Positions 1 to 64,000 of a stretch of DNA of 64,000 nucleotides are shown piece by piece. The translations under genes were made by a program, and so were the position numbers. The notes under the pieces are model-generated. The model had not been told where the DNA came from, did no database searches, and saw nothing but the letters and a program-made list of their open reading frames with translations. Numbering within the stretch: position 1 is the stretch's first letter; the number at the start of each line of letters is the position of its first letter. The stretch comes from Lacunisphaera limnophila (lineage in GTDB: Bacteria; Verrucomicrobiota; Verrucomicrobiia; Opitutales; Opitutaceae): the NCBI RefSeq assembly GCF_001746835.1, contig NZ_CP016094.1:3487501-3551500 (forward strand), written 5' to 3'.

Positions 1-702
1 CTCCGTAAAGACCTCCTCGGTGCGCCCCGCCGCCAGCACGGTGCGGTTGATGAGCACCACCTGGTCGCAAAATTCCGGCACGGTGCCGAGGTTGTGGGTC
101 GAGACCAGCATGAGGTGTCCCTCACCCCGCAGCGTGCGGAGCAGCTCGATGATCGTGCTCTCGGTCTTCACATCCACGCCGGTGAAGGGTTCGTCCAGCA
201 GGATCACGCGGCTGCGCTGGGCCAGGGCCCGCGCCAGGAACACGCGCTTCTTCTGTCCGCCGGAGAGTTCGCCAATCTGACGCTCCCGGAAATCCGCCAT
301 GCCCACCCGGACCAGCGCCTCCTCGGCCACGCGGCGGTCCTCGGCGCCGGGGCGCCGTAGGAAATTCATGTAGCCGTATCGCCCCATCATGACCACGTCC
401 CACACGCTGACCGGAAAGGTCCAGTCGACCTCCTCGGATTGCGGCACATAGGCCACGAGGTTGGCCTTGAGGGCCGCCCGTACGCTCTGCCCGCCGATCA
501 GAACCTCGCCTTGGACGGGGCGCACGAAGTCCATGATGGCCTTGAACAGGGTGGACTTGCCGCTGCCATTCACGCCGACCAGTCCGCAGATCGACCCGCC
601 GACCAATCGGAAACTTGCGTCGCGCAGGGCCACCTGGCCGTTGGGATAACGGACGGTGACGGCGTTGACACTCAGTTCGATCGGACGGTCGGTGGCGGTC
701 AT
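1..702 (-). CDS. Metal (Mn/Zn-type) ABC transporter ATP-binding protein, partial
   Basis: Reads from ATG at 702 and is still open at the window edge (234 residues seen), so the C-terminus is missing. Visible nucleotide-binding motifs in order: Walker [10 protein letters not shown] (about 43-51), Q-loop VPQSEEVDW (87-95), signature LSGGQ (146-150), Walker B VILLDEP (166-172) and H-loop His203. The QSEEVDW stretch is typical of the MntB/SitB/ZnuC class. It would power import through an inner-membrane permease expected just beyond the left edge. Its ATG overlaps the stop of the binding-protein gene (ATGA), indicating translational coupling in one operon. Confidence 0.93.
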
Positions 703-1598
703 GGTGCGGTGAAGCCCCGGACGATCGTCTGGGCGTTGTATTCCATCAGCTTCAAATAGGTCGGAGCCGGGCCCTCGGCGGTCGTGAGCGAGTCCACGTA
801 GAGCACCCCGCCGTAGCGGATGCCCGTTTCCTTGGCGACCTGCCGGGCAGGCTTGTCACTGACCGTACTCTCGCTGAACAGGACGGGGATGCGGTGGGTC
901 CGCACGCCATCGATGACTTTTTGCACCTGCTGCGGGGTCCCCTGCTGGTCGGCGTTCACCGCCCAAAGGAAGAGTTCCTTCATCCCGAAATTTCGGGCCA
1001 GGTAAGGAAAGGCGCCTTCGCTGGTCACGAGCCACCGCTGGGCTTCCGGGATCGGGGCGAGACTAGCACGCACGGTTTCCTCGATGGCGGAGAACTTCGC
1101 CGTGTAGGCGGCGGCATTGGCGTTGTAGGTGGCGGCATTCGCCGGATCCAGTTCCACGAGGGCGCGCCGGATGTTCTCGACGTAGATCGTGGCGTTGCGC
1201 GGCGACATCCAGGCGTGCGGGTTGGGTTTGCCGGTATACGGTCCCTCTTCGATGCCCAGCGGGGTGATACCCTCGGTCAGCACGACGCGGGGCACCCCCT
1301 TCAGATTACCGAAAAACTTCTCGAACCACCGTTCCAGGTTCAGTCCGTTCCACAGCACCAGGTCGGCCTTCTGGGCCTTCACGATGTCCCGCGGCGTCGG
1401 TTCGTAACCGTGGATCTCGGCGCCGGGCTTGGTGATGGATTCGACGATCGCGGCGTCCCCGGCGACGTTCTGCGCCATGTCCTGGATAATCGTGAACGTG
1501 GTCACGATGCGCTTCTTGTCGGCCGCCCAGGCGGAAGACACGAGGGCCGCGATAGCGAGGACGGCAGTCAACCGCCGGAGGAGCGTGCGTGGAGGCAT
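699..1598 (-). CDS. Metal ABC transporter substrate-binding protein (TroA/PsaA family)
   Basis: 299 residues; Sec signal peptide ending near AWA-AD (about residue 26). Cluster A-I binding proteins use two His and two acidic residues for the metal. Here these are His63 (in HGYEPTP), His128 (in NPHAWMSP), Glu194 (in TSEGAF) and Asp269 (in VDSLT). A glutamate at the third position matches Mn/Fe binders of the PsaA/MntC/SitA type rather than the His of ZnuA. The HGYEPTP context and the MntR neighbour point the same way. Delivers periplasmic metal to the ABC importer. Second gene of the operon, 4 bp after the outer-membrane channel gene. Mn specificity is inferred, not shown. Confidence 0.93.
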
Positions 1599-1602
1599 GG
1601 TT

Positions 1603-2367
1603 TTAGAATCCGAAATTGAAGCGCAGCACGTGATTCCAGTCCGGGGCGCCGTCGGAGATGCCCTTGTAGACCGCCAGATCCCACCAGGTGTTCTCGGAAA
1701 TCGCCAGGGTCACGCCGCCGCCCATGATCCCGGAGACCTTCGAGCCATCCGAGGCCTTGGCGAGGGCCGCCTCGCCGTAGATACCGATGGCGCTGGTCAA
1801 CTCGCGGCTCAGTGAGCCTGAAAAGTAGAAGTTGAGGTCGTACCCGTCATCCGTGTTGTTCCGTAGAAAATCGACTTCGGCCATCACGTCGCAATGGAAG
1901 CCGGCTGCGAGGTTCGTGGTCCACGGCAGGATGATCCCGCCTTCCACCGCATCGTTGCCCACATTGCCGCTGTTCGTGGGCATCTTCACAAAGGGGATGA
2001 TCGCCACCTGGGTGCCGGTGGCGGTGTCCTCATAGAACCGCCACTTCGTCCGCACGTAGACGTCACCGATGCCGCTGTCGCGGTCCGTGAGACCGCCGGA
2101 GTCGACCTTCTGGCTGATGAAGAGATCCGCCCCCACCTGCACGTCCCAGTTGTCGGTGAGCCCGGTGGTCAGAAAGGTCGAGGCCGCCCCAAGGGCCGTG
2201 TATTTGAACCCCGGCTCGCGGTCGAAGGTGAGGGACAAGGCGTCCATCTCGACCAGGAAACGGCCCGGCGCGACGGTGGAGGGATGCTCGGTGATCTGGC
2301 CGGACAAGGCCCCGGCCGCGAGCAGCAGCGCCAGGGAAACGAGGGCCGGTCGTAGAGGCTTATACAT
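1603..2367 (-). CDS. Putative outer-membrane beta-barrel channel of the Mn uptake operon
   Basis: 254 residues, signal peptide with cleavage near ALSGQ, then alternating amphipathic strands and a C-terminal aromatic residue (FNFGF), typical of outer-membrane barrels. It resembles the MetA-pathway/porin-like family (often annotated transporter). As first gene of an operon with a periplasmic metal-binding protein and ABC ATPase, and downstream of the putative MntR operator, it probably lets metal ions or a metal complex cross the outer membrane. The substrate is inferred only from context. ATG at 2367 lies next to the operator palindrome. Confidence 0.72.
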   Translation of the reverse strand: MYKPLRPALVSLALLLAAGALSGQITEHPSTVAPGRFLVEMDALSLTFDREPGFKYTALGAASTFLTTGLTDNWDVQVGADLFISQKVDSGGLTDRDSGIGDVYVRTKWRFYEDTATGTQVAIIPFVKMPTNSGNVGNDAVEGGIILPWTTNLAAGFHCDVMAEVDFLRNNTDDGYDLNFYFSGSLSRELTSAIGIYGEAALAKASDGSKVSGIMGGGVTLAISENTWWDLAVYKGISDGAPDWNHVLRFNFGF

Positions 2368-2387
2368 AATGTAGCCATGGCTACATT
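2368..2387. promoter_or_regulatory. Perfect 20-bp palindrome, candidate MntR operator
   Basis: AATGTAGCCATGGCTACATT reads the same on both strands and fills most of the 38-bp gap between the divergent outer-membrane channel gene and mntR. The published E. coli MntR box has the same plan (AACATAGC...GGCTATGTT). It touches the -1 side of the channel gene start, so a bound repressor would block the metal operon and could also autoregulate mntR. Confidence 0.82.
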
Positions 2388-2405
2388 TCAGGCTCGACTT
2401 GTCAA

Positions 2406-2879
2406 GTGCCCTTCCACATCGGTGGTGCTCCGACCGTGAAAAAAGCTCCCCGCCCCGTCCGGAAACCCGTCCGCCCGTCCGCCCTGCAGGCCGAAAGCCT
2501 GCAGCAGACCCGCCGCGAGCACGCCTCGGAGACCGCCGAGGACTACGTCGAGGCGATCGCCGATCTCACCGCCACCTCGGGCGAGGCCCGGGTGGTTGAC
2601 CTGGCGCGCCGGCTGGGTGTCACCCACGTCACGGTCAACCGCACCCTCGCCCGCCTCCACCGCGAGGGTTACGTGCGGGTCCAGCCCTACCGGGCCATTT
2701 TCCTCACCGATACCGGCCGCAAGCTGGCCGAGGAGTGCCACCACCGCCACGGCATCGTGGTGGCCTTCCTGTGTTCGCTGGGCATCCCCGAAAAGTCCGC
2801 CGAAATCGATGCCGAGGGGATCGAACATCACGTGAGCCCGGCCACCTTGGCGGCCTTCGCCCGGCACCTCAACCGGTAG
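2406..2879 (+). CDS. mntR: Manganese-responsive regulator MntR (DtxR family)
   Basis: 157 residues from the GTG at 2406; GTG at 2436 (147 residues, starting with KKAPRPVRK) is an equally good start and neither has a clear Shine-Dalgarno. Winged helix (VVDLARRLGVTHVTVNRTLARLHREGYV) followed by the dimerisation/metal domain containing ECHHRHGIVVAFL and EGIEHHVS, which match the metal-site segments of E. coli-type MntR. There is no SH3-like third domain, as expected for MntR. It would bind Mn(II) and repress the divergent uptake operon through the palindrome at 2368-2387. Confidence 0.9.
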   Translation: MPFHIGGAPTVKKAPRPVRKPVRPSALQAESLQQTRREHASETAEDYVEAIADLTATSGEARVVDLARRLGVTHVTVNRTLARLHREGYVRVQPYRAIFLTDTGRKLAEECHHRHGIVVAFLCSLGIPEKSAEIDAEGIEHHVSPATLAAFARHLNR

Positions 2880-2887
2880 CCGGTTCC

Positions 2888-2925
2888 CCGGGCTAGCCCG
2901 GATTGCGGGAGGGGCTGTCTGCCCC
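2888..2925. terminator. Hairpin pair after mntR
   Basis: CCGGGCTAGCCCGG (2888-2901) is a perfect 14-bp palindrome and GGGGC-TGTCT-GCCCC (2911-2925) a second stem-loop. There is no T-tract, so this is a weak terminator candidate or a REP-like repeat. The rest of 2880-3018 shows no other feature. Confidence 0.35.
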
Positions 2926-3018
2926 AACTCAGCCCGCAGGTCACCATCCTTCGAGGCCTAAAGCCCCGCCCCCACCTTCGCTCTTGTCACCCGTGCCACC
3001 GCCGGGCATCCCTCCGGC

Positions 3019-4713
3019 ATGTCGCAGAATTTCGCGCGTTCCGTGTTCGCCATCACGCTCGTCTTCTTCGCGGCTTTTTTCTTCTGGCCGATCCTGCAGA
3101 TCCTCAAGGGCGGGTTCATTGATGCCGACGGTCACCTCACCTTCGCTTACCTCGCCTCCCTGCTCACGGATCCGATCTACCTGGGCGGCCTGGCCAACTC
3201 CTTCCTGCTGGCCCTGACGACCACGTTCCTGGCCCTCTGCATCGCCCTGCCGCTGGCCTTCGTTTCCGACCGGTTTCTTTTCCCCCTCAAGGGCTTCCTC
3301 GGCTCCTTCATCCTCGTGCCGATGATCCTGCCGCCCTTCGTCGGGGCGATCGGCATCAAACAGATCCTCGGCCAGTACGGCGCCTTGAACGCCGTGATCA
3401 TCAAGCTCGGCCTGCGCCCCGAGGGCTGGACCTTCGACTGGCTCGGGGCCAACCAGTTTCTGGGCATCGCCATCGTCACGGCCTTCAGCCTCTACCCCAT
3501 CATCTACCTCAACGCGGTCGCCGCCCTGGCCAACATCGACCCCGCGATGGAGGAGGCGGCCGAAAACCTCGGATGCACCGGCTTCCGGAAATTCTTCAAG
3601 ATCACCCTGCCCCTGATCAAGTCCGGCCTCTTCGCCGGCGGCACCATCGTCTTCATCTGGTCGTTCACCGACCTCGGCGTGCCGCTCATCTTTGACTACG
3701 CCCGCGTCACCTCGGTGCAGATTTTCTACGGCTTGAAGGATATCGGCGGCAACCCCTTCCCCTACGCCCTGGTCGCCGTCATGCTTTTCAGTTCCGTGGC
3801 CTTCTACGCCATCGGCAAGGGCCTGTTCGGCCGCGACAGCTACGCCATGATGGCCAAGGCCACCTCCTCCGGTGGGCCGCAATCGCTCCCCCCGGCCCGC
3901 GCCTGGTTCTGCACCGCCCTGTTCGCCGGCGTGACCTTCATCGCGATCCTGCCCCACCTCGGGGTCGTCCTCGTGGCCTTCTCCAACGACTGGTACGCCT
4001 CCGTCCTGCCGCGCAACCTCAACGTCGAGAACTTCCGCCTCGCCCTCGGTCACGACCTCACGGTCTCGGCCATCGCCAACAGCCTCAAGTACGCGAGCAT
4101 CTCCACGGTCATCGACCTGATCATCGGCGTCCTGCTGGCCTACGTCATCGTGCGCTCCAAGGTCCGCGGCCGCCAGATCCTCGATTTTCTCGCCATGCTG
4201 CCCCTCGCCGTGCCGGGCCTGGTCCTCGCCTTCGGTTACCTCGCCATGAGCCAGGAGGGGAAATTCTTCTCCTTCATCAACCCGGTCGCCGACCCGACCA
4301 TCCTGCTCATCATCGCCTACTCCATCCGCCGCCTGCCCTATGTCGTGCGCTCCGCCGCCGCCGGCTTCCAGCAAACGAGCGAGACCCTCGAGGAGGCCGC
4401 ACAGAACCTTGGCTGCCCGCCCCTGAAGTCGGTCTTCAAGGTCACCCTGCCCCTCATCATGGCCAACCTCATCGCGGGCGGCCTGCTCGCGTTCTCCTTC
4501 GCCATGCTCGAGGTCTCCGACTCGCTCATCCTGGCGCAGAAGCAGGCGTTCTACCCGATCACCAAGGCCATCTACGAACTCTTCCAGCTCCTCGGCGACG
4601 GCAAGTTCATCGCCTCCGCCCTCGGGGTCTGGGCCATGGCATTCCTCGGCATCACCATCGCCGGCATGACCATTCTCCTCGGCAAGAAACTCGGCGCGAT
4701 TTTCCGGGTTTAG
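3019..4713 (+). CDS. Fused two-domain ABC transporter permease (FbpB / iron(III)-phosphonate type)
   Basis: 564 residues with two BPD_transp_1 domains in one chain and about 12 membrane segments. Each half carries an EAA loop that docks the ATPase: EEAAENLGCTGFRKFFKITLP near residue 175 and EEAAQNLGCPPLKSVFKVTLP near 456. This duplicated layout is known from FbpB/AfuB iron(III) and 2-aminoethylphosphonate importers. No ATPase or binding protein lies beside it (upstream mntR, downstream a DMT transporter), so partner subunits must be encoded elsewhere and the substrate is unknown. The stop codon is inside a 22-bp palindrome. Confidence 0.88.
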   Translation: MSQNFARSVFAITLVFFAAFFFWPILQILKGGFIDADGHLTFAYLASLLTDPIYLGGLANSFLLALTTTFLALCIALPLAFVSDRFLFPLKGFLGSFILVPMILPPFVGAIGIKQILGQYGALNAVIIKLGLRPEGWTFDWLGANQFLGIAIVTAFSLYPIIYLNAVAALANIDPAMEEAAENLGCTGFRKFFKITLPLIKSGLFAGGTIVFIWSFTDLGVPLIFDYARVTSVQIFYGLKDIGGNPFPYALVAVMLFSSVAFYAIGKGLFGRDSYAMMAKATSSGGPQSLPPARAWFCTALFAGVTFIAILPHLGVVLVAFSNDWYASVLPRNLNVENFRLALGHDLTVSAIANSLKYASISTVIDLIIGVLLAYVIVRSKVRGRQILDFLAMLPLAVPGLVLAFGYLAMSQEGKFFSFINPVADPTILLIIAYSIRRLPYVVRSAAAGFQQTSETLEEAAQNLGCPPLKSVFKVTLPLIMANLIAGGLLAFSFAMLEVSDSLILAQKQAFYPITKAIYELFQLLGDGKFIASALGVWAMAFLGITIAGMTILLGKKLGAIFRV

Positions 4714-4727
4714 CCTTGGCTAAACCC
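4706..4727. terminator. 22-nt inverted repeat over the permease stop codon
   Basis: GGGTTTAGCC-TT-GGCTAAACCC: two perfect 10-bp arms around two bases, overlapping the TAG of the permease gene. As RNA it would form a strong hairpin without a U-tract. Its core TAGCC-NN-GGCTA equals the core of the candidate MntR operator at 2368-2387, so a protein-binding role is possible but less likely at this position. Confidence 0.45.
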
Positions 4728-4781
4728 GCCGCGCCGTAGCCCACCGGGCGAAGGCGGGCCGCTTACCGCTTCCCACGCCCC

Positions 4782-5618
4782 ATGCCCTACCTCATCGCCG
4801 TCTCCCTCCTCTGGGCCTTCTCCTTCGGCCTGATCAAGGGCCGGCTGGCCGGACTCGACAGCGCCTTCATTTCCGCCGTCCGCCTGGGGCTCGCCCTGCT
4901 GGTCTTCCTGCCCTTTCTGCGCTTCCGCGGTCTCACCAGTCGGCTGACCACCTCGCTGGTCGCCCTCGGGGCCGTGCAATTCGGCCTGATGTACCTGGCC
5001 TACAACGAGAGCTTCCGTCACCTGCAGGCCCATGAGGTGGCCCTGCTCACGCTCACCACGCCGGTCTTCGTCACCTTGATCGCCGACGCCTTGGATCGCA
5101 CGCTGCGGGTCCGCGCCCTGGCCGCAGCCCTTCTGGCGGTCCTCGGCACCGGAGTCGTGGTCTTTCAGGGCCAGGACCTGCGCCCCACCCTGCTGGGCCT
5201 CGCCCTCGTCCAACTTTCCAACCTCGCCTTCGCCGCCGGCCAGGTCGGCTACAAGCGCCTGCGCGCCCGCCAGCCCGACCTGCGCGACCGGGATATCTTC
5301 GGGCTGCTCTACGCGGGCGGCTTCGCCCTCGCCCTCGCCGCCTGCTTTGCCCGCGGTGATATCTCGGTGGAACTGACCGGTTCCCACCTGCTGGTGCTCC
5401 TTTACCTCGGCGTCCTGGCCTCCGGCGTCGGTTTCTTCCTCTGGAATCTCGGGGCCACCCAGGTCGGCACCGGCGCCCTCGCCGTCATGAACAACGCCAA
5501 GATCCCGCTCGCGGTCGCCTGCTCCCTCCTCTTCTTCGGCGAGTACGCCGATCCCTCCCGCCTCGCCATCAGCCTCGTCCTGCTCTCCACCGCCGTGTGG
5601 TTCGCCGAGAAGCGCTGA
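4782..5618 (+). CDS. EamA/DMT-superfamily transporter
   Basis: 278 residues, almost entirely hydrophobic, with ten predicted membrane segments in two five-helix EamA repeats (about residues 1-130 and 140-278). The family exports small metabolites such as amino acids, purines or amines; the substrate cannot be read from the sequence. The second repeat has GVGFFLWNLGATQVGTGALAVMNN, typical of this family. Only 10 bp separate its stop from the ACT-domain gene, suggesting co-transcription. Confidence 0.87.
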   Translation: MPYLIAVSLLWAFSFGLIKGRLAGLDSAFISAVRLGLALLVFLPFLRFRGLTSRLTTSLVALGAVQFGLMYLAYNESFRHLQAHEVALLTLTTPVFVTLIADALDRTLRVRALAAALLAVLGTGVVVFQGQDLRPTLLGLALVQLSNLAFAAGQVGYKRLRARQPDLRDRDIFGLLYAGGFALALAACFARGDISVELTGSHLLVLLYLGVLASGVGFFLWNLGATQVGTGALAVMNNAKIPLAVACSLLFFGEYADPSRLAISLVLLSTAVWFAEKR

Positions 5619-5628
5619 CGCCCCCGCC

Positions 5629-6009
5629 ATGGACCTGACCTTGGAACCGGCGGCGCTCACGATCTGCCAACTGCCGGCTGACGCCGACCTGCCGGAGTGG
5701 CTCACGCCCGGACGCGGGTTCCTTTCGATCACCCGCACCGGTGAGGAACTCTCAATCGTCTGCGCGGCTGAACTCGTCCCCGCCGCCGTCCGGCAGCAAC
5801 CGGGCTGGCAGGCCTTCAAGATCGCCGGTCCACTCGATTTTGCCCTTACCGGCATCCTCGCTTCCGTGCTGGGACCGTTGGCTCGCGCCGGTGTCAGCAT
5901 TTTCACCGTCTCCACCTTTGACACGGACTATGTGCTCGTCCCCGCGTCCCGGTTGCCGGAGGCCATCCGCGCCCTCACCGCCGCGGGACACACGATCGCC
6001 CGGTCCTGA
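5629..6009 (+). CDS. ACT-domain protein (CASTOR/ACT_7-like)
   Basis: 126 residues. The C-terminal half (GPLDFALTGILASVLGPLARAGVSIFTVSTFDTDYVLVPASRLPEAI, described here by its start and end) is a typical ACT fold of the ACT_7 group, with the conserved FDTDY...VP segment. Stand-alone ACT proteins usually bind amino acids as sensors. It sits 10 bp after a DMT transporter gene, so it may sense the transported amino acid; that is inference. Confidence 0.78.
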   Translation: MDLTLEPAALTICQLPADADLPEWLTPGRGFLSITRTGEELSIVCAAELVPAAVRQQPGWQAFKIAGPLDFALTGILASVLGPLARAGVSIFTVSTFDTDYVLVPASRLPEAIRALTAAGHTIARS

Positions 6010-6016
6010 ACATTCT

Positions 6017-6364
6017 ATGGCCGCCACCCTCACCTTGGTCCGTCGCCTTGCCCTCGCCCTCCCCGAGGTCACCGAACGCCTCTGCCACGGGACGCCCACC
6101 TTCTACGTGCGCAAGAAACTCATGCTGCGGATGTGGGAGGACGGAGAGACGCTCGTCTGCAAGCTGCCGATGGAACTCCGGGACACCCTGATCGACGAGG
6201 CCCCCGATGTCTTCTCGACCACCGACCACTACCGGGACTATCCCACGGTATTGATCAACCTGAATGCCGTTAGCCCATCCGTCCTGGCCACCCGCATAAC
6301 CGCCGCTTGGCGCGAAGTCGCCCCGGCGAAGCTTGTCGCCCAGCACCCGACGCTCTCAACCTGA
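6017..6364 (+). CDS. MmcQ/YjbR-family protein
   Basis: 115 residues from ATG at 6017, seven bases after the ACT gene stop. The family pattern is clear: an N-terminal helix ending in ALPEVTERLCHGTPTFYV, a central CKLPMELRDTLI strand-helix and a C-terminal helix with AWREVAPAKL. MmcQ/YjbR proteins have a double-wing fold thought to bind nucleic acid, with no settled function. Confidence 0.82.
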   Translation: MAATLTLVRRLALALPEVTERLCHGTPTFYVRKKLMLRMWEDGETLVCKLPMELRDTLIDEAPDVFSTTDHYRDYPTVLINLNAVSPSVLATRITAAWREVAPAKLVAQHPTLST

Positions 6365-6421
6365 AGCCATGCCCCGCGTAATCTCTCGCCTCCCGTCCGC
6401 CCGGCGCTGCCTCGCCCTCGC

Positions 6422-6685
6422 ATGAAATCCATAGATCCCCTGCACGGCGTGACCCTTGAGGCCATCCTCACCCAACTCGTGGCCCACTACGGATGGCCCG
6501 AACTCGGGCAGCGCATCCGGATCCGCTGTTTCAATTTCGACGCGAGCATCCCCTCGAGCCTCAAATTCCTCCGCCGTACGCCCTGGGCGCGCCAGCAGGT
6601 CGAGGATCTCTACCGGGATTACGTCCGGCAGACCGCACCTCAGGTTCGCCCGCCGGATTCCGGCACCCCGGCGCCGGAGGCTTGA
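6422..6685 (+). CDS. VF530-family small DNA-binding protein
   Basis: 87 residues. [38 protein letters not shown] and [14 protein letters not shown] are hallmarks of the VF530 (DUF2132) family, whose structure suggests DNA binding. The last 15 residues are a proline-rich tail not usual for the family. It lies in a plus-strand run of small genes (5629-7100). Confidence 0.85.
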
Positions 6686-6695
6686 TCCCGCCCTG

Positions 6696-7100
6696 ATGCG
6701 CCCGCGAGCTAACCTCCAGCGTGCCGCGATCAAACGTCCGCACCGCTATGCCTGGCTCTGGGAGCCGCTCGAGACCGACGCGACCTTTGTGCTGCGCTCC
6801 ATGTTCGGCACCAAGACCGCCTACCTCGACGGGAAGATCATGCTCTGTTTCAGCGCGGGCGAGGAACCCTGGCGCGGCCTGCTCGTCTGCACGGACCGCG
6901 AGCGCCAACCCGGCCTCATCGCCGAGTTCCCCGAACTCGTCCCGCATGCCATTCTCCCCAAGTGGCTCTACCTGCCCGAGGCCTCGGACCGTTTCGAGGC
7001 CGTGGCCGCCCGGCTGGTCCGGCTCGCCCGCTCGCGGGATCCCCGGCTCGGGGTCATACCCAAGCCCAAACGAAAACGTCCGTCCCGGGTCAGGCCCTGA
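6696..7100 (+). CDS. Conserved hypothetical protein, distantly TfoX/YjbR-like
   Basis: 134 residues from ATG at 6696, 10 bp after the VF530 gene. The stretch LRSMFGTKTAYLDGKIMLCF resembles the TfoX N-terminal motif (MFGGxGxYxDGxMF), followed by a WLYLP strand and a very basic tail (KPKPKRKRPSRVRP in part). I do not recognise a specific function. Context is the cluster of small putative nucleic-acid-binding proteins at 6017-7100. Confidence 0.6.
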   Translation: MRPRANLQRAAIKRPHRYAWLWEPLETDATFVLRSMFGTKTAYLDGKIMLCFSAGEEPWRGLLVCTDRERQPGLIAEFPELVPHAILPKWLYLPEASDRFEAVAARLVRLARSRDPRLGVIPKPKRKRPSRVRP

Positions 7101-7148
7101 CCTCGATCGGGCCGCCAAGTTCGAGGGCCTTGCCCCCAAGGCGCTGGC

Positions 7149-8345
7149 TCAACGCCGTCCGCGATCCGGACGCCCGCCTTCAGGCGGCGGTGACCGCCGG
7201 CCGGCCGTGGCATCCGAGTCAGTCCGTGAATCCGAAGGCGTGTAGGTCGGGGCCGGCTCCGGGCGCGGCGTCGGCGGCGGGGCCGATGGCTTGAACGAGG
7301 AAGCCGGCGAAGGACGCGAGACCGGAGCCGCCGTGCGCGCCTCCTGGGACGGCCGGTTGGGCGAAGAATTGACCGGTGCGTAGGTCCGCTCCCGCACGTT
7401 GGCGGGGCGCGGGTTGCTCATTCCGGCTTCACGCTCCACGCGCTGCGGACGCGGCGGCGCATCTTCCGGCCGGACGCCCATCTCGCGGATCCGGCTCGGC
7501 TTGAAGGCACCCGGGCTGGCCGCCGTGGCGCCGCTGGTCGTGACCGGCTGACGCGGAGCAAAACCCGGGGCGTTGCTAGGATCGGGTTGCGCGACCGGAA
7601 CGGCGGGAGGATTGTAACGGGTGCGCGTGCGCGGACGGGATTCCAAACGGGGCGTGACGATACTGTCGGTCACCCGCCCATCAAAGGCCGGCGACCGGTT
7701 CGTATCGCGCTGCCGGACCACATTCGCGGGGACGAAGGACGGCTTCAGCGCCCCGGACGGACGGGCCTCGTTACGCGGCGGCGGGTCGCGGTCATCATCC
7801 TTGTCGGGCCGGCCGCCATTGTTGCCATGATGCCCGCCGTGGCCCGGATAGGGCCGCCGCGAATAGGGGTAAGGGCGGCCATAGCCATAATAGGGATAGT
7901 CGTAATACTGGAACGACAGCCGGCTGTAGCCGTAACCCGGAAACGGATAGGTGTCGTACGCGAAGGTGGAATAATACGGATCGTAGTAGCTGTAACCCGA
8001 GTAGGAGGACACCTGGCTGTAGCGCACCGTCGCCGGTTCCTTCGTGTAACGCACCACGACCCACTCGCCCTCTTTCACGCCGTCTTCCTCCCCGAGATAG
8101 ATCTTCACGTAGTAATCCCCGTTCTCGGTGATCCCCTCGGAGTCGAGGTAATCGCTCACCTTCTTCTGCAGGTGGAGCATCTCCCGGGTGGTCAGCGTCC
8201 GCTTGGTGGACGTTTCCACGACCTCGAAATCCCGGGCGGAACGCACCCGCTGGCCGGTCCGCGACGACTCGCTGACGCAGCCGCTCACGAAGGCGGCGAG
8301 GCCGAGGGCGATGATCAACGTTCCGAAGCGGGCGGTGCTTTTCAT
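7149..8345 (-). CDS. Tyrosine- and proline-rich putative lipoprotein
   Basis: 398 residues. A signal peptide ends in the lipobox FVSGC (Cys23), so it is probably lipid-anchored. Residues about 40-110 form a small charged domain (TTREMLHLQKKVSDYLDSEG...). Residues 112-165 are extremely Tyr/Gly/Ser-rich (YSGYSYYDPYYSTFAYD). The rest is a long disordered Pro/Arg/Ser tail. No enzyme motif is visible. The Tyr-rich segment suggests surface adhesion or cross-linking, which is speculation. Confidence 0.7.
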   Translation of the reverse strand: MKSTARFGTLIIALGLAAFVSGCVSESSRTGQRVRSARDFEVVETSTKRTLTTREMLHLQKKVSDYLDSEGITENGDYYVKIYLGEEDGVKEGEWVVVRYTKEPATVRYSQVSSYSGYSYYDPYYSTFAYDTYPFPGYGYSRLSFQYYDYPYYGYGRPYPYSRRPYPGHGGHHGNNGGRPDKDDDRDPPPRNEARPSGALKPSFVPANVVRQRDTNRSPAFDGRVTDSIVTPRLESRPRTRTRYNPPAVPVAQPDPSNAPGFAPRQPVTTSGATAASPGAFKPSRIREMGVRPEDAPPRPQRVEREAGMSNPRPANVRERTYAPVNSSPNRPSQEARTAAPVSRPSPASSFKPSAPPPTPRPEPAPTYTPSDSRTDSDATAGRRSPPPEGGRPDRGRR

Positions 8346-8509
8346 GGGGTGATGGGGGTAAAACTCCCACCGTGGGACAAGCTACGCGGTTGCCTGTTCC
8401 GCGCAAGGGGACGACGACCGATCAGGCGGCGTATTTTCACTTCGCATTGCGACCACCGGGGACCATCCCGGCATACTCCGGATCCCTTCTGCCTGGGCCG
8501 GTAGATCGG

Positions 8510-8674
8510 CTAGCGCGTGGCCAGCGTCTGCGGGGTGGCTGCCTGCACGATCACAGACTCCTGGTTCGGCCGGGCGCGCTGCCCACTCCGGGATGGCACC
8601 GTGGCACAACCGGCCAGCAAGGTGACGACGCCGAGGACCAGGACCAACATTTTGAGCGGTGACAGGTTCTTCAT
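8510..8674 (-). CDS. Small lipoprotein
   Basis: 54 residues from ATG at 8674; a longer in-frame start at 8749 would put a poor leader before the signal peptide. Positively charged N-terminus, hydrophobic core and lipobox LLAGC, then about 30 polar residues. Its post-lipobox stretch (VPSRSGQRAR) resembles that of the larger lipoprotein at 7149-8345 (SESSRTGQRVR), suggesting related secretion leaders. Confidence 0.6.
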   Translation of the reverse strand: MKNLSPLKMLVLVLGVVTLLAGCATVPSRSGQRARPNQESVIVQAATPQTLATR

Positions 8675-8783
8675 AGGGATAGGCAGACCATAGGTAACCT
8701 TCCCGCTGACGCGCAAGCCGGTCGCGGCAGATTTGGCATGTATTTTCACGCCGCTTTGTGGCTACCTGAAGCCTTTCCCGTCC

Positions 8784-9725
8784 ATGCCTCCCGATCTCAA
8801 CGCCGTTCGCACCTACCTCCTCAGCTTGCAGGACTCGATCTGCTCGGCCTTGGAGCAGGTGGATGGCACCGGCCGCTTCCATGAGGACAGCTGGACCCGC
8901 GCCGAGGGCGGCGGCGGCCGCTCCCGCGTCCTGACTGAGGGCGCCGTGTTCGAGAAAGCCGGGGTCGGCTTCTCCCATGTTTCCGGCGCCACCCTGCCCC
9001 CCTCCGCCACGGCCACCCGTCCCGAACTGGCCGGCAAGCCCTTCCACGCCCTCGGCGTGTCCCTGGTCATCCACCCGCGCAACCCCTACGTGCCGACCAG
9101 CCACATGAACGTGCGCTTCTTCTGCGCCGGCGCCGGCCTTGATACTTGGCCTTTGAAACTTGATACTTCCGGCGCCGCGCCGGCGCCCGTCTGGTGGTTC
9201 GGCGGCGGCTTCGACCTGACCCCGTACTACGGTTTTGAGGAGGACGCCGTCCACTGGCACCGCACCGCCCGGGCCGCCACCGGGGCGCATTACCCGCGCT
9301 TCAAGAAGTGGTGCGACGACTACTTCTACCTGAAACACCGGGCCGAGCCGCGGGGCATCGGCGGGATCTTCTTCGACGATTTCAACGCGCCGGGCTTCGC
9401 CGCCAGTTTCGACCTCATGCGCGCCGTGGGTGACGCCTTCATCCCAGCCTACCGGCCCATCGTCGAGCGCCGCCAAGGCCTGGTCCACGGTCCGCGGGAA
9501 CGCGATTTCCAGCTCTACCGCCGCGGGCGCTACGTGGAATTCAACCTCGTGTGGGACCGCGGCACCCACTTCGGCCTGCAAAGCGGCGGCCGCACCGAAT
9601 CCATCCTGATGTCCCTGCCCCCGCTGGTCGCCTGGCGCTACGACTGGAAACCCGAACCCGGCTCCCCCGAGGCGAAACTGCACGATGTCTTCCTCCAACC
9701 GCGTGATTGGGCCGGCGAACAGTAA
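8784..9725 (+). CDS. hemF: Aerobic coproporphyrinogen III oxidase
   Basis: 313 residues from ATG at 8784. HemF oxidatively decarboxylates coproporphyrinogen III to protoporphyrinogen IX using O2. Family motifs are present: [74 protein letters not shown]. Between RFF and WWFGGG, where the family has a short variable loop, an extra segment [17 protein letters not shown] is encoded by a heptad-repeat tract (9138-9170). First gene of a hemF-hemE-hemY set. Confidence 0.96.
9126..9181 (+). repeat. Heptad-repeat element inside hemF
   Basis: Four and a half 7-nt units (CTTGATA, CTTGGCC, TTTGAAA, CTTGATA, CTTCC) at 9138-9170. They are flanked by the palindrome GCCGGCGCCGGC (9126-9137) and by GGCGC-C-GCGCC (9171-9181). 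The tract is visibly AT-richer than the gene around it and stays in frame. Confidence 0.8.
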
Positions 9726-9818
9726 GAATTCAACCGTCCCAAGTAGCCACGACACTACCCTGCACGCAGTCTCGCCGCCCGAACCATTTTCATCCTTACT
9801 GCCGACCTCCACCTTTCC

Positions 9819-10844
9819 ATGACTTCCCGCGAACGCTTCCTTGCCGCCTGCGCCTGCCAGCCCCTCGACCGCCCCCCGGTCTGGATCATGCGCCAGGCCG
9901 GTCGCTACCTGCCTGAATACCGCGCCCTCAAGGCCAAGTCCTCGTTCCTCGAGATGGTCCGGACCCCGGAACTCGCCGCCGAGGTCACCCTTCAGCCGCT
10001 CCGCCGCTTCGCCCTCGATGCCGCGATCATCTTCTCCGACATCCTCGTCATCCCCGAGGCCATGGGCCAGGGCTACAAGTTCCGGGACGCGGGTGGGATC
10101 GAGATGGATTTCCGCCTCGATACCCGGGCCCAGCTCGACCGGCTCGATCCGGTGGGCGTCCCCTTCCACCTCGAGTACGTCGGCAAGGCCCTCGCCCGCG
10201 TGAAGGCCGAACTGAAAGGCGAGAAGGCCCTGCTCGGCTTCGGCGGTTCCCCCTGGACCCTCGCCACCTACATGGTCGAGGGCGGCAGCTCCGACGACTA
10301 CCTCCGCATCAAGCAGCTGTTCTACACCGACCGTCCCTTCTTCGACGCGCTGATGAACAAGCTCACCGCGGCCCTGATCGAGTATTTCAAGCTGCAGATC
10401 GCAAGCGGCGCCGACGCCATCCAGCTCTTCGACTCCTGGGGCGGCATTATCGCCGGCCCGGATTACGAGGCCGCCTCCCTGCGCTGGATGCGCGACATTA
10501 TCGCCGCCCTGCCCAAGGATTTCCCGGTCATCCTCTACGCCAAGGGTGCCTCCTCCCAGCTCACCGACATGGCCTTCAGCGGCGCCCGCGTGCTGGGCGT
10601 GGACTGGACCGTCGACCTCGGCGTCACCCGCCGCCTCGTGCCGGCCAACATCGCCCTGCAGGGCAACCTGGACCCCGTGCTCATGAACACGACGCCCGAG
10701 ATCGTCCGCACGGAGGTCACCCGCTTGCTTGAAACCATGCGTGGCTCCCCGGGCCACATCTTCAATCTCGGCCACGGCATCATGCCTCAGGCCAAGATCG
10801 AGTGCATGGAGACCCTGGTTGAGACGGTCACCTCGTGGAAATGA
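9819..10844 (+). CDS. hemE: Uroporphyrinogen decarboxylase
   Basis: 341 residues. Removes the four acetate carboxyls of uroporphyrinogen III to give coproporphyrinogen III. Shows PPVWIMRQAGRYLPEYR (about 19-35) with the substrate-binding arginines, the FSDIL segment with the catalytic Asp, GFGGSPWTLATYMVEGG with the conserved Tyr, and FNLGHGIMPQ near the C-terminus. Full length. Lies 93 bp after hemF. Confidence 0.97.
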   Translation: MTSRERFLAACACQPLDRPPVWIMRQAGRYLPEYRALKAKSSFLEMVRTPELAAEVTLQPLRRFALDAAIIFSDILVIPEAMGQGYKFRDAGGIEMDFRLDTRAQLDRLDPVGVPFHLEYVGKALARVKAELKGEKALLGFGGSPWTLATYMVEGGSSDDYLRIKQLFYTDRPFFDALMNKLTAALIEYFKLQIASGADAIQLFDSWGGIIAGPDYEAASLRWMRDIIAALPKDFPVILYAKGASSQLTDMAFSGARVLGVDWTVDLGVTRRLVPANIALQGNLDPVLMNTTPEIVRTEVTRLLETMRGSPGHIFNLGHGIMPQAKIECMETLVETVTSWK

Positions 10845-10958
10845 GGGTGGTCGCCCTTCCGACAGAAGCGGGGCCGGTCCCTTCTCAGGCCACTCCCGGG
10901 CGAATTCTCGCCAAGATTTGCGCAGCCGGCCCGCGTGGCCTAGGCTATCCTCTCACCG

Positions 10959-12332
10959 ATGACTGCACGTAAATCCACGCACGTCGCCATCGTCGGCGCC
11001 GGTATCACAGGCCTGACCGCGGCCCTCCGTTTGCATGAGCAGGGCCACCGCGTCACGGTCTTCGAACGCGGGCCGCAGCCCGGCGGCTCCATCCGCTCGA
11101 CCTCCGAGGAGGGCTGGCTCTACGAGGCCGGCCCCAACTCCCTGCAATACGGTCCCGAGGTGAAGCAGTTGGTCACTACTCTCGGCCTCGAGGCCGAGCT
11201 CACCCCCGCCGCTCCCCAGGCCAAGCGCCGGTTCCTCGTCCGCGACGGCCGTTTCGTGGCCGTGCCCTCCTCGCCGCCGGCCCTGATCAAGTCGAAGCTC
11301 TTCGGGGCGCGCACCAAGTTCTCCCTGCTGGGCGAACTCTTCACCCGGCCGCGGATCCGGACCGCTGACCTCAGCCTCGCGGAACTCGTCCGCTCCCACT
11401 TCACCCAGGAACTGGTCGACTACGCCGTCAATCCGCTGATCGCCGGCATCTACGCCGGTGACCCCGAGAAACTCTCTGTCAGACACGCCTTCCCCGCCTT
11501 GTGGGCGGCCGAACGCTCCCACGGTTCGCTAATCCGCGGCATGATGGCCGGGGCCAAGGCCCGCAAGGCCACCGGCCAGTCCGGCGTGCCGCCCATCGTC
11601 TCCTTCCGCCGGGGCCTGCAGACCCTGACCGACGCCCTCGCCGCCCGTCTGCCCGCGGGTTCGGTCCTCACCGGCGCCACCGTCGAGACCCTTCTCCCCG
11701 GCCAGCCCCACCGCCTCGTCTGGCAGCAAAACGGCCAGTCGCAGTCCGGCGAATTCGACACCGTCGTCCTGGCGGCTCCCGCCACCGCCCTGTCGCAACT
11801 CACCGTCGGCTCCCTCGGCGAGCGCCCGCTGGCCACCTTGGAAAACATCCCGCACCCGCCGGTCAGTTCGCTCTTCCTGGGCTACCGCCGCGACCAGATT
11901 GCGCATCCGCTCGACGGCTTCGGCGGGCTCGTGCCGGCGGTGGAACGCCGCAACGTCCTCGGCATCCTCTTTTCCTCAACCCTGTTCCCGGGCCGCGCCC
12001 CGGAGGGCCATGTCGCCCTCACGATCTTCGTCGGCGGCATGCGCCAGCCCGATCACGCCCGGTTGGCTCCGGAGGCCCTGCTCCGTCTCATCGACCGCGA
12101 CCTGCAGGATCTCGTCGGCGCCAAGGGTGCGCCCGTCTTCATGCGGCACACCCACTGGCCACGCGCCATCCCGCAGTACATCCCCGGCTTCGAGCGCTGG
12201 CTCGACCAGATGACCGCCCTCGAGGCCCGCCACCCCGGTCTGTTTATCGGGGGAAACGCCCGCGACGGCATTTCCGTCCCGGATTGCATCAAGAGCGGCA
12301 CCCGGCTGGCCGAACGGGTCAGCCAAGGATAA
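10959..12332 (+). CDS. hemY: Protoporphyrinogen oxidase (FAD, HemY type)
   Basis: 457 residues. N-terminal FAD-binding motif VAIVGAGITGLTAALRLHEQGHRVTVFERG, then the PPOX substrate region (AGPNSLQYGPEV, VDYAVNPLIAGIYAGDPEKLSV) and a C-terminal FAD segment FIGGNARDGISVPDCIKSG. This matches oxygen-dependent HemY, which makes protoporphyrin IX. With hemE and hemF upstream it gives three consecutive late heme steps, two of them O2-dependent, pointing to aerobic growth. Confidence 0.94.
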   Translation: MTARKSTHVAIVGAGITGLTAALRLHEQGHRVTVFERGPQPGGSIRSTSEEGWLYEAGPNSLQYGPEVKQLVTTLGLEAELTPAAPQAKRRFLVRDGRFVAVPSSPPALIKSKLFGARTKFSLLGELFTRPRIRTADLSLAELVRSHFTQELVDYAVNPLIAGIYAGDPEKLSVRHAFPALWAAERSHGSLIRGMMAGAKARKATGQSGVPPIVSFRRGLQTLTDALAARLPAGSVLTGATVETLLPGQPHRLVWQQNGQSQSGEFDTVVLAAPATALSQLTVGSLGERPLATLENIPHPPVSSLFLGYRRDQIAHPLDGFGGLVPAVERRNVLGILFSSTLFPGRAPEGHVALTIFVGGMRQPDHARLAPEALLRLIDRDLQDLVGAKGAPVFMRHTHWPRAIPQYIPGFERWLDQMTALEARHPGLFIGGNARDGISVPDCIKSGTRLAERVSQG

Positions 12333-12381
12333 AGACCGTCAAACGAGGTCAGGAAGGGGCCCACTTTCCTGTCTCTGGGCG

Positions 12382-12444
12382 CTTGCCCGTTGTTCCTTGG
12401 CTCAGTCCGGGGAGCCCTCCCCACTTGGCTCTTGATCCTTGGCC
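12382..12444 (+). repeat. Heptad-repeat tract upstream of ileS
   Basis: Units CTTGCCC, GTTGTTC, CTTGGCT, CAGTCCG at 12382-12409 and CTTGGCT, CTTGATC, CTTGGCC at 12424-12444. The two blocks are exactly in 7-nt register (42 bases apart). Lies in the 144-bp hemY-ileS gap. Confidence 0.65.
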
Positions 12445-12476
12445 CCCCGGGAGTAGCTTCCGGCGCTTTTCTAGCC

Positions 12477-15317
12477 ATGGCCCAAGACCTTAAAACCACT
12501 CTGCTGCTGCCCAAGACCGATTTCCCCATGCGGGCGGATCTCGTCAAGCGCGAGCCCGGCCGGGTCGCCCACTGGGAAAAGCTCGGGCTCTACGCCAAGA
12601 TCCAGGCCAAGCACGCCGCCCAGCCCTCCTTCGTCCTCCACGACGGCCCGCCGTTCACCAACGGCGATGTCCACATCGGCACCGCCCTCAACAAGTCCCT
12701 CAAGGACTTCGTGAACCGCTACAAGTCCATGCGCGGGTTCCGCACCCCTTACGTGCCCGGCTGGGACTGCCACGGCCTGCCCATCGAGCAGAAGGTCAGC
12801 CGCGAGATCAAGGACCAGAACCTCACCCTCACGACGGCCGAGATGCGTGCCCGCTGCGACGCTTTCTCCGAGTCCTGGATCGCGAAGCAGACCACCCAGT
12901 TCAAGCGCATCGGCGTCCTCGCCGACTGGGCGAACGAGTACAAGACCAAGGCGCCGGCCTTCGAGGCCGACATCCTGCGCACCTTCTCCGCCTTCGTCGA
13001 ACAGGGCCTCGTCTACCGCAGCAAGAAACCGGTCTACTGGTCCATCCCCTTTGAGACCGCCCTCGCCGAGGCCGAAATCGAGTACAAGGATCACACCTCG
13101 ATCGCCATCTGGGTGAAGTTCGCCGTCCCTGCCGCCGAGGCCGCGAAGTTCGGCCTGCCGGCCGACAAGCCCCTGTTCATCGTCATCTGGACAACCACCC
13201 CCTGGACGATCCCGGCCAACCTCGCGATCGCCCTCCACCCCGAGGTGGACTACGCCGTCGCCGACCTCGGCACCGAGCGGATCATCGTCGCCTCGGCCCT
13301 CCTCAGCTCGGTCGCCTCGTCCGCCAAGATCGAGCCCCAGCCCTCAGTCGTGCTGACCATCCCCGGCGCCAAGCTGGAAAAACTGCAGGCCCGCCACCCC
13401 TTCATCGACCGCGCCTCGCCCGTCGTTCTCGCCGATTACGTCACGACCGACAGCGGCACCGGTGCCGTCCACACGGCACCCGGCCACGGCGCCGAGGATT
13501 ATCAGACCGGCCTGAAGAACGGCCTAGAGGTCTATTGCCCGGTCGGTGACGACGGCAAATACCTCGATGACGGTCGCGTGCCCGCCGACCTGGTCGGCCT
13601 GACCACCCTTGAGACGGTCGAGGACCTCGCCGCCAAGAAGCCTTCACCGGCCAACCTCGCCGTCCTGAAGAAGCTCGCCGAGGCCGGGGCTCTGCTCGCC
13701 AAGGCCAAGTACCAGCACAGCTACCCGCACTGCTGGCGCTCCAAGACCCCCATCATCTTCCGCGCCGTCGACCAGTGGTTCGTCTCCTTGGACAAGGCCG
13801 GCCACCGTCAGGTTGCCTTGGCCGAGATCACCAAGATCGCCGCCAACCAAGGCTGGATCCCCGCCTGGGGCGAGGCCCGCATTCGCGGCGCCGTCGAGTC
13901 GCGCCCGGATTGGTGCATCAGCCGCCAGCGCTCCTGGGGCGTGCCGATCATCGCTTTCTACGGTCCCGACAAGAAGGCCTGGCTCGACGCCGGGGTCATC
14001 CGGGCCGTCGCCGACAAGATCGCCACCCGTGGCACCAATTTCTGGTACGACTCCACCGCCGCCCAGATCCTCGAGGGCGTGCCCCTGCCGGCCGGCTGGC
14101 CCGCCTCCACCGATCTGACCTGTGGCCGCGACACCCTCGATGTGTGGATCGATTCCGGCTCCACCCAGGCCGCCGTCCTGAAACGCGGTCAGGGCGGCAC
14201 GTCCTGGCCCGCCGACCTCTACCTGGAGGGCAGCGACCAGCACCGCGGCTGGTTCCAGTCCTCATTGTGGAACAGCGTCATCGCCTTCGGGGCGGCGCCG
14301 TACCGCGCCGTCCTCACCCACGGCTTCATCGTCGACAAGAACCGCCAGAAGATCTCCAAGAGCTCGACCTACCAGAAGCCCCAGACGGCCGACGCCTACA
14401 TCGCGCAGCACGGCGCCGATGTGATCCGCCTGTGGATCGCCTCGCAGGACTTCCGTGACGACATCCCGGTCGACGACGAGATCCTCAAGAACGTGGGCGA
14501 GGCCTACCGGCTGTTCCGCAACACGATCCGCTTCCAGCTTTCGAACCTCTTCGACTTCGACGCCGCCACGCACGCCGTGCCCGTCGCCGCGATGGACGCC
14601 CTCGACCGCTGGGCCCTGCACCAGACGGCCCAGTTGATCAACGAGTGCACCAAGGCCTACGACGCCTACGAGTTCCACCGCGTCTACCAGCTCTGCAACC
14701 AGTTCTGCTCGGTCACCTTGTCGGCCGTCTACCACGACATCCTGAAGGACCGCCTCTACACCTTCGGGGCGGCCCACCCGCTGCGCCGCTCCTCCCAGAC
14801 CGCGATTCACGCCATCTTTGACGCCCTGGTGAAGATCCTCGCCCCCTTCCTGACCTTCACGGCCGACGAGGCCTGGAGCTTCGCGAAGACGGGCAAGGAA
14901 TACTCCGAGGACTCCATCCATCTGCAGGACTGGCCCGTCGCCCCGGCCGAGTGGACCAACTCCGCCCTCGCCGCCGACTTCGAGGAACTCTTCAAGTTGC
15001 GCGCCCGGTCCACCGAGACCCTCGAGCCCCTCCGCCAGGCTGGCACCATCGGCAAGTCGCTCGATGCCGTGATTACCTTCCAGGGTGGCGCCGCCGATGG
15101 CGTGCTGCACCGGCACCAGGCCTCGCTGCCTGAATTTTTCATTGTATCGCAGGTCGCGCTGGAACCCGGCGCGGTCGGCGAAGTCGGTATCGCGGCTCGT
15201 CACGCCTCCGCGGCGGGACTGGTCCGCTGCCCGCGCTGTTGGCGCTGGGTTTCGGAAATCGCCCCCACCGCTCACGGAGAAGTTTGCCCTCGTTGCGCGG
15301 AAGCCCTTAACTCCTAA
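12477..15317 (+). CDS. ileS: Isoleucyl-tRNA synthetase
   Basis: 946 residues from ATG at 12477; an in-frame upstream start would add an unrelated leader read through the repeat tract. Class I signatures HIGT at 66-69 and KISKS at 625-629 flank the editing domain. The anticodon-binding domain follows, and the C-terminus has a four-Cys zinc finger (Cys918, 921, 937, 940). Charges tRNA-Ile and hydrolyses mis-activated Val. lspA downstream is a common partner; here a DksA-like gene lies between them. Confidence 0.98.
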   Translation: MAQDLKTTLLLPKTDFPMRADLVKREPGRVAHWEKLGLYAKIQAKHAAQPSFVLHDGPPFTNGDVHIGTALNKSLKDFVNRYKSMRGFRTPYVPGWDCHGLPIEQKVSREIKDQNLTLTTAEMRARCDAFSESWIAKQTTQFKRIGVLADWANEYKTKAPAFEADILRTFSAFVEQGLVYRSKKPVYWSIPFETALAEAEIEYKDHTSIAIWVKFAVPAAEAAKFGLPADKPLFIVIWTTTPWTIPANLAIALHPEVDYAVADLGTERIIVASALLSSVASSAKIEPQPSVVLTIPGAKLEKLQARHPFIDRASPVVLADYVTTDSGTGAVHTAPGHGAEDYQTGLKNGLEVYCPVGDDGKYLDDGRVPADLVGLTTLETVEDLAAKKPSPANLAVLKKLAEAGALLAKAKYQHSYPHCWRSKTPIIFRAVDQWFVSLDKAGHRQVALAEITKIAANQGWIPAWGEARIRGAVESRPDWCISRQRSWGVPIIAFYGPDKKAWLDAGVIRAVADKIATRGTNFWYDSTAAQILEGVPLPAGWPASTDLTCGRDTLDVWIDSGSTQAAVLKRGQGGTSWPADLYLEGSDQHRGWFQSSLWNSVIAFGAAPYRAVLTHGFIVDKNRQKISKSSTYQKPQTADAYIAQHGADVIRLWIASQDFRDDIPVDDEILKNVGEAYRLFRNTIRFQLSNLFDFDAATHAVPVAAMDALDRWALHQTAQLINECTKAYDAYEFHRVYQLCNQFCSVTLSAVYHDILKDRLYTFGAAHPLRRSSQTAIHAIFDALVKILAPFLTFTADEAWSFAKTGKEYSEDSIHLQDWPVAPAEWTNSALAADFEELFKLRARSTETLEPLRQAGTIGKSLDAVITFQGGAADGVLHRHQASLPEFFIVSQVALEPGAVGEVGIAARHASAAGLVRCPRCWRWVSEIAPTAHGEVCPRCAEALNS

Positions 15318-15332
15318 CTTAATTTACCGATT

Positions 15333-16358
15333 ATGGCCACGAGCAAGAAACCCATCGCCAAGAAGAAGTCCGCAGCCTCCAAGCCCGCGCCGGCCAAGAA
15401 GCCCGCGGCCAAGCCTCCCGCGAAGTCCGTCGCCAAGCCTGTCCCGGCCAAACCGGCCCCGGCCAAATCCTCTCCCGTCAAGGCGCCCGCCGCCAAATCC
15501 ACTCCCAAGCCCGTTCTCGTTTCCAAGCCCGTCGTCGCCGCCAAACCTGGCGTTGCCGCGAAGCCTGGTGCCAAGCCCCTTTCCAAAGTTCCCATGACCG
15601 CTGCTGACATCAAGCGCAAGCTGCTCGAGCGCAAGCCCGCCGGCACGCCCCGCGCCATTGCCTTCTCCCTGGACGAGGTCCGGGAGATCGCCCAGAAAAA
15701 CGAAAAGCAGATCGAGACCACCGTTAAGTCGGACAAGTCAGGCAAGACCGCCGCCCAGACCAAGGCCCAGACTCTTGCCCAAGTCGAGAAGCCGCATAAG
15801 CCGAACCACGTGAAGACGGCCTCCCTGGCCGATATCCTCGGTTTCAACCCTACGAAGGGCAAGAAGGCCCCCGCCGCCATGATCGACGAGTCCGAGGTGC
15901 CGGAGAAATTCCGCCGCTACTACCGGCTGCTCCTCGAACTCCGCAGCCACGTCCTCACCCAGCTCGGCGAACACACCGAGGAGACCCTGCTCAAGTCCTC
16001 CAAGGATGACTCGGGCGACCTCTCCGGCTACGGCCAGCACATGGCGGACGCCGGCACCGACACCTTCGACCGCGACTTCGCCCTGAGCCTCGTATCCAGC
16101 GAGCAAGAGGCCCTCTCCGAAATCGAGGCCGCCATCAAGCGCGTCCACAACGGAACCTACGGCATCTGCGAGGCCACCCAGAAGCCCATCTCCAAGGAGC
16201 GCCTGATCGCCGTCCCCTTCACCCGCTACTCCACCGAGGCCAAGAAACAGGTCGAGCGCCACTCGCACCGCGCCATCCAGCGCGGCGGCCTATTCGGTGA
16301 CGGCACGGAAGAGGAAGGCGGCAAGATCGCTGACGACAGCGGCGGCGACGACGAGTGA
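15333..16358 (+). CDS. DksA/TraR-family protein with histone H1-like Lys/Ala/Pro tail
   Basis: 341 residues in two parts. Residues 1-95 are almost only Lys, Ala, Pro, Val and Ser (SKPAPAKKPAAKPPAKSVAK), like a eukaryotic histone H1 tail, and could bind DNA. From about residue 190 a DksA/TraR domain follows with a coiled-coil and GTYGICEATQKPISKERL. In zinc-binding DksA the finger has four Cys; here the positions read C-E-A-T and S-T-E-A, so only one Cys remains and zinc binding is unlikely. A fold kept without zinc, as in DksA2-type proteins, is plausible. Possible role: RNA polymerase secondary-channel factor tethered to the nucleoid. Confidence 0.85.
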   Translation: MATSKKPIAKKKSAASKPAPAKKPAAKPPAKSVAKPVPAKPAPAKSSPVKAPAAKSTPKPVLVSKPVVAAKPGVAAKPGAKPLSKVPMTAADIKRKLLERKPAGTPRAIAFSLDEVREIAQKNEKQIETTVKSDKSGKTAAQTKAQTLAQVEKPHKPNHVKTASLADILGFNPTKGKKAPAAMIDESEVPEKFRRYYRLLLELRSHVLTQLGEHTEETLLKSSKDDSGDLSGYGQHMADAGTDTFDRDFALSLVSSEQEALSEIEAAIKRVHNGTYGICEATQKPISKERLIAVPFTRYSTEAKKQVERHSHRAIQRGGLFGDGTEEEGGKIADDSGGDDE

Positions 16359-16391
16359 TCGAATTCTCGATTTTCGTTCCTCCCCTCGCGA

Positions 16392-16973
16392 TTGAAGCCT
16401 GAGTCCCAGTCACCGGGCGCAGCGACCGGCCCTGAGTCCGGCGCCCCCGTCCCGTCTGTCGTGGTGGCTCCCCGTTCCCGCCTGACGCGTTTCCTCGCTT
16501 ATCGCCGGCTTTGGATCATGGGGGCCATCATCTTCGGCCTCGACCAGGTGACCAAGATCATGATCGCCGAGCGACTGCCCTTCGGCAGCTACGGCCGTCC
16601 GGCCCACATCGAGGTCGTCCCCGGCTTCTTTAACCTGGTTCATGTCGGCAACACCGGCGCCGCCTGGAGCATGTTCGCCGGCCAGAGTTTCGCCCTCGGT
16701 CTCCTCGCCCTCGCCACTTTGGGGGCCATGTTCTACTGGCGCCGCCACCTGGGCCTCGACCAACGCTCCGCCCAGCCGGCTTTTGGGCTCCTCTGCGGCG
16801 GCATCCTCGGCAACCTGGTGGACCGCTTCCTCCACGGTCACGTGATCGACTTCCTCGATTTTCACTTCGGCGGCTACACCTACCCCACCTTCAACGTCGC
16901 CGACAGCGCCATCTGCGTCGGCGTCTTCTGGTATATCCTCTGGTCGCTGCGGCAGCCGGCCCCGACGAAATAA
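16392..16973 (+). CDS. lspA: Prolipoprotein signal peptidase (signal peptidase II)
   Basis: 193 residues from TTG at 16392; a later start is possible because the first 30 residues are polar and not conserved. Four membrane segments. Catalytic aspartates lie in GGILGNLVDR and FNVADSAI, with the NTGAAWS motif earlier. Cleaves diacylglyceryl-modified prolipoproteins in the inner membrane, consistent with the lipoprotein genes at 7149-8674. The gene ends at a long imperfect hairpin. Confidence 0.95.
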   Translation: MKPESQSPGAATGPESGAPVPSVVVAPRSRLTRFLAYRRLWIMGAIIFGLDQVTKIMIAERLPFGSYGRPAHIEVVPGFFNLVHVGNTGAAWSMFAGQSFALGLLALATLGAMFYWRRHLGLDQRSAQPAFGLLCGGILGNLVDRFLHGHVIDFLDFHFGGYTYPTFNVADSAICVGVFWYILWSLRQPAPTK

Positions 16974-17038
16974 TTGTAGGGCGGGGTCGCCGAACCCCGC
17001 CGGCTCGGCAGGCGGCATTCGGCGATGCCGCCCTACAA
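16974..17038. repeat. Long REP-like hairpin between convergent lspA and yicC
   Basis: Arms TTGTAGGGCGG (16974-16984) and CCGCCCTACAA (17028-17038) pair perfectly. Inside, TCGCCGAA and CCGCC pair again with two 2-nt mismatched steps, leaving a short loop. It can act as a bidirectional terminator structure for the two convergent genes. Several other 3' ends in the window also carry REP-like hairpins. Confidence 0.7.
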
Positions 17039-17055
17039 CATCGGTTGAGCGAAAC

Positions 17056-17925
17056 TCACTCCACGTTCGCAATCTGCTCGCGCACGCGCTCCAGCTCGTT
17101 CTTGAACTCGATCACGCGCTGGGAAATCGCCAGGTCGTTGGCCTTGCTGCCGATCGTGTGGATCTCGCGGCCGATCTCCTGCAAAATGAACTCCGCCTTG
17201 CGGCCGATCTCGCCCTTGCCCCGGAGCAATTCCTTCAGCTGGGTCAGGTGGTGGCGCAGCCGGGTGATCTCCTCGGTGATGTCACTGCGGTCGGCAAAGA
17301 GCGCCACTTCCTTCAGGACGCGCTCGTCGTTAATGTCCAGCTCCAGCCCGGCCTGCCGCAACCGCTGCATCAGCTGCTCGCGATAGCCGCCGCTGATCTG
17401 CGGGGCCCGCTGGGCAATGGCCTCGGTCCAGCCGTGGAGTTTTTCCCAGCGGCCCAGAAAATCCACCAGCAGGGATTCGCCTTCGCTGGCCCGCATGGCG
17501 GACAGGCCGCGCAGGGCCTCGCCCAAGGTCTTCAGCAGGATGCCCGAAGCCTCATCATCAATCGGCAGGCCACCGGAACTCCGCTGGCTGTTGGCGATCT
17601 GCCAGAGCAGGTCCGCCGAAGGTTCAAACTTGATCCCCTTGCGCTTCGCCAAGCCCGCCAGCTGATCGAGGCAATCGGCCACCGCCGCCTCGTCCCAATC
17701 GCTGCCCCCGGCCGGCCGGCCCGTGACTTCCACGGCCACATGGACCTTGCCGCGCAGGGCGACCTTGCGCACCGCCTCGGCGACGGAGGCCTCGAAGCCC
17801 TCCCACTCGTCCGGCAGCTTCTGCGTCAGGTCCAGACCCTTCCGGTTCACCGAGTTCACCTGCACGGTGAGCGTATACTCACCCAGGGCGGCCGTGGCGC
17901 GGCCGTAGCCAGTCATACTGTTCAT
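17056..17925 (-). CDS. yicC: YicC-family endoribonuclease
   Basis: 289 residues with the family N-terminus [21 protein letters not shown] and the C-terminal [13 protein letters not shown]; the YicC_N and DUF1732 domains are both complete. YicC is a hexameric RNase implicated in small-RNA turnover in enterobacteria. The start overlaps the trpB stop (ATGA), so the two are translationally coupled. Confidence 0.9.
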
Positions 17926-19139
17926 AGTTTAACGCCAAGGATCTTGGCCACCTGGTTGACGTCCTTGTCCCCGCGGCCGGAGAGATTGACGACGATCATC
18001 TTGTCCTTGCCGAGGGCCTTGGCCCGCTTGAGGCCGTGCACCAAGGCATGGGTCGACTCGAGGGCCGGGATGATGCCCTCCATGCGGGAGCAAAGCTGGA
18101 AGGCGTCCATCACCTCGTCGTCGGTCGCGTAGGCATAGTCGATCCGACCTTGGTCACGGTAATAGGCGTGTTCCGGGCCGATGGCCGCGTAATCGAGACC
18201 CGCCGACACCGAGTGGGTGAGTTCGATCTGGCCGTCGGGATTCTGGAGAATGTAGGTCTTGCTGCCCTGCAACACACCCAGCTTGCCGCCCTCAAAGCGC
18301 GCCGCGTGTTCGCCGCGCTTGATGCCATGGCCACCGGCTTCCACGCCGATCAACTTCACAGCCGGGTCATTCAGGAAGTCGAAGAAAACACCGATCGCGT
18401 TGCTGCCACCGCCCACGCAGGCGATGATCTCGTCCGGCAGGCGCTTCTCGCGGGCCAGGATCTGTTCCTTCAACTCCTGCCCGATCACCCGGTGAAAATC
18501 CCGGACCATCATCGGATACGGGTGCGCACCCAGGGCCGAGCCCAGGATGTAGTGGGTGCTGCGGACATTGGTCACCCAGTCACGCATGGCCTCGTTCACC
18601 GCATCCTTCAGTGTCTTCTGACCGGCCTCGACCGGGACCACCTTGGCGCCCATCAGGCGCATGCGGAAAACGTTCAGGGCCTGGCGCTCCATGTCCACGG
18701 CGCCCATGTAGACCGTGCAATCCAGACCGAACTTGGCGCACACGGCCGCGGTCGCGACGCCATGCTGACCGGCCCCGGTCTCGGCGATGATGCGCTTCTT
18801 GCCCATGCGCTGGGCGAGGATGGCCTGGCCCAAGGCGTTGTTGATCTTGTGCGCTCCGGTGTGGAGCAGGTCCTCGCGCTTGAAATAGATCTTCGCCCCG
18901 CCGCAGTGCTCGGTCAGGCGGCCGGCAAAATAAAGCTCGGTCGGGCGGCCCGCGAATTCCTTCAGGTGGTGCCGCAGTTCGCTGATGAAGGCCGGATCCT
19001 TGCTCGCCGCGGTGTAGGCCGCCGTCAGGTCTGACAGGGCCGTCATGAGCGTCTCCGGCACATAGACCCCGCCATAGGGGCCGAAATGGCCGGCGGCATC
19101 AGGGAGCTGCGTGGGGGCGGTCTTGGAAGCAACAGACAT
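17922..19139 (-). CDS. trpB: Tryptophan synthase beta chain
   Basis: 405 residues. The PLP lysine is Lys98 in [25 protein letters not shown] and the phosphate loop GGGSNAIG are intact. Condenses indole and serine to tryptophan. No trpA is adjacent; trpC is 37 kb away in the window, so trp genes are scattered. Coupled to yicC through a 4-bp overlap. Confidence 0.97.
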
Positions 19140-19197
19140 AGGGGACTGACAGCTCTAGGTGTGGCGGCTGGGAAGGCAAACGGGATTTAAGTCCGGA

Positions 19198-20637
19198 CTA
19201 CAGCCGCTTCACCGTCAGGAGCGTATAGTCATCCCTCAGCCCCGTTGAGCCGGTGAAGGTCTGTACCGCGTGGAAAACCGCGTCGTTGATCTGGCGGGCC
19301 GTGCCCTGATGGGCCGTCCGCATGGTGTCGGCCAGGCGGGCGCCCCCGAACTCCTTGTCGTCCGCGTTAGGCGCCTCGGTCAGTCCGTCAGTGTAGAGGA
19401 GCAGGGTCGAGCCGGGCAGGAAATCAACGGTCTGATCCTCGATCACCGTGTCGAAGAGGTCCGCGTCCACCAGACCCAGCGGCATGCCCTCGGACGCGAG
19501 GTATTCACTCACGAAACTATTCGCTCCGGACTGGTGCCGGGACAGGAGCGCCCGCTCATGCCCGGCCCGCGCCACCATGAGCCGGTTACCCGGCACATCC
19601 ACCACGGCGTAGAGCATCGTGATGTAGGCCCCTTCCTTCATATCCCCGGACAAGGTGCGGTTCAATTCCGCCAGAACCTTGGCCGGCGAATGGTGCCCCG
19701 GGGCGATCTGACGCAGGGCGGTCCGGCAGATTGCCATCAAAAGCGAGGCCGATACTCCCTTCCCCGCCACATCGGCCACCGCGAGGCCCAGCCGGCCCTC
19801 CCCGAGTTCAAACACGTCATAGAGGTCACCACTGACCTTCTGGGCGGCGATATAGCGCGCATCCAGGTCCAGACCTGCCACGACCGGCATCCGGCGCGGC
19901 AGCAGCATCTGCTGGATCTCACTCGCCAGGCTCAGGTCCAGGTCGAGCCGCTGCTTGTCCACCTGCAGGGCGAGGAAGTCGGCGTTGTGCACCGCCAGAC
20001 CCGCCTGCTCGGCCAGGGCCTCCACCAAGGAATAATCCGACTCGGTAAACGGCAATCCGTCAGCCGGGTTGCACACGCACAACACCCCGATCAGGCGCTT
20101 GCGGACCAGAATCGGCGCCGCGATGACCGAGCGCACGGCCAGCGCCTCGTCGTCGTGACGCACCATGCGGGGATCGGCCTCCGCCCGGGCGATCAGTTCG
20201 CCGCGCCCCGTGGCGGCCACCCGCCCCACCAGACCCTCGCCCACCGGGAATACCTCGGACTTGAGCACCTGCTCGATAAACTTGGCCCGCGTCCCAAGCT
20301 TCATCCGCTGGGTGTCGGGGATCGGCCGGTGCGGAGGAAACAAGCCTTCGACCGCCACGCCGCGCATCTGGTTGTCCGCGCCCTTTTCGAAAATACAGGC
20401 GCTCAGGGCCCCCGTGCTCAAAATCGATGCATGGACGATGCGCTGGAACAGCTCATCACGCGGCAGCCGCTCACCCACGGCATCCACCATGGTGTGCATG
20501 TAATCGATCACGATCTCGCGCTCCTCGCGCAGGATCTCGTTTTCCTCCTGCAACGTCGCCGCCTCGCGCTGCGCCCGCCAGTAGAAGGCGTAGACGATAG
20601 CGGCGCTCAGAAGCGCACCGAGGAGGAAAAGGGACAT
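19198..20637 (-). CDS. Membrane-anchored GAF-SpoIIE/PP2C phosphatase (RsbU-like)
   Basis: 479 residues: one N-terminal membrane segment (about 1-20), a coiled-coil (25-50), a GAF domain (about 55-225) and a PPM-type SpoIIE phosphatase domain (about 240-479) with EIQQMLLPRRMP, SGDLYDVFEL, VADVAGKGVSASLLMA and LLLYTDGLTEAPN including the metal-binding Asp residues. Such enzymes dephosphorylate STAS anti-anti-sigma proteins. A STAS gene lies 109 bp upstream on the same strand and is the likely substrate. Confidence 0.92.
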   Translation of the reverse strand: MSLFLLGALLSAAIVYAFYWRAQREAATLQEENEILREEREIVIDYMHTMVDAVGERLPRDELFQRIVHASILSTGALSACIFEKGADNQMRGVAVEGLFPPHRPIPDTQRMKLGTRAKFIEQVLKSEVFPVGEGLVGRVAATGRGELIARAEADPRMVRHDDEALAVRSVIAAPILVRKRLIGVLCVCNPADGLPFTESDYSLVEALAEQAGLAVHNADFLALQVDKQRLDLDLSLASEIQQMLLPRRMPVVAGLDLDARYIAAQKVSGDLYDVFELGEGRLGLAVADVAGKGVSASLLMAICRTALRQIAPGHHSPAKVLAELNRTLSGDMKEGAYITMLYAVVDVPGNRLMVARAGHERALLSRHQSGANSFVSEYLASEGMPLGLVDADLFDTVIEDQTVDFLPGSTLLLYTDGLTEAPNADDKEFGGARLADTMRTAHQGTARQINDAVFHAVQTFTGSTGLRDDYTLLTVKRL

Positions 20638-20746
20638 GGCGGGTGGAAGTCCTAAAAACGTGAGAATTGAATCCTGATTGGCAAATTACCGGGGCTTGCG
20701 ATGCTGGCGCCCGGTCCGCGGGCTTCAGGATTCACCCACTATCGCC

Positions 20747-21253
20747 TCAACGCCCCCCGATCTGAGCGCGCAGAAACGTCAGCACATCCTGAAACTTTGC
20801 GGCGTTGTCGGCATCGGTTGCCACGAGGTTCTCGTGGGCTTCCAGCACCATCCGGGCGCTCTCCACCTCGCCGAGGGCCTTGGCGTCGAGGGCCTGGCCA
20901 CCCTGCTCCGGGATCGAGACCTGGCCCGGGTCCACCACCGCGAGGCGGTGGAGGCCAAGGTTGCGGATCAACTCCAGGTTGCGCTCCCCGACCCGCACGA
21001 GGGTCAGCGAACCCGGGGGACTCAGGCGGCGCAGCTGGATCGCCGCTCCGGCCAAGACCCCGAGGAAGGTGCTGTCCATGCTGGCGCAGGCCTTGAAATC
21101 CACGGCAAAGCGCGTCTTCCCCTGCCCGATCATCGCGGTGAAGAAATCCTTCAGGGCCGCGCTGTTCAGGAACGAGGCCCGCCCGTCAATCCGCACCACC
21201 ACCGGGTCGGCGTAGGCGTCGACCAGGAAGATGGGTTTGGTGGAATCGGCCAT
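20747..21253 (-). CDS. STAS-domain protein (anti-sigma factor antagonist-like)
   Basis: 168 residues. STAS core with the regulatory loop CASMDSTFLGVLAG; Ser61 (or Thr62) is the expected phosphorylation site. Residues beyond about 110 form an extra C-terminal region not needed for the minimal fold. Paired with the phosphatase at 19198-20637. No anti-sigma kinase is encoded in the window, so the switch partner is missing or distant. Confidence 0.85.
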   Translation of the reverse strand: MADSTKPIFLVDAYADPVVVRIDGRASFLNSAALKDFFTAMIGQGKTRFAVDFKACASMDSTFLGVLAGAAIQLRRLSPPGSLTLVRVGERNLELIRNLGLHRLAVVDPGQVSIPEQGGQALDAKALGEVESARMVLEAHENLVATDADNAAKFQDVLTFLRAQIGGR

Positions 21254-21292
21254 GGTGAGTGGAAGCTAGTCGAGGCCTGCAGTCGCGGGATA

Positions 21293-23968
21293 TTAGTTCG
21301 CTGCGACGATCTGCCGGAGCACGTACGGCAGGATGCCGCCGTGCTGGTAGTAATCGATTTCGATCGGCGTATCGATGCGGCAACGCACCGCCACGTTCTC
21401 GACTGAGCCGTCCTTACGGGTGATCTTGAGCGTGAGGTCCTGCTGGGGCTTGATCGCGGCCGTGAGGCCCACGACGTCGTAGGTCTCGGAACCGTCCAGC
21501 TTCAGGGTCTGGGCGGTCGTGCCTTCCTTGAACTGGAGCGGCAGGACACCCATGCCCACCAGATTGGAACGGTGGATGCGCTCGAAACTCTGCGCCACGA
21601 CGACCTTCACGCCGAGCAGGTTGGTGCCCTTGGCGGCCCAGTCACGGGACGAGCCCGTGCCGTATTCCTGGCCGGCGAGGATGATCAACGGAACCCCCTT
21701 GGACTGCCACGCCATGGAGGCGTCGTAGATCGAGGTCTCGGCGCCGTCGGGCCCGATCGTGTTGCCACCTTCCTTGCCGCCCAACATCAGGTTCTTGATG
21801 CGGACGTTGGCGAAGGTGCCACGGGTCATGATGCGGTCATTGCCACGGCGGGAACCGTAGGAATTGAAATCCTCAAAGGTGACACCGTTATCGAGGAGGA
21901 ACTTGCCCGCGGGCGAACTCTTCTTGATGGCACCGGCCGGGGAGATGTGGTCGGTCGTGACGGAGTCACCGAAGATACCGAGCGCCTTGGCACCCTTGAT
22001 CTCGGCGATGCTGCCCGGCTTCATGCCGAAACCGGTGAAGAACGGGGGCTCCTGGATGTAGGTGGACTTGGCGTCAAAGGCGTAGACGTTGCCCGTCGTG
22101 GACGGGATCTCGTTCCACTTCGGATTCTGCGCGGCGAAGTCCGTGTAGAGGCGACGGAACACCTCGGGCTTGAGGGCGGCGGCCATCTGGTCGCGGACCT
22201 CCTGCAGCGTGGGCCACAGGTCCTTCAGGTAGACATCAGCCCCGGCCTGGTCCCTGCCAATCGGCTCCTTCGACAGGTCGATGTCGACCCGGCCGGCGAG
22301 CGCAAAGGCCACGACCAGCGGAGGGGACATCAGGAAGTTGGCCTTGATGTTCTGGTGAACGCGGGCTTCGAAGTTACGGTTGCCGGAGAGGACGGACGCG
22401 GCGACGAGATCGTTCTTCACGACCGCTTCTTCGATCGGGGCCGAGAGCGGGCCGGAGTTACCGATACAGGTCGTGCAGCCGTAGCCGACGGTCTGGAAGC
22501 CCAGTTTGTCGAGGTACGGGGTGAGGCCGGTCTTATCGAGGTAGTCGGTCACGACACGGGAACCGGGGGCGAGCGACGACTTCACGAGCGGGTTCACCTT
22601 CAGGCCCTTCTCGACGGCCTTCTTGGCCACGAGACCGGCGGCGAGCATGACGCTCGGGTTCGAGGTGTTCGTGCAACTGGTGATCGCGGCGATCAGGACG
22701 GAGCCGTGGCCGACCTTCTGGCCGTCCACCTGGGCGCTCACGGTCGTGAACTCCTCGGCCTTCTTGCCAAAGCCCGCCTCGGTGACCGGCTTGGAGAAGG
22801 AGGAAACGAAATCACGCTTGAGGTTCTGGAGCTCGATGCGGTCCTGCGGACGCTTCGGGCCGGCGACACTCGGAACGACGGTGCCCAGGTCGAGCTCGAC
22901 GACCTGCGAGTAGTCGATCTCACCTTTCTGCGGGATGCCCCACAGTTTCTGGGCCTTGTAGTAGGCCTCGTAGGTGGCGACGTGCTTCTCGTCGCGCCCG
23001 GTGGCGCGGAGGTAGGAGGAGCACTCGGCGTCGATCGGGAAGAAGCCCATGGTCGCGCCATACTCGGGCGCCATGTTGGCGATCGTGGCGCGGTCGACGA
23101 CCGGCAGGGCCGCGGCGCCGGGGCCGAAGAATTCGACAAACTTGCCGACGACCTTCGTCTTGCGCATCAGCTGCGTGACGGTGAGGGCTAGATCGGTGGC
23201 GGTGACGCCTTCCTTGAGGGCACCGGTCAGGTACACACCCACGACATCCGGCGTGAGGAAATAGACCGGCTGACCCAGCATACCGGCCTCAGCCTCGATG
23301 CCGCCCACGCCCCAGCCCACGATGCCGATACCGTTGATCATCGTCGTGTGGGAATCGGTGCCGACTAGCGTGTCGGGATAATAGACCTCGCCCTGGTTCA
23401 GGACGCCCTTCGCCAGGTACTCCAGGTTGACCTGGTGCACGATGCCGATACCCGGGGGCACGACCTTGAAGGTGTCGAAGGCCTGCATACCCCACTTCAG
23501 GAACTGATAGCGCTCGCAGTTGCGGGTGAACTCGAGGTCGAGGTTCTTCTGCATGGCCTCGGAGGAGCCGGCGAAGTCAACCTGCACAGAGTGATCGACC
23601 ACGAGATCCACGGGCACGAGCGGCTCGATGATCTTCGGGTTCTTCCCCATCTTGGCCACGGCGGAGCGCATGGCAGCCAGATCCACGAGAAGCGGCACCC
23701 CGGTGAAATCCTGCAACACGATACGGGCGACCACGAACGGGATCTCGGCCGTGCGGGCCTCCGTCGGCTTCCAAGCCGCGAGTTCGCGGATATTGGACTC
23801 CATGACGCGCTTGCCATCGCAATTGCGCAGCACCGCCTCAAGGACGAGACGGATGCTCACCGGCAGGCGCGAGACCGGGAAACCGGCCTGCTCAAGTGCC
23901 GGCAACGAGTAGAATTTCTTGCCGCCCTCGAAGGTCTGGAGGGTGTTGAAGGGATTGGGGAGTGACAT
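21293..23968 (-). CDS. acnA: Aconitate hydratase A
   Basis: 891 residues, the usual AcnA/IRP1 length. The cluster-ligand cysteines are seen in [10 protein letters not shown] and [10 protein letters not shown]; the C-terminal swivel domain has [15 protein letters not shown]. Isomerises citrate and isocitrate in the TCA cycle with a [4Fe-4S] cluster. Confidence 0.98.
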
Positions 23969-23989
23969 GGAAGGAAAAGAAAAGGAACT

Positions 23990-24023
23990 GGGCGAAGCGT
24001 GGAGACCTGGTGGGGCTTCGCCC
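23990..24023 (-). terminator. Hairpin between the peroxiredoxin and acnA genes
   Basis: Arms GGGCGAAGC (23990-23998) and GCTTCGCCC (24015-24023). Read on the minus strand the stem is followed by a pyrimidine/T-rich stretch (AGTTCCTTTTCTTTTCC) just before the acnA ATG. This fits a weak intrinsic terminator of the peroxiredoxin gene or an acnA leader structure. Confidence 0.45.
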
Positions 24024-24091
24024 TGACTTAGGGGGGATGGTGGATTATACGGTTCTTATAGGCTCAGGCTTTAGGTCTCTGAGTCCCAGTT

Positions 24092-24562
24092 TTACTTCGC
24101 CAGCACGGCCTTGATCGCGGCGAAGTTCGGGAGGTCCTTCGGCGTCGGGGTCTGCTCGGCGTAGGTGATGACGCCATCGGCGCCGACCACGAAGGCGGCA
24201 CGGGCGGAGGTGTCACCCACCCCAGCCAGCATCGGGAAGAGGACGTCGTAGGCCTTGGTGACCGTCTTGTTGAGGTCGGAAAGGAGGGTAATCTTGATGG
24301 CGTTCGCCTTGGCCCAGGCCTCCTGCGCGAAGGGGCTGTCGACACTGATCGCGAGGACGGTGGCGCCCAGCTTCTCGTAGTCGCCCAGACCAGCGGTCTG
24401 GTCACACATTTCCTGGGTGCACACGCCGGTGTAAGCCAGGGGGAAGAACAGGACCACGACCTTCTTGCCAGCGTAGTCGCTCAGCTTGACGTCCTTGAGA
24501 CCGTCCGCGGTCTTCGACTTGAGGGTGAAATCAGGGGCTTTGGAGCCGACAGCGATAGGCAT
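24092..24562 (-). CDS. Peroxiredoxin (AhpC/TSA family)
   Basis: 156 residues from ATG at 24562 (an upstream in-frame ATG would add an unconserved leader). Peroxidatic Cys48 lies in FPLAYTGVCTQEMC with a second Cys53 five residues later; the catalytic Thr and downstream Arg region are in place. Reduces hydrogen and alkyl peroxides using a thiol donor. The 275 bp upstream (24563-24837) contain small hairpins (24762-24783, 24795-24808) but no recognisable gene. Confidence 0.92.
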   Translation of the reverse strand: MPIAVGSKAPDFTLKSKTADGLKDVKLSDYAGKKVVVLFFPLAYTGVCTQEMCDQTAGLGDYEKLGATVLAISVDSPFAQEAWAKANAIKITLLSDLNKTVTKAYDVLFPMLAGVGDTSARAAFVVGADGVITYAEQTPTPKDLPNFAAIKAVLAK

Positions 24563-24837
24563 GGGAGTGAGGATGTGAGGGTTAGGGAACGTTTGTGGAA
24601 GTGACCCAAGTGAACTGAATCCAAAAGCCTCGGAGGCGATCCGGATCAAGCCCTAGGGAGCCAAGAAGATGAACCCTCTCACCAGCGTCCCGCAATCCCT
24701 TTTAGGCAGCTATGACGACCCGTACTGAATGAAGCCAGTCTCCCATTAGCCCGGCTGAAGGCCCGTCGCACAGCGCGGGCCCCAGACGGCGGAAGTCTGA
24801 TGGCAGACAGCTGCCTCGGAGAGCGAACTTTGGCCAA

Positions 24838-25212
24838 CTAGACGAAACCCTCAGGATTCTGGATCATCCGCCCCAGTTTACCCCCGATTTGGTCGCATTG
24901 CTTTTCCAAAGCCGTCATTTGCCCGGGTGTCAGGTAGCCATAAGCCTGCGCCCGGCCCAGCCAATGCCTGGTTTCCTGCAGTTCGCCGTCTGAGTCAGTG
25001 AGTTTGCTTACGAAATGGGCTGGATACCGTCGTTTGGCCCAGGCCTCGGCGAGGTTGGCCCCGATTGAGCGCGACGATCGACGTACCTGATCAGTCAGGG
25101 AGTAAAGTTCCTCCTTCGGAAAGGCCTTGGACAGCCTGAAGACCTCCAAATCGAGGCAACAAGCCTCGGCATAAACCTTCAGATCGCGAAACGAATTGAT
25201 GCGTTCACTCAT
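24838..25212 (-). CDS. Four-helix-bundle protein, 23S rRNA IVS-protein (S23) family
   Basis: 124 residues from ATG at 25212. Shows the family pattern SFRDLKVYAEACCLDLEVFR, FPKEELYSLTDQVRRSS, SIGANLAEAW and ELQETRHWLGRAQAYGYL. Members were first found in intervening sequences of 23S rRNA; the Avd proteins of diversity-generating retroelements share the fold. They are nucleic-acid-binding bundles with no known catalysis. There is no rRNA or reverse transcriptase here. Its 5' side faces the longest heptad array of the window (25301-25486), about 90 bp away. Confidence 0.88.
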   Translation of the reverse strand: MSERINSFRDLKVYAEACCLDLEVFRLSKAFPKEELYSLTDQVRRSSRSIGANLAEAWAKRRYPAHFVSKLTDSDGELQETRHWLGRAQAYGYLTPGQMTALEKQCDQIGGKLGRMIQNPEGFV

Positions 25213-25300
25213 AAGATGACAGGGGTTGATCTCACGGCCCGCTGTCCCAACGCCCCACTTCCTAGCCAATAACCGCCGCCCGTCCACCCCCTTCTCACCC

Positions 25301-25502
25301 CCACCCTCCACCCTCTGTCGTCAGTCATCGGCAATCTGCCATCTGTCCTCAGTCATCCACCCTCCGTCTGCCCGGCGCCATCCGTCCTCTGCCATCCGTC
25401 TTCAGCCATCTGTCATCTGTCCTCCGGTCTCCGACCTCCGTCCTCCGCCCTCTGCCGTCCGCCGTCAGCCGTCCGCCGTCAGCCCTCGCCGCCCCCGGCG
25501 GC
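25301..25502 (+). repeat. Array of about 26 degenerate heptads (consensus CNGYCNT) with end hairpin
   Basis: Starts with two CCACCCT units (25301-25314), runs in strict 7-nt register to 25370, is broken by four bases, and continues in register to 25486. Examples: CTGTCGT, CAGTCAT, CTGCCAT, CCGTCCT, CAGCCGT, CCGCCGT. It ends at the hairpin GCCGCC-CCC-GGCGGC (25488-25502). Occupies the divergent gap between the four-helix-bundle gene and tyrS. The same consensus recurs at 31617-31658. Confidence 0.88.
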
Positions 25503-25556
25503 TACCGCCACTTGCCCCTTGTCACCTGCTTCCCTGCGGCCAATAACGGCGGCCTG

Positions 25557-26840
25557 ATGTCCGACATCCTTTCCGAACTCGACTGGCGTGGCCTCTACGC
25601 TGACAGCACCGACCGCGACGCGCTGGCCAAGCGCCTGGCTGAGGGCCCGACCACGCTTTACGCGGGTTTCGACCCCACGGCTGACTCGCTCCACGTCGGC
25701 AACTTGGTACCCCTGCTGGCCCTCCGCCGGTTCCAGCGGGCCGGCCACCACCCCATTGCCCTGGCCGGTGGCGCCACCGGCATGGTCGGCGACCCCTCGG
25801 GCAAGTCCGACGAGCGCAACCTCCAGACCCCCGACCAGGTCGCCCACAACATCGCCGCCATCCGCGGCCAGCTGACCAAGTTCCTCGACTTCGACGCAGC
25901 CGCGAACCCCGCCCGCCTGGTCAACAACGGAGACTGGATCGGCCCGATCAGCTTCCTCGAATTCCTGCGCGACACCGGCAAGTACATCACCGTGAACTCC
26001 ATGGTGGCGAAGGATTCCGTCCGCTCCCGCATGGAGGACCGCGGCACCGGTATCAGCTTCACGGAGTTCAGCTACATGCTGCTCCAAGGCTACGACTTCT
26101 TCCACCTGCGGAAGACCTACAATTGCGAACTCCAGGTCGGCGCCACCGACCAGTGGGGCAACATCACCGTCGGCACGGAGCTGACCCGCAAGAAACTCGG
26201 CGCCACGGTCTGGGGCCTCGTCTTCCCGCTCCTCACCAAGTCCGACGGCTCGAAGTACGGCAAGACCGCCACGGGGACCGTCTGGCTCGACCCGAAGAAG
26301 ACCAGTCCCTACCGCTTCTACCAGTTCTTCGTGAACGCCGACGACGCCGACGTCGTGAAGCTCCTGAAGACCCTCACCTTCCTGAGCCGCGAGGAGATCA
26401 CGGCCCTCGAAACCGAGCTGACGGCCAACCCCGGCGCCCGCGCCGCGCAGAAGGCCCTCGCCCGCGAGATGACGACCCTGGTCCATGGCCCCGAGGCCCT
26501 CGCTGCGGCCCTCAAGGCGAGCGAGATCCTCTTCGGCGGCTCCCTCGAAGGCGTGACCGAAGCCATCTTCAACGACGTCGTGGGCGAAGTCCCGACCAAG
26601 GACCTGGAAAAGGTCCGGCTAGAGGGCCCCGGCGCGGCCATCGCCGACCTGATCGTCCAATCCGGCCTGGAAGCCTCCAAGGGCGCCGCCCGCAAAGCCC
26701 TCGAAGCCGGCGGCATCTACCTGAACAACGTCCGCGTCCCCGACCATACGCGCACTGTCACCGTCGCCGATCTCTTGTTCGGAAAACACTTGCTCCTGCG
26801 GAAGGGAAAGCGGTCCTACGCCGTTCTCACGGTGAAGTGA
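25557..26840 (+). CDS. tyrS: Tyrosyl-tRNA synthetase
   Basis: 427 residues from ATG at 25557; the frame is open further upstream only because the repeat array lacks stops. HIGH-type motif HVGN at 46-49 and KMSKS-type motif KYGKT at 233-237, followed by a C-terminal S4 RNA-binding domain. Activates tyrosine and charges tRNA-Tyr. The last 20 codons are echoed by a second, diverged copy 43 bp downstream (26883-26945). Confidence 0.97.
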   Translation: MSDILSELDWRGLYADSTDRDALAKRLAEGPTTLYAGFDPTADSLHVGNLVPLLALRRFQRAGHHPIALAGGATGMVGDPSGKSDERNLQTPDQVAHNIAAIRGQLTKFLDFDAAANPARLVNNGDWIGPISFLEFLRDTGKYITVNSMVAKDSVRSRMEDRGTGISFTEFSYMLLQGYDFFHLRKTYNCELQVGATDQWGNITVGTELTRKKLGATVWGLVFPLLTKSDGSKYGKTATGTVWLDPKKTSPYRFYQFFVNADDADVVKLLKTLTFLSREEITALETELTANPGARAAQKALAREMTTLVHGPEALAAALKASEILFGGSLEGVTEAIFNDVVGEVPTKDLEKVRLEGPGAAIADLIVQSGLEASKGAARKALEAGGIYLNNVRVPDHTRTVTVADLLFGKHLLLRKGKRSYAVLTVK

Positions 26841-26882
26841 CGACCTCCTCTCTTGTCGCGCCATAGCCCTTGGCGAAGGCGG

Positions 26883-26945
26883 ATCGGGAAATATCTCCTG
26901 CTCAGGAAAGGCAAACGCAGCTACGCCGTTCTCTCCGCCAGCTGA
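26883..26945 (+). pseudogene. Remnant of a second tyrS 3' end
   Basis: Twenty codons and a TGA encode IGKYLLLRKGKRSYAVLSAS, against FGKHLLLRKGKRSYAVLTVK at the end of the intact tyrS. The shared residues use largely different synonymous codons (for example aaa-cac-ttg against aaa-tat-ctc). So it is not a recent duplication but the tail of a diverged homologue. No upstream part of a synthetase remains. Best explained by replacement of one tyrS by another with the old 3' end left behind. Confidence 0.85.
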
Positions 26946-26960
26946 CGGCGGAATAAGCAA

Positions 26961-26988
26961 CAAGGATCAAGGGACAAGGTGCAGGTCG
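26961..26988 (+). repeat. CAAGGNN heptad tract
   Basis: CAAGGAT, CAAGGGA, CAAGGTG, CAGGTCG: four in-register 7-nt units just after the tyrS remnant. It is the reverse complement of the word family used upstream of ileS (CTTGATC, CTTGGCC). Confidence 0.65.
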
Positions 26989-27072
26989 ATGGCGTGGAGG
27001 GCTCAGCTCCAGCTGGGCCGTGCCTTAATGTGCAACCCACGCTCCGCGCAGGTTGAACGGGTAACCCTGCCT

Positions 27073-27165
27073 CCTTTTGCGCCTTTTGCGCTGCTTCGCG
27101 GCTAAACGGATCGATCCTGGCCGACTAAGGCAATTAGCCGCGAAAAACGCAAAAGGCGCAAAAAG
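27073..27165. repeat. Inverted 9-mer repeat element, copy 1
   Basis: Left arm: CCTTTTGCG, CCTTTTGCG, CTGCTTCGC, then GGCTAA. Right arm: TTAGC, CGCGAAAAA, CGCAAAAGG, CGCAAAAAG. The arms pair over about 27 bases around a 28-nt spacer (27106-27133). A diverged copy with the same 9-nt unit is at 50717-50809 and a relative at 56551-56623. Confidence 0.82.
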
Positions 27166-27215
27166 CGCATCACCCTGTAGGAGCCTGTTCACAGGCGATG
27201 CCTTGGTCTGGTGCC

Positions 27216-27300
27216 CCCTGATTTGCCCGCAAATCACCCTGAGCAAGCAAAGCGCGTCGAACGGGCAACAACAAACAACCTACAACCGCGGCGAAGCCGC
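27216..27300 (+). repeat. Composite hairpin-plus-heptad element, copy 1
   Basis: Head: GATTTGC-CC-GCAAATC stem, then CACCCTGAGCAAGCAAAG and GCGTCGAACGGG. Middle: heptads CAACAAC, AAACAAC, CTACAAC (27266-27286). Tail: hairpin GCGGC-GAA-GCCGC (27288-27300). Copies 2 and 3 are at 27606-27700 and 30351-30438. Confidence 0.82.
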
Positions 27301-27348
27301 CCACAGCAGTTACCGTTTGCCATCATTCAACGCCGTCGGTCATCTTCC

Positions 27349-27376
27349 AAACAACCAACAACCAATGACTGACCAC
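27349..27376 (+). repeat. AAC-type heptads overlapping the ligase start codon
   Basis: AAACAAC, CAACAAC, CAATGAC, TGACCAC in 7-nt register. The ATG of the O-antigen ligase gene (27365) lies inside the third unit, so the repeat supplies both the leader and the first codons. Confidence 0.65.
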
Positions 27377-28939
27377 TCGCAGTCTTTGCTCCGCCGCTTT
27401 CGCTCCGACCCCAAGCAGCGTCTGCCCCTGCACCCGCTCGAGCGGGCTGTCCTGACCGTCGTCGCTCTGCACCTCTGCTTCCTCCCCTGGGCCCTCGGCG
27501 CGACAAATACCTGGTCCCAAATCACCAGCCTGTGCCTGAGCACCCTAGGCATCCTCCTCGCCCTGATCCCCCGGACCTACGCGCCCGGCGAATGGCCCGG
27601 ACAACCCCTGATTTCCGGAGGAAATCACCCTGAGCAAGCGCAGCGCGTCGAACGGGCTAACAACCAACAACAAACAACCAACAACCGCCGCAACAGCGGC
27701 GCCATCCGCGTTTCGGCGCTGCCCCGTCTGCTCAAGTTTCCATTGTTCTGGATCGGCCTCGCCCTCCTCGCCTATATCGCCCTCCAAGGCTACAACCCCT
27801 CCTGGGTTTGGGAACGCAACGAGTCCACTTGGTGGCTTCGCCGGGTTAACGACATCCCCTGGCTCCCCACCTCGATCGACACCCCCTTCGAGCGCTTCAA
27901 CCTCTGGCGCCAGGCCATCATTTACGCCTCCACGTGGCTCACCCTCTGCACCGTATGGGTGGGGTTCACCCGCCGGCGAACCATCGAGCTTCTGCTGCTG
28001 GTTTTAGTGGTCAATGCCACCATGCTAGCAATCACGGGATTCGGGTTCAGGATGCTTCACGCCCCAGAATTTCTGCTCTGGTTCGACGAGCGGATGCCAA
28101 ACGTCATAACCTTTGCCAGTTTCATATACAAGAATCACGCTGGGGCCTGGCTGGCACTAATGACCGTGTTATTCGTGGTATTGGCGACAGACCGGCACTT
28201 GCGCAGCATGCAGAAGATGGATCGTTCGAGTCCCGCCGTTATATTCGTACTAGGCGCACTACTCCTGTTCTTTGCTGAAATCTTCACCTTGTCCCGAGGT
28301 GGCACAGTGCTCCTCGCTGCATATCTCATCATATCACTTTCGATATTCTTCGGCTACCGCCTGTTATCACGTTCAGAGTCGACCACCCACCCTGCTGTCC
28401 CATTCATGGTAACGCTCATGGTAGTGTTGGTAGTCGGCTACGGCGCGAGCCAACTCGATTTTCGTAGCGTGGAGCGACGTTTTAGCATGCTACTTCAGGA
28501 TAAAATCACCGATGAATCTGTACTATCCCGCGAAAAATCCCACCTCGCGAACACTGATATGCTCGGAGACTACTGGCAGCGTGGCGTCGGCGCCGGCGGC
28601 TTCCGTTTCCTTTACCCGGAATACATCAAGAAGCACCCTGAAGTCTACCGGGGTGGTCGCAATTTCTGGGAACACGCCCACAACGACTGGCTGCAGATTC
28701 CGATCGAACTGGGCGCGCCAGGATCTGCACTATTGTTGTTGGGTGCAAGCTGGTGTTTGCTAGGGATGCTAAAGCGCCATGTGTGGCGAGATTTAGCCGC
28801 ACTGCTGCTCGTGCTCGGCCTTGGTCAGACTCTACTGCACGCAACGTTCGATTTCCCGCTGCAGAATCCAGCCGTCTTGGTCACCTGGTGCGTCCTCGCG
28901 GTGCTCGTCCTGCGTCGACTGGAACTGGAAGGCGCGTAA
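27365..28939 (+). CDS. O-antigen ligase / polymerase-type membrane protein
   Basis: 524 residues from ATG at 27365, about ten membrane segments. The C-terminal half carries the Wzy_C/WaaL signature GVGAGGFRFLYPEY...EHAHNDWLQIPIELGAPG, with the His of the large periplasmic loop. It would join or polymerise lipid-linked glycan at the periplasmic face. Residues about 81-112 (GGNHPEQAQRVERANNQQQT and onward) come from an in-frame composite repeat element (27606-27700) in the loop after the second or third membrane helix. Only plus-strand gene of the polysaccharide locus; codon composition becomes AT-richer after about 28,000. Confidence 0.85.
   Translation: MTDHSQSLLRRFRSDPKQRLPLHPLERAVLTVVALHLCFLPWALGATNTWSQITSLCLSTLGILLALIPRTYAPGEWPGQPLISGGNHPEQAQRVERANNQQQTTNNRRNSGAIRVSALPRLLKFPLFWIGLALLAYIALQGYNPSWVWERNESTWWLRRVNDIPWLPTSIDTPFERFNLWRQAIIYASTWLTLCTVWVGFTRRRTIELLLLVLVVNATMLAITGFGFRMLHAPEFLLWFDERMPNVITFASFIYKNHAGAWLALMTVLFVVLATDRHLRSMQKMDRSSPAVIFVLGALLLFFAEIFTLSRGGTVLLAAYLIISLSIFFGYRLLSRSESTTHPAVPFMVTLMVVLVVGYGASQLDFRSVERRFSMLLQDKITDESVLSREKSHLANTDMLGDYWQRGVGAGGFRFLYPEYIKKHPEVYRGGRNFWEHAHNDWLQIPIELGAPGSALLLLGASWCLLGMLKRHVWRDLAALLLVLGLGQTLLHATFDFPLQNPAVLVTWCVLAVLVLRRLELEGA
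27606..27700 (+). repeat. Composite hairpin-plus-heptad element, copy 2, inside the ligase gene
   Basis: Head stem GATTTCC-GGA-GGAAATC, then the same CACCCTGAGCAAGC...GCGTCGAACGGGC as copy 1. Heptads TAACAAC, CAACAAC, AAACAAC, CAACAAC (27658-27685). Tail hairpin GCCGC-AACA-GCGGC (27687-27700). Both arms of the head stem changed together relative to copy 1 (G-C to C-G), which preserves pairing. Confidence 0.83.
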
Positions 28940-28947
28940 CTGTAGCT

Positions 28948-29041
28948 GGGGTCGCTGACCCCGGTGCATCTGGTTTTTCATCTGGGCTCCCGAGCTGTGG
29001 GCAGCCTGCTCGCAGGCGCGGTTGGGCGCGAGCAAGCTCGC
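28948..29041. terminator. Three consecutive hairpins between convergent genes
   Basis: GGGGTC-GCT-GACCCC (28948-28962), GCCTG-CTCG-CAGGC (29004-29017) and GCGAGC-AA-GCTCGC (29028-29041) fill the gap between the convergent ligase and glycosidase genes. They can terminate both transcripts; the second belongs to the GCCTG-NNNN-CAGGC family also at 27183 and 57455. Confidence 0.55.
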
Positions 29042-29074
29042 TGACCCACGAGAATCCGGATTGGCCAACAACCC

Positions 29075-31522
29075 TTATTCCACCAAGCGATATTCCAGCG
29101 ACAGGAAACGCCCCGACCCAAACTCCAGCCCCTCCGGCCAGGGGATCTCGATCTCACGTTTTTTGACACTCCCCTCGGGCATCGCAGCGAACGTGATTCG
29201 CAGTCCGTCTGGTGTGTTTTCAACCTTTGCCCCCTCCGGAGCCAGTATTCGGTTCGAAAAGGCTAGCATGCCACGCTCCTCTTCTGGGACCCGCGGGCGG
29301 CTGGCGATGAAGGCCAGGTTTGCGTCAACTTGCGCGGATAGGGCTGGGGGCAGCAGGGAGGCAATCTGCGAGGATTTCATGCCACCAATATCAGGAATGA
29401 AATCGGTCACAATGCGGGCAGGCGGAATCGCGGCATCATCCGGCGTGAAAACAACCTCCGCCGAATACCGTTCATATCCCATTGCCTGGACTATAAGGGT
29501 CATTTCAACCACCCGTCGTTCCAAAGGGGCTAGTGTGATCTTCTCATTTGCTAAATCCAGTTTGAGGCCGGGAGCCTGGGCTGCGTTAGCGGGTGACGGC
29601 TCCAGTCGCCCAGTCACCTGTTTATCGGAGTAATTGTACAACACTAACTGGCCTTGCCCGTAGCGACGCGCTCCGCCCGTCACTGCGCCATCCTGGGCTT
29701 CAAGTGCCGTGCCGAGTTTCAGCACCTGCGGACGACGAATTTCAAGGGTGAGCGGGAGCTGTCTGGGATAGAGAACGAAGACCAAGGAGGCTGGCTTGTT
29801 TTCCGCCAAGCGCCACGGCAGTTCCCCCCGGCAGTAAAACGCCGCGGTGAAGTTGTCGTGGGGCTCGAGGTAGTGCTGCCAGGCAGGCGTCACCAAACGC
29901 GTGGGATACACTTCGAAGAGATTTCCGCTTTGCATGCGGATCTGCACCATGGACTCTTCACTGCGCTCAGGACGTGAGGGCATGGCCGCTGGCTTGACAG
30001 TTGGTGGTGGTGAAGAAATCGCCGCTCCTGGCTCGGCTTCGGCAGTTATTCCCACCACGAAATGCCCATTGTACCGTTTAACTGGCTGTAAGCCCTTCCC
30101 CGGCAGGAAATCGATCACGACCGGCGAAGGCGTCGGCGCATTAACAGCCCATTCCTGGGATGTCCGTCGATTACCCGTATAAAGCCCACTCATCGCATCG
30201 CTCCTAACTCCTAACGCCGCGCTTCGGGGCGCGGCCATCCACCAAGCCAGCGCCGGCGTATATTCATTCCCCCCCTGAGCCGACCCAATTTTCTCCATCC
30301 ATGCTTCGGCGCTGTTTACACCAAAATCTTCAACAGCGTATTCAATCCCACCCGCTGATTTGCGCGGCAAATCACCCTGAGCCGGCGCATCGCTTTGCCC
30401 GAGCTTGTCACTTGTTACTTGGACCTTGTTACTTGCGACGGCGCTCCCAGGCGCGACTGTCAGCCCGTACTCGTTCTGGTCGTATTCTAGAAAAGGAAGC
30501 AGGTAAAAAGCCATTGGCCCCTCAATGTTGAGCTTACTAATCTGAGTGCCGACGGACCTAAACCACCGCCACTGCCTCAACCGACCTTCCTTCGTATTAC
30601 GCGCCTTTTTGTTGAGCATGCCGTAGCCGATTTCCGTCAAAAAAACGGAAAGGTGTTTTTTGCGGAGGGTGTTGGTTGCTGGTTGTTGAGTGCTGGGGGC
30701 TGAAACTAAAAGCCGGATTCTCTCCTCCGATAGCTGCCTCACGGCGGTCTCATGCTGACGGTACACGCCGGTAAAATCATCCGCGTACCCATAATAATGA
30801 TAGTTGTAGCCGTCAGTGTAGGCGAAGCCGTCATTGGCGGCAAAGCGCTCGAGCCAGGGCCCCGGGGGCAGGCCGAGCGACCCCATGAGGACGAGGGGGA
30901 CATTTGAGAAACCTGAAACTTGAGACCTGAAACCTGAAGTAGCTGGTGCGTGCAGGTCGGAATCCTGGCTGGAAAACTCAGGTTTCAGGTTTCCGGTTTC
31001 AGGTTTTGCCTTTGCCTCTTTGATTCCCTCCTTCAGCCCCAGCCAGTAGGTTTTCAGAAAAGCGGCATAACGCTCAGGCAATTCCGGCACGAATCCGAGA
31101 TCCGGTTCATTGTCGACCTCCCAGGCATCCATGAGATCGCCGAACGCGACCCCGAGCTTTCTGCTATGCGTATAGCTCTCCCGGAGATCCTCCGGCAGGT
31201 ATTTCGTTTTCCAATCCTTGACCGAAAGACGGAGCATCATGCAGGTGCGCCAGCCAGCCGCTCGGAGCTGATGAAGCGCGTGCCGCGTTTCATGTTCCTT
31301 GGACAAATCCACGCTCCGCAAACGCACCCACTCGCCTCGCGCCTCCGCGGCAAGCTCGGTTCGCGCAAAGCGAATGGCGTCCAGTCCGCTATCGATCCCT
31401 GGTCTTTTGCCTCGCAATTCGCCCGTCGACGGCAGTGTCTGGGGCAGGCAGAGCGCGCTCAAGAACACCCCAGCGAGTAAGCATCCTGCCCAAACTCCCT
31501 TCGTTGCATGTCTTTGTTCCAA
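29075..31522 (-). CDS. Secreted glycoside hydrolase-like protein (clan GH-A type barrel) with repeat-derived insertions
   Basis: 815 residues, N-terminal signal-like hydrophobic segment. A TIM-barrel pattern is suggested by WEVDNEPD, where Glu139 of the N-E-P motif fits a catalytic acid/base, and by FLTEIGYG, where Glu297 fits a nucleophile. A beta-rich C-terminal half follows. Secreted hydrolases in polysaccharide loci often trim or release the polymer. Four stretches are encoded by repeat elements and look non-native: about residues 170-208, 270-287, 362-391 and 430-441. If they fall in surface loops the enzyme could still fold. Last gene of the minus-strand polysaccharide run. Confidence 0.72.
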   Translation of the reverse strand: MEQRHATKGVWAGCLLAGVFLSALCLPQTLPSTGELRGKRPGIDSGLDAIRFARTELAAEARGEWVRLRSVDLSKEHETRHALHQLRAAGWRTCMMLRLSVKDWKTKYLPEDLRESYTHSRKLGVAFGDLMDAWEVDNEPDLGFVPELPERYAAFLKTYWLGLKEGIKEAKAKPETGNLKPEFSSQDSDLHAPATSGFRSQVSGFSNVPLVLMGSLGLPPGPWLERFAANDGFAYTDGYNYHYYGYADDFTGVYRQHETAVRQLSEERIRLLVSAPSTQQPATNTLRKKHLSVFLTEIGYGMLNKKARNTKEGRLRQWRWFRSVGTQISKLNIEGPMAFYLLPFLEYDQNEYGLTVAPGSAVASNKVQVTSDKLGQSDAPAQGDLPRKSAGGIEYAVEDFGVNSAEAWMEKIGSAQGGNEYTPALAWWMAAPRSAALGVRSDAMSGLYTGNRRTSQEWAVNAPTPSPVVIDFLPGKGLQPVKRYNGHFVVGITAEAEPGAAISSPPPTVKPAAMPSRPERSEESMVQIRMQSGNLFEVYPTRLVTPAWQHYLEPHDNFTAAFYCRGELPWRLAENKPASLVFVLYPRQLPLTLEIRRPQVLKLGTALEAQDGAVTGGARRYGQGQLVLYNYSDKQVTGRLEPSPANAAQAPGLKLDLANEKITLAPLERRVVEMTLIVQAMGYERYSAEVVFTPDDAAIPPARIVTDFIPDIGGMKSSQIASLLPPALSAQVDANLAFIASRPRVPEEERGMLAFSNRILAPEGAKVENTPDGLRITFAAMPEGSVKKREIEIPWPEGLEFGSGRFLSLEYRLVE
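30201..30234 (-). repeat. Short GTTAGGA heptads with hairpin in the glycosidase gene
   Basis: On the minus strand a CCGCGC-CCCGAA-GCGCGG stem-loop is followed by GTTAGGA, GTTAGGA. Same hairpin-then-heptad plan as the longer elements; in frame. Confidence 0.55.
30351..30438 (+). repeat. Composite hairpin-plus-heptad element, copy 3, inside the glycosidase gene
   Basis: Head stem GATTTGC-GCG-GCAAATC and CACCCTGAGC as in copies 1 and 2. The heptad block has a different word: CTTGTCA, CTTGTTA, CTTGGAC, CTTGTTA, CTTGCGA (30404-30438). So the head is conserved while the repeat word is exchanged. Lies antisense to the gene but adds a whole number of open codons. Confidence 0.8.
30668..30702 (+). 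repeat. GTTGNTG heptad tract inside the glycosidase gene
   Basis: GGTGTTG, GTTGCTG, GTTGTTG, AGTGCTG, GGGGCTG in register. On the coding strand it gives SAPSTQQPATNT, the same low-complexity composition seen in the ligase and epimerase insertions. Confidence 0.7.
30902..31011. repeat. Inverted heptad element (AAACCTG / TTCAGGT) inside the glycosidase gene
   Basis: Left arm: ATTTGAG, AAACCTG, AAACTTG, AGACCTG, AAACCTG (30902-30936). Right arm: CTCAGGT, TTCAGGT, TTCCGGT, TTCAGGT, TTTGCCT (30977-31011). The arms are reverse complements around a 40-nt spacer and all of it stays in frame. Confidence 0.82.
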
Positions 31523-31616
31523 AGTCTGGCGAGCGAACGGGTGAACCCGTAGCCTGCCAAGCGTAAATCGGACGGAGGCAGAAGGTCGATAGACGACATT
31601 AGTCCGGCCTCGTCGT

Positions 31617-31658
31617 TAGTCCTCAGCCATATGCTGTCCGTCCTCAGCCGTCCGTCGT
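31617..31658 (+). repeat. Second CNGYCNT heptad tract
   Basis: TAGTCCT, CAGCCAT, ATGCTGT, CCGTCCT, CAGCCGT, CCGTCGT in 7-nt register between the sugar transferase and glycosidase genes. Same word and orientation as the long array at 25301-25486. Confidence 0.72.
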
Positions 31659-31685
31659 CCGCGGACAAAACCTCATTCCCCTTAA

Positions 31686-33098
31686 TCAGTATGCCGATTT
31701 AGGCGGAAACAAGATCTGCTGGATGGTCTTAACCGTGATCACCAGATCGATCCAGATAGACCAGTTGGCGATGTAGTCCAGGTCATGCTCGATGCGCTTC
31801 TCGAGCAGAGCCGGCTCGGTGATCTCACCCCGAAAACCTTTCGATTGGGCCAGACCGGTGATGCCAGGCTTCACGAAAAAGCGCGTGCGATAGGCACTGA
31901 GTTGTTTCGCGAAGAGTTCATCGTGCGCCGGCAAGTGCGGACGGGGGCCGACGGCACTCATGTTACCGATCAGCACATCCCAGAACTGGGGAAACTCATC
32001 CAGGCTGGTGCGCCGCAGGAAGCGCCCGAAAGGATAAATGCGCGCATCCCCTTTGCTGGCCTGCTGCGCCTCGGCCGACTCATCGCGCTTGGCCGCATAC
32101 ATGGAGCGTAATTTGTGCATCCGGAAAAGTTGATGACCATAGCCGGTGCGCTCCTGGACGTGGAACAGCGGCCCGGGTGCCTGCAAGCGCTGCATGAGCC
32201 AGACTAGCACGATCAGGGGCGGGAGGAAAAACATCACCACCGGAAGGGCAATCGCGATATCGAAGCTGCGCTTGAGGATCCGATTGAAGGGATCCTCCAA
32301 CGGTTCTTCCTGTAATGTATAGAACTGGTGGCCTTCCTCATTCACGGTCACCAATGGGTGACGTAGTTGCTCCGCGAGGTTACTGTAGATGAGCAGCCGA
32401 GCCCCCTTGTTCTGACACGCCTCGATCACATACCGTCCCTCGGGTTGGTTGCGCGGGATCTCCAGCATGACCACCTGCCCAGCCCCGGTGTCCTCGATCC
32501 GTTGGCCGAGATCGGGAAGTTCGCCCAAAAACGGGGGCATGGTCGCAACGGCAGGCGCGCCATCGAGGCTCAGGAACCCAACCGGGTGTAGCCCGAGCAC
32601 CTCTTTGGTCGCCAACCAACCCTTCAGGTGTTCAAGGCTGCCGAGGCGGCCGACGAAGAGTGTTGGCACCCGCCGGGCGTGCTCGAAGAACAGCCACGAG
32701 AGCATCCTGGGCAGGGTATGATTCAGAAAAATCAATGCGAGCCAGGCCACCACGAGATAGGTGCCCATGAAAAGGCGGCTCAGGCTCCGATCTTTGAAAG
32801 CGAACATGAAGGCGAAGACCACGAGCACGACCACGCCGATTTGGCGTGTCGCCAGCCAGGCTGCGTCCGCCCAGGTCAACCGGTGAAAACGTCCGACCAA
32901 CTGCTGAACGAACCTGCCACTGAACATCATCCCGAGGGCCACGCACAGGTAGTACGGCATCAGGTTGATAGTGAGGGTTAGATCGATATACGGTAGGAAC
33001 GGCAGAAGCGCGGCATAGCCCGCCATCAAGCCCAAAGCCATGCCCATAGTGGCCAGGATGTGGAGATTGATCAGACCCCGTAAACGTTGTACAAACAT
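31686..33098 (-). CDS. Polyprenyl-phosphate sugar-1-phosphate transferase (WbaP/WcaJ type)
   Basis: 470 residues. Four to five N-terminal membrane helices, a central Rossmann-like domain, a membrane segment near 280-300 and the catalytic Bac_transf domain (KRSFDIAIALP, FRMHKLRSMY, RRTSLDEFPQFWDVLIGNMSAVGPRP). Starts glycan assembly by moving a sugar-1-phosphate from a nucleotide sugar to undecaprenyl phosphate at the inner membrane. The first committed enzyme of the locus. Confidence 0.94.
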   Translation of the reverse strand: MFVQRLRGLINLHILATMGMALGLMAGYAALLPFLPYIDLTLTINLMPYYLCVALGMMFSGRFVQQLVGRFHRLTWADAAWLATRQIGVVVLVVFAFMFAFKDRSLSRLFMGTYLVVAWLALIFLNHTLPRMLSWLFFEHARRVPTLFVGRLGSLEHLKGWLATKEVLGLHPVGFLSLDGAPAVATMPPFLGELPDLGQRIEDTGAGQVVMLEIPRNQPEGRYVIEACQNKGARLLIYSNLAEQLRHPLVTVNEEGHQFYTLQEEPLEDPFNRILKRSFDIAIALPVVMFFLPPLIVLVWLMQRLQAPGPLFHVQERTGYGHQLFRMHKLRSMYAAKRDESAEAQQASKGDARIYPFGRFLRRTSLDEFPQFWDVLIGNMSAVGPRPHLPAHDELFAKQLSAYRTRFFVKPGITGLAQSKGFRGEITEPALLEKRIEHDLDYIANWSIWIDLVITVKTIQQILFPPKSAY

Positions 33099-33149
33099 GA
33101 AGGATGTTTATCCAGAAAAAGCTCTACAAAACGCGCTTCGCCAATTTGT

Positions 33150-34289
33150 TCAATCGATTTCACCGGCGATATTGGCGTATTCCTTCTCGATCTGAGGAGC
33201 GGTGTGTTTGATTGAAAATTTCTTTTTCACAAAAGACCTCCCGGCCAACCCCATGGATCTACGTAATTCGGGATTTCGAATGAGCACCAGAATCTTCTCA
33301 GCCATCGCGTTGTCGTCGTCCGACGCCACCAGAAAACCACTGTGAGTGTCATCAACGACGTCCTCGATGCCCAAGACTCTGGTCGCAACGATCGGCCTCC
33401 CCAAAGCCTGCGCTTCGGCCACAAAGAAACCGAATGACTCAAACACCGCCGTGGAAACCGCAATAGAGCTCTCAGCAACAAAGCGCAAAGCGTCCGCCTT
33501 GCACATCCAGTCATGGATAAAGAATGTCTGATTTAAGTCCCACTTTTCAATTTCCCGTCGAATATCGTCCCCGAGAAAATCATCCAGACCTGCTCCTAGA
33601 ATATGAAAGGTGGCCTCCGGTTGCTCCTCCCGCACCCGCCTTGCCACGCGTACAAGCATGTGCGGATTCTTTTGGTAAATCAACCGGGCGGCGCAGACAA
33701 TACGTGTGCCTTGCGAACTGTCTGCTTCAGGTAAATTCAGCTTTTCAATTTCGCCTACATCTAAGCTGTTATAGAAATACTTCAGCGAGCGTGGTTGAAG
33801 AAAGAGATCTGTGCGCAGAGACCGCATTTCTGAATCCGAACTTGCCAACAGCAGCCCGGTCATCGGAGCCAGCAAGGACTCTATGCCAAGATAGATGAAA
33901 CGCCTTATCCCCGTGGCCCCTAAATATGCCGAAGCATTCGGTGTATAGATGATCTGTTTTCGCCGAAACGGGCAGATTAGACGAACAAGAGCTCCCGCCT
34001 TAGAACTGTGCAAATGGATCACATCAGGCTTCAGCGCTTTGAGCAGCTTGCGCAAATGCAACGCGGTTCTCAAATCGTGCAGCGGATGTATTTCACGAAC
34101 GATTTCCGCATGGATTACTCGAATTCCAGAGGCCTGACACCATTTGTACATGTCGCCGTGCCGCTCATTGCAGATAACAATTTGTTCGAAACGGGCAGAG
34201 GATATATGGCCTAGGATATTCTTAACATACACATCCAGCCCCCCGCCTCCTTTTGTGACGTGAACTATCCTGATTCGTCTACTTATCAT
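33150..34289 (-). CDS. Glycosyltransferase family 4
   Basis: 379 residues, GT-B fold. N-terminal HVTKGGGGLDVYVKNI acceptor loop; C-terminal donor site with FESFGFFVAEAQALGRPIVATR (E-x7-E pattern). Adds a sugar to the lipid-linked repeat unit in the cytoplasm; donor and linkage unknown. Base composition is AT-richer than the flanking housekeeping genes. Confidence 0.88.
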   Translation of the reverse strand: MISRRIRIVHVTKGGGGLDVYVKNILGHISSARFEQIVICNERHGDMYKWCQASGIRVIHAEIVREIHPLHDLRTALHLRKLLKALKPDVIHLHSSKAGALVRLICPFRRKQIIYTPNASAYLGATGIRRFIYLGIESLLAPMTGLLLASSDSEMRSLRTDLFLQPRSLKYFYNSLDVGEIEKLNLPEADSSQGTRIVCAARLIYQKNPHMLVRVARRVREEQPEATFHILGAGLDDFLGDDIRREIEKWDLNQTFFIHDWMCKADALRFVAESSIAVSTAVFESFGFFVAEAQALGRPIVATRVLGIEDVVDDTHSGFLVASDDDNAMAEKILVLIRNPELRRSMGLAGRSFVKKKFSIKHTAPQIEKEYANIAGEID

Positions 34290-34343
34290 TTTTAGGGTAA
34301 TGCGATTGATATCACTTGATGCCCTTCGGCTGTCATTTGGCTA

Positions 34344-35438
34344 TTAAATTACCAAAGATTCTACCTGCGCTTCGTTCAAGATCCGGAGAAACCTTTCTTG
34401 ATGTGCCTGTACGCTGTAATACTGGCAGCAAATTGCGGCCTGACCAAGTTCCTCTTTGGTGAGTGGCCCCAACTGAAGTGCATGCTCGATTGCTGCCGCC
34501 AGTGCAGTTGGAGTCGGCTCTGAAAAATATGTCGCCAATGGGCCCACGAGTTCCTCCGCCACGGTTCCTGCGGCTGCAACCGCACGCTTCCCGGCACCAA
34601 GAGCCTCGATCAGTGGCAGCCCAAATCCCTCCATAGCCGACGGAACGACCACGACATCGCATGCTGCTAGTTCGTCTCTCCAGGACGCTGCATCAACGTA
34701 GCCCAATTCGCGTATTAAGCCCGCTTTTATCGCCTCAGCAGCCAGGGACTTGATGTTGTCGTCGTTGTTTGTCTTTGCACCACCGATTAGCGTTAAAATC
34801 ACAGGCTTGGGATACGCTCGAGTTAGCAGATTGTGGGCCCCAAGCAACAATGGCACCCGTTTCCATTTCTTCCAAGTGCCCATATACAGCACCTTGGCCG
34901 GTCCTGGATCTGGAGTGCAGCCGCTGCGAAGTTTGCCCGCCACGATACGGACCGGGTTATGTAGCACATTGCCCGTCGAAGTCCCAAATAGCTGCTTAGC
35001 CACCATCTTGGTGAACCTTGAGATATACACTTTCCGGTCCACGAACAGGTGAGCTAGCAGTTGCATGATGGAGAAATACAACCAAGCCATTTTTGAGGAC
35101 GCATACCGGGGATACTTTACCCAGATAAAATCGTGAACCCACAGTATGGTGCGCTCGGGCGCCATCAACGGAAAGGTCAGGTATGGCGATATAAACCGAT
35201 ACCCGAGTGATGCGTACCAACCAAAGAAAAGCTGTTCTCCCACTGAGAACAGCGATGGCGCCGCGATGATCTGCAGGGCTGGCCATCGCTCGCGGGCCCG
35301 AGCACAATCGTCCGGCAAGACCAGAATCATAACATGAGCCAGGTTGCTTGCGCTAGCTATCGCATCGAGATGAACACAGATCACCTCCCCTATCCCACCT
35401 TTTCTCCAGTGCCGGCCGTCGTATATCAGCTCACTCAT
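34344..35438 (-). CDS. Glycosyltransferase family 4 (RfaB/WbaZ-like)
   Basis: 364 residues from ATG at 35438, chosen because it overlaps the upstream stop by 8 bp (ATGAGTGA) and because residues before it in the longer frame are unlike the family. Motifs: KGGIGEV near the N-terminus, LYMGTWKKWKRVPLLLGA, and PSAMEGFGLPLIEALGAGKRAVAA with the E-x7-E donor site. Confidence 0.87.
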   Translation of the reverse strand: MSELIYDGRHWRKGGIGEVICVHLDAIASASNLAHVMILVLPDDCARARERWPALQIIAAPSLFSVGEQLFFGWYASLGYRFISPYLTFPLMAPERTILWVHDFIWVKYPRYASSKMAWLYFSIMQLLAHLFVDRKVYISRFTKMVAKQLFGTSTGNVLHNPVRIVAGKLRSGCTPDPGPAKVLYMGTWKKWKRVPLLLGAHNLLTRAYPKPVILTLIGGAKTNNDDNIKSLAAEAIKAGLIRELGYVDAASWRDELAACDVVVVPSAMEGFGLPLIEALGAGKRAVAAAGTVAEELVGPLATYFSEPTPTALAAAIEHALQLGPLTKEELGQAAICCQYYSVQAHQERFLRILNEAQVESLVI

Positions 35439-36582
35439 TAAATAAACTAAGATAGGCCGCCTCGGCCGGCCCCGCGATGGTGTCTTGGAAACGCTTGCGG
35501 CGAGCCCGTACTCCCTGAATACCATCTCTTTTTGCCCGCGCTACGATCTCGTTTAGATCTGTCGATCCCAGATCAAACAACTGTCCTATGGCACGTGCCT
35601 GCTTGCAACCACGTTGGCCCGCCTTGGTTGCAACCACAAGCGCTCCATTCGCGAGCGCCTCGTACGTTTTAATGTTTACTCCAGATGAACGGAGAACCGG
35701 ATTCACAACGACCGGGGCTAATTCTATAATATCGTTGAAGTTGTTGAAGTTGGGAATGAACAGACAATCTGGAAGTCGACTCCTCCAGTAGGCAATTGAG
35801 CGTTCGCTGGCCGCACCAAACACGCCTAGGCGCAGGTGGGGATAATTCCGCATTAGCTCCGCGCTCAGAAATCTGAGTCCCTCTACATTTATGGCGTTAT
35901 CCAGCGACCCGACAAATGCGATGTCGCATTGATAACTCAACTTATCGATGTCCCCTGCCTTAGGTATAATCGGTGGCACCACAACCCGTTTGCCTGCCAT
36001 CCACTGCTTCTCCCAGGCAATATCTTCCTCGCATATTTCAGCAGTTATATCGGCAACCTCTCGCGCCCACTTGTCCCAGCGGGAAAACTTTAATGCGTTT
36101 AACAGATTCACGGGGCTGAATCGCGACCCTAGCCATATCTGGATCTGGCGATGATGGGCCTCAATATTATGGGAGCGGTACACCAGGCGGGCGTTCAGAG
36201 CGCCCGCCAACGCATGCGCCAAATCAATCCCATGCAATCCGTCGCAAACCACAATCCGACGTGCCGCTGGAGATGATCCATCCTGGATTCGTGCCGCCAA
36301 TTTACGCACATCGTCGATTGCCACTACCCTTACCGCGATAGGGCTGGGTTTTAGCACGTGGGCCAACGGCGCCTCCCATGCAGTCCGCTTCCGCATGAGG
36401 ATCGTCGAATCACCGGAATAGGGCTTTTCGTGAGACCATTGCCACACTACCGGCACAGAACGCATGCCCGCACTGGATAAAAGGGCTAGCTTTGCTTTAG
36501 TCTCTACACCGCCTCCGGAAAGTCGCCAAGGCGACTCATGACAGATGGTGACAACTAGTGGGGCCAGCGATTTGTCACTCAT
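35431..36582 (-). CDS. Glycosyltransferase, GT4-like
   Basis: 383 residues. GGGVETKAKLALL in the N-terminal loop, VYRSHNIEAHHR, FVGSLDNAINVEGLRFL at the domain junction and VVVNPVLRSSGVNIKTYEALANGALVVATKAG in the donor domain, typical of GT4 enzymes acting on surface glycans. Overlaps the next gene by 8 bp. Confidence 0.83.
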   Translation of the reverse strand: MSDKSLAPLVVTICHESPWRLSGGGVETKAKLALLSSAGMRSVPVVWQWSHEKPYSGDSTILMRKRTAWEAPLAHVLKPSPIAVRVVAIDDVRKLAARIQDGSSPAARRIVVCDGLHGIDLAHALAGALNARLVYRSHNIEAHHRQIQIWLGSRFSPVNLLNALKFSRWDKWAREVADITAEICEEDIAWEKQWMAGKRVVVPPIIPKAGDIDKLSYQCDIAFVGSLDNAINVEGLRFLSAELMRNYPHLRLGVFGAASERSIAYWRSRLPDCLFIPNFNNFNDIIELAPVVVNPVLRSSGVNIKTYEALANGALVVATKAGQRGCKQARAIGQLFDLGSTDLNEIVARAKRDGIQGVRARRKRFQDTIAGPAEAAYLSLFNE

Positions 36583-36653
36583 TGTGGATGTAGTCCCTGG
36601 GGAAAATTGTGCTATGCGTTACAGTGCAGCTATCCATCGCAGCTCGTGGCATA

Positions 36654-37577
36654 TTAGCCGTTAGACCCGGTCTTCTGAATCCAAAGGCTAGATGCCTGTG
36701 CGGCGCTGGGCAGCCCGACCTCCCGGATTTTATCGGGATGTGCCTGCATGAACCAGGCGTTCATAAAGCGAATCCGGTAGCTGTCGTTATTGGTCAGAAA
36801 CGCCCGCACCAGATAAGCTTCGTTCCAGGCTCGTCCGTCCGCTAGCCACTCCGCGGAATATTCGAACGGCCACGGAATATCATGCACATGAATCCAAACG
36901 CCTTTCTGTACCAGCGGTAGAATCTCAAAAAGCAAGTAGTTCACATCGCTTCCGCATTTCGAGACATGCGAAGAATCAATAAATAGGATGTCGTTCTCTT
37001 CCAGTTTTTCGAACAGTGATCGATCCACCTCTTGAACAATTTGCGTATGGATGCGGGATCTTTTCCAATCCGACTCCCGCAAAAGCATTTTTAAACGTAC
37101 CGGGTCCGGATCAACGAAGGTGAAATCAACTGCGAGTCCTGCTTCGGCTACCGCATCAAGCATCAAAGCCGAGGAATAGCCCGATCCGATCTCGATAATC
37201 CTTCGTGGCTTCAGCTTCGTGATGATCGCTTCACATACATAGGCATCTAATCCGCTATAAAATGAATTGTTTGGTTCAAATCGTTTTGCTGTTTCGGAAC
37301 CATGCGAGCTGCCGTGAGTAAGTGCCTTCAATTCTTGCCATAGCGACTCATGACTGTCACTTGGGAGACGTAAATCCGTGAAGGTGCGATCGGCATTTTC
37401 ACTCCGGGTGCACGCCGCGCGCTGGACATCCAACTCCGAGGGTATGGGCGAGTAATAATGTCCAGGCTTGGCAAATCGCAGGAATTTATCAGCCCGCACC
37501 TTTCGGGCATAATAGGCAACATATAGCATTTGGAGAATATGCCACAACGGCCGGCAGTATTTCTTGATGGTTCTCAT
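36654..37577 (-). CDS. Class I SAM-dependent methyltransferase
   Basis: 307 residues. SAM motif IIEIGSGYSSALMLDAV, acidic loop VDPDPVRLKMLL, then ILFIDSSHVSKCGSDVNYLLFEILPLV, a Methyltransf_24 pattern. Likely methylates a sugar or a related group of the polysaccharide, inferred from position between glycosyltransferase genes. Confidence 0.82.
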   Translation of the reverse strand: MRTIKKYCRPLWHILQMLYVAYYARKVRADKFLRFAKPGHYYSPIPSELDVQRAACTRSENADRTFTDLRLPSDSHESLWQELKALTHGSSHGSETAKRFEPNNSFYSGLDAYVCEAIITKLKPRRIIEIGSGYSSALMLDAVAEAGLAVDFTFVDPDPVRLKMLLRESDWKRSRIHTQIVQEVDRSLFEKLEENDILFIDSSHVSKCGSDVNYLLFEILPLVQKGVWIHVHDIPWPFEYSAEWLADGRAWNEAYLVRAFLTNNDSYRIRFMNAWFMQAHPDKIREVGLPSAAQASSLWIQKTGSNG

Positions 37578-37578
37578 T

Positions 37579-38502
37579 TCATAAAATCCGGAGTTCGGTA
37601 AATAGCTCTATCCTAGTTACTATCTTTTTGGCGAGAGACCGTCGTTTCACCAATACGGCTAGGTACTCAGCAGCCTCCGCGAGGGAGATATTCACTGACA
37701 GTATACCGGCAGTATATAGGCAGTAAGCGAAAGCCCGTTGAGTAACTTCGTCTAAATAGTTGCATCCCTCGGAGAAGATTCGCTGCGCTATTTGTGCGCG
37801 TGCCAACAGGAGGTCCTCCCGTCTGCTTGTAGTGGATTGCTTATCATGTCTCCGCCAACTCCCAAGCTTGCGGGCCACATAGTACACCTGGCATCGCTGA
37901 AGCATTCTCATCTGCCAAAGATAGTCACCGAATCCCCCCAGATCTTCAGGAAAAAAACCTGCTTTGTCGAATACGTCGCGCCGAATCAGCATCTGCGTTA
38001 GAGACATACTCGGCGTGCTTTGCCAAAGTCCGGCCCGAAACTCCCTTCTCGTATCAATCAATCCTGATGCGATGCGCCTGCGCGCAGAAAGGCGGCGGAT
38101 AAACTCTATATCTAGTATTGAGCTTTCCCCAAACTCGTCGATTTGCCAAGGCTTGGAAGTTACTACTTCAATATTTTTAGATGCAGACTGATTCAGCATC
38201 TCCAAACAACGCGGATGCATAGTATCATCACTCGTGGCAATATAGATCCATTTCCCAGTGGATTCTAGAATGCACCGGTTCCAACCATCGTAAATTCCAA
38301 GCGGCGGTGATTGCAGTATTCGAACCCGCTTGTCGCGCTTGGCGTATTTAGTGAGCTCCTCAAAGCTGCCATCGTTTGAATACCCATCGTTGATGATGAC
38401 TTCATAATTCCCAAAGGTCTGCGCCGATATACTATTGATTCTCTCTTCAATATATTCGCCCGCGTTTAGGTTTGGTAGACAAACCGTAATATGCGGACTC
38501 AT
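37579..38502 (-). CDS. Glycosyltransferase family 2
   Basis: 307 residues, GT-A fold: VCLPNLNAGEYIEERINSIS, YEVIINDGYSNDGS and the DXD-type TSDDTMHP. Start overlaps the upstream polymerase stop (ATGA). Acceptor unknown. Confidence 0.9.
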   Translation of the reverse strand: MSPHITVCLPNLNAGEYIEERINSISAQTFGNYEVIINDGYSNDGSFEELTKYAKRDKRVRILQSPPLGIYDGWNRCILESTGKWIYIATSDDTMHPRCLEMLNQSASKNIEVVTSKPWQIDEFGESSILDIEFIRRLSARRRIASGLIDTRREFRAGLWQSTPSMSLTQMLIRRDVFDKAGFFPEDLGGFGDYLWQMRMLQRCQVYYVARKLGSWRRHDKQSTTSRREDLLLARAQIAQRIFSEGCNYLDEVTQRAFAYCLYTAGILSVNISLAEAAEYLAVLVKRRSLAKKIVTRIELFTELRIL

Positions 38503-39845
38503 TTCCTGATTAGCCTGAACATACCGGTCTTGCTTGCCTCGCGATTCGATACATCGCGCGCCCTTCTACGCTGCCCGCTTCTTCCCTTTAGCGTACCGGC
38601 AATCATACATAGTATTGGCACCATCACATAACCAGTCGCCACTACTGATTCGATTAAACAATATAGCAGAATCCCCCATATGGCGGCCGCGCAGGCTATC
38701 TCGATTGGTTCAATTGTTTCAAAAGTCGATCTAACGGCGCTTAGCCCGAAACTGGTCGCAACAACTAACGTGAGTAGCCCGAAAGGGACCCCTACTTCCG
38801 ATGCCAAGGATAAATAGGCATTGTGAGACGAATAGCCTTTGACGTCAAAATCGGTCAGATACCCACTCCCCCAGAAGGTGTTCATTAGATCGACAGCATG
38901 CTCTGCCCAAATCTCGCTTCTTCCTGAAATGGTGCGATCCCCCATCTCGCGGTAGCTAAATCGTTCAATATAGTTACTGAGACCAAGCTGGTTCGATATT
39001 TTGTCGGACGTAAAAACGATGGTCGCGAGAATAGCTACGGCGAAAGCGCAGCCTACGAAAATCAATGATATGGATTTTCTCAAAGCGATCCCCCATGTTA
39101 GTGCTATAGCAACGGCGTACGCAACTAAACCACCGCGCGTACCCATGAAAACGCAAAGTGCGAAGTACCCTACTACGCAGGCAATGCCGATTGTGACGCC
39201 TATCCACTTTAGACAGCGCGCCCAGGCGGTATTAGCATAACCAGATAACCATGCACCAGCAATTACCCAAAGACCAAATATCAAAAATGGGGATGCTTGT
39301 AGAACCAATCCAGTGACAAATATCACTGATGTGGAGTCTAAATAATGAAACGTCATTCGCTCACCACCACCGACCCATCCGGCTACTTCAGGGACGTACG
39401 TTCGGGCAAAGCCAGTAAATGATTTATAAGCAGTATAAAGGTTAAGCAACCCGACTGGCATAAAAATGAATGCCAAGTTATAGCCACGACTTTTCGACAT
39501 GCTTAACCCAGCTAGGTACGCCACCAGGGGCACCAATAAAAGCTCTCTTATCGCCATCAAAGATGTCCGCCAATCTGATTGAGCGGATATGATATGAAAA
39601 GCCAACGAAGCTAAACCAAAGAAAGATACAATATACACTGCCTTGAGTTCATATTTCTGTATGTTTCCGATCACCAATAATCCTGCGCCTATGAAGAGCG
39701 AACCATGCGCAAGTGCTCTGAGCATCGGAATCCCTGAGTTGACAGGTATCGTCACCAGGCACAGCGCCAATGCTATCAATGCATAGGAGACAAGATATCG
39801 CAGTTTCCACGAAACGGTAGACCTTGAATCGAAAGCCGAATTCAT
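38499..39845 (-). CDS. Polysaccharide polymerase / O-antigen ligase-like membrane protein (Wzy-type)
   Basis: 448 residues with about 11 hydrophobic segments and a periplasmic loop with SGYLTDFDVKGYSSHNAYLSLASEVG, a Wzy_C-type H-N-x-x-L motif. With a Wzx-like flippase at 40665-42134 and a WbaP-type initiator it completes a Wzx/Wzy-dependent pathway. One of the most AT-rich genes in the window (a sample line, 39601-39660, has 22 G/C of 60). Confidence 0.84.
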   Translation of the reverse strand: MNSAFDSRSTVSWKLRYLVSYALIALALCLVTIPVNSGIPMLRALAHGSLFIGAGLLVIGNIQKYELKAVYIVSFFGLASLAFHIISAQSDWRTSLMAIRELLLVPLVAYLAGLSMSKSRGYNLAFIFMPVGLLNLYTAYKSFTGFARTYVPEVAGWVGGGERMTFHYLDSTSVIFVTGLVLQASPFLIFGLWVIAGAWLSGYANTAWARCLKWIGVTIGIACVVGYFALCVFMGTRGGLVAYAVAIALTWGIALRKSISLIFVGCAFAVAILATIVFTSDKISNQLGLSNYIERFSYREMGDRTISGRSEIWAEHAVDLMNTFWGSGYLTDFDVKGYSSHNAYLSLASEVGVPFGLLTLVVATSFGLSAVRSTFETIEPIEIACAAAIWGILLYCLIESVVATGYVMVPILCMIAGTLKGRSGQRRRARDVSNREASKTGMFRLIRK

Positions 39846-39862
39846 GTTTGTGTGTATTCTGA

Positions 39863-40681
39863 CTATCTAGCGAGCCAACTGGTTAGATTCTCACGTGGAA
39901 ATATTTCCAACTTACCCCCGTCCGTGCAGTTGGTAATGCTACCCCCATGAGCGCAGAACATGTCCTGCGCCATGGAGTAGAAGAACTCGCTTCCTGCTAG
40001 ATCAGGTAATTGCCATTTTTGACCTCCGGAAAAATAGCGTGGATCAAAATGACTCGCATCTTCACTGCCTGATACCACCACTTTGTTAGCTGGTCCCTTC
40101 GTTGCGAAATTATGGTCGCACCCTACAAGCGCAACTTTACGAAATCCCATATGAAACGCTAATTGCAGCGCGACGGTTGTGACTGTATAACCTTGGTTGA
40201 TGCTAATAGTGCAATCTCGCGCTAACTTTGGCTGACTGGATGAGTGAAGGAAGGCCACATTTGATCGTGACCGAATGTGAGTTCGTCCGACGCCATCAAT
40301 AAACAGGGGTAATTCCGTTTCGTTGTAGAAATCGGCGTTTTGTTCAATTACGAGAGGATTAACAGCGACAATGCAACTTGGTCGAAATTTGTTTTTCTCA
40401 AACAGAAGGTTGATTTTATTTAAACCGAAAGTGAATACACCATCGAGCAATGATAGATCAGTTCTCAGTAAACTGGGACCGTTGCATGCAATTACAGCCC
40501 CCTTGCCTGGAAACCGGTCTTTCCAGTTATGTAATTTCTTTCGGGAACGGAATGATTCAGTCCCTAGATCCCATATCATTCTGTCGATCACCTGTCTCAG
40601 TGCATATCTATAGGGGTTGATTGTGGGACGCTGAGCTCGAACACCCTGTAGCGTATGGTCGGGGTTATGATTGGAAGACAT
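39863..40681 (-). CDS. MptE-like / DUF115-type Rossmann protein
   Basis: 272 residues from ATG at 40681 (17-bp overlap with the flippase gene). GKGAVIACNGPSLLR, FGLNKINLLF and VALVGCDHNF fit the DUF115/MAF-flag10 fold found in flagellin glycosylation and polysaccharide loci. Probable role in glycan modification; no catalytic assignment. Confidence 0.65.
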   Translation of the reverse strand: MSSNHNPDHTLQGVRAQRPTINPYRYALRQVIDRMIWDLGTESFRSRKKLHNWKDRFPGKGAVIACNGPSLLRTDLSLLDGVFTFGLNKINLLFEKNKFRPSCIVAVNPLVIEQNADFYNETELPLFIDGVGRTHIRSRSNVAFLHSSSQPKLARDCTISINQGYTVTTVALQLAFHMGFRKVALVGCDHNFATKGPANKVVVSGSEDASHFDPRYFSGGQKWQLPDLAGSEFFYSMAQDMFCAHGGSITNCTDGGKLEIFPRENLTSWLAR

Positions 40682-42134
40682 ATAGAAGGTAGATACCAAG
40701 GCAGAGAGCTGGCCAACCCACGGCATGAGTATCAAACGACGGCCATTGCAGAGCGAATTTGCAATGGGAAAGGCGCGCGCTGTACCAGCAATAAAAGGTC
40801 AAATTCCCGATGAGCATACCCATGGGCAAAGCGGCCACGCCCATTTCAGGGAAGAGCCACAAGGATACGGCCACAAAGATAAATCCGGTCACTCCGTTGG
40901 CAATATGCCAAACGATGTGGTTTGTGGTGCTATAGAGTTGCAGATGCATGGCCCCATATCTTTCGCACAAGAAAGCAGCGCCTAACAATCCCCACAGTGT
41001 CGGATCCGGAAACGGTGTCTGGCTTCCGATGAAATCGAGGAGTGCGGGTGCGATCAGTCCGAGCAGAATGAATGGGATGACAAACGACCAATATGCCCAA
41101 CTCATTCCACGCTGCGCCAGCGCTACTTGTTCGCCCACCTTCTGCTGTGCCCACAACCGCGACAGCATGGGTAACTTGCTGTAGAACGGCGCCTGTGAGA
41201 TCTGACTGATGGTCTGAACCAAGCGTAAGCCTAGAAGATAAGACGCAACAGCCACCGTATCTTCAGACTGGGCATAAAGGAGGCCGCTGATCTGGACCAG
41301 GCCGAACGACATGAATGCGCCAAGGCCAGCCCTCCAAGCGGGGCTCCAAGCAAAGGCGAATATCTCGCGATCAAAGGCAGCGGGCGGAAACGCACGAAAG
41401 CGCCCGCCAAAGACCATTCGGGCCAAACGATGCCCCTGCCACGCGGATAGCAGCACCCAGAGTTGGGTGACCAAAACAAGGCCGAGCAAACCACCGCCAA
41501 GTATCAAGGTGGCGAAACTGGTCAGTATTGAAAGGAAGCCGTATGCAGACTCCCAGCGTCGCGACAGGGCCACATGGTTCGTTCCCTGTAAAAAGGCCCC
41601 GTAGCAGTTGTTCCGAAAATAGATGACGGTCGAAAAGACTATGCAGCCCCAGGCTAGCCAAGCCTCGACTGGAGTTGTCAGGTGGCGCCCGGACTCCACT
41701 AGCAGGCTGCTTCCATCGTCTAAGGCCTCTACTCGGCGAAAAAGCGCCAACGTGCCACCCACGACGAGTAGAGCCGCCAAAAATATGCTGAGGCGGTCAT
41801 AGATGAATCGCATCGTCCCACAGATGCGCCCTAGCAGCAGCCAGTTGGGATTCTTTGTTCCATGCTCCTGGCCAAGGCCACCGCTACCATTCAGATCTGC
41901 CGCTCCACCCATGGCGTAGGCAACCAGACGTGCAAACGTGCTCCCAAATCCGAGCTCAGCAAGCATCTGTAGTCCGATCAGCACCGAGAATACCTGCCAG
42001 AGCGCAATCTCCGCCGGGTAGAAGCGGTGCAACACCAAGGGTAGCACCAAAACCAGGTTCAGGGTGCGGACAGCAAAGCTTGCCCACGTGGTGAACGTGG
42101 GAGAATCCCAAAGACGATAGATAACTAGTCTCAA
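40665..42134 (-). CDS. Polysaccharide flippase (Wzx / MOP superfamily)
   Basis: 489 residues with about 12-14 hydrophobic segments and no soluble domain, starting TWASFAVRTLNLVLVLPLVL. It would flip the undecaprenyl-linked unit to the periplasm. Coupled to the FkbM gene (ATGA overlap at 42131-42134). Confidence 0.82.
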   Translation of the reverse strand: MRLVIYRLWDSPTFTTWASFAVRTLNLVLVLPLVLHRFYPAEIALWQVFSVLIGLQMLAELGFGSTFARLVAYAMGGAADLNGSGGLGQEHGTKNPNWLLLGRICGTMRFIYDRLSIFLAALLVVGGTLALFRRVEALDDGSSLLVESGRHLTTPVEAWLAWGCIVFSTVIYFRNNCYGAFLQGTNHVALSRRWESAYGFLSILTSFATLILGGGLLGLVLVTQLWVLLSAWQGHRLARMVFGGRFRAFPPAAFDREIFAFAWSPAWRAGLGAFMSFGLVQISGLLYAQSEDTVAVASYLLGLRLVQTISQISQAPFYSKLPMLSRLWAQQKVGEQVALAQRGMSWAYWSFVIPFILLGLIAPALLDFIGSQTPFPDPTLWGLLGAAFLCERYGAMHLQLYSTTNHIVWHIANGVTGFIFVAVSLWLFPEMGVAALPMGMLIGNLTFYCWYSARLSHCKFALQWPSFDTHAVGWPALCLGIYLLYVFQS

Positions 42135-42949
42135 CGAATTCGTCCTTCGACGATGGTGCTCAGGTACTCCTCGACCGCTTGCATTGAGCTGCCCGGCTTA
42201 AAGGCAACAAAGTTACCCCATGCCATGGAATCGGAAAGAGTGCAGGGATAGCGGCGCCAGCTTTTCCATGTATGCGTGACTCCGTAACGCGCAATCGGCG
42301 CCCACTCGGAAAGAAAAACCACATAGCCTTTGTCGACCAGGTAGTCACCCATTTGCCGATAATCGTAGCCTAAGGGAACCGTCTTGATGTCCTCGAATTC
42401 GCACAGCACGACCTGCGGGCGAATATTCTCCCATGGAAAACCCTTCAGGACAAATAAGTCGTGACCTTCCGTGTCTATTTTCAGGAATTCAACCTGCTCG
42501 ACCCCTTCTTCGGCCAGCACCCGCCGCAGGGTGCAGATGCGAACTCGCTCGGTTTCGTGGTGGGTGGGTCGGAAGGCCGACAGGCTTGATATCCCGTCGG
42601 ATTCATCACTGGCGAAGAACGCGACCTCTTCGGCTTCGTGATCGGAGACGGCCACCGGGAAAAGCCGAATATCCTCGGCTCGGGCGTTGCCGAGCAGCCT
42701 GGTCCGGTTCTTGGAATCCGGCTCGAACGCCAAAATCCGCCACCGCTTGGCGAGATACGGCAAAAAGGATTCCCCGAAGTGCGCGCCCACATCCACCATC
42801 ACGCCCGGAGTGCGCCTCTCCAGAAAATAATCGTAGATGAGATCGGCCTCGGCGAATGTACGCGGCTGTCCCTTCAACCTGCGGATCAAGCCAGCAGCCC
42901 CTCTTTCCCCCAGCAGTGTTTGCAGTCCTTTCTTGATTAGGTTTCTCAT
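42131..42949 (-). CDS. FkbM-family methyltransferase
   Basis: 272 residues. MVDVGAHFGESFLPYL (SAM motif), LAFEPDSKNRTRLL, and the FkbM hallmark FLKIDTEGHDLFVLKGF. O-methylates a hydroxyl, here probably on a glycan residue. Overlaps both neighbours by ATGA junctions. Confidence 0.9.
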   Translation of the reverse strand: MRNLIKKGLQTLLGERGAAGLIRRLKGQPRTFAEADLIYDYFLERRTPGVMVDVGAHFGESFLPYLAKRWRILAFEPDSKNRTRLLGNARAEDIRLFPVAVSDHEAEEVAFFASDESDGISSLSAFRPTHHETERVRICTLRRVLAEEGVEQVEFLKIDTEGHDLFVLKGFPWENIRPQVVLCEFEDIKTVPLGYDYRQMGDYLVDKGYVVFLSEWAPIARYGVTHTWKSWRRYPCTLSDSMAWGNFVAFKPGSSMQAVEEYLSTIVEGRIR

Positions 42950-44652
42950 GGCAAATTTGATTTTCCCGCGGGGACCGCGGTTTTATCCAGATCTGACCTG
43001 CTCAACACCAGGATGCCCCACGGATGCAGCGGCGGCAGGACAAGACCACCATCCGGAGCCAGCGGCAGTTCCAACCGTTCGACCAAGGGCTCGTACCCAC
43101 CACTGGTGAATGCCCTCTCGTGGGCGGCGGCATCGTAGGTTTTCGGTACGATCAGCTCAGCGCGGAAGGGGCGCCCGGAAAAAATCCGATGCGCAGGCAG
43201 GTTGAGGCGGAAGGAATGAGGTTCATCCGCCCAGTCGACCAGATGCACTACCACCGGGGCGGCCCGGTCGCCGGGCTTGACCCTCGTTACTGCATAGACC
43301 TGCGCATCCGGTACAGTGACCTCAGTCGGCGCGCCAGCGGTGGGGCTCGCTGATGAAATCGTGCCCTCAGGCGGCGTCTCCTCGTAGCCGTCCAAATACA
43401 CGGATGACGCCCGGACCATCGCATAAAGATCCGCAAAGTCGGCGGGATCGCCGTAGTGGCGATCCGCCCAGGGCGGCGGCAGATACGTATCCCAAGGGGC
43501 TTCCATCAGCATACCGTGGGCATAAGCGGTCGCCAGCGTACGCCTCGTCAGGGCAATCCAACTCAGCGGCTCGACGGGCGCAGATGTATGCAGCGGCATC
43601 GTAAGAATCTGCCGGCCGCGCGCCTGACGGGAGATCGATTTCAAGCCTTCGGGTGTGGCCAGACGCATGGGCAACTCACCCAGCCAGAAATCAAACTCTT
43701 GGGCCACCTTGTCGTTCGGTAGCGCGACGACATTTGCTGAGATCGTGATGGTTCGGCCCGCATAGCGATTCAGCTCCTCCCGCCACCAGCGGTGAAACTC
43801 AATCGTGGATTGTTCCTGGTACTGCCCAAATAGCTTCTTCAGCTGGCCACCATCGTAGTTCGCAAAGGCGTCCCCAACCGGGGCCCCTTGCGCAACCAGA
43901 TACTCCCGATAGTTAAAAGCAGCGCCCGGAAGCTGCCCTGTGACCGGCTTCATCTCCGCGGGTTTGTCGGAAAGATATCGCCCGAATTCGTCAACACAGT
44001 GCTTACAAAAGCAGGCACCCCAGTTCAACGCGGCAACATTCCCCGCCGGGTCGTCTCGTTGGATATCCTGCACCCCCAGGTCCACCATCTGTTTCAGGGC
44101 GTCAAGATAGGCGGCCCGCACCTTCGGATTGTTAACGCATAACCAGAGACCGGGCGTTTCCCAGGCTCGCATCCACGGCGCATGCACCGGCTCACCGGCC
44201 AGATCCAAGATGGACACGTCCTTCAATTCGGCTTTTTGCCTCAGGTCAAATCCCACTTGGGTCCCGGTATTCACGGCTCCAGACACCGTAACCCCCAACG
44301 ATTTCACCTCTTTCACAAACTCCGCGTTCAGCCCGTAGATCCATTCCAAGCGGGTGGCATGAAATCCCCGGATGGCTCGAATCGTATCATGCGGATCGTT
44401 GCCGAACGCAGGGCGCGGCAAAAGACCACGTATTGGGACCTCGCTAGCGCGAAGCTCGCCTGGATGGTCAGCCGGCGCCACGACGCTGTCGGCCAGAAAG
44501 GATTTCTGCTGCCCGGCCGTGATACAGCCCGGCTGAGTCACGTTCAACGCCAATAGGCAGGCAACTGCAGCCACGCGCCAAGCCCGCGCTTGATTGGCAA
44601 ATTGCGCATGAACCAACTTTCTCCCGTGCTGACTAATCAGGGATAGGGTCAC
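42946..44652 (-). CDS. Putative secreted/lipoprotein glycoside hydrolase-like protein
   Basis: 568 residues. N-terminal hydrophobic stretch with a possible lipoprotein Cys in TQPGCITAG. Barrel-like segments such as FHATRLEWIYGLNAEF, GVQDIQRDDPAGN and ACFCKHCVDEFGRYL (cysteine pair seen in some amylase-like families) and a beta-rich C-terminus. I do not recognise the exact family; a glycosidase-like or carbohydrate-binding role is inferred. Embedded in the operon by ATGA overlaps at both ends. Confidence 0.6.
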   Translation of the reverse strand: MTLSLISQHGRKLVHAQFANQARAWRVAAVACLLALNVTQPGCITAGQQKSFLADSVVAPADHPGELRASEVPIRGLLPRPAFGNDPHDTIRAIRGFHATRLEWIYGLNAEFVKEVKSLGVTVSGAVNTGTQVGFDLRQKAELKDVSILDLAGEPVHAPWMRAWETPGLWLCVNNPKVRAAYLDALKQMVDLGVQDIQRDDPAGNVAALNWGACFCKHCVDEFGRYLSDKPAEMKPVTGQLPGAAFNYREYLVAQGAPVGDAFANYDGGQLKKLFGQYQEQSTIEFHRWWREELNRYAGRTITISANVVALPNDKVAQEFDFWLGELPMRLATPEGLKSISRQARGRQILTMPLHTSAPVEPLSWIALTRRTLATAYAHGMLMEAPWDTYLPPPWADRHYGDPADFADLYAMVRASSVYLDGYEETPPEGTISSASPTAGAPTEVTVPDAQVYAVTRVKPGDRAAPVVVHLVDWADEPHSFRLNLPAHRIFSGRPFRAELIVPKTYDAAAHERAFTSGGYEPLVERLELPLAPDGGLVLPPLHPWGILVLSRSDLDKTAVPAGKSNLP

Positions 44653-45344
44653 AGTCCGACCTTCGCCATCTGGTGGTAGAGGGCGATGATCTCGGCGAGG
44701 TTCCAGCCTGTCTGGTCATCGATGTCGGCGGACTCGAGCTGCGGGGTCTCGAAGAGGGCGGGCTTAAGGCCGATGCGGGCGCCGGTCGCAGCGAAGCTCT
44801 CGCGGGTAAAGAGATAGAGGTTCGAGTTCTCCTCGTACCACGGCTCGAGGTCCTGCGTGCGGATCAGATTCTTGGGGTCGTGATTCACCGGCGACGCATC
44901 GGCGCGGTAGAAACGCGTTTGGAATCGGTTGACCGAAAATAGGCTGTCACACGAGCCGTCAAGAATGGCGGCGTCGAACTTGGTCAGGGCACCCCGGATC
45001 GTTGCCGAGCTCAGCAGCGGGTTGGTCGTGTGCGTCATCAGGTAGGCATCGGATTCCACGGCCGCGAGGTCATCGGCCAGGACCTTGTTCATGCTGACCA
45101 TGTCGCCGCACAGCTCGGGCGCACGGTCCCGGATCAGCACCCGGCTGGTTTCGGTCAGGCCGTTCTCGGCCAGGATGGCACGGGCATCCGTGTTGATGAC
45201 GACCCGGTCGATCTCGGGCATCGCCACAAGCGTGTCGAGAATCCACCGGAAGAGCGGCTTGTTGGCGAAAGGACGAAAGTTCTTGCCCTTTACCCGGGCG
45301 CTGTGGGCTTTCATCGGGAGCAGGGCGACGAGTTTATGCTTCAT
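44649..45344 (-). CDS. CMP-acylneuraminate-type cytidylyltransferase
   Basis: 231 residues. N-terminal nucleotide-binding LLPMKAHSARVKGKNFRPF, then TDARAIL and THTTNPLLS, matching the NeuA/KdsB-like CTP transferase fold. It should activate a sugar acid (sialic-acid-like or other ulosonic acid) with CMP. The KGKN version of the usual R-x-x-S-K-R-x-x-G-K-N loop is slightly unusual. Followed by an aldolase and a YhcH-type gene. Confidence 0.85.
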   Translation of the reverse strand: MKHKLVALLPMKAHSARVKGKNFRPFANKPLFRWILDTLVAMPEIDRVVINTDARAILAENGLTETSRVLIRDRAPELCGDMVSMNKVLADDLAAVESDAYLMTHTTNPLLSSATIRGALTKFDAAILDGSCDSLFSVNRFQTRFYRADASPVNHDPKNLIRTQDLEPWYEENSNLYLFTRESFAATGARIGLKPALFETPQLESADIDDQTGWNLAEIIALYHQMAKVGL

Positions 45345-45385
45345 GGTAGGGAGGATACAGTGGGTTTCGGCGGGGTTGAGAGGAA

Positions 45386-46162
45386 TTACTTCGCAAGAAA
45401 GCTGCGCAGCTGGGCCACGCCGGCGGTGCAGGTGTGCATCAGCATGGTGATGTCGAGGCTGTAGGCGAGGAAGCGGTAGCCTTCCGCCGACCGCTTGAGC
45501 AGCTCCTCGGTGTTGGGCTGCACGACATGAATGCCAGCCACAATCTTGTGTTTCTGACAGGCCTGCAGGATGCGATCCCGCGCCTCGAGGTAGTCCGGAT
45601 GTTCGAACTGGGCGGTGATACCCATGGAGGCCGTGAGGTCATAGGGCCCAATGAAGACGGCATCCACCCCCGGCACACTGAGAATCTCGTCGATGTTGTT
45701 CACCGCGTCGATGTGCTCGATCTGCACGGCGATCAGGACCTCCTCGTTGGCCGCCACGAATTCCTCGGCCAGACGCAGTCCAAACCGGTTGGCCCGACAG
45801 AAACCGACGCCACGCTTGCCGTGCGGCGGGTATTTGACGGCCGAGACCAGCAACTCCGCCTCGGCCTTGGTCGTGATCAGGGGGCAGACCACTCCCCTCG
45901 CCCCGGCATCGACGTAACGCTTCACGAGCGAGTAATCCACGCCGTGGAGCCGCACCATCGGTGCGCAGTTGGGACTGCCGGCGGTGATGGCCTGGAAGAG
46001 CTGCTGCGTCTGCGGGAGATCGACGGCCGAATGCTCGACGTCGACGCACACATAATCGAAGCCGCAGGAGGCCAGCAGCTCGGCGATGATCGGACTGCCC
46101 GAATTACACCAGGTGCCGACGATTGTGTCGTTGTTGGCCAGGGCCTGTTTGAGGTTACGCAT
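45386..46162 (-). CDS. HpcH/HpaI-family aldolase
   Basis: 258 residues. GTWCNSGSPIIAELLASCGFDYVCVDVEHSAVD with the catalytic His, PMVRLHGVDYSLVKRYVDAGARGVVCP, metal ligands in QIEHIDAV and IGPYDLTASMG. Class II pyruvate aldolases of this family make or split 2-keto-3-deoxy acids. Next to a cytidylyltransferase it may build a 2-keto-3-deoxy sugar acid from pyruvate and an aldehyde; direction and substrate are inferred. Confidence 0.88.
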   Translation of the reverse strand: MRNLKQALANNDTIVGTWCNSGSPIIAELLASCGFDYVCVDVEHSAVDLPQTQQLFQAITAGSPNCAPMVRLHGVDYSLVKRYVDAGARGVVCPLITTKAEAELLVSAVKYPPHGKRGVGFCRANRFGLRLAEEFVAANEEVLIAVQIEHIDAVNNIDEILSVPGVDAVFIGPYDLTASMGITAQFEHPDYLEARDRILQACQKHKIVAGIHVVQPNTEELLKRSAEGYRFLAYSLDITMLMHTCTAGVAQLRSFLAK

Positions 46163-46163
46163 G

Positions 46164-46634
46164 TTAGGAAACGAGTTTGAGGTTCATCTTTACCACTAGC
46201 TTGAAGACTTCGCCATGGCGGGTGTCGGATACTTTCGGACGATGGGCATCCGTCGGATAAAATATGGCGAAGCAACCCGGCAGCATGTGCACCCGAGACA
46301 AGGTGGGCACCGGCTGGTAGAATTGCAGGTCTTTGGCCTCATCGAATCCGCCGTCCGGCAGCAACTCGCTCCGGTCCAGCCAGTCGATCATCTCGGCCCC
46401 GGTGATCGTGTATTGAAGATCCACATACTTGCGGTGAGTCTCGTACCGACATTGCTCCGCCGGCAGGGTCTGGTAGGTCATCACGTTGACATAGATATCC
46501 TCACCCTGCAGCTGAGTGATGCCCAACGGCGTGGCCGGGGTGACGGTATGTAACCAGTCGAAAGCCAGCTTCCAGGCCGGGTTATCGAGCAAGAAAGCGT
46601 GGCTTTCCGGGGTGTTTAATTTTCCGTGGATCAT
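46164..46634 (-). CDS. YhcH/YjgK/YiaL-family protein (NanQ-like)
   Basis: 156 residues with the family motifs YETHRKYVDLQYTITG and the metal-site PGCFAIFYPTDAHRP. In E. coli the relative NanQ (YhcH) acts with sialic-acid genes. Its stop is one base from the aldolase start. The 112 bp upstream (46635-46746) are AT-rich and may hold a promoter; no clear element could be assigned. Confidence 0.87.
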   Translation of the reverse strand: MIHGKLNTPESHAFLLDNPAWKLAFDWLHTVTPATPLGITQLQGEDIYVNVMTYQTLPAEQCRYETHRKYVDLQYTITGAEMIDWLDRSELLPDGGFDEAKDLQFYQPVPTLSRVHMLPGCFAIFYPTDAHRPKVSDTRHGEVFKLVVKMNLKLVS

Positions 46635-46746
46635 GATCGTATTGGTTATCGTGGTGTAACTGGTTTCCCCTGTATTAGAGCTATCAATTGCAAGTAGTCG
46701 CTTCGCCGAACCTGAATTTTACCTAGAGTTGCCGTGCAGCTGGAAT

Positions 46747-47460
46747 CTAAAGCAACTTGTCAGCAGAGATTCGGATAAAAAACTGCTCAGGCTGCTGATC
46801 TAGGCTTCGAGAAAATAAGTCCGTGAACATTGCATGCCATGGTGGCGATCCGCGAGTTCCATAACTCTTGGCTGCGCCATCAAGTATGTGCCAGAATGCA
46901 ACATTCTCAGTTCTGTCACCCTTATGCATGACCCGATACTCGGCGGGCGGAAGGTTTTCAGCTTTGATAGTTGTCGGTCGCCGGTAGGCGGTTGCCTGCA
47001 TGAGAGGCGTGATTCGATCCAGGACTTGCGCGAGCGGTCCACTTGCTGCCTTCCGGTCGCCCAATGCCGGTTCCCAAGTTTTCGCCTCCACAATATCCCA
47101 GCCAGCCCTGACCCAGCAAACGTCAGGAGTATGTCCGGCCACCAAGCGGTGGGACATCTTTCCAGGCGCCCAATAAGCGATATATACAGATAATCTCTCC
47201 GGACCCTTTGTGTATACCGCAAACAATGCGTCGTCGTAATTGAGCAACTCGCTTACTTTAGCTTTCATCTCCGGGGTGTCAGCGATTGGGAGATACTCGA
47301 CGGTCCAACCCGGAATTTCCTCGGGTTTCGGTAGCAGATCCTTGACGTTGCCTTTGAATGTACGCTCCGGCGGCGGCCGGGAGCCAACCACGACTAGGGC
47401 CAGGCCGGCCAACAGGACGAGTCCCGCAAGCCCTAGGCTAACCTTAGTTCCATTTGTCAT
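46747..47460 (-). CDS. EpsI-type exosortase-associated protein
   Basis: 237 residues: N-terminal membrane anchor, then a periplasmic EpsI (DUF3485) domain with VYIAYWAPGK, the hallmark HTPDVCWVRAGW and a late FWHILDGAAKSYG. EpsI domains accompany exosortases in extracellular polymer and PEP-CTERM systems. No exosortase gene and no PEP-CTERM protein is visible in the window. Confidence 0.75.
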   Translation of the reverse strand: MTNGTKVSLGLAGLVLLAGLALVVVGSRPPPERTFKGNVKDLLPKPEEIPGWTVEYLPIADTPEMKAKVSELLNYDDALFAVYTKGPERLSVYIAYWAPGKMSHRLVAGHTPDVCWVRAGWDIVEAKTWEPALGDRKAASGPLAQVLDRITPLMQATAYRRPTTIKAENLPPAEYRVMHKGDRTENVAFWHILDGAAKSYGTRGSPPWHAMFTDLFSRSLDQQPEQFFIRISADKLL

Positions 47461-47512
47461 GAAAGTGTTTCGCTAGGCACGTCAGTTCTGCGCTGAGATA
47501 TCCGTTTCCCCC

Positions 47513-48592
47513 TCATGAGCCGATCCCCTTCAGCCAATCCCGATTCGCCACATACCAATCAATCGTCTTTCGGAAACCATTCTCGGGGGAAACGAGCGGC
47601 CTCCAACCGAGGAGCCGACCGGCTTTGCCGATGTCGGCTTGCGTGTCGGTCATGTCGAGTGGATTGGCCGGCTGCTGATCGATGACCGCCTTGCGGCCGA
47701 GAAATCCCTCCAGCAGGGTGATCATCGAACGGATCGTAAGCGGCCGGTTGCCGCCACCCAGGTTGATCACCTCATACCCTAGAGGCTTCGCGGCGAGAAT
47801 CGTCCCGCGGGCGATGTCGTCCACGTAGGTGAAGTCACGCGACTGGCTGCCATCACCGAAAAGCGTGATCGGCTGACCGGTCGCCACCCAGTGCACAAAA
47901 CGATACGGCGCCATGTCCGGCCGGCCGGCCGGGCCGAACACCGTGAAGTAACGAAGGACGGTGACATCGAGGCCGTGGTTCCGATGGTACTCCTGCGCCA
48001 GAAGTTCCGCCGCCCGCTTCGTCTCCGCATAGGGCGATTGCATCCGGCCGAGGGCGGCGTCCTCCCGGAACGGCATCGCGCACCCCGCATACACCGAGGA
48101 ACTAGAGGCCACCACGTGCTTCCGGACACCATACTTCACCTGGCACTTCAGGATATTCTCCTCTCCAAAGACATTCGTCCGCCGGTACAGGTCCGGGTAC
48201 TCCAAACTCGCCCGCACGCCTGCCCTAGCAGCCAGGTTGAAGACGGCGGTGAAATTGTGCGCGTTGAAAACCTCTTCCAAAGCCGTGAGGTTCTCGATGT
48301 CGAGGTGGTGGAAGGTGAACGTTCCAGAATTGTTGGTTGCTGGTTGTTGGTTGTTTGGTTTCGACCCCGCCAACAAATCTCCTCCAGCAGGCAAACCAGC
48401 CGCAAACCGGGACACTTTCGAATCCGAGCCCAACAACGGACAACAAACATCCAACAACCTTGAAAGACGGTAGTCTTTCAACCTGACGTCATAGTAATCA
48501 TTCAGATTATCCACGCCGACCACGGTGTGCCCGTCCGCCAGCAACAGTTCGCACACCTTCGACCCTATAAAGCCGGCCGCGCCGGTTACCAA
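47513..48592 (-). CDS. UDP-glucuronate 4-epimerase-like NAD-dependent epimerase with repeat insertion
   Basis: 359 residues from TTG at 48592. Rossmann motif TGAAGFIGS, DNLNDYYDVRLKDYRLSRL, ASSSSVYAG and YAETKRAAE (Y-x3-K) identify the GalE/UDP-glucuronate epimerase class. Residues about 47-90, between SRL and TFTFHHLD, are extra; they are encoded by an inverted heptad element (48329-48458) and read VCCPLLGSDSKVS...PNNQQPATNNSG. The usual few residues before VTGAAG lead straight into another repeat element, so the original start may have been lost and the TTG is a best guess. Confidence 0.85.
   Translation of the reverse strand: MVTGAAGFIGSKVCELLLADGHTVVGVDNLNDYYDVRLKDYRLSRLLDVCCPLLGSDSKVSRFAAGLPAGGDLLAGSKPNNQQPATNNSGTFTFHHLDIENLTALEEVFNAHNFTAVFNLAARAGVRASLEYPDLYRRTNVFGEENILKCQVKYGVRKHVVASSSSVYAGCAMPFREDAALGRMQSPYAETKRAAELLAQEYHRNHGLDVTVLRYFTVFGPAGRPDMAPYRFVHWVATGQPITLFGDGSQSRDFTYVDDIARGTILAAKPLGYEVINLGGGNRPLTIRSMITLLEGFLGRKAVIDQQPANPLDMTDTQADIGKAGRLLGWRPLVSPENGFRKTIDWYVANRDWLKGIGS
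48329..48458. repeat. Inverted heptad element inside the epimerase gene
   Basis: Left arm ATTGTTG, GTTGCTG, GTTGTTG, GTTGTTT (48329-48356). Right arm CAACAAC, GGACAAC, AAACATC, CAACAAC (48431-48458). A 74-nt spacer lies between. A perfect hairpin TTGAAAGAC-GGTA-GTCTTTCAA follows at 48460-48481. The whole element is in frame. Confidence 0.85.
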
Positions 48593-48608
48593 GTAACAGG
48601 CGCGAAGG

Positions 48609-48810
48609 TTGTTGGTTGTTGGTTGTGAGTTGATGGGGAGATGCCGGAGCAGGTTGTTAGTTGTTAGGTATTGGTTGTTGGGGCCTGTCTTTCAGACACT
48701 CAATCCGTGGTTCGTTATTGGATGTTACTAGTCAGATCCCGAGGGAAGGTGCGTGGTTCAAGGCCGCCTCGGTGTATTTCCCCAACAACAATCAACCATC
48801 AACCAACAAC
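48609..48810. repeat. Inverted heptad element filling the gmd-epimerase gap
   Basis: Left blocks GTTGTTG, GTTGTTG, GTTGTGA, GTTGATG (48609-48636) and GTTGTTA, GTTGTTA, GGTATTG, GTTGTTG (48654-48681). Right block CAACAAC, AATCAAC, CATCAAC, CAACAAC (48783-48810). The last codons and stop of gmd lie in the right block; the left block ends 16 bp before the epimerase start. Confidence 0.85.
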
Positions 48811-49868
48811 CCCGCCGCGTCCGCTCGCGCCATCGCGCGGGCGACGTCGGCACCGGCCGTCTTCGCCTTCCAACCTAGGACCTTCTTCGCCACGCGGGCG
48901 TCACCCACAAGCCGCACGCTGTCCAGGGGGCGGTAGAATTTGGGATCCACGCGGAGAACGCTGGCGCCCGTGTCGGTGCGCCGGGCCACTTCCTTCGCGC
49001 CCTTCCCTTCGAACTTCAGCTTCAGTCCCAATTCAGCGAATGCAGCCGAGGCAAATTCGCGCACGGAACAATCCCGTCCAGTGGCCAGGACGTAGTCGCG
49101 GGCAGCCTTGGCCTGCAACGCGTCCGCCATCGCGACCACATACTCCGGCGCCCAGCCCCAGTCGCGCCGGGCATCGAGGTTGCCGAGAAAGATCTCCTTC
49201 TGCTTCCCCGCGACAATCCGGGCCGCACCCGTCGTGATCTTGCGCGTGACAAAGTTCTCCCCGCGCCGCGGCGACTCGTGGTTGTAGGCGATGCCGTTCA
49301 CGGCAAACAGCCCGTAGGCCTGCCGGTACACCCGGACCATCTGCGCCGCAAAGGCCTTGGCGCAGCCATACGGATTCATCGGGTTGAAAGGCGTGGCCTC
49401 ATTCTGCGGCGCGATCGTGGGGGCGCCAAAGAGTTCCGAACTGGCGGCATGATAAACCCGCACCGGGTAGCCGACATCCCGCAGGATCTCGAGGAGGGCC
49501 AAGGTCGCGACGGCGTTCTCCTGGCAGGTCACCTCGGGGATCTCGAAACTGAGTCCCACATGGCTCTGCCCGGCCAGGTGGTACACCTCCGCCGGCATTA
49601 CCTTCTGGATGATCCGCCGCAAAGAGGTCGCATCCGTGAGATCGCTATAATGAAGCGTGAGGTCGCCCTTCCCCTTCCCTCCTGCGTTACGCAGGTGCTC
49701 AATACGACCGCGGTTGAACATACTGGACCGCCGCACCAAGCCGTGCACGGCATAGCCGCGGCCCATCAGCAGTTCCGTCAGGTAGGAACCATCCTGGCCC
49801 GTGATGCCAAGGATAAGCGCGCTGCGGCGCGCCGGCTGAGACCTGAGTTTGTGCGTGGTACGGCCCAT
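48792..49868 (-). CDS. gmd: GDP-mannose 4,6-dehydratase
   Basis: 358 residues. TGQDGSYLTELLMGRGYAVHG (NADP-binding), AASSELFG (Ser), NPYGCAKAF (Y-x3-K) and NHESPRRGENFVTRKI are diagnostic. Converts GDP-mannose to GDP-4-keto-6-deoxymannose, precursor of fucose or rhamnose units for the polymer. The C-terminal LLVDG and stop are formed by the repeat element at 48783-48810. First gene of the minus-strand polysaccharide run. Confidence 0.96.
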   Translation of the reverse strand: MGRTTHKLRSQPARRSALILGITGQDGSYLTELLMGRGYAVHGLVRRSSMFNRGRIEHLRNAGGKGKGDLTLHYSDLTDATSLRRIIQKVMPAEVYHLAGQSHVGLSFEIPEVTCQENAVATLALLEILRDVGYPVRVYHAASSELFGAPTIAPQNEATPFNPMNPYGCAKAFAAQMVRVYRQAYGLFAVNGIAYNHESPRRGENFVTRKITTGAARIVAGKQKEIFLGNLDARRDWGWAPEYVVAMADALQAKAARDYVLATGRDCSVREFASAAFAELGLKLKFEGKGAKEVARRTDTGASVLRVDPKFYRPLDSVRLVGDARVAKKVLGWKAKTAGADVARAMARADAAGLLVDG

Positions 49869-49879
49869 ATTAGGTCAAA

Positions 49880-49938
49880 AGATCAGATTTCAGGCCTCGG
49901 GATTCAAGCCTCACGTTTCGGGCCGAAGCACAGCTTCG
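49880..49938 (+). repeat. Heptad tract with adjoining hairpin upstream of gmd
   Basis: AGATCAG, ATTTCAG, GCCTCGG, GATTCAA, GCCTCAC, GTTTCGG (49880-49921) in register, then hairpin CGAAGC-ACA-GCTTCG (49924-49938). It lies in the leader region of gmd. Confidence 0.65.
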
Positions 49939-50026
49939 CCCCGTCACTTCCTCCCGGAAGAGTCCCTCACTGAAAAATGTATGTGCATTCATCCGTCTCT
50001 AACTCCTGCCCCAACTCCACCGACCC

Positions 50027-50584
50027 TTAGCCCAGTTTCAAAAACGTCTTCGCCAGCGGCAACAGGGCCCCGGCCTTGCCGTGCCAGGTCTGGAGCTTCT
50101 TGACCCGGTTGCGCAGGACCTCGGCCTGGCCGTTGCGGCCCGGCACGGACTTCGCGAGCGAGTTCAAGCGACCCTTGCCGGAATCAAACTGGGTCTGCAA
50201 ACGCTGCTCAATGAAGTGGGCTATCAGCTGACGCATCTCCATGTCCGGCTCAAACAGGCCCGTCCGGTCCGTCTCTTTCGACACTTCCTTCAAGGCCCCC
50301 ACTTCCCGCAGGACCTTCAGCCCGGCGCTCACCGATCCCTTGCTTATGTCCAGCCGGTCCTCGATCTCCGCGAAGCTGAGCGGCACCGGCGAGGCAAAGA
50401 CGATTCCATAGATCGCCGCCACCGACTTCGGCACCCCGAGGAGCGATGCCGCCTCCACAAAGAAGTCCACCAGCTCCACCTCGAAGGCGACAACGGCAGG
50501 ATCCCGCTCACCCGCCAGCACCAAGCCAGAACCCGGGGCACGGGAGTCGACAGGCAAAGGACGGGGCGGCGTGGTGGAAGACAT
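50027..50584 (-). CDS. GbsR/MarR-family transcriptional regulator
   Basis: 185 residues from ATG at 50584. Winged-helix segment AAIYGIVFASPVPLSFAEIEDRLDISKGSVSAGLKVLREVGALKEV and a C-terminal helical dimerisation region fit the GbsR group. It sits directly upstream of the polysaccharide genes on the same strand and probably regulates them or itself; palindromic sequences in its upstream region are candidate sites. Confidence 0.82.
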   Translation of the reverse strand: MSSTTPPRPLPVDSRAPGSGLVLAGERDPAVVAFEVELVDFFVEAASLLGVPKSVAAIYGIVFASPVPLSFAEIEDRLDISKGSVSAGLKVLREVGALKEVSKETDRTGLFEPDMEMRQLIAHFIEQRLQTQFDSGKGRLNSLAKSVPGRNGQAEVLRNRVKKLQTWHGKAGALLPLAKTFLKLG

Positions 50585-50585
50585 C

Positions 50586-50662
50586 GGTAAATCCCTGATT
50601 CCGATACAGGCATTTACCCGTATCCGAGGCAACCACTAAGTTCAGTTCATTTTGAACAGAAC
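50586..50662. promoter_or_regulatory. Candidate operators upstream of the GbsR-family gene
   Basis: Two inverted repeats precede the start: GGTAAAT (50586-50592) with ATTTACC (50612-50618), and a near-perfect 23-bp palindrome at 50640-50662 built as GTTC-A-GTTCA-TTT-TGAAC-A-GAAC. The second resembles a dimer-binding operator and could mediate autoregulation. No -35/-10 pair was assigned with confidence. Confidence 0.5.
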
Positions 50663-50716
50663 CATCTGGCCCTGGTACCGGAACCCCAAGGTGTGTCCAC
50701 GCTCACGCGTCACTCC

Positions 50717-50809
50717 CTTTTTGCGCTATCTGCGATGCTTTGCGGCCAAACTGATCGAATTGCTTCATCCAAGGCAGTGAGCCGCGAAAAATGCAAATGG
50801 CGCAAAATC
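50717..50809. repeat. Inverted 9-mer repeat element, copy 2
   Basis: Left arm CTTTTTGCG, CTATCTGCG, ATGCTTTGCG then GC. Right arm CGCGAAAAA, TGCAAATGG, CGCAAAATC. Same arm order and a similar spacer as the copy at 27073-27165, but with many substitutions. Lies in the 275-bp gap between a hypothetical gene and the GbsR-family gene. Confidence 0.8.
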
Positions 50810-50859
50810 AGTCACCGATATCCTCCCTTTGCCTCTCCCCTCCCCAACAACCCATTCCC

Positions 50860-51246
50860 CTAATCCCCAAACGGCGTCAGGCTGCCATGGTCCATCCGTC
50901 CGTCCTTGGCTCCGCCCGACGGGCCGGAGGGCACGATCTCGTGCACCACGCGCCACATCCGCCGGGCGGAAATCCTCAGGCGCAGGCGCGACCGCAGGAA
51001 ACGCCGGTTCGAGAAATGCTGCGCGTAGCAATCCAGTGCGTCCCGAAACCCCGCCGTGTCCGCCAGCTGGACCACGTCGTCGATAAATTCGTAGTCGGCC
51101 TGGAAATACTCGCTGTCGAACCACGCGAGCAACCTCACCAGGGGGCGCGCCGGCAAATACAAGGTCCGCGTCAGCAGGTCCGCCCGGAAGTCCGCGGGAC
51201 TCACGCCCCACCGCGCACAATAACGCGCCTGAAAGGCCGTCGTCAT
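50860..51246 (-). CDS. Conserved hypothetical protein linked to the phosphorelay genes
   Basis: 128 residues, basic and helical (RFLRSRLRLRISARRMWRVVHEIV). No known domain recognised. Its ATG overlaps the stop of the receiver-kinase gene (51243-51246), so it is translated as the last gene of that operon and may be an output or accessory protein. Confidence 0.65.
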   Translation of the reverse strand: MTTAFQARYCARWGVSPADFRADLLTRTLYLPARPLVRLLAWFDSEYFQADYEFIDDVVQLADTAGFRDALDCYAQHFSNRRFLRSRLRLRISARRMWRVVHEIVPSGPSGGAKDGRMDHGSLTPFGD

Positions 51247-52421
51247 CCCCCGCCCTCACTGCGCCGCCGCACCGGGTGCGCGATCGGCAGGGTCACGGTG
51301 CACTTCGTGCCCGCGCCCGGATTGCTCTCCAACTGCAACCGGCCGCGGTTGCGCCGCAGGATCTGCCGGACGATGAAAAGCCCGACGCCCAGGCCCTGCT
51401 GCTGGAACTTTGCGTGCTCAAACTGCCGGAAGAGCCCCAGGTTCTTCAGCTGCTGTCGGGTCATGCCGCGGCCGGCATCCTCGACCGTGAGCTGCCACTC
51501 CGAGCCGATGCGGTGGCCCCGCACCTTCACAGGCGTACCCGGCCGCGAGAAACCCAGCGCGTTCTCCACCAGCTCCTCGACCAGAATCGGGATCTCCGTC
51601 GCCCCGCCTTGGATCGAGGCGCCGGCGACGTCGAGCATCAGGTCGGCCTTCCGTCCGTGCCGCTCGGCCGCGAGCAGGGCGCCCTGCTGCACCAGCTGGA
51701 CGATGGTGCCCGGGGACAAGACGGGAAACGGGGCGAACGAATCCGGATCGAGCCGGTCCAGTGCGTACAGGTAATTGCGCAGCGTGCGGTGCAGCCGCCG
51801 GGCCGACTGCATGATGTTCCGCAGGCCGTCCTTCACCTCGGCCGGGCTCATCGTGTCGCCCTCCTGCTCCAGCATCTCCGCGAAACCCAGGATGCCGGTC
51901 AGGGGCGTGAAGAATTCATGCGAGAGCCCCCGGTGCAGGGTGTTGCGCAGCTCGCGCACGAGGGCCGCCTCATTCTGCCCGGAGATCCCGTTGCGCCGGA
52001 GCCGGGCATCCACGCACGCCAGCAGCGTCTCCAGGCTGAACGGTTTCAGCAGGAAGTCGTCGGCGCCGCGGTCCATCGCCGAGCGCGGCTGCGAATACAT
52101 CGGGTTGCCTGTCATCAGGACGAACGGACAGCTGCCCAGCTCCGGGTCGCCCCGGATTTCCTCGAGGAAGCGGTAACCGTTTTTCCCCGGCATGTTGATG
52201 TCGCAGATGATCAGGTCCGGCAGCTTCTCGTGCACCTGCGACCAGGCGATGTCCACGGTGCTGGAAAACGTGGTGTGGTAGCCATGCGCCCGCAGGCCGG
52301 CCGCGAGCGCGTTGCCCAGCGCCGGGTCGTCGTCGACGATGTGCACCCAGCGCACGGTGTCATCCACGTGCGTCGTCGTTTCCGGGGTGGCGGCCCAGGG
52401 TTCGGTGGGACGTTGGTTCAT
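51243..52421 (-). CDS. Hybrid response regulator receiver - histidine kinase
   Basis: 392 residues from ATG at 52421; the long upstream in-frame extension is an out-of-frame reading of the neighbouring kinase. Receiver domain about 25-145: HIVDDDP, phospho-acceptor Asp in LIICDINMPGKNGY, Lys in FLLKPFS. Then a HisKA-like helix with HRGLSHEFFTPLTGILGFAEML and a HATPase domain with N-box EELVENALGF, EDAGRGM and GLGVGLFIV. No membrane segment. Probably relays a signal between the upstream kinase and the NarL regulators. Confidence 0.88.
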   Translation of the reverse strand: MNQRPTEPWAATPETTTHVDDTVRWVHIVDDDPALGNALAAGLRAHGYHTTFSSTVDIAWSQVHEKLPDLIICDINMPGKNGYRFLEEIRGDPELGSCPFVLMTGNPMYSQPRSAMDRGADDFLLKPFSLETLLACVDARLRRNGISGQNEAALVRELRNTLHRGLSHEFFTPLTGILGFAEMLEQEGDTMSPAEVKDGLRNIMQSARRLHRTLRNYLYALDRLDPDSFAPFPVLSPGTIVQLVQQGALLAAERHGRKADLMLDVAGASIQGGATEIPILVEELVENALGFSRPGTPVKVRGHRIGSEWQLTVEDAGRGMTRQQLKNLGLFRQFEHAKFQQQGLGVGLFIVRQILRRNRGRLQLESNPGAGTKCTVTLPIAHPVRRRSEGGG

Positions 52422-53212
52422 GGGTTCGGGGGGTAAAGGCCGGCGCCCCCGGCGGGATCGGCCGCCGGCGCGGGCGGGTAGACCAGGCGGATCCGCGTGC
52501 CGCGGCCCGCCCGGCTGCGCACCTCGATGCGTCCGCCCATGCCCTCCAGCAGGCGGTGGACGGTGACGAGCCCGAGCCCGGTGCCGTGCCCGGGGGCTTT
52601 CGTGGTGAAAAACTTCTGGAACAGCCGCGCCTTCACCGCCGGGGTCATGCCGGTGCCGTTGTCCTCGACCTCCAGAAAAGGCCGCCGTCCGCGGGTCGCG
52701 CCGACCCGCACGATGATGCGGCCGCCCTCGGCGGGGGTCGCATCCCGGGCGTTCAGGACGAGGTTGATCAGCATCTGCTCCACCTGGCCGGGATCGGCGA
52801 TCACGCTCCCGGTGACACCCGGGTCGGGCTCGAACAACAGGTCCCGCGGAATGATGCGCTGCAACAGGGTGTGCGTGCGCCGCGCCACCGCGTTGAGCTC
52901 CAGCCACTGCGGGTGCGCCTCCGGCGGCCGGGCGAGGTTGCGCAGCTGGTTGCACAGGGCCGCCACCAGGCCCGCCGCATGCAACAGCGGTTCCACATGG
53001 CGCGCCACCGCCGCGTCACCCTTATGCTCCTCTTTCAGGAGCCCGGCGTTGAAGAGCACGATCGTCTGCAGGTTGCTGATCTCGTGGACGGCTGTCGCCG
53101 CCAGCTCCCCCTGCATGACGAGGCGCTGGATGCCCCGGAGCTGGGCGTCGAGACGCGTGCCGGCGGCCGGGCGGCGGGACGGACGCGGACGGATGACCTT
53201 GGTCGCACGCAT
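52418..53212 (-). CDS. Cytoplasmic sensor histidine kinase
   Basis: 264 residues. Phospho-acceptor His43 in AATAVHEISNLQT; ATPase motifs LINLVLNARDA, EDNGTGM and HGTGLGLVTVHRLLEGMGG. There is no sensor or membrane domain before the His box, so the input must come from a partner protein. ATGA-coupled to the receiver-kinase gene; starts 4 bp after the NarL-type gene stop. Confidence 0.87.
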   Translation of the reverse strand: MRATKVIRPRPSRRPAAGTRLDAQLRGIQRLVMQGELAATAVHEISNLQTIVLFNAGLLKEEHKGDAAVARHVEPLLHAAGLVAALCNQLRNLARPPEAHPQWLELNAVARRTHTLLQRIIPRDLLFEPDPGVTGSVIADPGQVEQMLINLVLNARDATPAEGGRIIVRVGATRGRRPFLEVEDNGTGMTPAVKARLFQKFFTTKAPGHGTGLGLVTVHRLLEGMGGRIEVRSRAGRGTRIRLVYPPAPAADPAGGAGLYPPNP

Positions 53213-53215
53213 GCT

Positions 53216-53920
53216 TCAACGGCCCGAGGCCAGGGTGCGCGGCCCGCTGGCGGGCAAGTCGAGGAGCCCGCGGCTGGCGGCATAGAGGGAGAGTTGCGCC
53301 ACGCGGTGCAGGCCGAGCTTGCGCATCAGGCGGCTGCGGTGGTTCGCCACGGTGTGCGGGCTCAGGCCGAGTTGGCCCGCGATTTCCCGCGAGTTCAGGC
53401 CCTTGGCCAGGCCGGCGAGGACCGATTCCTCCCGCGGACTGAGCGGCAACCCGCCGCCCGGCGGCGCGACGCCCGGCGCCGCCACCATCGAACGAATGTC
53501 CGCGGCAATCTCCGGGCTGAAATACGTGCGCCCGGCCGCGACCGCCTGCAGCGCCCGCCGGAATTCATCCAGCGTCGCCCCCTTCCCGATCAGGCTGTGC
53601 GGGCCGGCGGCCAGTACTTGCCGGATCAGGCCCGGCGTGAGATTGCCCGAGAAAACCAGCACGCGGGCGCTCCGGCAGATCGTGGTCAGCCGGTCCAGCG
53701 TGGCGACCCCATGGTTTTCCGGCAGGATCAGATCCAACACGATCAGGTCGGGCCGCTCCCGCCAGCACAGCGTGATCGCCTCGCTCTCATTGCAGGCCCA
53801 ACCCACCACCCGCAGGCCTTCGATCCCGTTCACGACGGTCGTCACCATCTCGCGGAACAGCACATGGTCCTCCACGATCACCACCCGGACTACGGGCTTC
53901 ATTTTTGCATCGGCAGCCAT
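53216..53920 (-). CDS. NarL/FixJ-type response regulator
   Basis: 234 residues from ATG at 53920 (ATG at 53902 also possible). Receiver: VIVEDH, Asp in LIVLDLILPENHG, Lys in LIGKGAT. C-terminal LuxR HTH: LSPREESVLAGLAKGLNSREIAGQLGLSPHTVANHRSRLMRKLG. First gene of a four-gene minus-strand unit with the two kinases and the hypothetical gene. Confidence 0.92.
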   Translation of the reverse strand: MAADAKMKPVVRVVIVEDHVLFREMVTTVVNGIEGLRVVGWACNESEAITLCWRERPDLIVLDLILPENHGVATLDRLTTICRSARVLVFSGNLTPGLIRQVLAAGPHSLIGKGATLDEFRRALQAVAAGRTYFSPEIAADIRSMVAAPGVAPPGGGLPLSPREESVLAGLAKGLNSREIAGQLGLSPHTVANHRSRLMRKLGLHRVAQLSLYAASRGLLDLPASGPRTLASGR

Positions 53921-54066
53921 GCGACACTTGTTGTGCGCACTTTCCGAAATATCTATCAAATAGCATGAACGGCGCCCAAAATGAGGGGAACGCCCAAGCC
54001 CGCGTTAGCTTGTGCGGGCCACATCCACCCTAGGGGTTTTCCCGAGGGCCCTTAGTGTGACCCGAC

Positions 54067-54789
54067 TCAGCCGGTTGGGTTGGTTGTCGCCACCCGCAGG
54101 CCCGGCACGCGGACCAGGCCCAGCCGGGCGGCATGCAGCACGAGGTCCGCCGTCGTGTGGCGTCCGGTCTTCTTCATGAGCCGGCCGCGAAACGCGTTGA
54201 TGGTGTTCTGGCTCAACTCCATCTTGCTGGCAATCTGCTTGGTGCTCAGGCCCGCGGCAATGTGCTGCAACACCGTCAGCTCCTGCCGGCTCAGTTCGGG
54301 CCGGCGCGTCCGGTCCGGCGGGGCCGCCGCCACGAGCTTGCGAACCGAGTCGCAGGCCTGGGCGCACAGGTACATGCCGCCGTCGGCGACACGGTCCGTG
54401 GCTTCGATGATCTCCTGCATGCGGACGGTCTTGCCCAAAATGCCATTGGCCCCGGCCAGGAGCAGGTCACCCACCAGGGTCGTGCCGAGCCGGCCGGTGA
54501 AGACGAGGACGCGGATGCGCGGAAACTCCAGCCGCAGCTGCCGCAGGCAGGTGAGGTCGTTCGAGTCGAGCAGCACGATATCGAGAAAGACCAGCGCCGG
54601 CTTCTTCTCCCGGCAGACCTCCAGGGCGCCCTTCGCCGTGTCCGCCCGGCCCACCACCTTGTAGCGCTCGTTGCGCTGCAACAGCTCCGTCAGGTACGAA
54701 ACCAGCACCGGGTGGTCGTCCACGATGACGACGGAGACCGCCTTGGTGGCCGGACCGGTTTCAACGGTGAGGGAGGGAGATTTGCCCAT
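54067..54789 (-). CDS. NarL/FixJ-type response regulator
   Basis: 240 residues from ATG at 54789. Receiver: VIVDDHP, Asp in LVFLDIVLLDSNDL, Lys in ILGKTVR; LuxR-type HTH LSRQELTVLQHIAAGLSTKQIASKMELSQNTINAFRGRLMKKTGRHT. Paralogue of the regulator at 53216-53920 with the same architecture. Separated from it by 146 bp with no clear feature, so it may be transcribed separately. Confidence 0.92.
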   Translation of the reverse strand: MGKSPSLTVETGPATKAVSVVIVDDHPVLVSYLTELLQRNERYKVVGRADTAKGALEVCREKKPALVFLDIVLLDSNDLTCLRQLRLEFPRIRVLVFTGRLGTTLVGDLLLAGANGILGKTVRMQEIIEATDRVADGGMYLCAQACDSVRKLVAAAPPDRTRRPELSRQELTVLQHIAAGLSTKQIASKMELSQNTINAFRGRLMKKTGRHTTADLVLHAARLGLVRVPGLRVATTNPTG

Positions 54790-54950
54790 GGTCGTGGAGA
54801 GGGGGTGGAAGCGGATCGCGAGACCGGCAGTCAAAAGCTCGTGCTACAGGGAGTGAAGCTTGAGGCCAATCTTCGCCAAGTGTCTTTTTTCAGAGAAAAC
54901 TCACAATCGGCCTCCCGGGCAACCGTTCCGCTGCTTGACGGTTCAGCGGC

Positions 54951-55910
54951 TCAGGCCCGCGGGTGCGCCTTGGCGTGGATTTCCTTGAGCCGGGCGACGG
55001 AGGTGTGGGTGTAAATCTGGGTCGTGGTCAGGCTGGCGTGACCCAGCAGTTCCTGCACGGAGCGCAGGTCCGCCCCGGCGTTGAGCAGGTGCGTGGCGTA
55101 CGAATGCCGCAGCTTGTGCGGGGTGATGTCCATCGGCAGGTCCGCCAGGGCGAGGTAACGCTTCACGAGTTTCTGCACGGCACCCGGGGTCATCCGCCCC
55201 CGCCGGTCACTGAGCAGCACCGGGTCGGCCCGGCCGGCGGCGGGCGCATGCATGTCGCGGAATTTCCGCAGGACCGCCATGGCGGCGTCACCCAAGGGAC
55301 AGATCCGCTCCTTGCGTCCCTTGCCCAGCACGCGGGCGCTGCCCTGGCCGAAGTCCACGTCGCCGTGGTTGAGTCCGACCGCCTCGCTCACGCGCAGGCC
55401 GCCGCCGTAGATCACCTCCAGCACCAGCCGGTCGCGCAGGGCGGCGAAGTCGTCGATCGACTCGTTCGCCCGCAGTTTCTCCGGGCCGGCCAGCAGGTGC
55501 AGCATCTGCGACTCCGTCAGGAATTTCGGCAGCGGCTTGTCCAGTTTCGGCAGCGGCACGCCGGTGAAGGGATTGCGATCCAGCCGGCCCTCCCGCATGG
55601 CGTGACGGTAGAAAGTCCGCAGGCCCGACACGTGGCTGTGCAGCGTGCGCCGGCCAAACCGCCGCTGCGCCTCGATCACGAAGTCGCGCACGTCCCGGGC
55701 GCTCAGCGTCCCGAAGCCCGCCGGATCCCGGCCGCTCCGCCCCAGCCAGCGCACAAAATCCTCCACCGCCTGCCGGTAGTTGCGCACCGTGTAGGCGGAG
55801 TACCGGCGCTCCTTCGCGAGGTAGGCCAGGAACGGCTGCAGCCATTCCCGGACCACGGCCTCGGGCAGGGCCGGCTCAGGCGCGGGAGAGGACGCGGATT
55901 TCGACATCAT
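54951..55910 (-). CDS. xerC: Tyrosine recombinase XerC/XerD
   Basis: 319 residues from ATG at 55910 (55907 is an alternative). N-terminal SAM-like core-binding domain, then catalytic residues: Arg in GGGLRVSE, Lys in GKGRKER, HKLRHSYATH, GHASLTTTQIYTHT with the nucleophilic Tyr. Expected role: chromosome dimer resolution at dif. Nothing suggests a mobile element. The start overlaps the end of mazG by 35 bp. Confidence 0.9.
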   Translation of the reverse strand: MMSKSASSPAPEPALPEAVVREWLQPFLAYLAKERRYSAYTVRNYRQAVEDFVRWLGRSGRDPAGFGTLSARDVRDFVIEAQRRFGRRTLHSHVSGLRTFYRHAMREGRLDRNPFTGVPLPKLDKPLPKFLTESQMLHLLAGPEKLRANESIDDFAALRDRLVLEVIYGGGLRVSEAVGLNHGDVDFGQGSARVLGKGRKERICPLGDAAMAVLRKFRDMHAPAAGRADPVLLSDRRGRMTPGAVQKLVKRYLALADLPMDITPHKLRHSYATHLLNAGADLRSVQELLGHASLTTTQIYTHTSVARLKEIHAKAHPRA

Positions 55911-56535
55911 GCATGACGCGGTTGCATTCCTGGCGCAGGGCCATCTCCGGATCGACGCCGGCGCGCCGGCACGCGGCCGCAAGGGCGAAGAGCTGGCGGC
56001 CGGCCTCCGCCTCGGTGAGCCCGTCGGGACCGGACGCAGCGGGCACCACGCCATCGGCCGGCAGCGACTTCTTCTCGATCTGCTTCATCACCGCCTCGGC
56101 GAAGAGCAGCGCCGGCAGCCGCGGCGGCATTTCCTTGAACACCCCGGTCTGCACCGGGCCGTTCTTCTTTTCCGTGGCCTTGATCTGTTCCCACTTGGTG
56201 ATGACCTCGCCGGCGGTGTCGAGCTTGGTGTGGTCGCCGAAGACATGCGGGTGCCGGCGCACGAGCTTGTCGTTGATCTCCCGGGCCACGTCATCGAAAT
56301 TGAAATCCCCGCGCTCGGCCGCCAGCTGCGCATGGAACACCACCTGGATCAGCACGTCGCCCAGCTCCTCGCGCATGTGCGGGATGTCGTTGCGGTCGAT
56401 CGTGTCGAGCAGCTCGCTGCACTCGTCGATCAGGCAGCGCGCCAGGGTCTGGTGCGTTTGCTCCCGGTCCCAGGGACACCCGTCGGGCGCCCGGAGCCGG
56501 GCCATCGTCTGGCGGAGTTCGTCAATCGGCGTCAT
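55876..56535 (-). CDS. mazG: Nucleoside triphosphate pyrophosphohydrolase MazG
   Basis: 219 residues from ATG at 56535. N-terminal CPWDREQTHQTLARCLIDECSELLDTID with the Mg-binding acidic residues, MREELGDVLIQVVFHAQLAAE, and ITKWEQIKATEK in the second half. Hydrolyses NTPs to NMP and PPi. The C-terminal domain is shorter than in E. coli MazG. Confidence 0.93.
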   Translation of the reverse strand: MTPIDELRQTMARLRAPDGCPWDREQTHQTLARCLIDECSELLDTIDRNDIPHMREELGDVLIQVVFHAQLAAERGDFNFDDVAREINDKLVRRHPHVFGDHTKLDTAGEVITKWEQIKATEKKNGPVQTGVFKEMPPRLPALLFAEAVMKQIEKKSLPADGVVPAASGPDGLTEAEAGRQLFALAAACRRAGVDPEMALRQECNRVMHDVEIRVLSRA

Positions 56536-56550
56536 GGCTCTTGGGGTAAC

Positions 56551-56623
56551 GGCGAAACCCGCGAAATACACCAAAAAAGCCCGGCATTTTCCTGTTCCTT
56601 TCGCCGGGTTCGTGTGTTTCGTG
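56551..56623. repeat. Inverted 9-mer repeat element, third variant
   Basis: Left arm GGCGAAACC, CGCGAAATA, CACCAAAAA (56551-56577). Right arm CCTTTCGCC, GGGTTCGTG, TGTTTCGTG (56597-56623). Unit CRCGAAANN. It fills the divergent mazG-trpC gap and so occupies the promoter region of both genes. Confidence 0.75.
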
Positions 56624-56635
56624 GTGAGCTTCCGC

Positions 56636-57436
56636 ATGGACAAGCTCTCCGAGATCATGGCCCACAAGCGCCGCGAGGTCGCCCCGCTGCTGCGTCCGGT
56701 CTACGCCGCCGAGTTGGAGGAACTCAACCGCCGGCTCCCCCGCCCCCCCTCCTTCGCCGCCGCCCTGCGCCGGGCCGACGGCCGGCTCGCCATCATCTCC
56801 GAGATCAAGCGCCGCTCCCCGTCCGCCGGCGCCATCAAGGCCGGCGCCTCCGCCGTGGCGCAGGCCCGCCTCTACCGCGCCGCCGGCGCCGCCGCCCTGT
56901 CCATCCTCACCGACACCGAGTATTTCGGCGGCAGCCTGGCCGACCTGATCGAGGTCACGGCCGACTTCGCCCAGGGCCCCGCCGCCCCCATCCCCTGCCT
57001 GCGCAAGGATTTCATGGTGCACCCGATCCAGGTGATGCAGGCCCGTGAGGCCGGCGCCAGCGCCATCCTGATCATCGTGCGCGCCCTCGATGACGACGAG
57101 ATCACCGCCCTGCACCAAGCTGCGACCGCCGCCGGGCTCGACGCGCTGTTTGAGATCCACCACGAGGAGGAACTCACCCGCGCCCTGCGCCACGGGGCGA
57201 AGATCATCGGCGTCAACAACCGCGACCTCGCCCATTTCCGCACCGACATCGGCCTCTCCGAGCGTCTCATGCCGCTCTTCCCCCGCGATGTCATCGCCGT
57301 CAGCGAAAGCGGTTTCGCCACCGGTGCCGACGCCACTCGGGCCCGCGCCTGCGGGGCCCATGCCCTGCTGGTCGGCGAGTCGCTCATGCGGGCCCCCGAT
57401 CCGGCCGCCCTGATCCGGGAGTTCCAAGGGGCCTGA
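56636..57436 (+). CDS. trpC: Indole-3-glycerol phosphate synthase
   Basis: 266 residues from ATG at 56636. SEIKRRSPSAG (catalytic Lys), DTEYFGGSL, PCLRKDFMVHPIQV, GVNNRDL and SESGF are all present. Closes the indole ring in tryptophan synthesis. Not near trpB. Upstream in-frame coding is an antisense reading of mazG. Confidence 0.96.
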   Translation: MDKLSEIMAHKRREVAPLLRPVYAAELEELNRRLPRPPSFAAALRRADGRLAIISEIKRRSPSAGAIKAGASAVAQARLYRAAGAAALSILTDTEYFGGSLADLIEVTADFAQGPAAPIPCLRKDFMVHPIQVMQAREAGASAILIIVRALDDDEITALHQAATAAGLDALFEIHHEEELTRALRHGAKIIGVNNRDLAHFRTDIGLSERLMPLFPRDVIAVSESGFATGADATRARACGAHALLVGESLMRAPDPAALIREFQGA

Positions 57437-57454
57437 TTGATTTCACCTGCCGGA

Positions 57455-57468
57455 GCCTGTCCGCAGGC
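57455..57468. repeat. GCCTG-TCCG-CAGGC hairpin
   Basis: Small stem-loop in the 42-bp trpC-rsmA gap, same stem as at 27183-27196 (loop TTCA) and 29004-29017 (loop CTCG). The stem is constant and the loop varies, a REP-like family. Confidence 0.5.
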
Positions 57469-57478
57469 GCCGCCGCCC

Positions 57479-58303
57479 ATGCCTCTCTCTCCTTCCGCCA
57501 CCCGTGACCTGCTCACCCGCCTCGGCCACCAGCCGAAGCGCTTCCTGGGTCAGAATTTCCTGGTCGACGGCAACATCGTGCGTAAATCGCTCGAACTGGC
57601 CGGCATCACCGCGGCCGACACCGTGGTCGAGGTCGGGCCGGGCCTCGGCACGCTGACGTCCGCCCTCCTCGAGGCGGGCGCCGAGGTGTGGGCCGTGGAG
57701 AAGGATCGCCAGCTCCACGCGCACCTCACCGAGACCCTCGTGCCGGCCCACCCGCGCCTCCACCTCATGGAGGGCGACGCCATGGAGGAGCCCCTGGCCG
57801 GCCTGCCGCCGGAAAAATCCGCCGCCTTCAAGATCGTGGCCAACCTGCCCTACGCAATCTCCACGCCGTGGATGGACGCCGTCCTCTCCGGTCCGCTGCC
57901 CGTCCGCATGGTCCTCATGCTCCAGCAGGAGGCGGCCCAGCGCTACGTTGCCCAACCCGGCACGAAGCTCTTCGGCTCCATCTCGATCTTCATGCAGTCC
58001 GCCTACGTGATCGAGCCCGGCCACCGCGTTGGCTCGGGGTGCTTCTTCCCGAAACCCGACATCGAGTCCGTCCTTCTGAACCTCGGCCGCCAGCCCGCGC
58101 CCTTTGTGTTTCCGGCGGCCACCAAGGCGCTCATCCGCGCCTGCTTCCAGCAACGGCGCAAGCAGCTCGGTTCGATCCTGCGCGACAAGGTCCCCGCCGA
58201 GACCCTGGCCCGCTGGTTTGCCCGGCTCGAGGCCGCGGGTCACGGCCCCTCCTCGCGGGCCGAGCAGGTACCGGTGGCACTCTGGCGCGAATTCATGGTC
58301 TGA
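57479..58303 (+). CDS. rsmA: 16S rRNA dimethyladenosine transferase
   Basis: 274 residues from ATG at 57479. KRFLGQNFLVDGNIV, VVEVGPGLGTLTSALL (SAM site), VEKDRQLHAHL and the catalytic NLPYAIST motif. Dimethylates two adjacent adenines near the 3' end of 16S rRNA. Confidence 0.96.
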   Translation: MPLSPSATRDLLTRLGHQPKRFLGQNFLVDGNIVRKSLELAGITAADTVVEVGPGLGTLTSALLEAGAEVWAVEKDRQLHAHLTETLVPAHPRLHLMEGDAMEEPLAGLPPEKSAAFKIVANLPYAISTPWMDAVLSGPLPVRMVLMLQQEAAQRYVAQPGTKLFGSISIFMQSAYVIEPGHRVGSGCFFPKPDIESVLLNLGRQPAPFVFPAATKALIRACFQQRRKQLGSILRDKVPAETLARWFARLEAAGHGPSSRAEQVPVALWREFMV

Positions 58304-58351
58304 ACCCCGGCCACTTGCCATTTGGTTTCTTTCCACCCACGCTCCACTCCC

Positions 58352-59017
58352 ATGTCCCGGTTATTCCCGCCCCTGCTGTGCAGCATCCTGCTGGCGGTGG
58401 TGTCGGCGCCCGCCGCCCCGCTGCGCGGCCTGATCGACGGCGACACCTACGTCTCGCCCACGGGGCAGTTCCGCGTCCGCACCCCCGTGCGGACAGAACT
58501 CGGGGGTAAGATCACCGACACGACCAACGTCGTCACGTTTCAGGATGACTTCGGCACGCATGTCAGCATCGCCTGCTTCGAACTCGATGCCACCCAGCGC
58601 TGGGAATACGACACCCGCGGCCTGCGCGACTACCTCCTGTATTTTCTGACCGACCTGCTGATGGCGAACTTCTCGGCCCGCTTCCCCGGGGCCACGATCG
58701 AGAGCGCCCGCTTCCTGCCGCAACTCATGGAGGGCGCCCTGATTGGCTACGTGCTGTTGCCCGGCGGCTCGGAGTTCGAGCATTTCAACCGCGTGACCGA
58801 CGCCCCGCCCGCCGACCCGGTTGTGGCCAAGCGCGGCACCCTGCTCTTCGTGCGGCACCGCTACCTCTACGCGATCAGCACCGAATTGTCCGAGCGCGCC
58901 ACCCAGCGCAGCACCTACACCCTCACCCGGGAGCAGGAGGATGAGCAGCTGTCCGCCCGCCTGATCGCCCTGTCCGGCCGCCTCACCTTCACCAACGACC
59001 GGCCGCGCACCCCCTGA
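58352..59017 (+). CDS. Secreted hypothetical protein
   Basis: 221 residues from ATG at 58352. Signal peptide ending near VSAPAAP. The body has an SPTGQFRVRTPV start, a VVTFQDDFGTHVSIACFEL strand pair and RGTLLFVRHRYLYAIS, a compact alpha/beta domain I cannot assign. It is 3 bp from the downstream Gre-family gene, so probably co-transcribed. Confidence 0.65.
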   Translation: MSRLFPPLLCSILLAVVSAPAAPLRGLIDGDTYVSPTGQFRVRTPVRTELGGKITDTTNVVTFQDDFGTHVSIACFELDATQRWEYDTRGLRDYLLYFLTDLLMANFSARFPGATIESARFLPQLMEGALIGYVLLPGGSEFEHFNRVTDAPPADPVVAKRGTLLFVRHRYLYAISTELSERATQRSTYTLTREQEDEQLSARLIALSGRLTFTNDRPRTP

Positions 59018-59020
59018 CCC

Positions 59021-59503
59021 ATGCCCAAAACGGAACTGCTCGCCGGTATCATCGCCCGCCTCGAAGCCGAACTGGCCCTGCTCACCTCCGCCGCGCTGGC
59101 CACCCACGCCGAGGCCACCGATGAGGAAAACAAGGCCGAGGACAAATACGACACCCGCGGCCTGGAAGCCTCTTATCTCGCCCACGGCCAGTCCAAGGCA
59201 GCCGAGGAAACCGCCCTCGCCGTGGCCCAGTTCCGCGCCCTCTCACCCCGCGATGCCACCGCCGGCGACCCGATCAGCCTCGGGGCCCTGGTCATCGTCG
59301 CGGATGCCGGCGGCCGCCAGTCGCGTTATTTCATCGGCCCGCGGGCCGGCGGCACCGAGGTCACTTTTGGGGCGCACACCATCATGGTGATCACCCCGCA
59401 GTCCCCCCTCGGCCGCGAACTCGTCGGCCGCCGCCTCGGCGACCGCGTCGCCATCCCCCTCGGCGGCAAACGCAGCGAGCTGACGATCAGCCAGATTATC
59501 TGA
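59021..59503 (+). CDS. GreA/GreB-family transcription factor
   Basis: 160 residues. N-terminal coiled-coil with acidic tip (EATDEENKAEDKYDTRGLE), then a GreA/B C-terminal FKBP-like domain with ISLGALVIV, FIGPRAGGTEV and SPLGRELVGRRLGDRVAIP. Shortened relative to GreA; likely binds the RNA polymerase secondary channel. The stop is followed directly by a hairpin and heptad element. Confidence 0.8.
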   Translation: MPKTELLAGIIARLEAELALLTSAALATHAEATDEENKAEDKYDTRGLEASYLAHGQSKAAEETALAVAQFRALSPRDATAGDPISLGALVIVADAGGRQSRYFIGPRAGGTEVTFGAHTIMVITPQSPLGRELVGRRLGDRVAIPLGGKRSELTISQII

Positions 59504-59504
59504 G

Positions 59505-59649
59505 CCGGCGAAAACGCCGGTATGGTTGTTCGTTGTTGGTTGTTCGTTGTTGGTTGAACGGACAGAAACCAAGCAGGCCAGCATGTCGGTTGTCCGTGGC
59601 TCATCCGGCTGCCCCAACAACCAACATCTAACAACTAACAACCAATCCC
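59505..59649. repeat. Inverted heptad element with head hairpin
   Basis: Hairpin CCGGCG-AAAA-CGCCGG (59505-59520). Left arm GTTGTTC, GTTGTTG, GTTGTTC, GTTGTTG, GTTGAAC (59525-59559). Right arm CAACAAC, CAACATC, TAACAAC, TAACAAC, CAATCCC (59615-59649). Spacer 55 nt. Lies between the Gre-family and FKBP genes. Confidence 0.87.
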
Positions 59650-59695
59650 CCATTCACCCGTTGACGCCTGCGCCCGGTCGGCTTGTGCTCCCCGC

Positions 59696-60028
59696 ATGGC
59701 CAACGCACAGCTCCTCATCGAAAAACTCATCACCGGCACCGGTGCCTCGCCCAAGCAGGGCGACCTCGTGACCGTTCACTACACCGGCTGGCTGACTGAC
59801 GGCAGCAAGTTCGACAGCTCCGTCGACCGCGACGAGCCCTTCCAGTTCGGCCTCGGCCTGCGCCAGGTGATCGGTGGCTGGGACCAGGGCGTCGCCACCA
59901 TGCGCATCGGCGACAAGGTGAAGCTCACCATCCCGCCCCACCTCGGCTACGGAGCCGGCGGTTATCCCGGCGCCATCCCGCCCAATGCGACCCTCATCTT
60001 CGAAGTCGAGCTCCTCGCCATCGGCTAA
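59696..60028 (+). CDS. FKBP-type peptidyl-prolyl cis-trans isomerase
   Basis: 110 residues, a single minimal FKBP domain without signal peptide: [64 protein letters not shown]. The conserved active-site aromatics (Tyr, Phe, Trp, Tyr) are in place. Catalyses prolyl isomerisation, likely cytoplasmic. Confidence 0.95.
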
Positions 60029-60033
60029 CCGCA

Positions 60034-60142
60034 CCGGCTCTGCCGGCTTGAGGGTTTGAAGATTTGAGGGTGTGAGGGTTGGAGGATCGGAAAATCCTCA
60101 TACCCTCGCACCTTCACACCCTCACCCCGTCGCACCCTCACC
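60034..60142. repeat. Inverted octad (8-nt) element
   Basis: Small palindrome CCGG-CTCTG-CCGG (60034-60046). Left arm CTTGAGGG, TTTGAAGA, TTTGAGGG, TGTGAGGG, TTGGAGGA (60047-60086). Loop of 8 nt. Right arm TCCTCATA, CCCTCGCA, CCTTCACA, CCCTCACC, CCGTCGCA, CCCTCACC (60095-60142). Same plan as the heptad elements but with an 8-nt unit kept throughout. Confidence 0.85.
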
Positions 60143-60166
60143 CCTTCGGTCTTCCCTCTCTTCCCC

Positions 60167-60619
60167 ATGTCCTCCCCCACCTACGATACCCTCCGCGCCG
60201 CCATCATCACCGCCATGAAGGCCCGCGACACGGCGACCGCCACCGCGTTGCGCACCATGGATGCCGCCATCCAGCGCGCCGCGATGGACGCCAGCAAGGA
60301 GATCGACGAGGCGCTGGTCATGGCCACGTTCCGCAAGGCCGTGAAGAACCTCAGCGACGCCCGCACGGAATTTGAAAAGGGCGGCCGCAGCGACCTCGTC
60401 GCCGCCAACAACGCCGAGATCGCCATCCTCGAGAAATACCTGCCCAAGGGCCTCGACGCCGCGAAACTCGAGGCGCTCGTCCTCGAGGTCATCGCCGCCA
60501 CCGGCGCCACCTCCAAGAAGGACATGGGCAAGGTCCTCGGCGCCCTCAAGGCCCGCCCCGAGGCCGGCCTCATCGACTTCGGCGCCGCCAGCAAGCTCGT
60601 GCAGGCCCGCCTGCCCTGA
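60167..60619 (+). CDS. GatB/YqeY-domain protein
   Basis: 150 residues. AIITAMKARDTATATALRTMDAAIQ, EIAILEKYLPK and GATSKKDMGKVLGALK match the YqeY family, related to the C-terminal tRNA-binding part of GatB. Function as a stand-alone protein is unsettled; probably RNA-related. Confidence 0.9.
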   Translation: MSSPTYDTLRAAIITAMKARDTATATALRTMDAAIQRAAMDASKEIDEALVMATFRKAVKNLSDARTEFEKGGRSDLVAANNAEIAILEKYLPKGLDAAKLEALVLEVIAATGATSKKDMGKVLGALKARPEAGLIDFGAASKLVQARLP

Positions 60620-60751
60620 AGCGGCGTCCGCCGGTGGAACCCGGCCTCTGGACGGGTTGGTTGGGGTGACATCAGGAACCGTTGCGCAGGACTGTCCGAC
60701 GGCCGTCCGCGTGACGCCCGGCGCAAATCCGCTCTCCCTTTCCTGATCGCC

Positions 60752-61723
60752 ATGAGCTTACCCCGACTCATCCGGCTGGGCCTGTCCGTTGCCGCCTGCG
60801 CGGCGGCGTCCGGCGCGCTCCGGGCCGACAAGCACGTCGTGGTCATCGCCCGGGCCAATGCCGACTATGAGCAGGCGCGCCAGGGCCCGGACGGCAAGCC
60901 CCGCGCCGAGACCTACGTCTTCATGGCGGGCAACCATTACCCCGGCCACACGGTGGATCGCTCGGTCTCGCGCCTGACTTTTCGTGATATCGCCGGCTAC
61001 CTCGCGCCAGAGCTCGCGAAGCAGGAATACTACCCCGGCCCCTCCGCCACCGAGGCCGACCTCCTGCTCCTCGTGCACTGGGGCACCACCCTGCCCAAGG
61101 TCGGCCTGCAGGAAATGACCGGCCGGCTCACGCAGGAGATTGACCACAACCGGCTGCAGGCGGAAACGATGGCGGCCTTCGAGGTCCCCGGCACGATCGA
61201 GGGCAATTTCGATGGCCTGCCCGCGGAGCTGACCCTGCCCCAGGGCATGGAGCATGAGCGCGAACAGGAGTTCGAGCGCCTGAACGAACTGACCGACGAG
61301 TTCTCCCAGCAATCCCGCGAGCGCAGCAACGTCACGCTCCTGGGTTACGCCGAGGAACTCCACCGCCTCGGCCGCGGCTCGTGGACCAGCGAACTCGAAC
61401 GCTCGCTGCGCTTCGACCTCAACAGCGAGCGCTATTTCATCATCATCAAGGCCTATGAACTGAAGCGCCAGACCGCCTCCGTGCTGCGCAACCGCCCGGT
61501 CTGGACCATGCATCTGAACATCCGTTCGCCGGGGAACAACTTCCAGACGGCCCTCGACCGCATGGGCCGGGCCGTCGCCCTCTTCGCCGGCCAGAATCAG
61601 CCCGAGGCGAAGACCGTGCGGCCGCGCCTCACCCCGGGCACGGTCACGCTGGCCCCGCTGGTGATCCTGCCGTCGGATCCGCGGGAGGCGGCGCCCCCGG
61701 CGTCCCCGCGGGCGGCACCTTGA
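60752..61723 (+). CDS. Secreted hypothetical protein
   Basis: 323 residues with a signal peptide (cleavage near GALRAD). The mature part has YFIIIKAYELKRQ and PVWTMHLNIRSPGNNFQTAL and a Pro/Ala-rich C-terminus. I do not recognise a family. The last 80 bp overlap, tail to tail, with the DTW-domain gene, so one of the two C-termini has been extended. Confidence 0.65.
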   Translation: MSLPRLIRLGLSVAACAAASGALRADKHVVVIARANADYEQARQGPDGKPRAETYVFMAGNHYPGHTVDRSVSRLTFRDIAGYLAPELAKQEYYPGPSATEADLLLLVHWGTTLPKVGLQEMTGRLTQEIDHNRLQAETMAAFEVPGTIEGNFDGLPAELTLPQGMEHEREQEFERLNELTDEFSQQSRERSNVTLLGYAEELHRLGRGSWTSELERSLRFDLNSERYFIIIKAYELKRQTASVLRNRPVWTMHLNIRSPGNNFQTALDRMGRAVALFAGQNQPEAKTVRPRLTPGTVTLAPLVILPSDPREAAPPASPRAAP

Positions 61724-62420
61724 GGTAGTTGTCGCGCCGGTTGCCGCGTTCGCCGCGGGACTTCGTGCGCGCCGCGGGATCGCTGTAGGCCTGGCGACGA
61801 TAACCGCCGCGATTCGGATCCGCGGCACACTCCAGCTGGATTCGCTGCAGGCGGTCAAAGATCCCGTGCAGCTGCGCCGGCTCCGGGTAGCGATCGAGCC
61901 CGCTTTGCTCCAGCACCACCAGCAGCTCGTGCACGGCCTCGAGCGTGGACAGGCACCCCGGCTGCGGCTGCTGCTTGATGATGTAGCGGCTGGGTGCAGT
62001 CGGCGTGAACATGATCCGCGGCAAGGCCTGCAGGTTGGGGCTCAAGCGGAGCATTTTCCGCGCAAGCGGCCAGGTCGCGTCGAGCAGGAACACCACCAGG
62101 CGGCGACAGGCCAGGTCGGCGGCGGTGAATTCGCCCGCCGACAGGTTGCGCGCCTCGCGTCCCGGATAAAGCAGCACGCACCGGTTGCCCGGATCATCCA
62201 GCAGCGCCGCCACCGCCTCGTCCCGGGTGAAATCGGTGCCCATGTGCAGCTCGCTGTTGGGCAGGCAGAGGTGGGTCAGCCGGCCCGTGCCCGCCTTCTC
62301 CTCCTTGAATTCCTTCGGGTGCATCAGGAAGACGAACCGCGTGGCCGTCGGCATCGGATGAAGCGAACTGCACCAGCACAGCGGCTGCGGCCAAAAACAC
62401 CGGTAGCACATGATCCTCAT
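61644..62420 (-). CDS. DTW-domain tRNA-uridine aminocarboxypropyltransferase
   Basis: 258 residues from ATG at 62420 (ATG at 62411 also possible). N-terminal Cys motif MCYRCFWPQPLCWC and the DTW family signature LDATWPLARKML, with NLQALPRIMF before it. DTW enzymes (TapT/DTWD) place the acp3 group on tRNA uridines using SAM. The C-terminal 35 residues are basic then Pro/Gly-rich and overlap the convergent gene. A copy of its 5' end is found 146 bp upstream. Confidence 0.85.
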   Translation of the reverse strand: MRIMCYRCFWPQPLCWCSSLHPMPTATRFVFLMHPKEFKEEKAGTGRLTHLCLPNSELHMGTDFTRDEAVAALLDDPGNRCVLLYPGREARNLSAGEFTAADLACRRLVVFLLDATWPLARKMLRLSPNLQALPRIMFTPTAPSRYIIKQQPQPGCLSTLEAVHELLVVLEQSGLDRYPEPAQLHGIFDRLQRIQLECAADPNRGGYRRQAYSDPAARTKSRGERGNRRDNYLKVPPAGTPGAPPPADPTAGSPAGPA

Positions 62421-62536
62421 AGCCGTAGGCCACGGAGCGCGGCAGCGCGGAGATGGTCACGCCGCCGGCGTGGCCCGAAGGCCGGCTTCGCGGCCGAAGG
62501 GTGACTGCTGCGGGTGCCCGGCGGGCAGAAGCAGTC

Positions 62537-62566
62537 ACAGAAGCAGCGGTAGCACATCACCCTCAT
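62537..62566 (-). pseudogene. Partial copy of the DTW gene 5' end
   Basis: From ATG at 62566 the minus strand encodes MRVMCYRCFC, against MRIMCYRCFW at the start of the intact gene at 62420; the first 20 bases differ at two positions. The frame runs on to 62417 but quickly loses similarity. It looks like the surviving start of another DTW gene copy. Confidence 0.65.
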
Positions 62567-62648
62567 GGACAAAAACAACATCCAGCCTGCCGGAGCGGCA
62601 GGGCGAGGTAACGGATACCGGCGCCTGTTTCCCATGAGGCGAATGCGC

Positions 62649-63689
62649 TCAGCCGCGCCGGCCCGGCCAGGTCTCGGGCCGCAGCCAGAATTCATCCTGC
62701 CGTCCGCCATAATAGGCCCCAAGGAGTGTATCCATCACCGCGGACGTGCGGCGCGCCGTCTCCCCGGTGCTGGGGGCCGTGTCGCGGCCGAGGAGGTCAT
62801 CGACGCAGGCCTGGATCAGCGGCTGGGCGATATGCGGCGGCGGCGGCATGTCCCAGCGTTGCAGGCCGGCCGCCGTTTCAACGACCACGGGCTCGTGTCC
62901 CAGGACCGTCACCCGCACCTCGCCCTTGGTGCCCGTGATCGTCAGCTGTTCATCCGGGAGGGCGGCGGCGAAATTGCACGCAATCGTGCCGGGCACTTCG
63001 CCGGCGAGGAAACTGCCCGTGACGCAATCCTCGGCGGCGTACGATGACGCGAGGTTGGCCGCGTGGCCGTGCACCGCCTGCAACGGACCCACGAGAAAGT
63101 CGATCAGGTCCAGCGCGTGGGACGCGAGGTCGAGGAAGTGCCCGCCCCCGGCCTGTTCCACGCAGGTGCGCCACGCGTGCGGGCCGTGATGCTTGGGCAT
63201 TGCCAGCCGGTAGTGCACGCCGGTCAGGCGGCCGAGTTCCTGCGCCGCGATCAGTTCCTGCACCCGCTGCCAGCGCGGCAGGCTGCGCCGGTAGTAGGCG
63301 ACAAAGAGTTTCTGCCCGGCCGCCGCGAAGGCGGCGATCATGCGGTCGCATTCCGGGGTGTGCCGCGCCATCGGTTTTTCCACGTAGGCCGGCTTGCCCG
63401 CGGCGGCCGCCAGCAGCGCGTAATGGGCGTGCGTGTCCGGCGGCGTGGCGATGCACACGGCGTCGACCTCCGGATCGGCCAGGAGCCGGGCGGCGTCGTC
63501 ATACCAGCGGGGCACCTGATGCCGCCGGGCGTAATCGGCCGCGAGCGCCCCGTTGCGCCGCATGACCGCCACGAGCGCCGAGTCCCGCGCATGCCGGAAA
63601 CCGGGACCGCTTTTCTGCTCGGTGACATCCCCGCACCCGATGATCCCCCAGCGGACGAGGGCGCGGCCTTGAAACTGGGGCGATAACAT
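62649..63689 (-). CDS. Gfo/Idh/MocA-family oxidoreductase
   Basis: 346 residues from ATG at 63689. Rossmann motif VRWGIIGCGDVTEQKSGP, AVCIATPPDTHAHYAL, the catalytic EKPMARHTPECDRM (E-K-P), and HFLDLASHALDLIDFL. NAD(P)-dependent sugar or polyol dehydrogenase; substrate unknown. It is divergent from the partial gene at the right edge. Confidence 0.92.
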   Translation of the reverse strand: MLSPQFQGRALVRWGIIGCGDVTEQKSGPGFRHARDSALVAVMRRNGALAADYARRHQVPRWYDDAARLLADPEVDAVCIATPPDTHAHYALLAAAAGKPAYVEKPMARHTPECDRMIAAFAAAGQKLFVAYYRRSLPRWQRVQELIAAQELGRLTGVHYRLAMPKHHGPHAWRTCVEQAGGGHFLDLASHALDLIDFLVGPLQAVHGHAANLASSYAAEDCVTGSFLAGEVPGTIACNFAAALPDEQLTITGTKGEVRVTVLGHEPVVVETAAGLQRWDMPPPPHIAQPLIQACVDDLLGRDTAPSTGETARRTSAVMDTLLGAYYGGRQDEFWLRPETWPGRRG

Positions 63690-63833
63690 CGGCCCAGCCA
63701 ATCGGACCGGATGGCCGACGGCAAACCCGGAGAACGCGGCCCCGTTTTTCTTCCCCCGCACCGTGACCGCCAAGATCGGCTTTCCTTTTTCGCGTCCGCC
63801 GCCACACTCGCCTCATCCCCACAACCCCCGGAC

Positions 63834-64000
63834 ATGAACCTCCCCCGTTTCCGTCTGTCTCTCCCCGGCCTCGCCCTGCTGCTCCTCCTGCCCGCGACCT
63901 ACGCGGCCGCCAAGGAAGAGGTCATCCTCGAATTCAAGAACGTCCGCCGCGATCCCGACGGCACCGTCTACAAGTGTTATGAGTACACCTTCGGCGACTG
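63834..64000 (+). CDS. Secreted protein, N-terminal part only
   Basis: From ATG at 63834 a typical Sec signal peptide (hydrophobic core LALLLLLPATYA, cleavage near YAA-AK) is followed by KEEVILEFKNVRRDPDGTVYK before the window ends. Family cannot be judged from 55 residues. Confidence 0.6.
   Translation, partial: MNLPRFRLSLPGLALLLLLPATYAAAKEEVILEFKNVRRDPDGTVYKCYEYTFGD

Follow-up and report, generated by a model that had tools for sequence, protein, structure and literature searches.

Degenerate heptamer arrays with differing words at the same protein loops in Lacunisphaera limnophila and related genomes

The question and the DNA analysed

The surplus of heptamers among bacterial repeats is an old oddity, and the hypothesis that still stands for it is polymerase slippage (cited in PMC4692102 and PMC4679880). 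A stretch of 64,000 nt of Lacunisphaera limnophila (NZ_CP016094.1; hereafter the window, and G000 for the genome from which it comes) raises a related question, namely whether its many short degenerate arrays, built from different words with one recurring layout, are real and how such words could be born, spread and replaced. This becomes askable at orthologous sites, since a given loop of a given protein carries different words, or none, in related genomes. The stretches discussed below are the following.

25298..25487, minus strand: CNGTCNT-class heptamer, purine-rich on this strand, in tracts 25298-25357 and 25407-25487 (period-7 scores 13 and 36.5); no other array stretch of the window is as long
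27073..27169: two 9-nt arrays in inverted orientation, CCTTTTGCG / CGCAAAAAG (period 9, p=0.0006; fold z -6.7 as single-stranded DNA)
27267..27287, plus strand: AACAACC-class array, then GCGGCGAAGCCGC (period 7, p=0.0013)
27659..27702, plus strand: AACAACC array and GC hairpin CGCCGCAACAGCGGCG inside the O-antigen ligase gene (27365-28939), in the region of residues 79-114 (score 16)
30404..30435, minus strand: CTTGTTA-class array inside ORF 29075-31522 (p=0.0019; TRF 30404-30435)
30667..30702, minus strand: GTTGCTG-class array inside the same ORF (p=0.0013)
30908..31006: inverted pair GAAACCT / AGGTTTC at residues 173-205 of the same ORF (scores 14 and 17; fold z -5.6)
48330..48472, minus strand: two AACAACC-class arms in inverted orientation, separated by native codons, in loop 1 of an epimerase (ORF 47513-48592); arm 48330-48355 scores 14, the second being placed by inspection at about 48432-48460
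48607..48811: two GGTTGTT arrays (48607-48632, 48653-48679) and, inverted to them, array 48786-48811, from which the GDP-mannose dehydratase gene (minus strand, 48792-49868) takes its end and stop codon
59504..59645: GC hairpin, GTTGTTC array, spacer and inverted CCAACAA array (scores 17.5 and 15; fold z -4.7), with a GreA-type gene on one side and an FKBP gene on the other; 59504-59521 is a terminator-like hairpin
60045..60147: two 8-nt arrays in inverted orientation, TTGAGGGT / CCTCACAC, between the FKBP and yqeY genes (period-8 score 20, p=0.0006; fold z -3.8)

Reality of the arrays

Against 30 dinucleotide shuffles, the window held 10 tracts of period 7 (shuffled mean 0, maximum 0), one of period 8 (none in shuffles) and one of period 9 (mean 0.03, maximum 1), and none at periods 5, 6 or 10-13. 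The initial annotation had listed 18 tracts in strict register and had named similar tracts in such shuffles as what would count against them. When each was compared with 1,599 stretches of 120 nt from shuffled windows, the p values applying per site to places that had been preselected, 12 of the 18 were clear (p of 0.0019 or less): ten of 7 nt (25301, 26961, 27266, 27658, 30404, 30668, 30902, 48329, 48609 and 59525), one of 8 nt (60047) and one of 9 nt (27073). Three others were marginal (9138, p=0.021; 31617, p=0.041, where TRF reports 31611-31661 with period 21 and score 53; 56551, p=0.036), and the remaining three did no better than shuffles (12382 and 49880, both p=0.38; 50717, p=0.13). 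Register is indeed kept inside an array; unit length, on the other hand, varies between families (7, 8 and 9 nt).

The excess extends beyond the window, with 103 tracts against 5 after shuffling in a 1.512 Mb sample of G000 and its sister species, and further period-7 counts of 47, 8 and 23 against none. In seven of nine sampled genomes period 7 exceeded the shuffles, a few of those tracts being plain homopolymers. Periods that are multiples of 3 were also raised, and period 7 is the dominant unit length among the arrays. The original observation is thus largely real, and its claim of more than chance is borne out. That the arrays are chance low-complexity sequence or ordinary coding repeats would fit the six marginal or unsupported tracts and the raised multiples of 3; as 7 is no such multiple, and given the seven genomes above shuffles, it is scarcely credible and, taking the family together, already refuted.

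Words of the arrays

The three well-sampled genomes each repeat a small set of words of their own across many sites. The arrays are dispersed, with several words per genome; those common in G000 are AACAACC, AAGAAGG and AAACCTG. Positions 3, 4 and 6 of AACAACC deviate in 0 of 78 units. Words also change in register inside a single array, as at G000 307953 and at L181. Words occupying sites tend to match the vocabulary of their host genome (p=0.001, small samples), and about 103 kb sampled from G002 and G005 held no array. Four copies of GARACCTG matched at least 120 stretches, which among the 80 analysed fall, going by record titles, into at least 10 phylum-level groups; a word common to many phyla, or its transfer, was considered and is not claimed, such matches being inseparable from those of many genomes with many words each. 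On visual inspection, certain words look like the native codons beside the insert, as with LLG in epimerase loop 1, and also in paralogues at G000 3403598, 3411179 and 3415537; local seeding of words was considered on this account and is likewise not claimed.

Mirrored pairs, hairpins and folds

The inverted second array described initially was borne out in 1.112 Mb of G000, where 12 of 18 neighbouring pairs (gap 10-250 nt) were inverted, 2 direct and 4 unrelated, and so was the recurrence of this architecture with differing words. The small GC hairpin held mainly for AACAACC arrays: in 10 of 29, a stem of at least 6 bp lies no farther than 34 nt from the 3′ end, whereas the 5′ side has one in 3 of 29 and arrays of other classes in 10 of 182 flanks. 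Over all arrays it was found at 21 of 212 flanks, compared with 8-16 of 211-212 distance controls and 686 of 15,200 random windows, and as a general component it was rejected, only the AACAACC class standing out from controls. Stable folds (z of -3.8 or lower) occurred in four of six stretches, the other two having z of -2.0 and +1.0, the latter for a stretch that left out the second arm.

A copying process that keeps length and fold rather than sequence had also been proposed. With the longest common substring of the arms compared to that of unit-shuffled arms, the order of unit variants was not mirrored beyond controls in 43 pairs (Wilcoxon p=0.15), nor in 14 pairs of G000 and G012 (p=0.53); in the pair at G000 3634793 the arms have 24 nt in common in order (p=0.12). 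Neither arm-to-arm copying nor a process that copies the fold is supported by this, and constancy of length is not universal given the 8- and 9-nt families. Separately, Wenzhouxiangella L172 (L112 in part) holds nested two-word mirrors, few in number, which suggest an origin by fold-back.

The same loops in related genomes

The arrays sit between genes or in frame in variable protein loops, and the comparison of orthologous loci called for in the initial annotation showed that they come and go and that words differ at orthologous sites. Arrays occur in 5 of 27 epimerase copies and 4 of 10 copies of the O-antigen ligase loop, the other six ligase orthologues having no array of score above 8. 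At epimerase site 2 and at the ligase loop in-frame arrays of differing words are found between genomes and are absent in most of the relatives read, one repeat class standing in place of another. Before yqeY, G000 and G012 carry an 8-mer where G008 has a 9-mer, and the alignment of ORF 29075-31522 with G012 breaks at residues 177-206.

The G000 epimerase insert comprises residues 49-88, the nearest solved structure (5u4q) aligning to 1-46 and 91-347; in the loop alignment its arms enclose native codons, and its ends are too diverged to define. A structure prediction from 15 sequences reached a mean pLDDT of 59 and was set aside. The bearers of site 2 arrays (G012, G010, G014 and the second copy of G018) form with G000 one clade (bootstrap 92) and have AP[TGS] after the array in common; inner nodes are weak (39-60), and G000 lacks an array at this site. 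The arrays of G014 and the second G018 copy are of equal length, with words one or two letters apart. G067 was hit independently at the same loop, and G029 has an array pair at site 3. Within the one clade the site was probably inherited and the word rewritten, as far as alignment and tree indicate; more generally, the site and layout of a tandem repeat can apparently persist while the word differs between species. In the epimerase the relatives share about 60-70% identity, none among them was a close strain with arrays, and no slippage step was seen at that divergence. The arrays show one route by which variable loops join enzymes of surface-sugar synthesis.

Origin of the arrays

Slippage combined with strand switching, at sites where arrays do little harm, is the explanation that we favour, with the chances of its being right about evenly balanced. 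Replication slippage in unit-length steps would give birth to an array and resize it, strand switching at the fork would supply the inverted partner, and further slippage would spread point changes through the array, so that the word drifts and the unit length stays. Arrays would persist where harm is small, as in spacers, after terminator-like hairpins and in protein surface loops. From the genetic code, we reason that a heptamer array reads one codon cycle in every frame, so that, with a word free of stops, adding or removing three units (21 nt) leaves the reading frame intact. The period-7 excess speaks for this explanation, as does a published hypothesis by which 7 nt corresponds to the stretch of DNA that the polymerase grips (cited in PMC4692102 and PMC4679880), and in-register word shifts inside one array are as slippage and mutation predict. 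Also in its favour are the near-identical words of G014 and the second G018 copy, the clade with its common AP[TGS], and the surplus of inverted over direct neighbours together with the nested mirrors of L172. Against this explanation, local drift alone leaves unexplained why a word recurs across so many places in its genome, as it does the within-word positions fixed across sites; the variant order of the arms is unmirrored, the inner nodes of the clade are weak with G000 array-less there, and G067 was hit independently at the same loop. In a further reading that we hold unlikely, a copying activity acting on all arrays would overwrite inherited sites with the host's current word; a lineage would then swap its whole heptamer vocabulary, with sites, unit length and the inverted arrangement unchanged.

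A non-autonomous mobile element (MITE- or REPIN-like), with the inverted arrays as its ends and a transposase acting in trans, would instead have each genome's active family bring its own word and strike permissive loops repeatedly, which fits the single word at many sites, the match of occupants to host vocabulary (small samples), the independent hit in G067, and the longer flank common to some AACAACC loci, with palindrome CCCTGATTT...ACCCTGAGC...GTCGAACGGGC. Most loci, however, lack a common long flank in a masked all-against-all comparison, so that no element beyond the array is defined, the shared pieces being short or part of a separate palindrome or of paralogous genes, and the epimerase arms enclose native codons. 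Moreover, within 3.3 kb around the two Y1 transposase genes of G000 no array scores above 9, and one of these genes sits among GTAGGGCGG inverted repeats. A RAYT as the mover was rejected for this absence, although 16 of 21 genomes of the genus have Y1_Tnp matches; G029, whose genome is only 91% complete, has its site 3 pair and no Y1_Tnp match. A mobile origin as such is somewhat unlikely. Neither G002 nor G005 has Y1_Tnp, and the DNA sampled from them held no arrays; their genomes are small, which makes this weak evidence. Selection for regulatory or structural roles (protein binding, terminators or RNA stems with lineage-specific cores) would account for the invariant AACAACC positions, the 3′-end hairpin of that class, the terminator-like site at 59504 and the stable folds, but hardly for arrays within unrelated protein loops, for different words at the same site or for their absence from the G002 and G005 samples, and we regard it as more unlikely still.

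Comparison with known systems

The arrays are degenerate heptamer repeats as in cyanobacteria, Xanthomonas and Beggiatoaceae, behaving most like the P6b stem of the Nostoc trnL intron; the cyanobacterial heptamers named at the outset were the right analogue. They resemble the cyanobacterial STRR and the long simple sequence repeats that Mrazek is said to have described in 2007, where heptamers are reportedly the commonest long unit in many genomes and slippage was proposed, in their 7-nt excess over other lengths, their dispersal and their several words per genome. We know of no earlier study of words being replaced at orthologous protein loops, and among the listed matches from open-licence PMC no paper dealt with such repeats in Verrucomicrobia, Opitutaceae or Lacunisphaera.

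P6b of the tRNA-Leu(UAA) group I intron of Nostoc and Calothrix has degenerate heptamers on both sides of its stem, in two unrelated classes (TDNGATT and NNTGAGT) of similar structure, one of which has repeatedly taken the place of the other at the same site, and varies in length by repeat copies (PMC4476775, PMC3488679). The same heptamer on both arms and class replacement at one site are shared with our arrays; unlike P6b, a single RNA locus whose stem is required and where two classes occur, these involve many sites and words, protein genes and another phylum, and they do not lie in a group I intron, the window having no Rfam match. The G-rich heptamers GGGAATC (Xanthomonas) and GGGGA(C/T)T (Nostoc) are likewise dispersed, singly or in inverted pairs, and are described in PMC4692102 as one quadruplex-capable G-run word, mostly intergenic, whereas here several words occur, also in frame in genes, and the common G000 words lack a three-G run per unit. 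TAACTGA repeats, known from Beggiatoaceae, Cyanobacteria and Bacteroidetes, share the heptamer arrays in scattered phyla, the lineage-specific placing and the presence of some inside ORFs, and two Cyanothece strains differ there mostly by 7-nt indels; they differ from ours in being one word, mostly direct, just before start codons (PMC4679880), and TAACTGA is not among the words catalogued here.

Rickettsia palindromic elements, with inverted symmetry, also insert in frame into unrelated genes, but as families of about 150 bp with a conserved peptide, not tandem heptamers (PMC10969869); no conserved element of about 150 bp was found around our arrays, masked flanks being mostly unrelated. Borg tandem repeats are similarly fast-evolving, arise independently and add disordered segments to proteins, and differ as perfect amino-acid repeats on archaeal extrachromosomal elements (PMC9879509). 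Altogether, degenerate heptamer repeats are known elsewhere, word replacement within protein-coding genes is unusual, and in-frame arrays of different words at the same protein loops in related genomes are new.

Excess of heptameric arrays

When tracts were scored by their matches at a given lag (+1 per match, −1.5 per mismatch), the window yielded ten of period 7 and one each of periods 8 and 9, and none of period 7 arose across 30 dinucleotide shuffles. The list of 18 tracts in the initial annotation, tested one by one, was sustained for 12, remained marginal for 3 and lacked support for 3. Sampling was then extended to 1.112 Mb of the Lacunisphaera limnophila genome (G000, a single contig of 4,199,284 bases with the window at 3,487,501–3,551,500; 56 pieces) and 0.4 Mb of its sister species (G012; 20 pieces), with pieces of 20 kb in 75 of the 76 cases and of 12 kb in one. 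Of the G000 pieces, 20 were picked around hits, 20 were spread regardless of hits and 16 were later additions, many adjoining the picked ones. At scores of at least 12, period 7 gave 47 tracts in the hit-centred G000 pieces, 8 in those spread regardless of hits and 23 in G012; a single shuffle of each of these three sets gave none. Period 8 gave 8, 2 and 1, and periods 5, 10, 11, 13 and 17 gave 0 to 3. Raised counts were also seen at periods divisible by 3 or by 7. With the threshold at 11, 103 real tracts stood against 5 shuffled ones over the total of 1.512 Mb.

A genus-level set of 21 genomes, G000 included, served for comparison. Period-7 tracts per 100 kb, among them a few homopolymers, amounted to 2.8 in the spread G000 set, 6.5 in G012, and 4.8, 6.2, 3.3 and 2.9 in the relatives G010, G014, G016 and G018; the value of 20 for G008 comes from 40 kb, with all tracts within one piece. 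Epimerase-centred pieces of 15–20 kb held 5 tracts in G010, 7 in G014 and 1 in G018, and about 103 kb sampled from G002 and G005 (genomes of about 2.8 Mb) contained no period-7 tract.

Anatomy of the arrays

An array consists of a few to many units of one word, some positions being fixed and others free. For AACAACC in G000, position 7 deviates in 19 of 78 units and position 2 in 11, but positions 3, 4 and 6 in none; for GAGTAGC, position 2 deviates in 15 of 33 units and positions 3, 5 and 6 never. Position 2 of AAACCTG deviates in 19/49 units in G000 and 22/46 in G012; in Flavobacteriaceae loci it does so in 7/312, the most variable position being 5 (57/312), rates that are biased by the search pattern, which fixes four units. 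These loci belong to the database matches to four units of GARACCTG (80 of at least 120 considered), among which Opitutaceae, including Lacunisphaera, are present with the common word.

The inverted second array described in the initial annotation proved to be a genuine tendency. Among 18 pairs of neighbouring arrays 10–250 nt apart in G000, 12 were inverted, 2 direct and 4 unrelated, whereas randomly drawn pairs had almost equal inverted and direct shares. The corresponding counts were 2, 1 and 2 in G012, and 29, 8 and 29 in the 80 database loci (66 pairs, partly non-independent); a Wenzhouxiangella locus (L172) forms a nested mirror in which one word encloses another. Unit variants, on the other hand, did not follow a mirrored order between arms in 43 pairs (Wilcoxon p=0.15) or in the 14 from G000 and G012 (p=0.53), which speaks against a copying process that conserves fold. 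The small GC hairpin said to accompany the arrays is mainly a feature of AACAACC 3′ ends (10/29, compared with 3/29 at their 5′ ends and 10/182 flanks of other arrays). At window 59504, hairpin and T-rich array form a predicted terminator-like site, with three such sites in the surrounding kilobase versus 0.7 in shuffles. Single-strand DNA folding of six stretches gave z values of −5.6, −2.0, +1.0, −4.7, −3.8 and −6.7, the positive one from a stretch that omitted its second arm.

Repeats of 8 and 9 nt also form families, so that 7 is a preferred length rather than a fixed rule.

Families of 8- and 9-nt units
8-nt family TGAGGGTN: window 60045 (inverted layout); G000 3012635, 3017709, 3027703
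9-nt family CGCAAAAAG: window 27139 (inverted layout); G000 3557231
9-nt family of CCTATAGGC type: G000 452516, 706154, 3443789, 3560456 (four places)

An imperfect dispersed palindrome (CCCTGATTT...AAATCACCCTGAGC...GTCGAACGGGC) lies directly before arrays of differing words at window 27218, 27605 and 30370, and adjoins several further G000 arrays. Elsewhere in G000, locus L083 (2125223–2125519 and flanks) has a Y1 transposase gene surrounded by TGTAGGGCGGGGTCGCCGA-type inverted repeats that resemble REP elements belonging to that transposase; Y1_Tnp had no match in G002 or G005.

Different words at the same sites

Comparison of orthologous loci revealed arrays present or absent among relatives and words differing at one and the same site, both at epimerase site 2 and in the O-antigen ligase loop.

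Arrays at shared sites
Ligase loop: G000, AACAACC, score 16; G012, CAGGTTT, 19; G017, GAAACCT, 15.5; G010, GAAACCT, 11.5; G003, weak tract, 8
Before yqeY: G000, 8-mer pair; G012, 8-mer, p=0.0019; G008, 9-mer, p=0.0009; G003, weak heptamer, p=0.097
Epimerase site 2: G014, TCAACYC; second G018 copy, TCARCTC; G010, CGAGCTA with AAAGCTG; G012, GACGGAG; G067, ATCGGAG with CTCCGAA
Epimerase site 3: full G012 copy, GGACGGA, score 19.5; partial second G012 copy, GCTCCNN, 9.0, p=0.006; G029, inverted pair GCAAAGN / CTCTTNG, 10.5 and 11.5

The epimerase (window 47513–48592; PF01370 and PF16363) has three array sites. Loop 1 of G000 carries an array pair whose two arms enclose native codons, and the alignment with the closest solved structure (5u4q) covers residues 1–46 and 91–347, skipping insert residues 49–88. 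In G014 the same loop (L004) contains a different repeat, GC-rich and palindromic (GGCGCGTT...AACGCGCCCTAC), in frame. Site 2, between ILAxxLG and NLGGG, is occupied in 5 of 27 gene copies (the incomplete G084 left out), with scores of 15.5–20.5 in four and 50 in G012. The tree groups G012, G010, G014, the second G018 copy and G000 in one clade (ultrafast bootstrap 92, inner nodes 39–60). Since its four bearers have AP[TGS] directly after the array in common, the simplest reading of these sequences would be an inherited site with rewritten words and loss of the array in G000. G067 is placed outside this clade, and its array marks a separate, independent hit in that loop. Downstream of the full G012 copy lies a partial second one (3′ half; L080, about 3410900–3411600) whose site-3 array has another word; identity between the two falls from 96% in the 100 bp preceding the site-2 array to 74% in the following 250 bp, and recombination with another lineage may therefore have brought the second word.

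For the ligase (window 27365–28939; PF04932), 17 of 21 genomes matched and 12 loci were compared; two paralogues (28–29% identity) were excluded, and five of the 10 orthologues kept had no array in the loop. The region before yqeY was taken from 8 of 21 genomes, 7 being resolved (G006 out) and G013 unscored; among those scored, G014 and G005 had no array. Paralogous G000 genes at 3403598, 3411179 and 3415537 carry arrays at the identical place, one with an extra CAGGTTT array. At window 48786–48811 an array encodes the final codons and stop of a GDP-mannose dehydratase gene, the protein ending in LLVDG. Short weak protein matches from G003 and G017 to ORF 29075–31522 are confined to its GAAACCT array region (residues 167–216); a word that recurs in the arrays of unrelated genes may imitate homology.

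Word vocabularies and proposed origin

Counting words as the same when 6 of 7 letters agree, far-apart arrays within a genome shared words in 373/2,327 pairs in G000, 49/260 in G012, 22/212 in G010 and 1/75 in G014, compared with 2.4–7.9% of pairs between genomes and 2.1% for letter-shuffled words. G000, G012 and G010 therefore possess words of their own; recurrence in G014 is mainly local (17/99 pairs within 20 kb). Moreover, nine shared-site occupants matched their host's other arrays better than those of random hosts (p=0.001; small samples, with 4 arrays in G018, and occupants partly non-independent) after removal of arrays having 18 nt in common with any occupant; the G018 occupant word was commoner in G012 (7/15) than in G018 (1/4).

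Altogether, the heptamer arrays fit a scheme in which they would arise and change through slippage, would gain an inverted partner via strand switching and would survive at places where they are harmless. One word at many sites, together with fixed word positions, goes beyond this scheme and could be the work of a mover in trans, of a selected core or of genome-wide rewriting. Set against known systems, these heptamer arrays with changing words recall the P6b stem of Nostoc trnL, where Class I heptamers repeatedly replaced Class II ones with similar structure (PMC4476775). The likeness to that account lies in the replacement of a heptamer word at one site and the difference in the several sites, protein genes and other phylum involved here, to which the present arrays extend word replacement of the P6b type.
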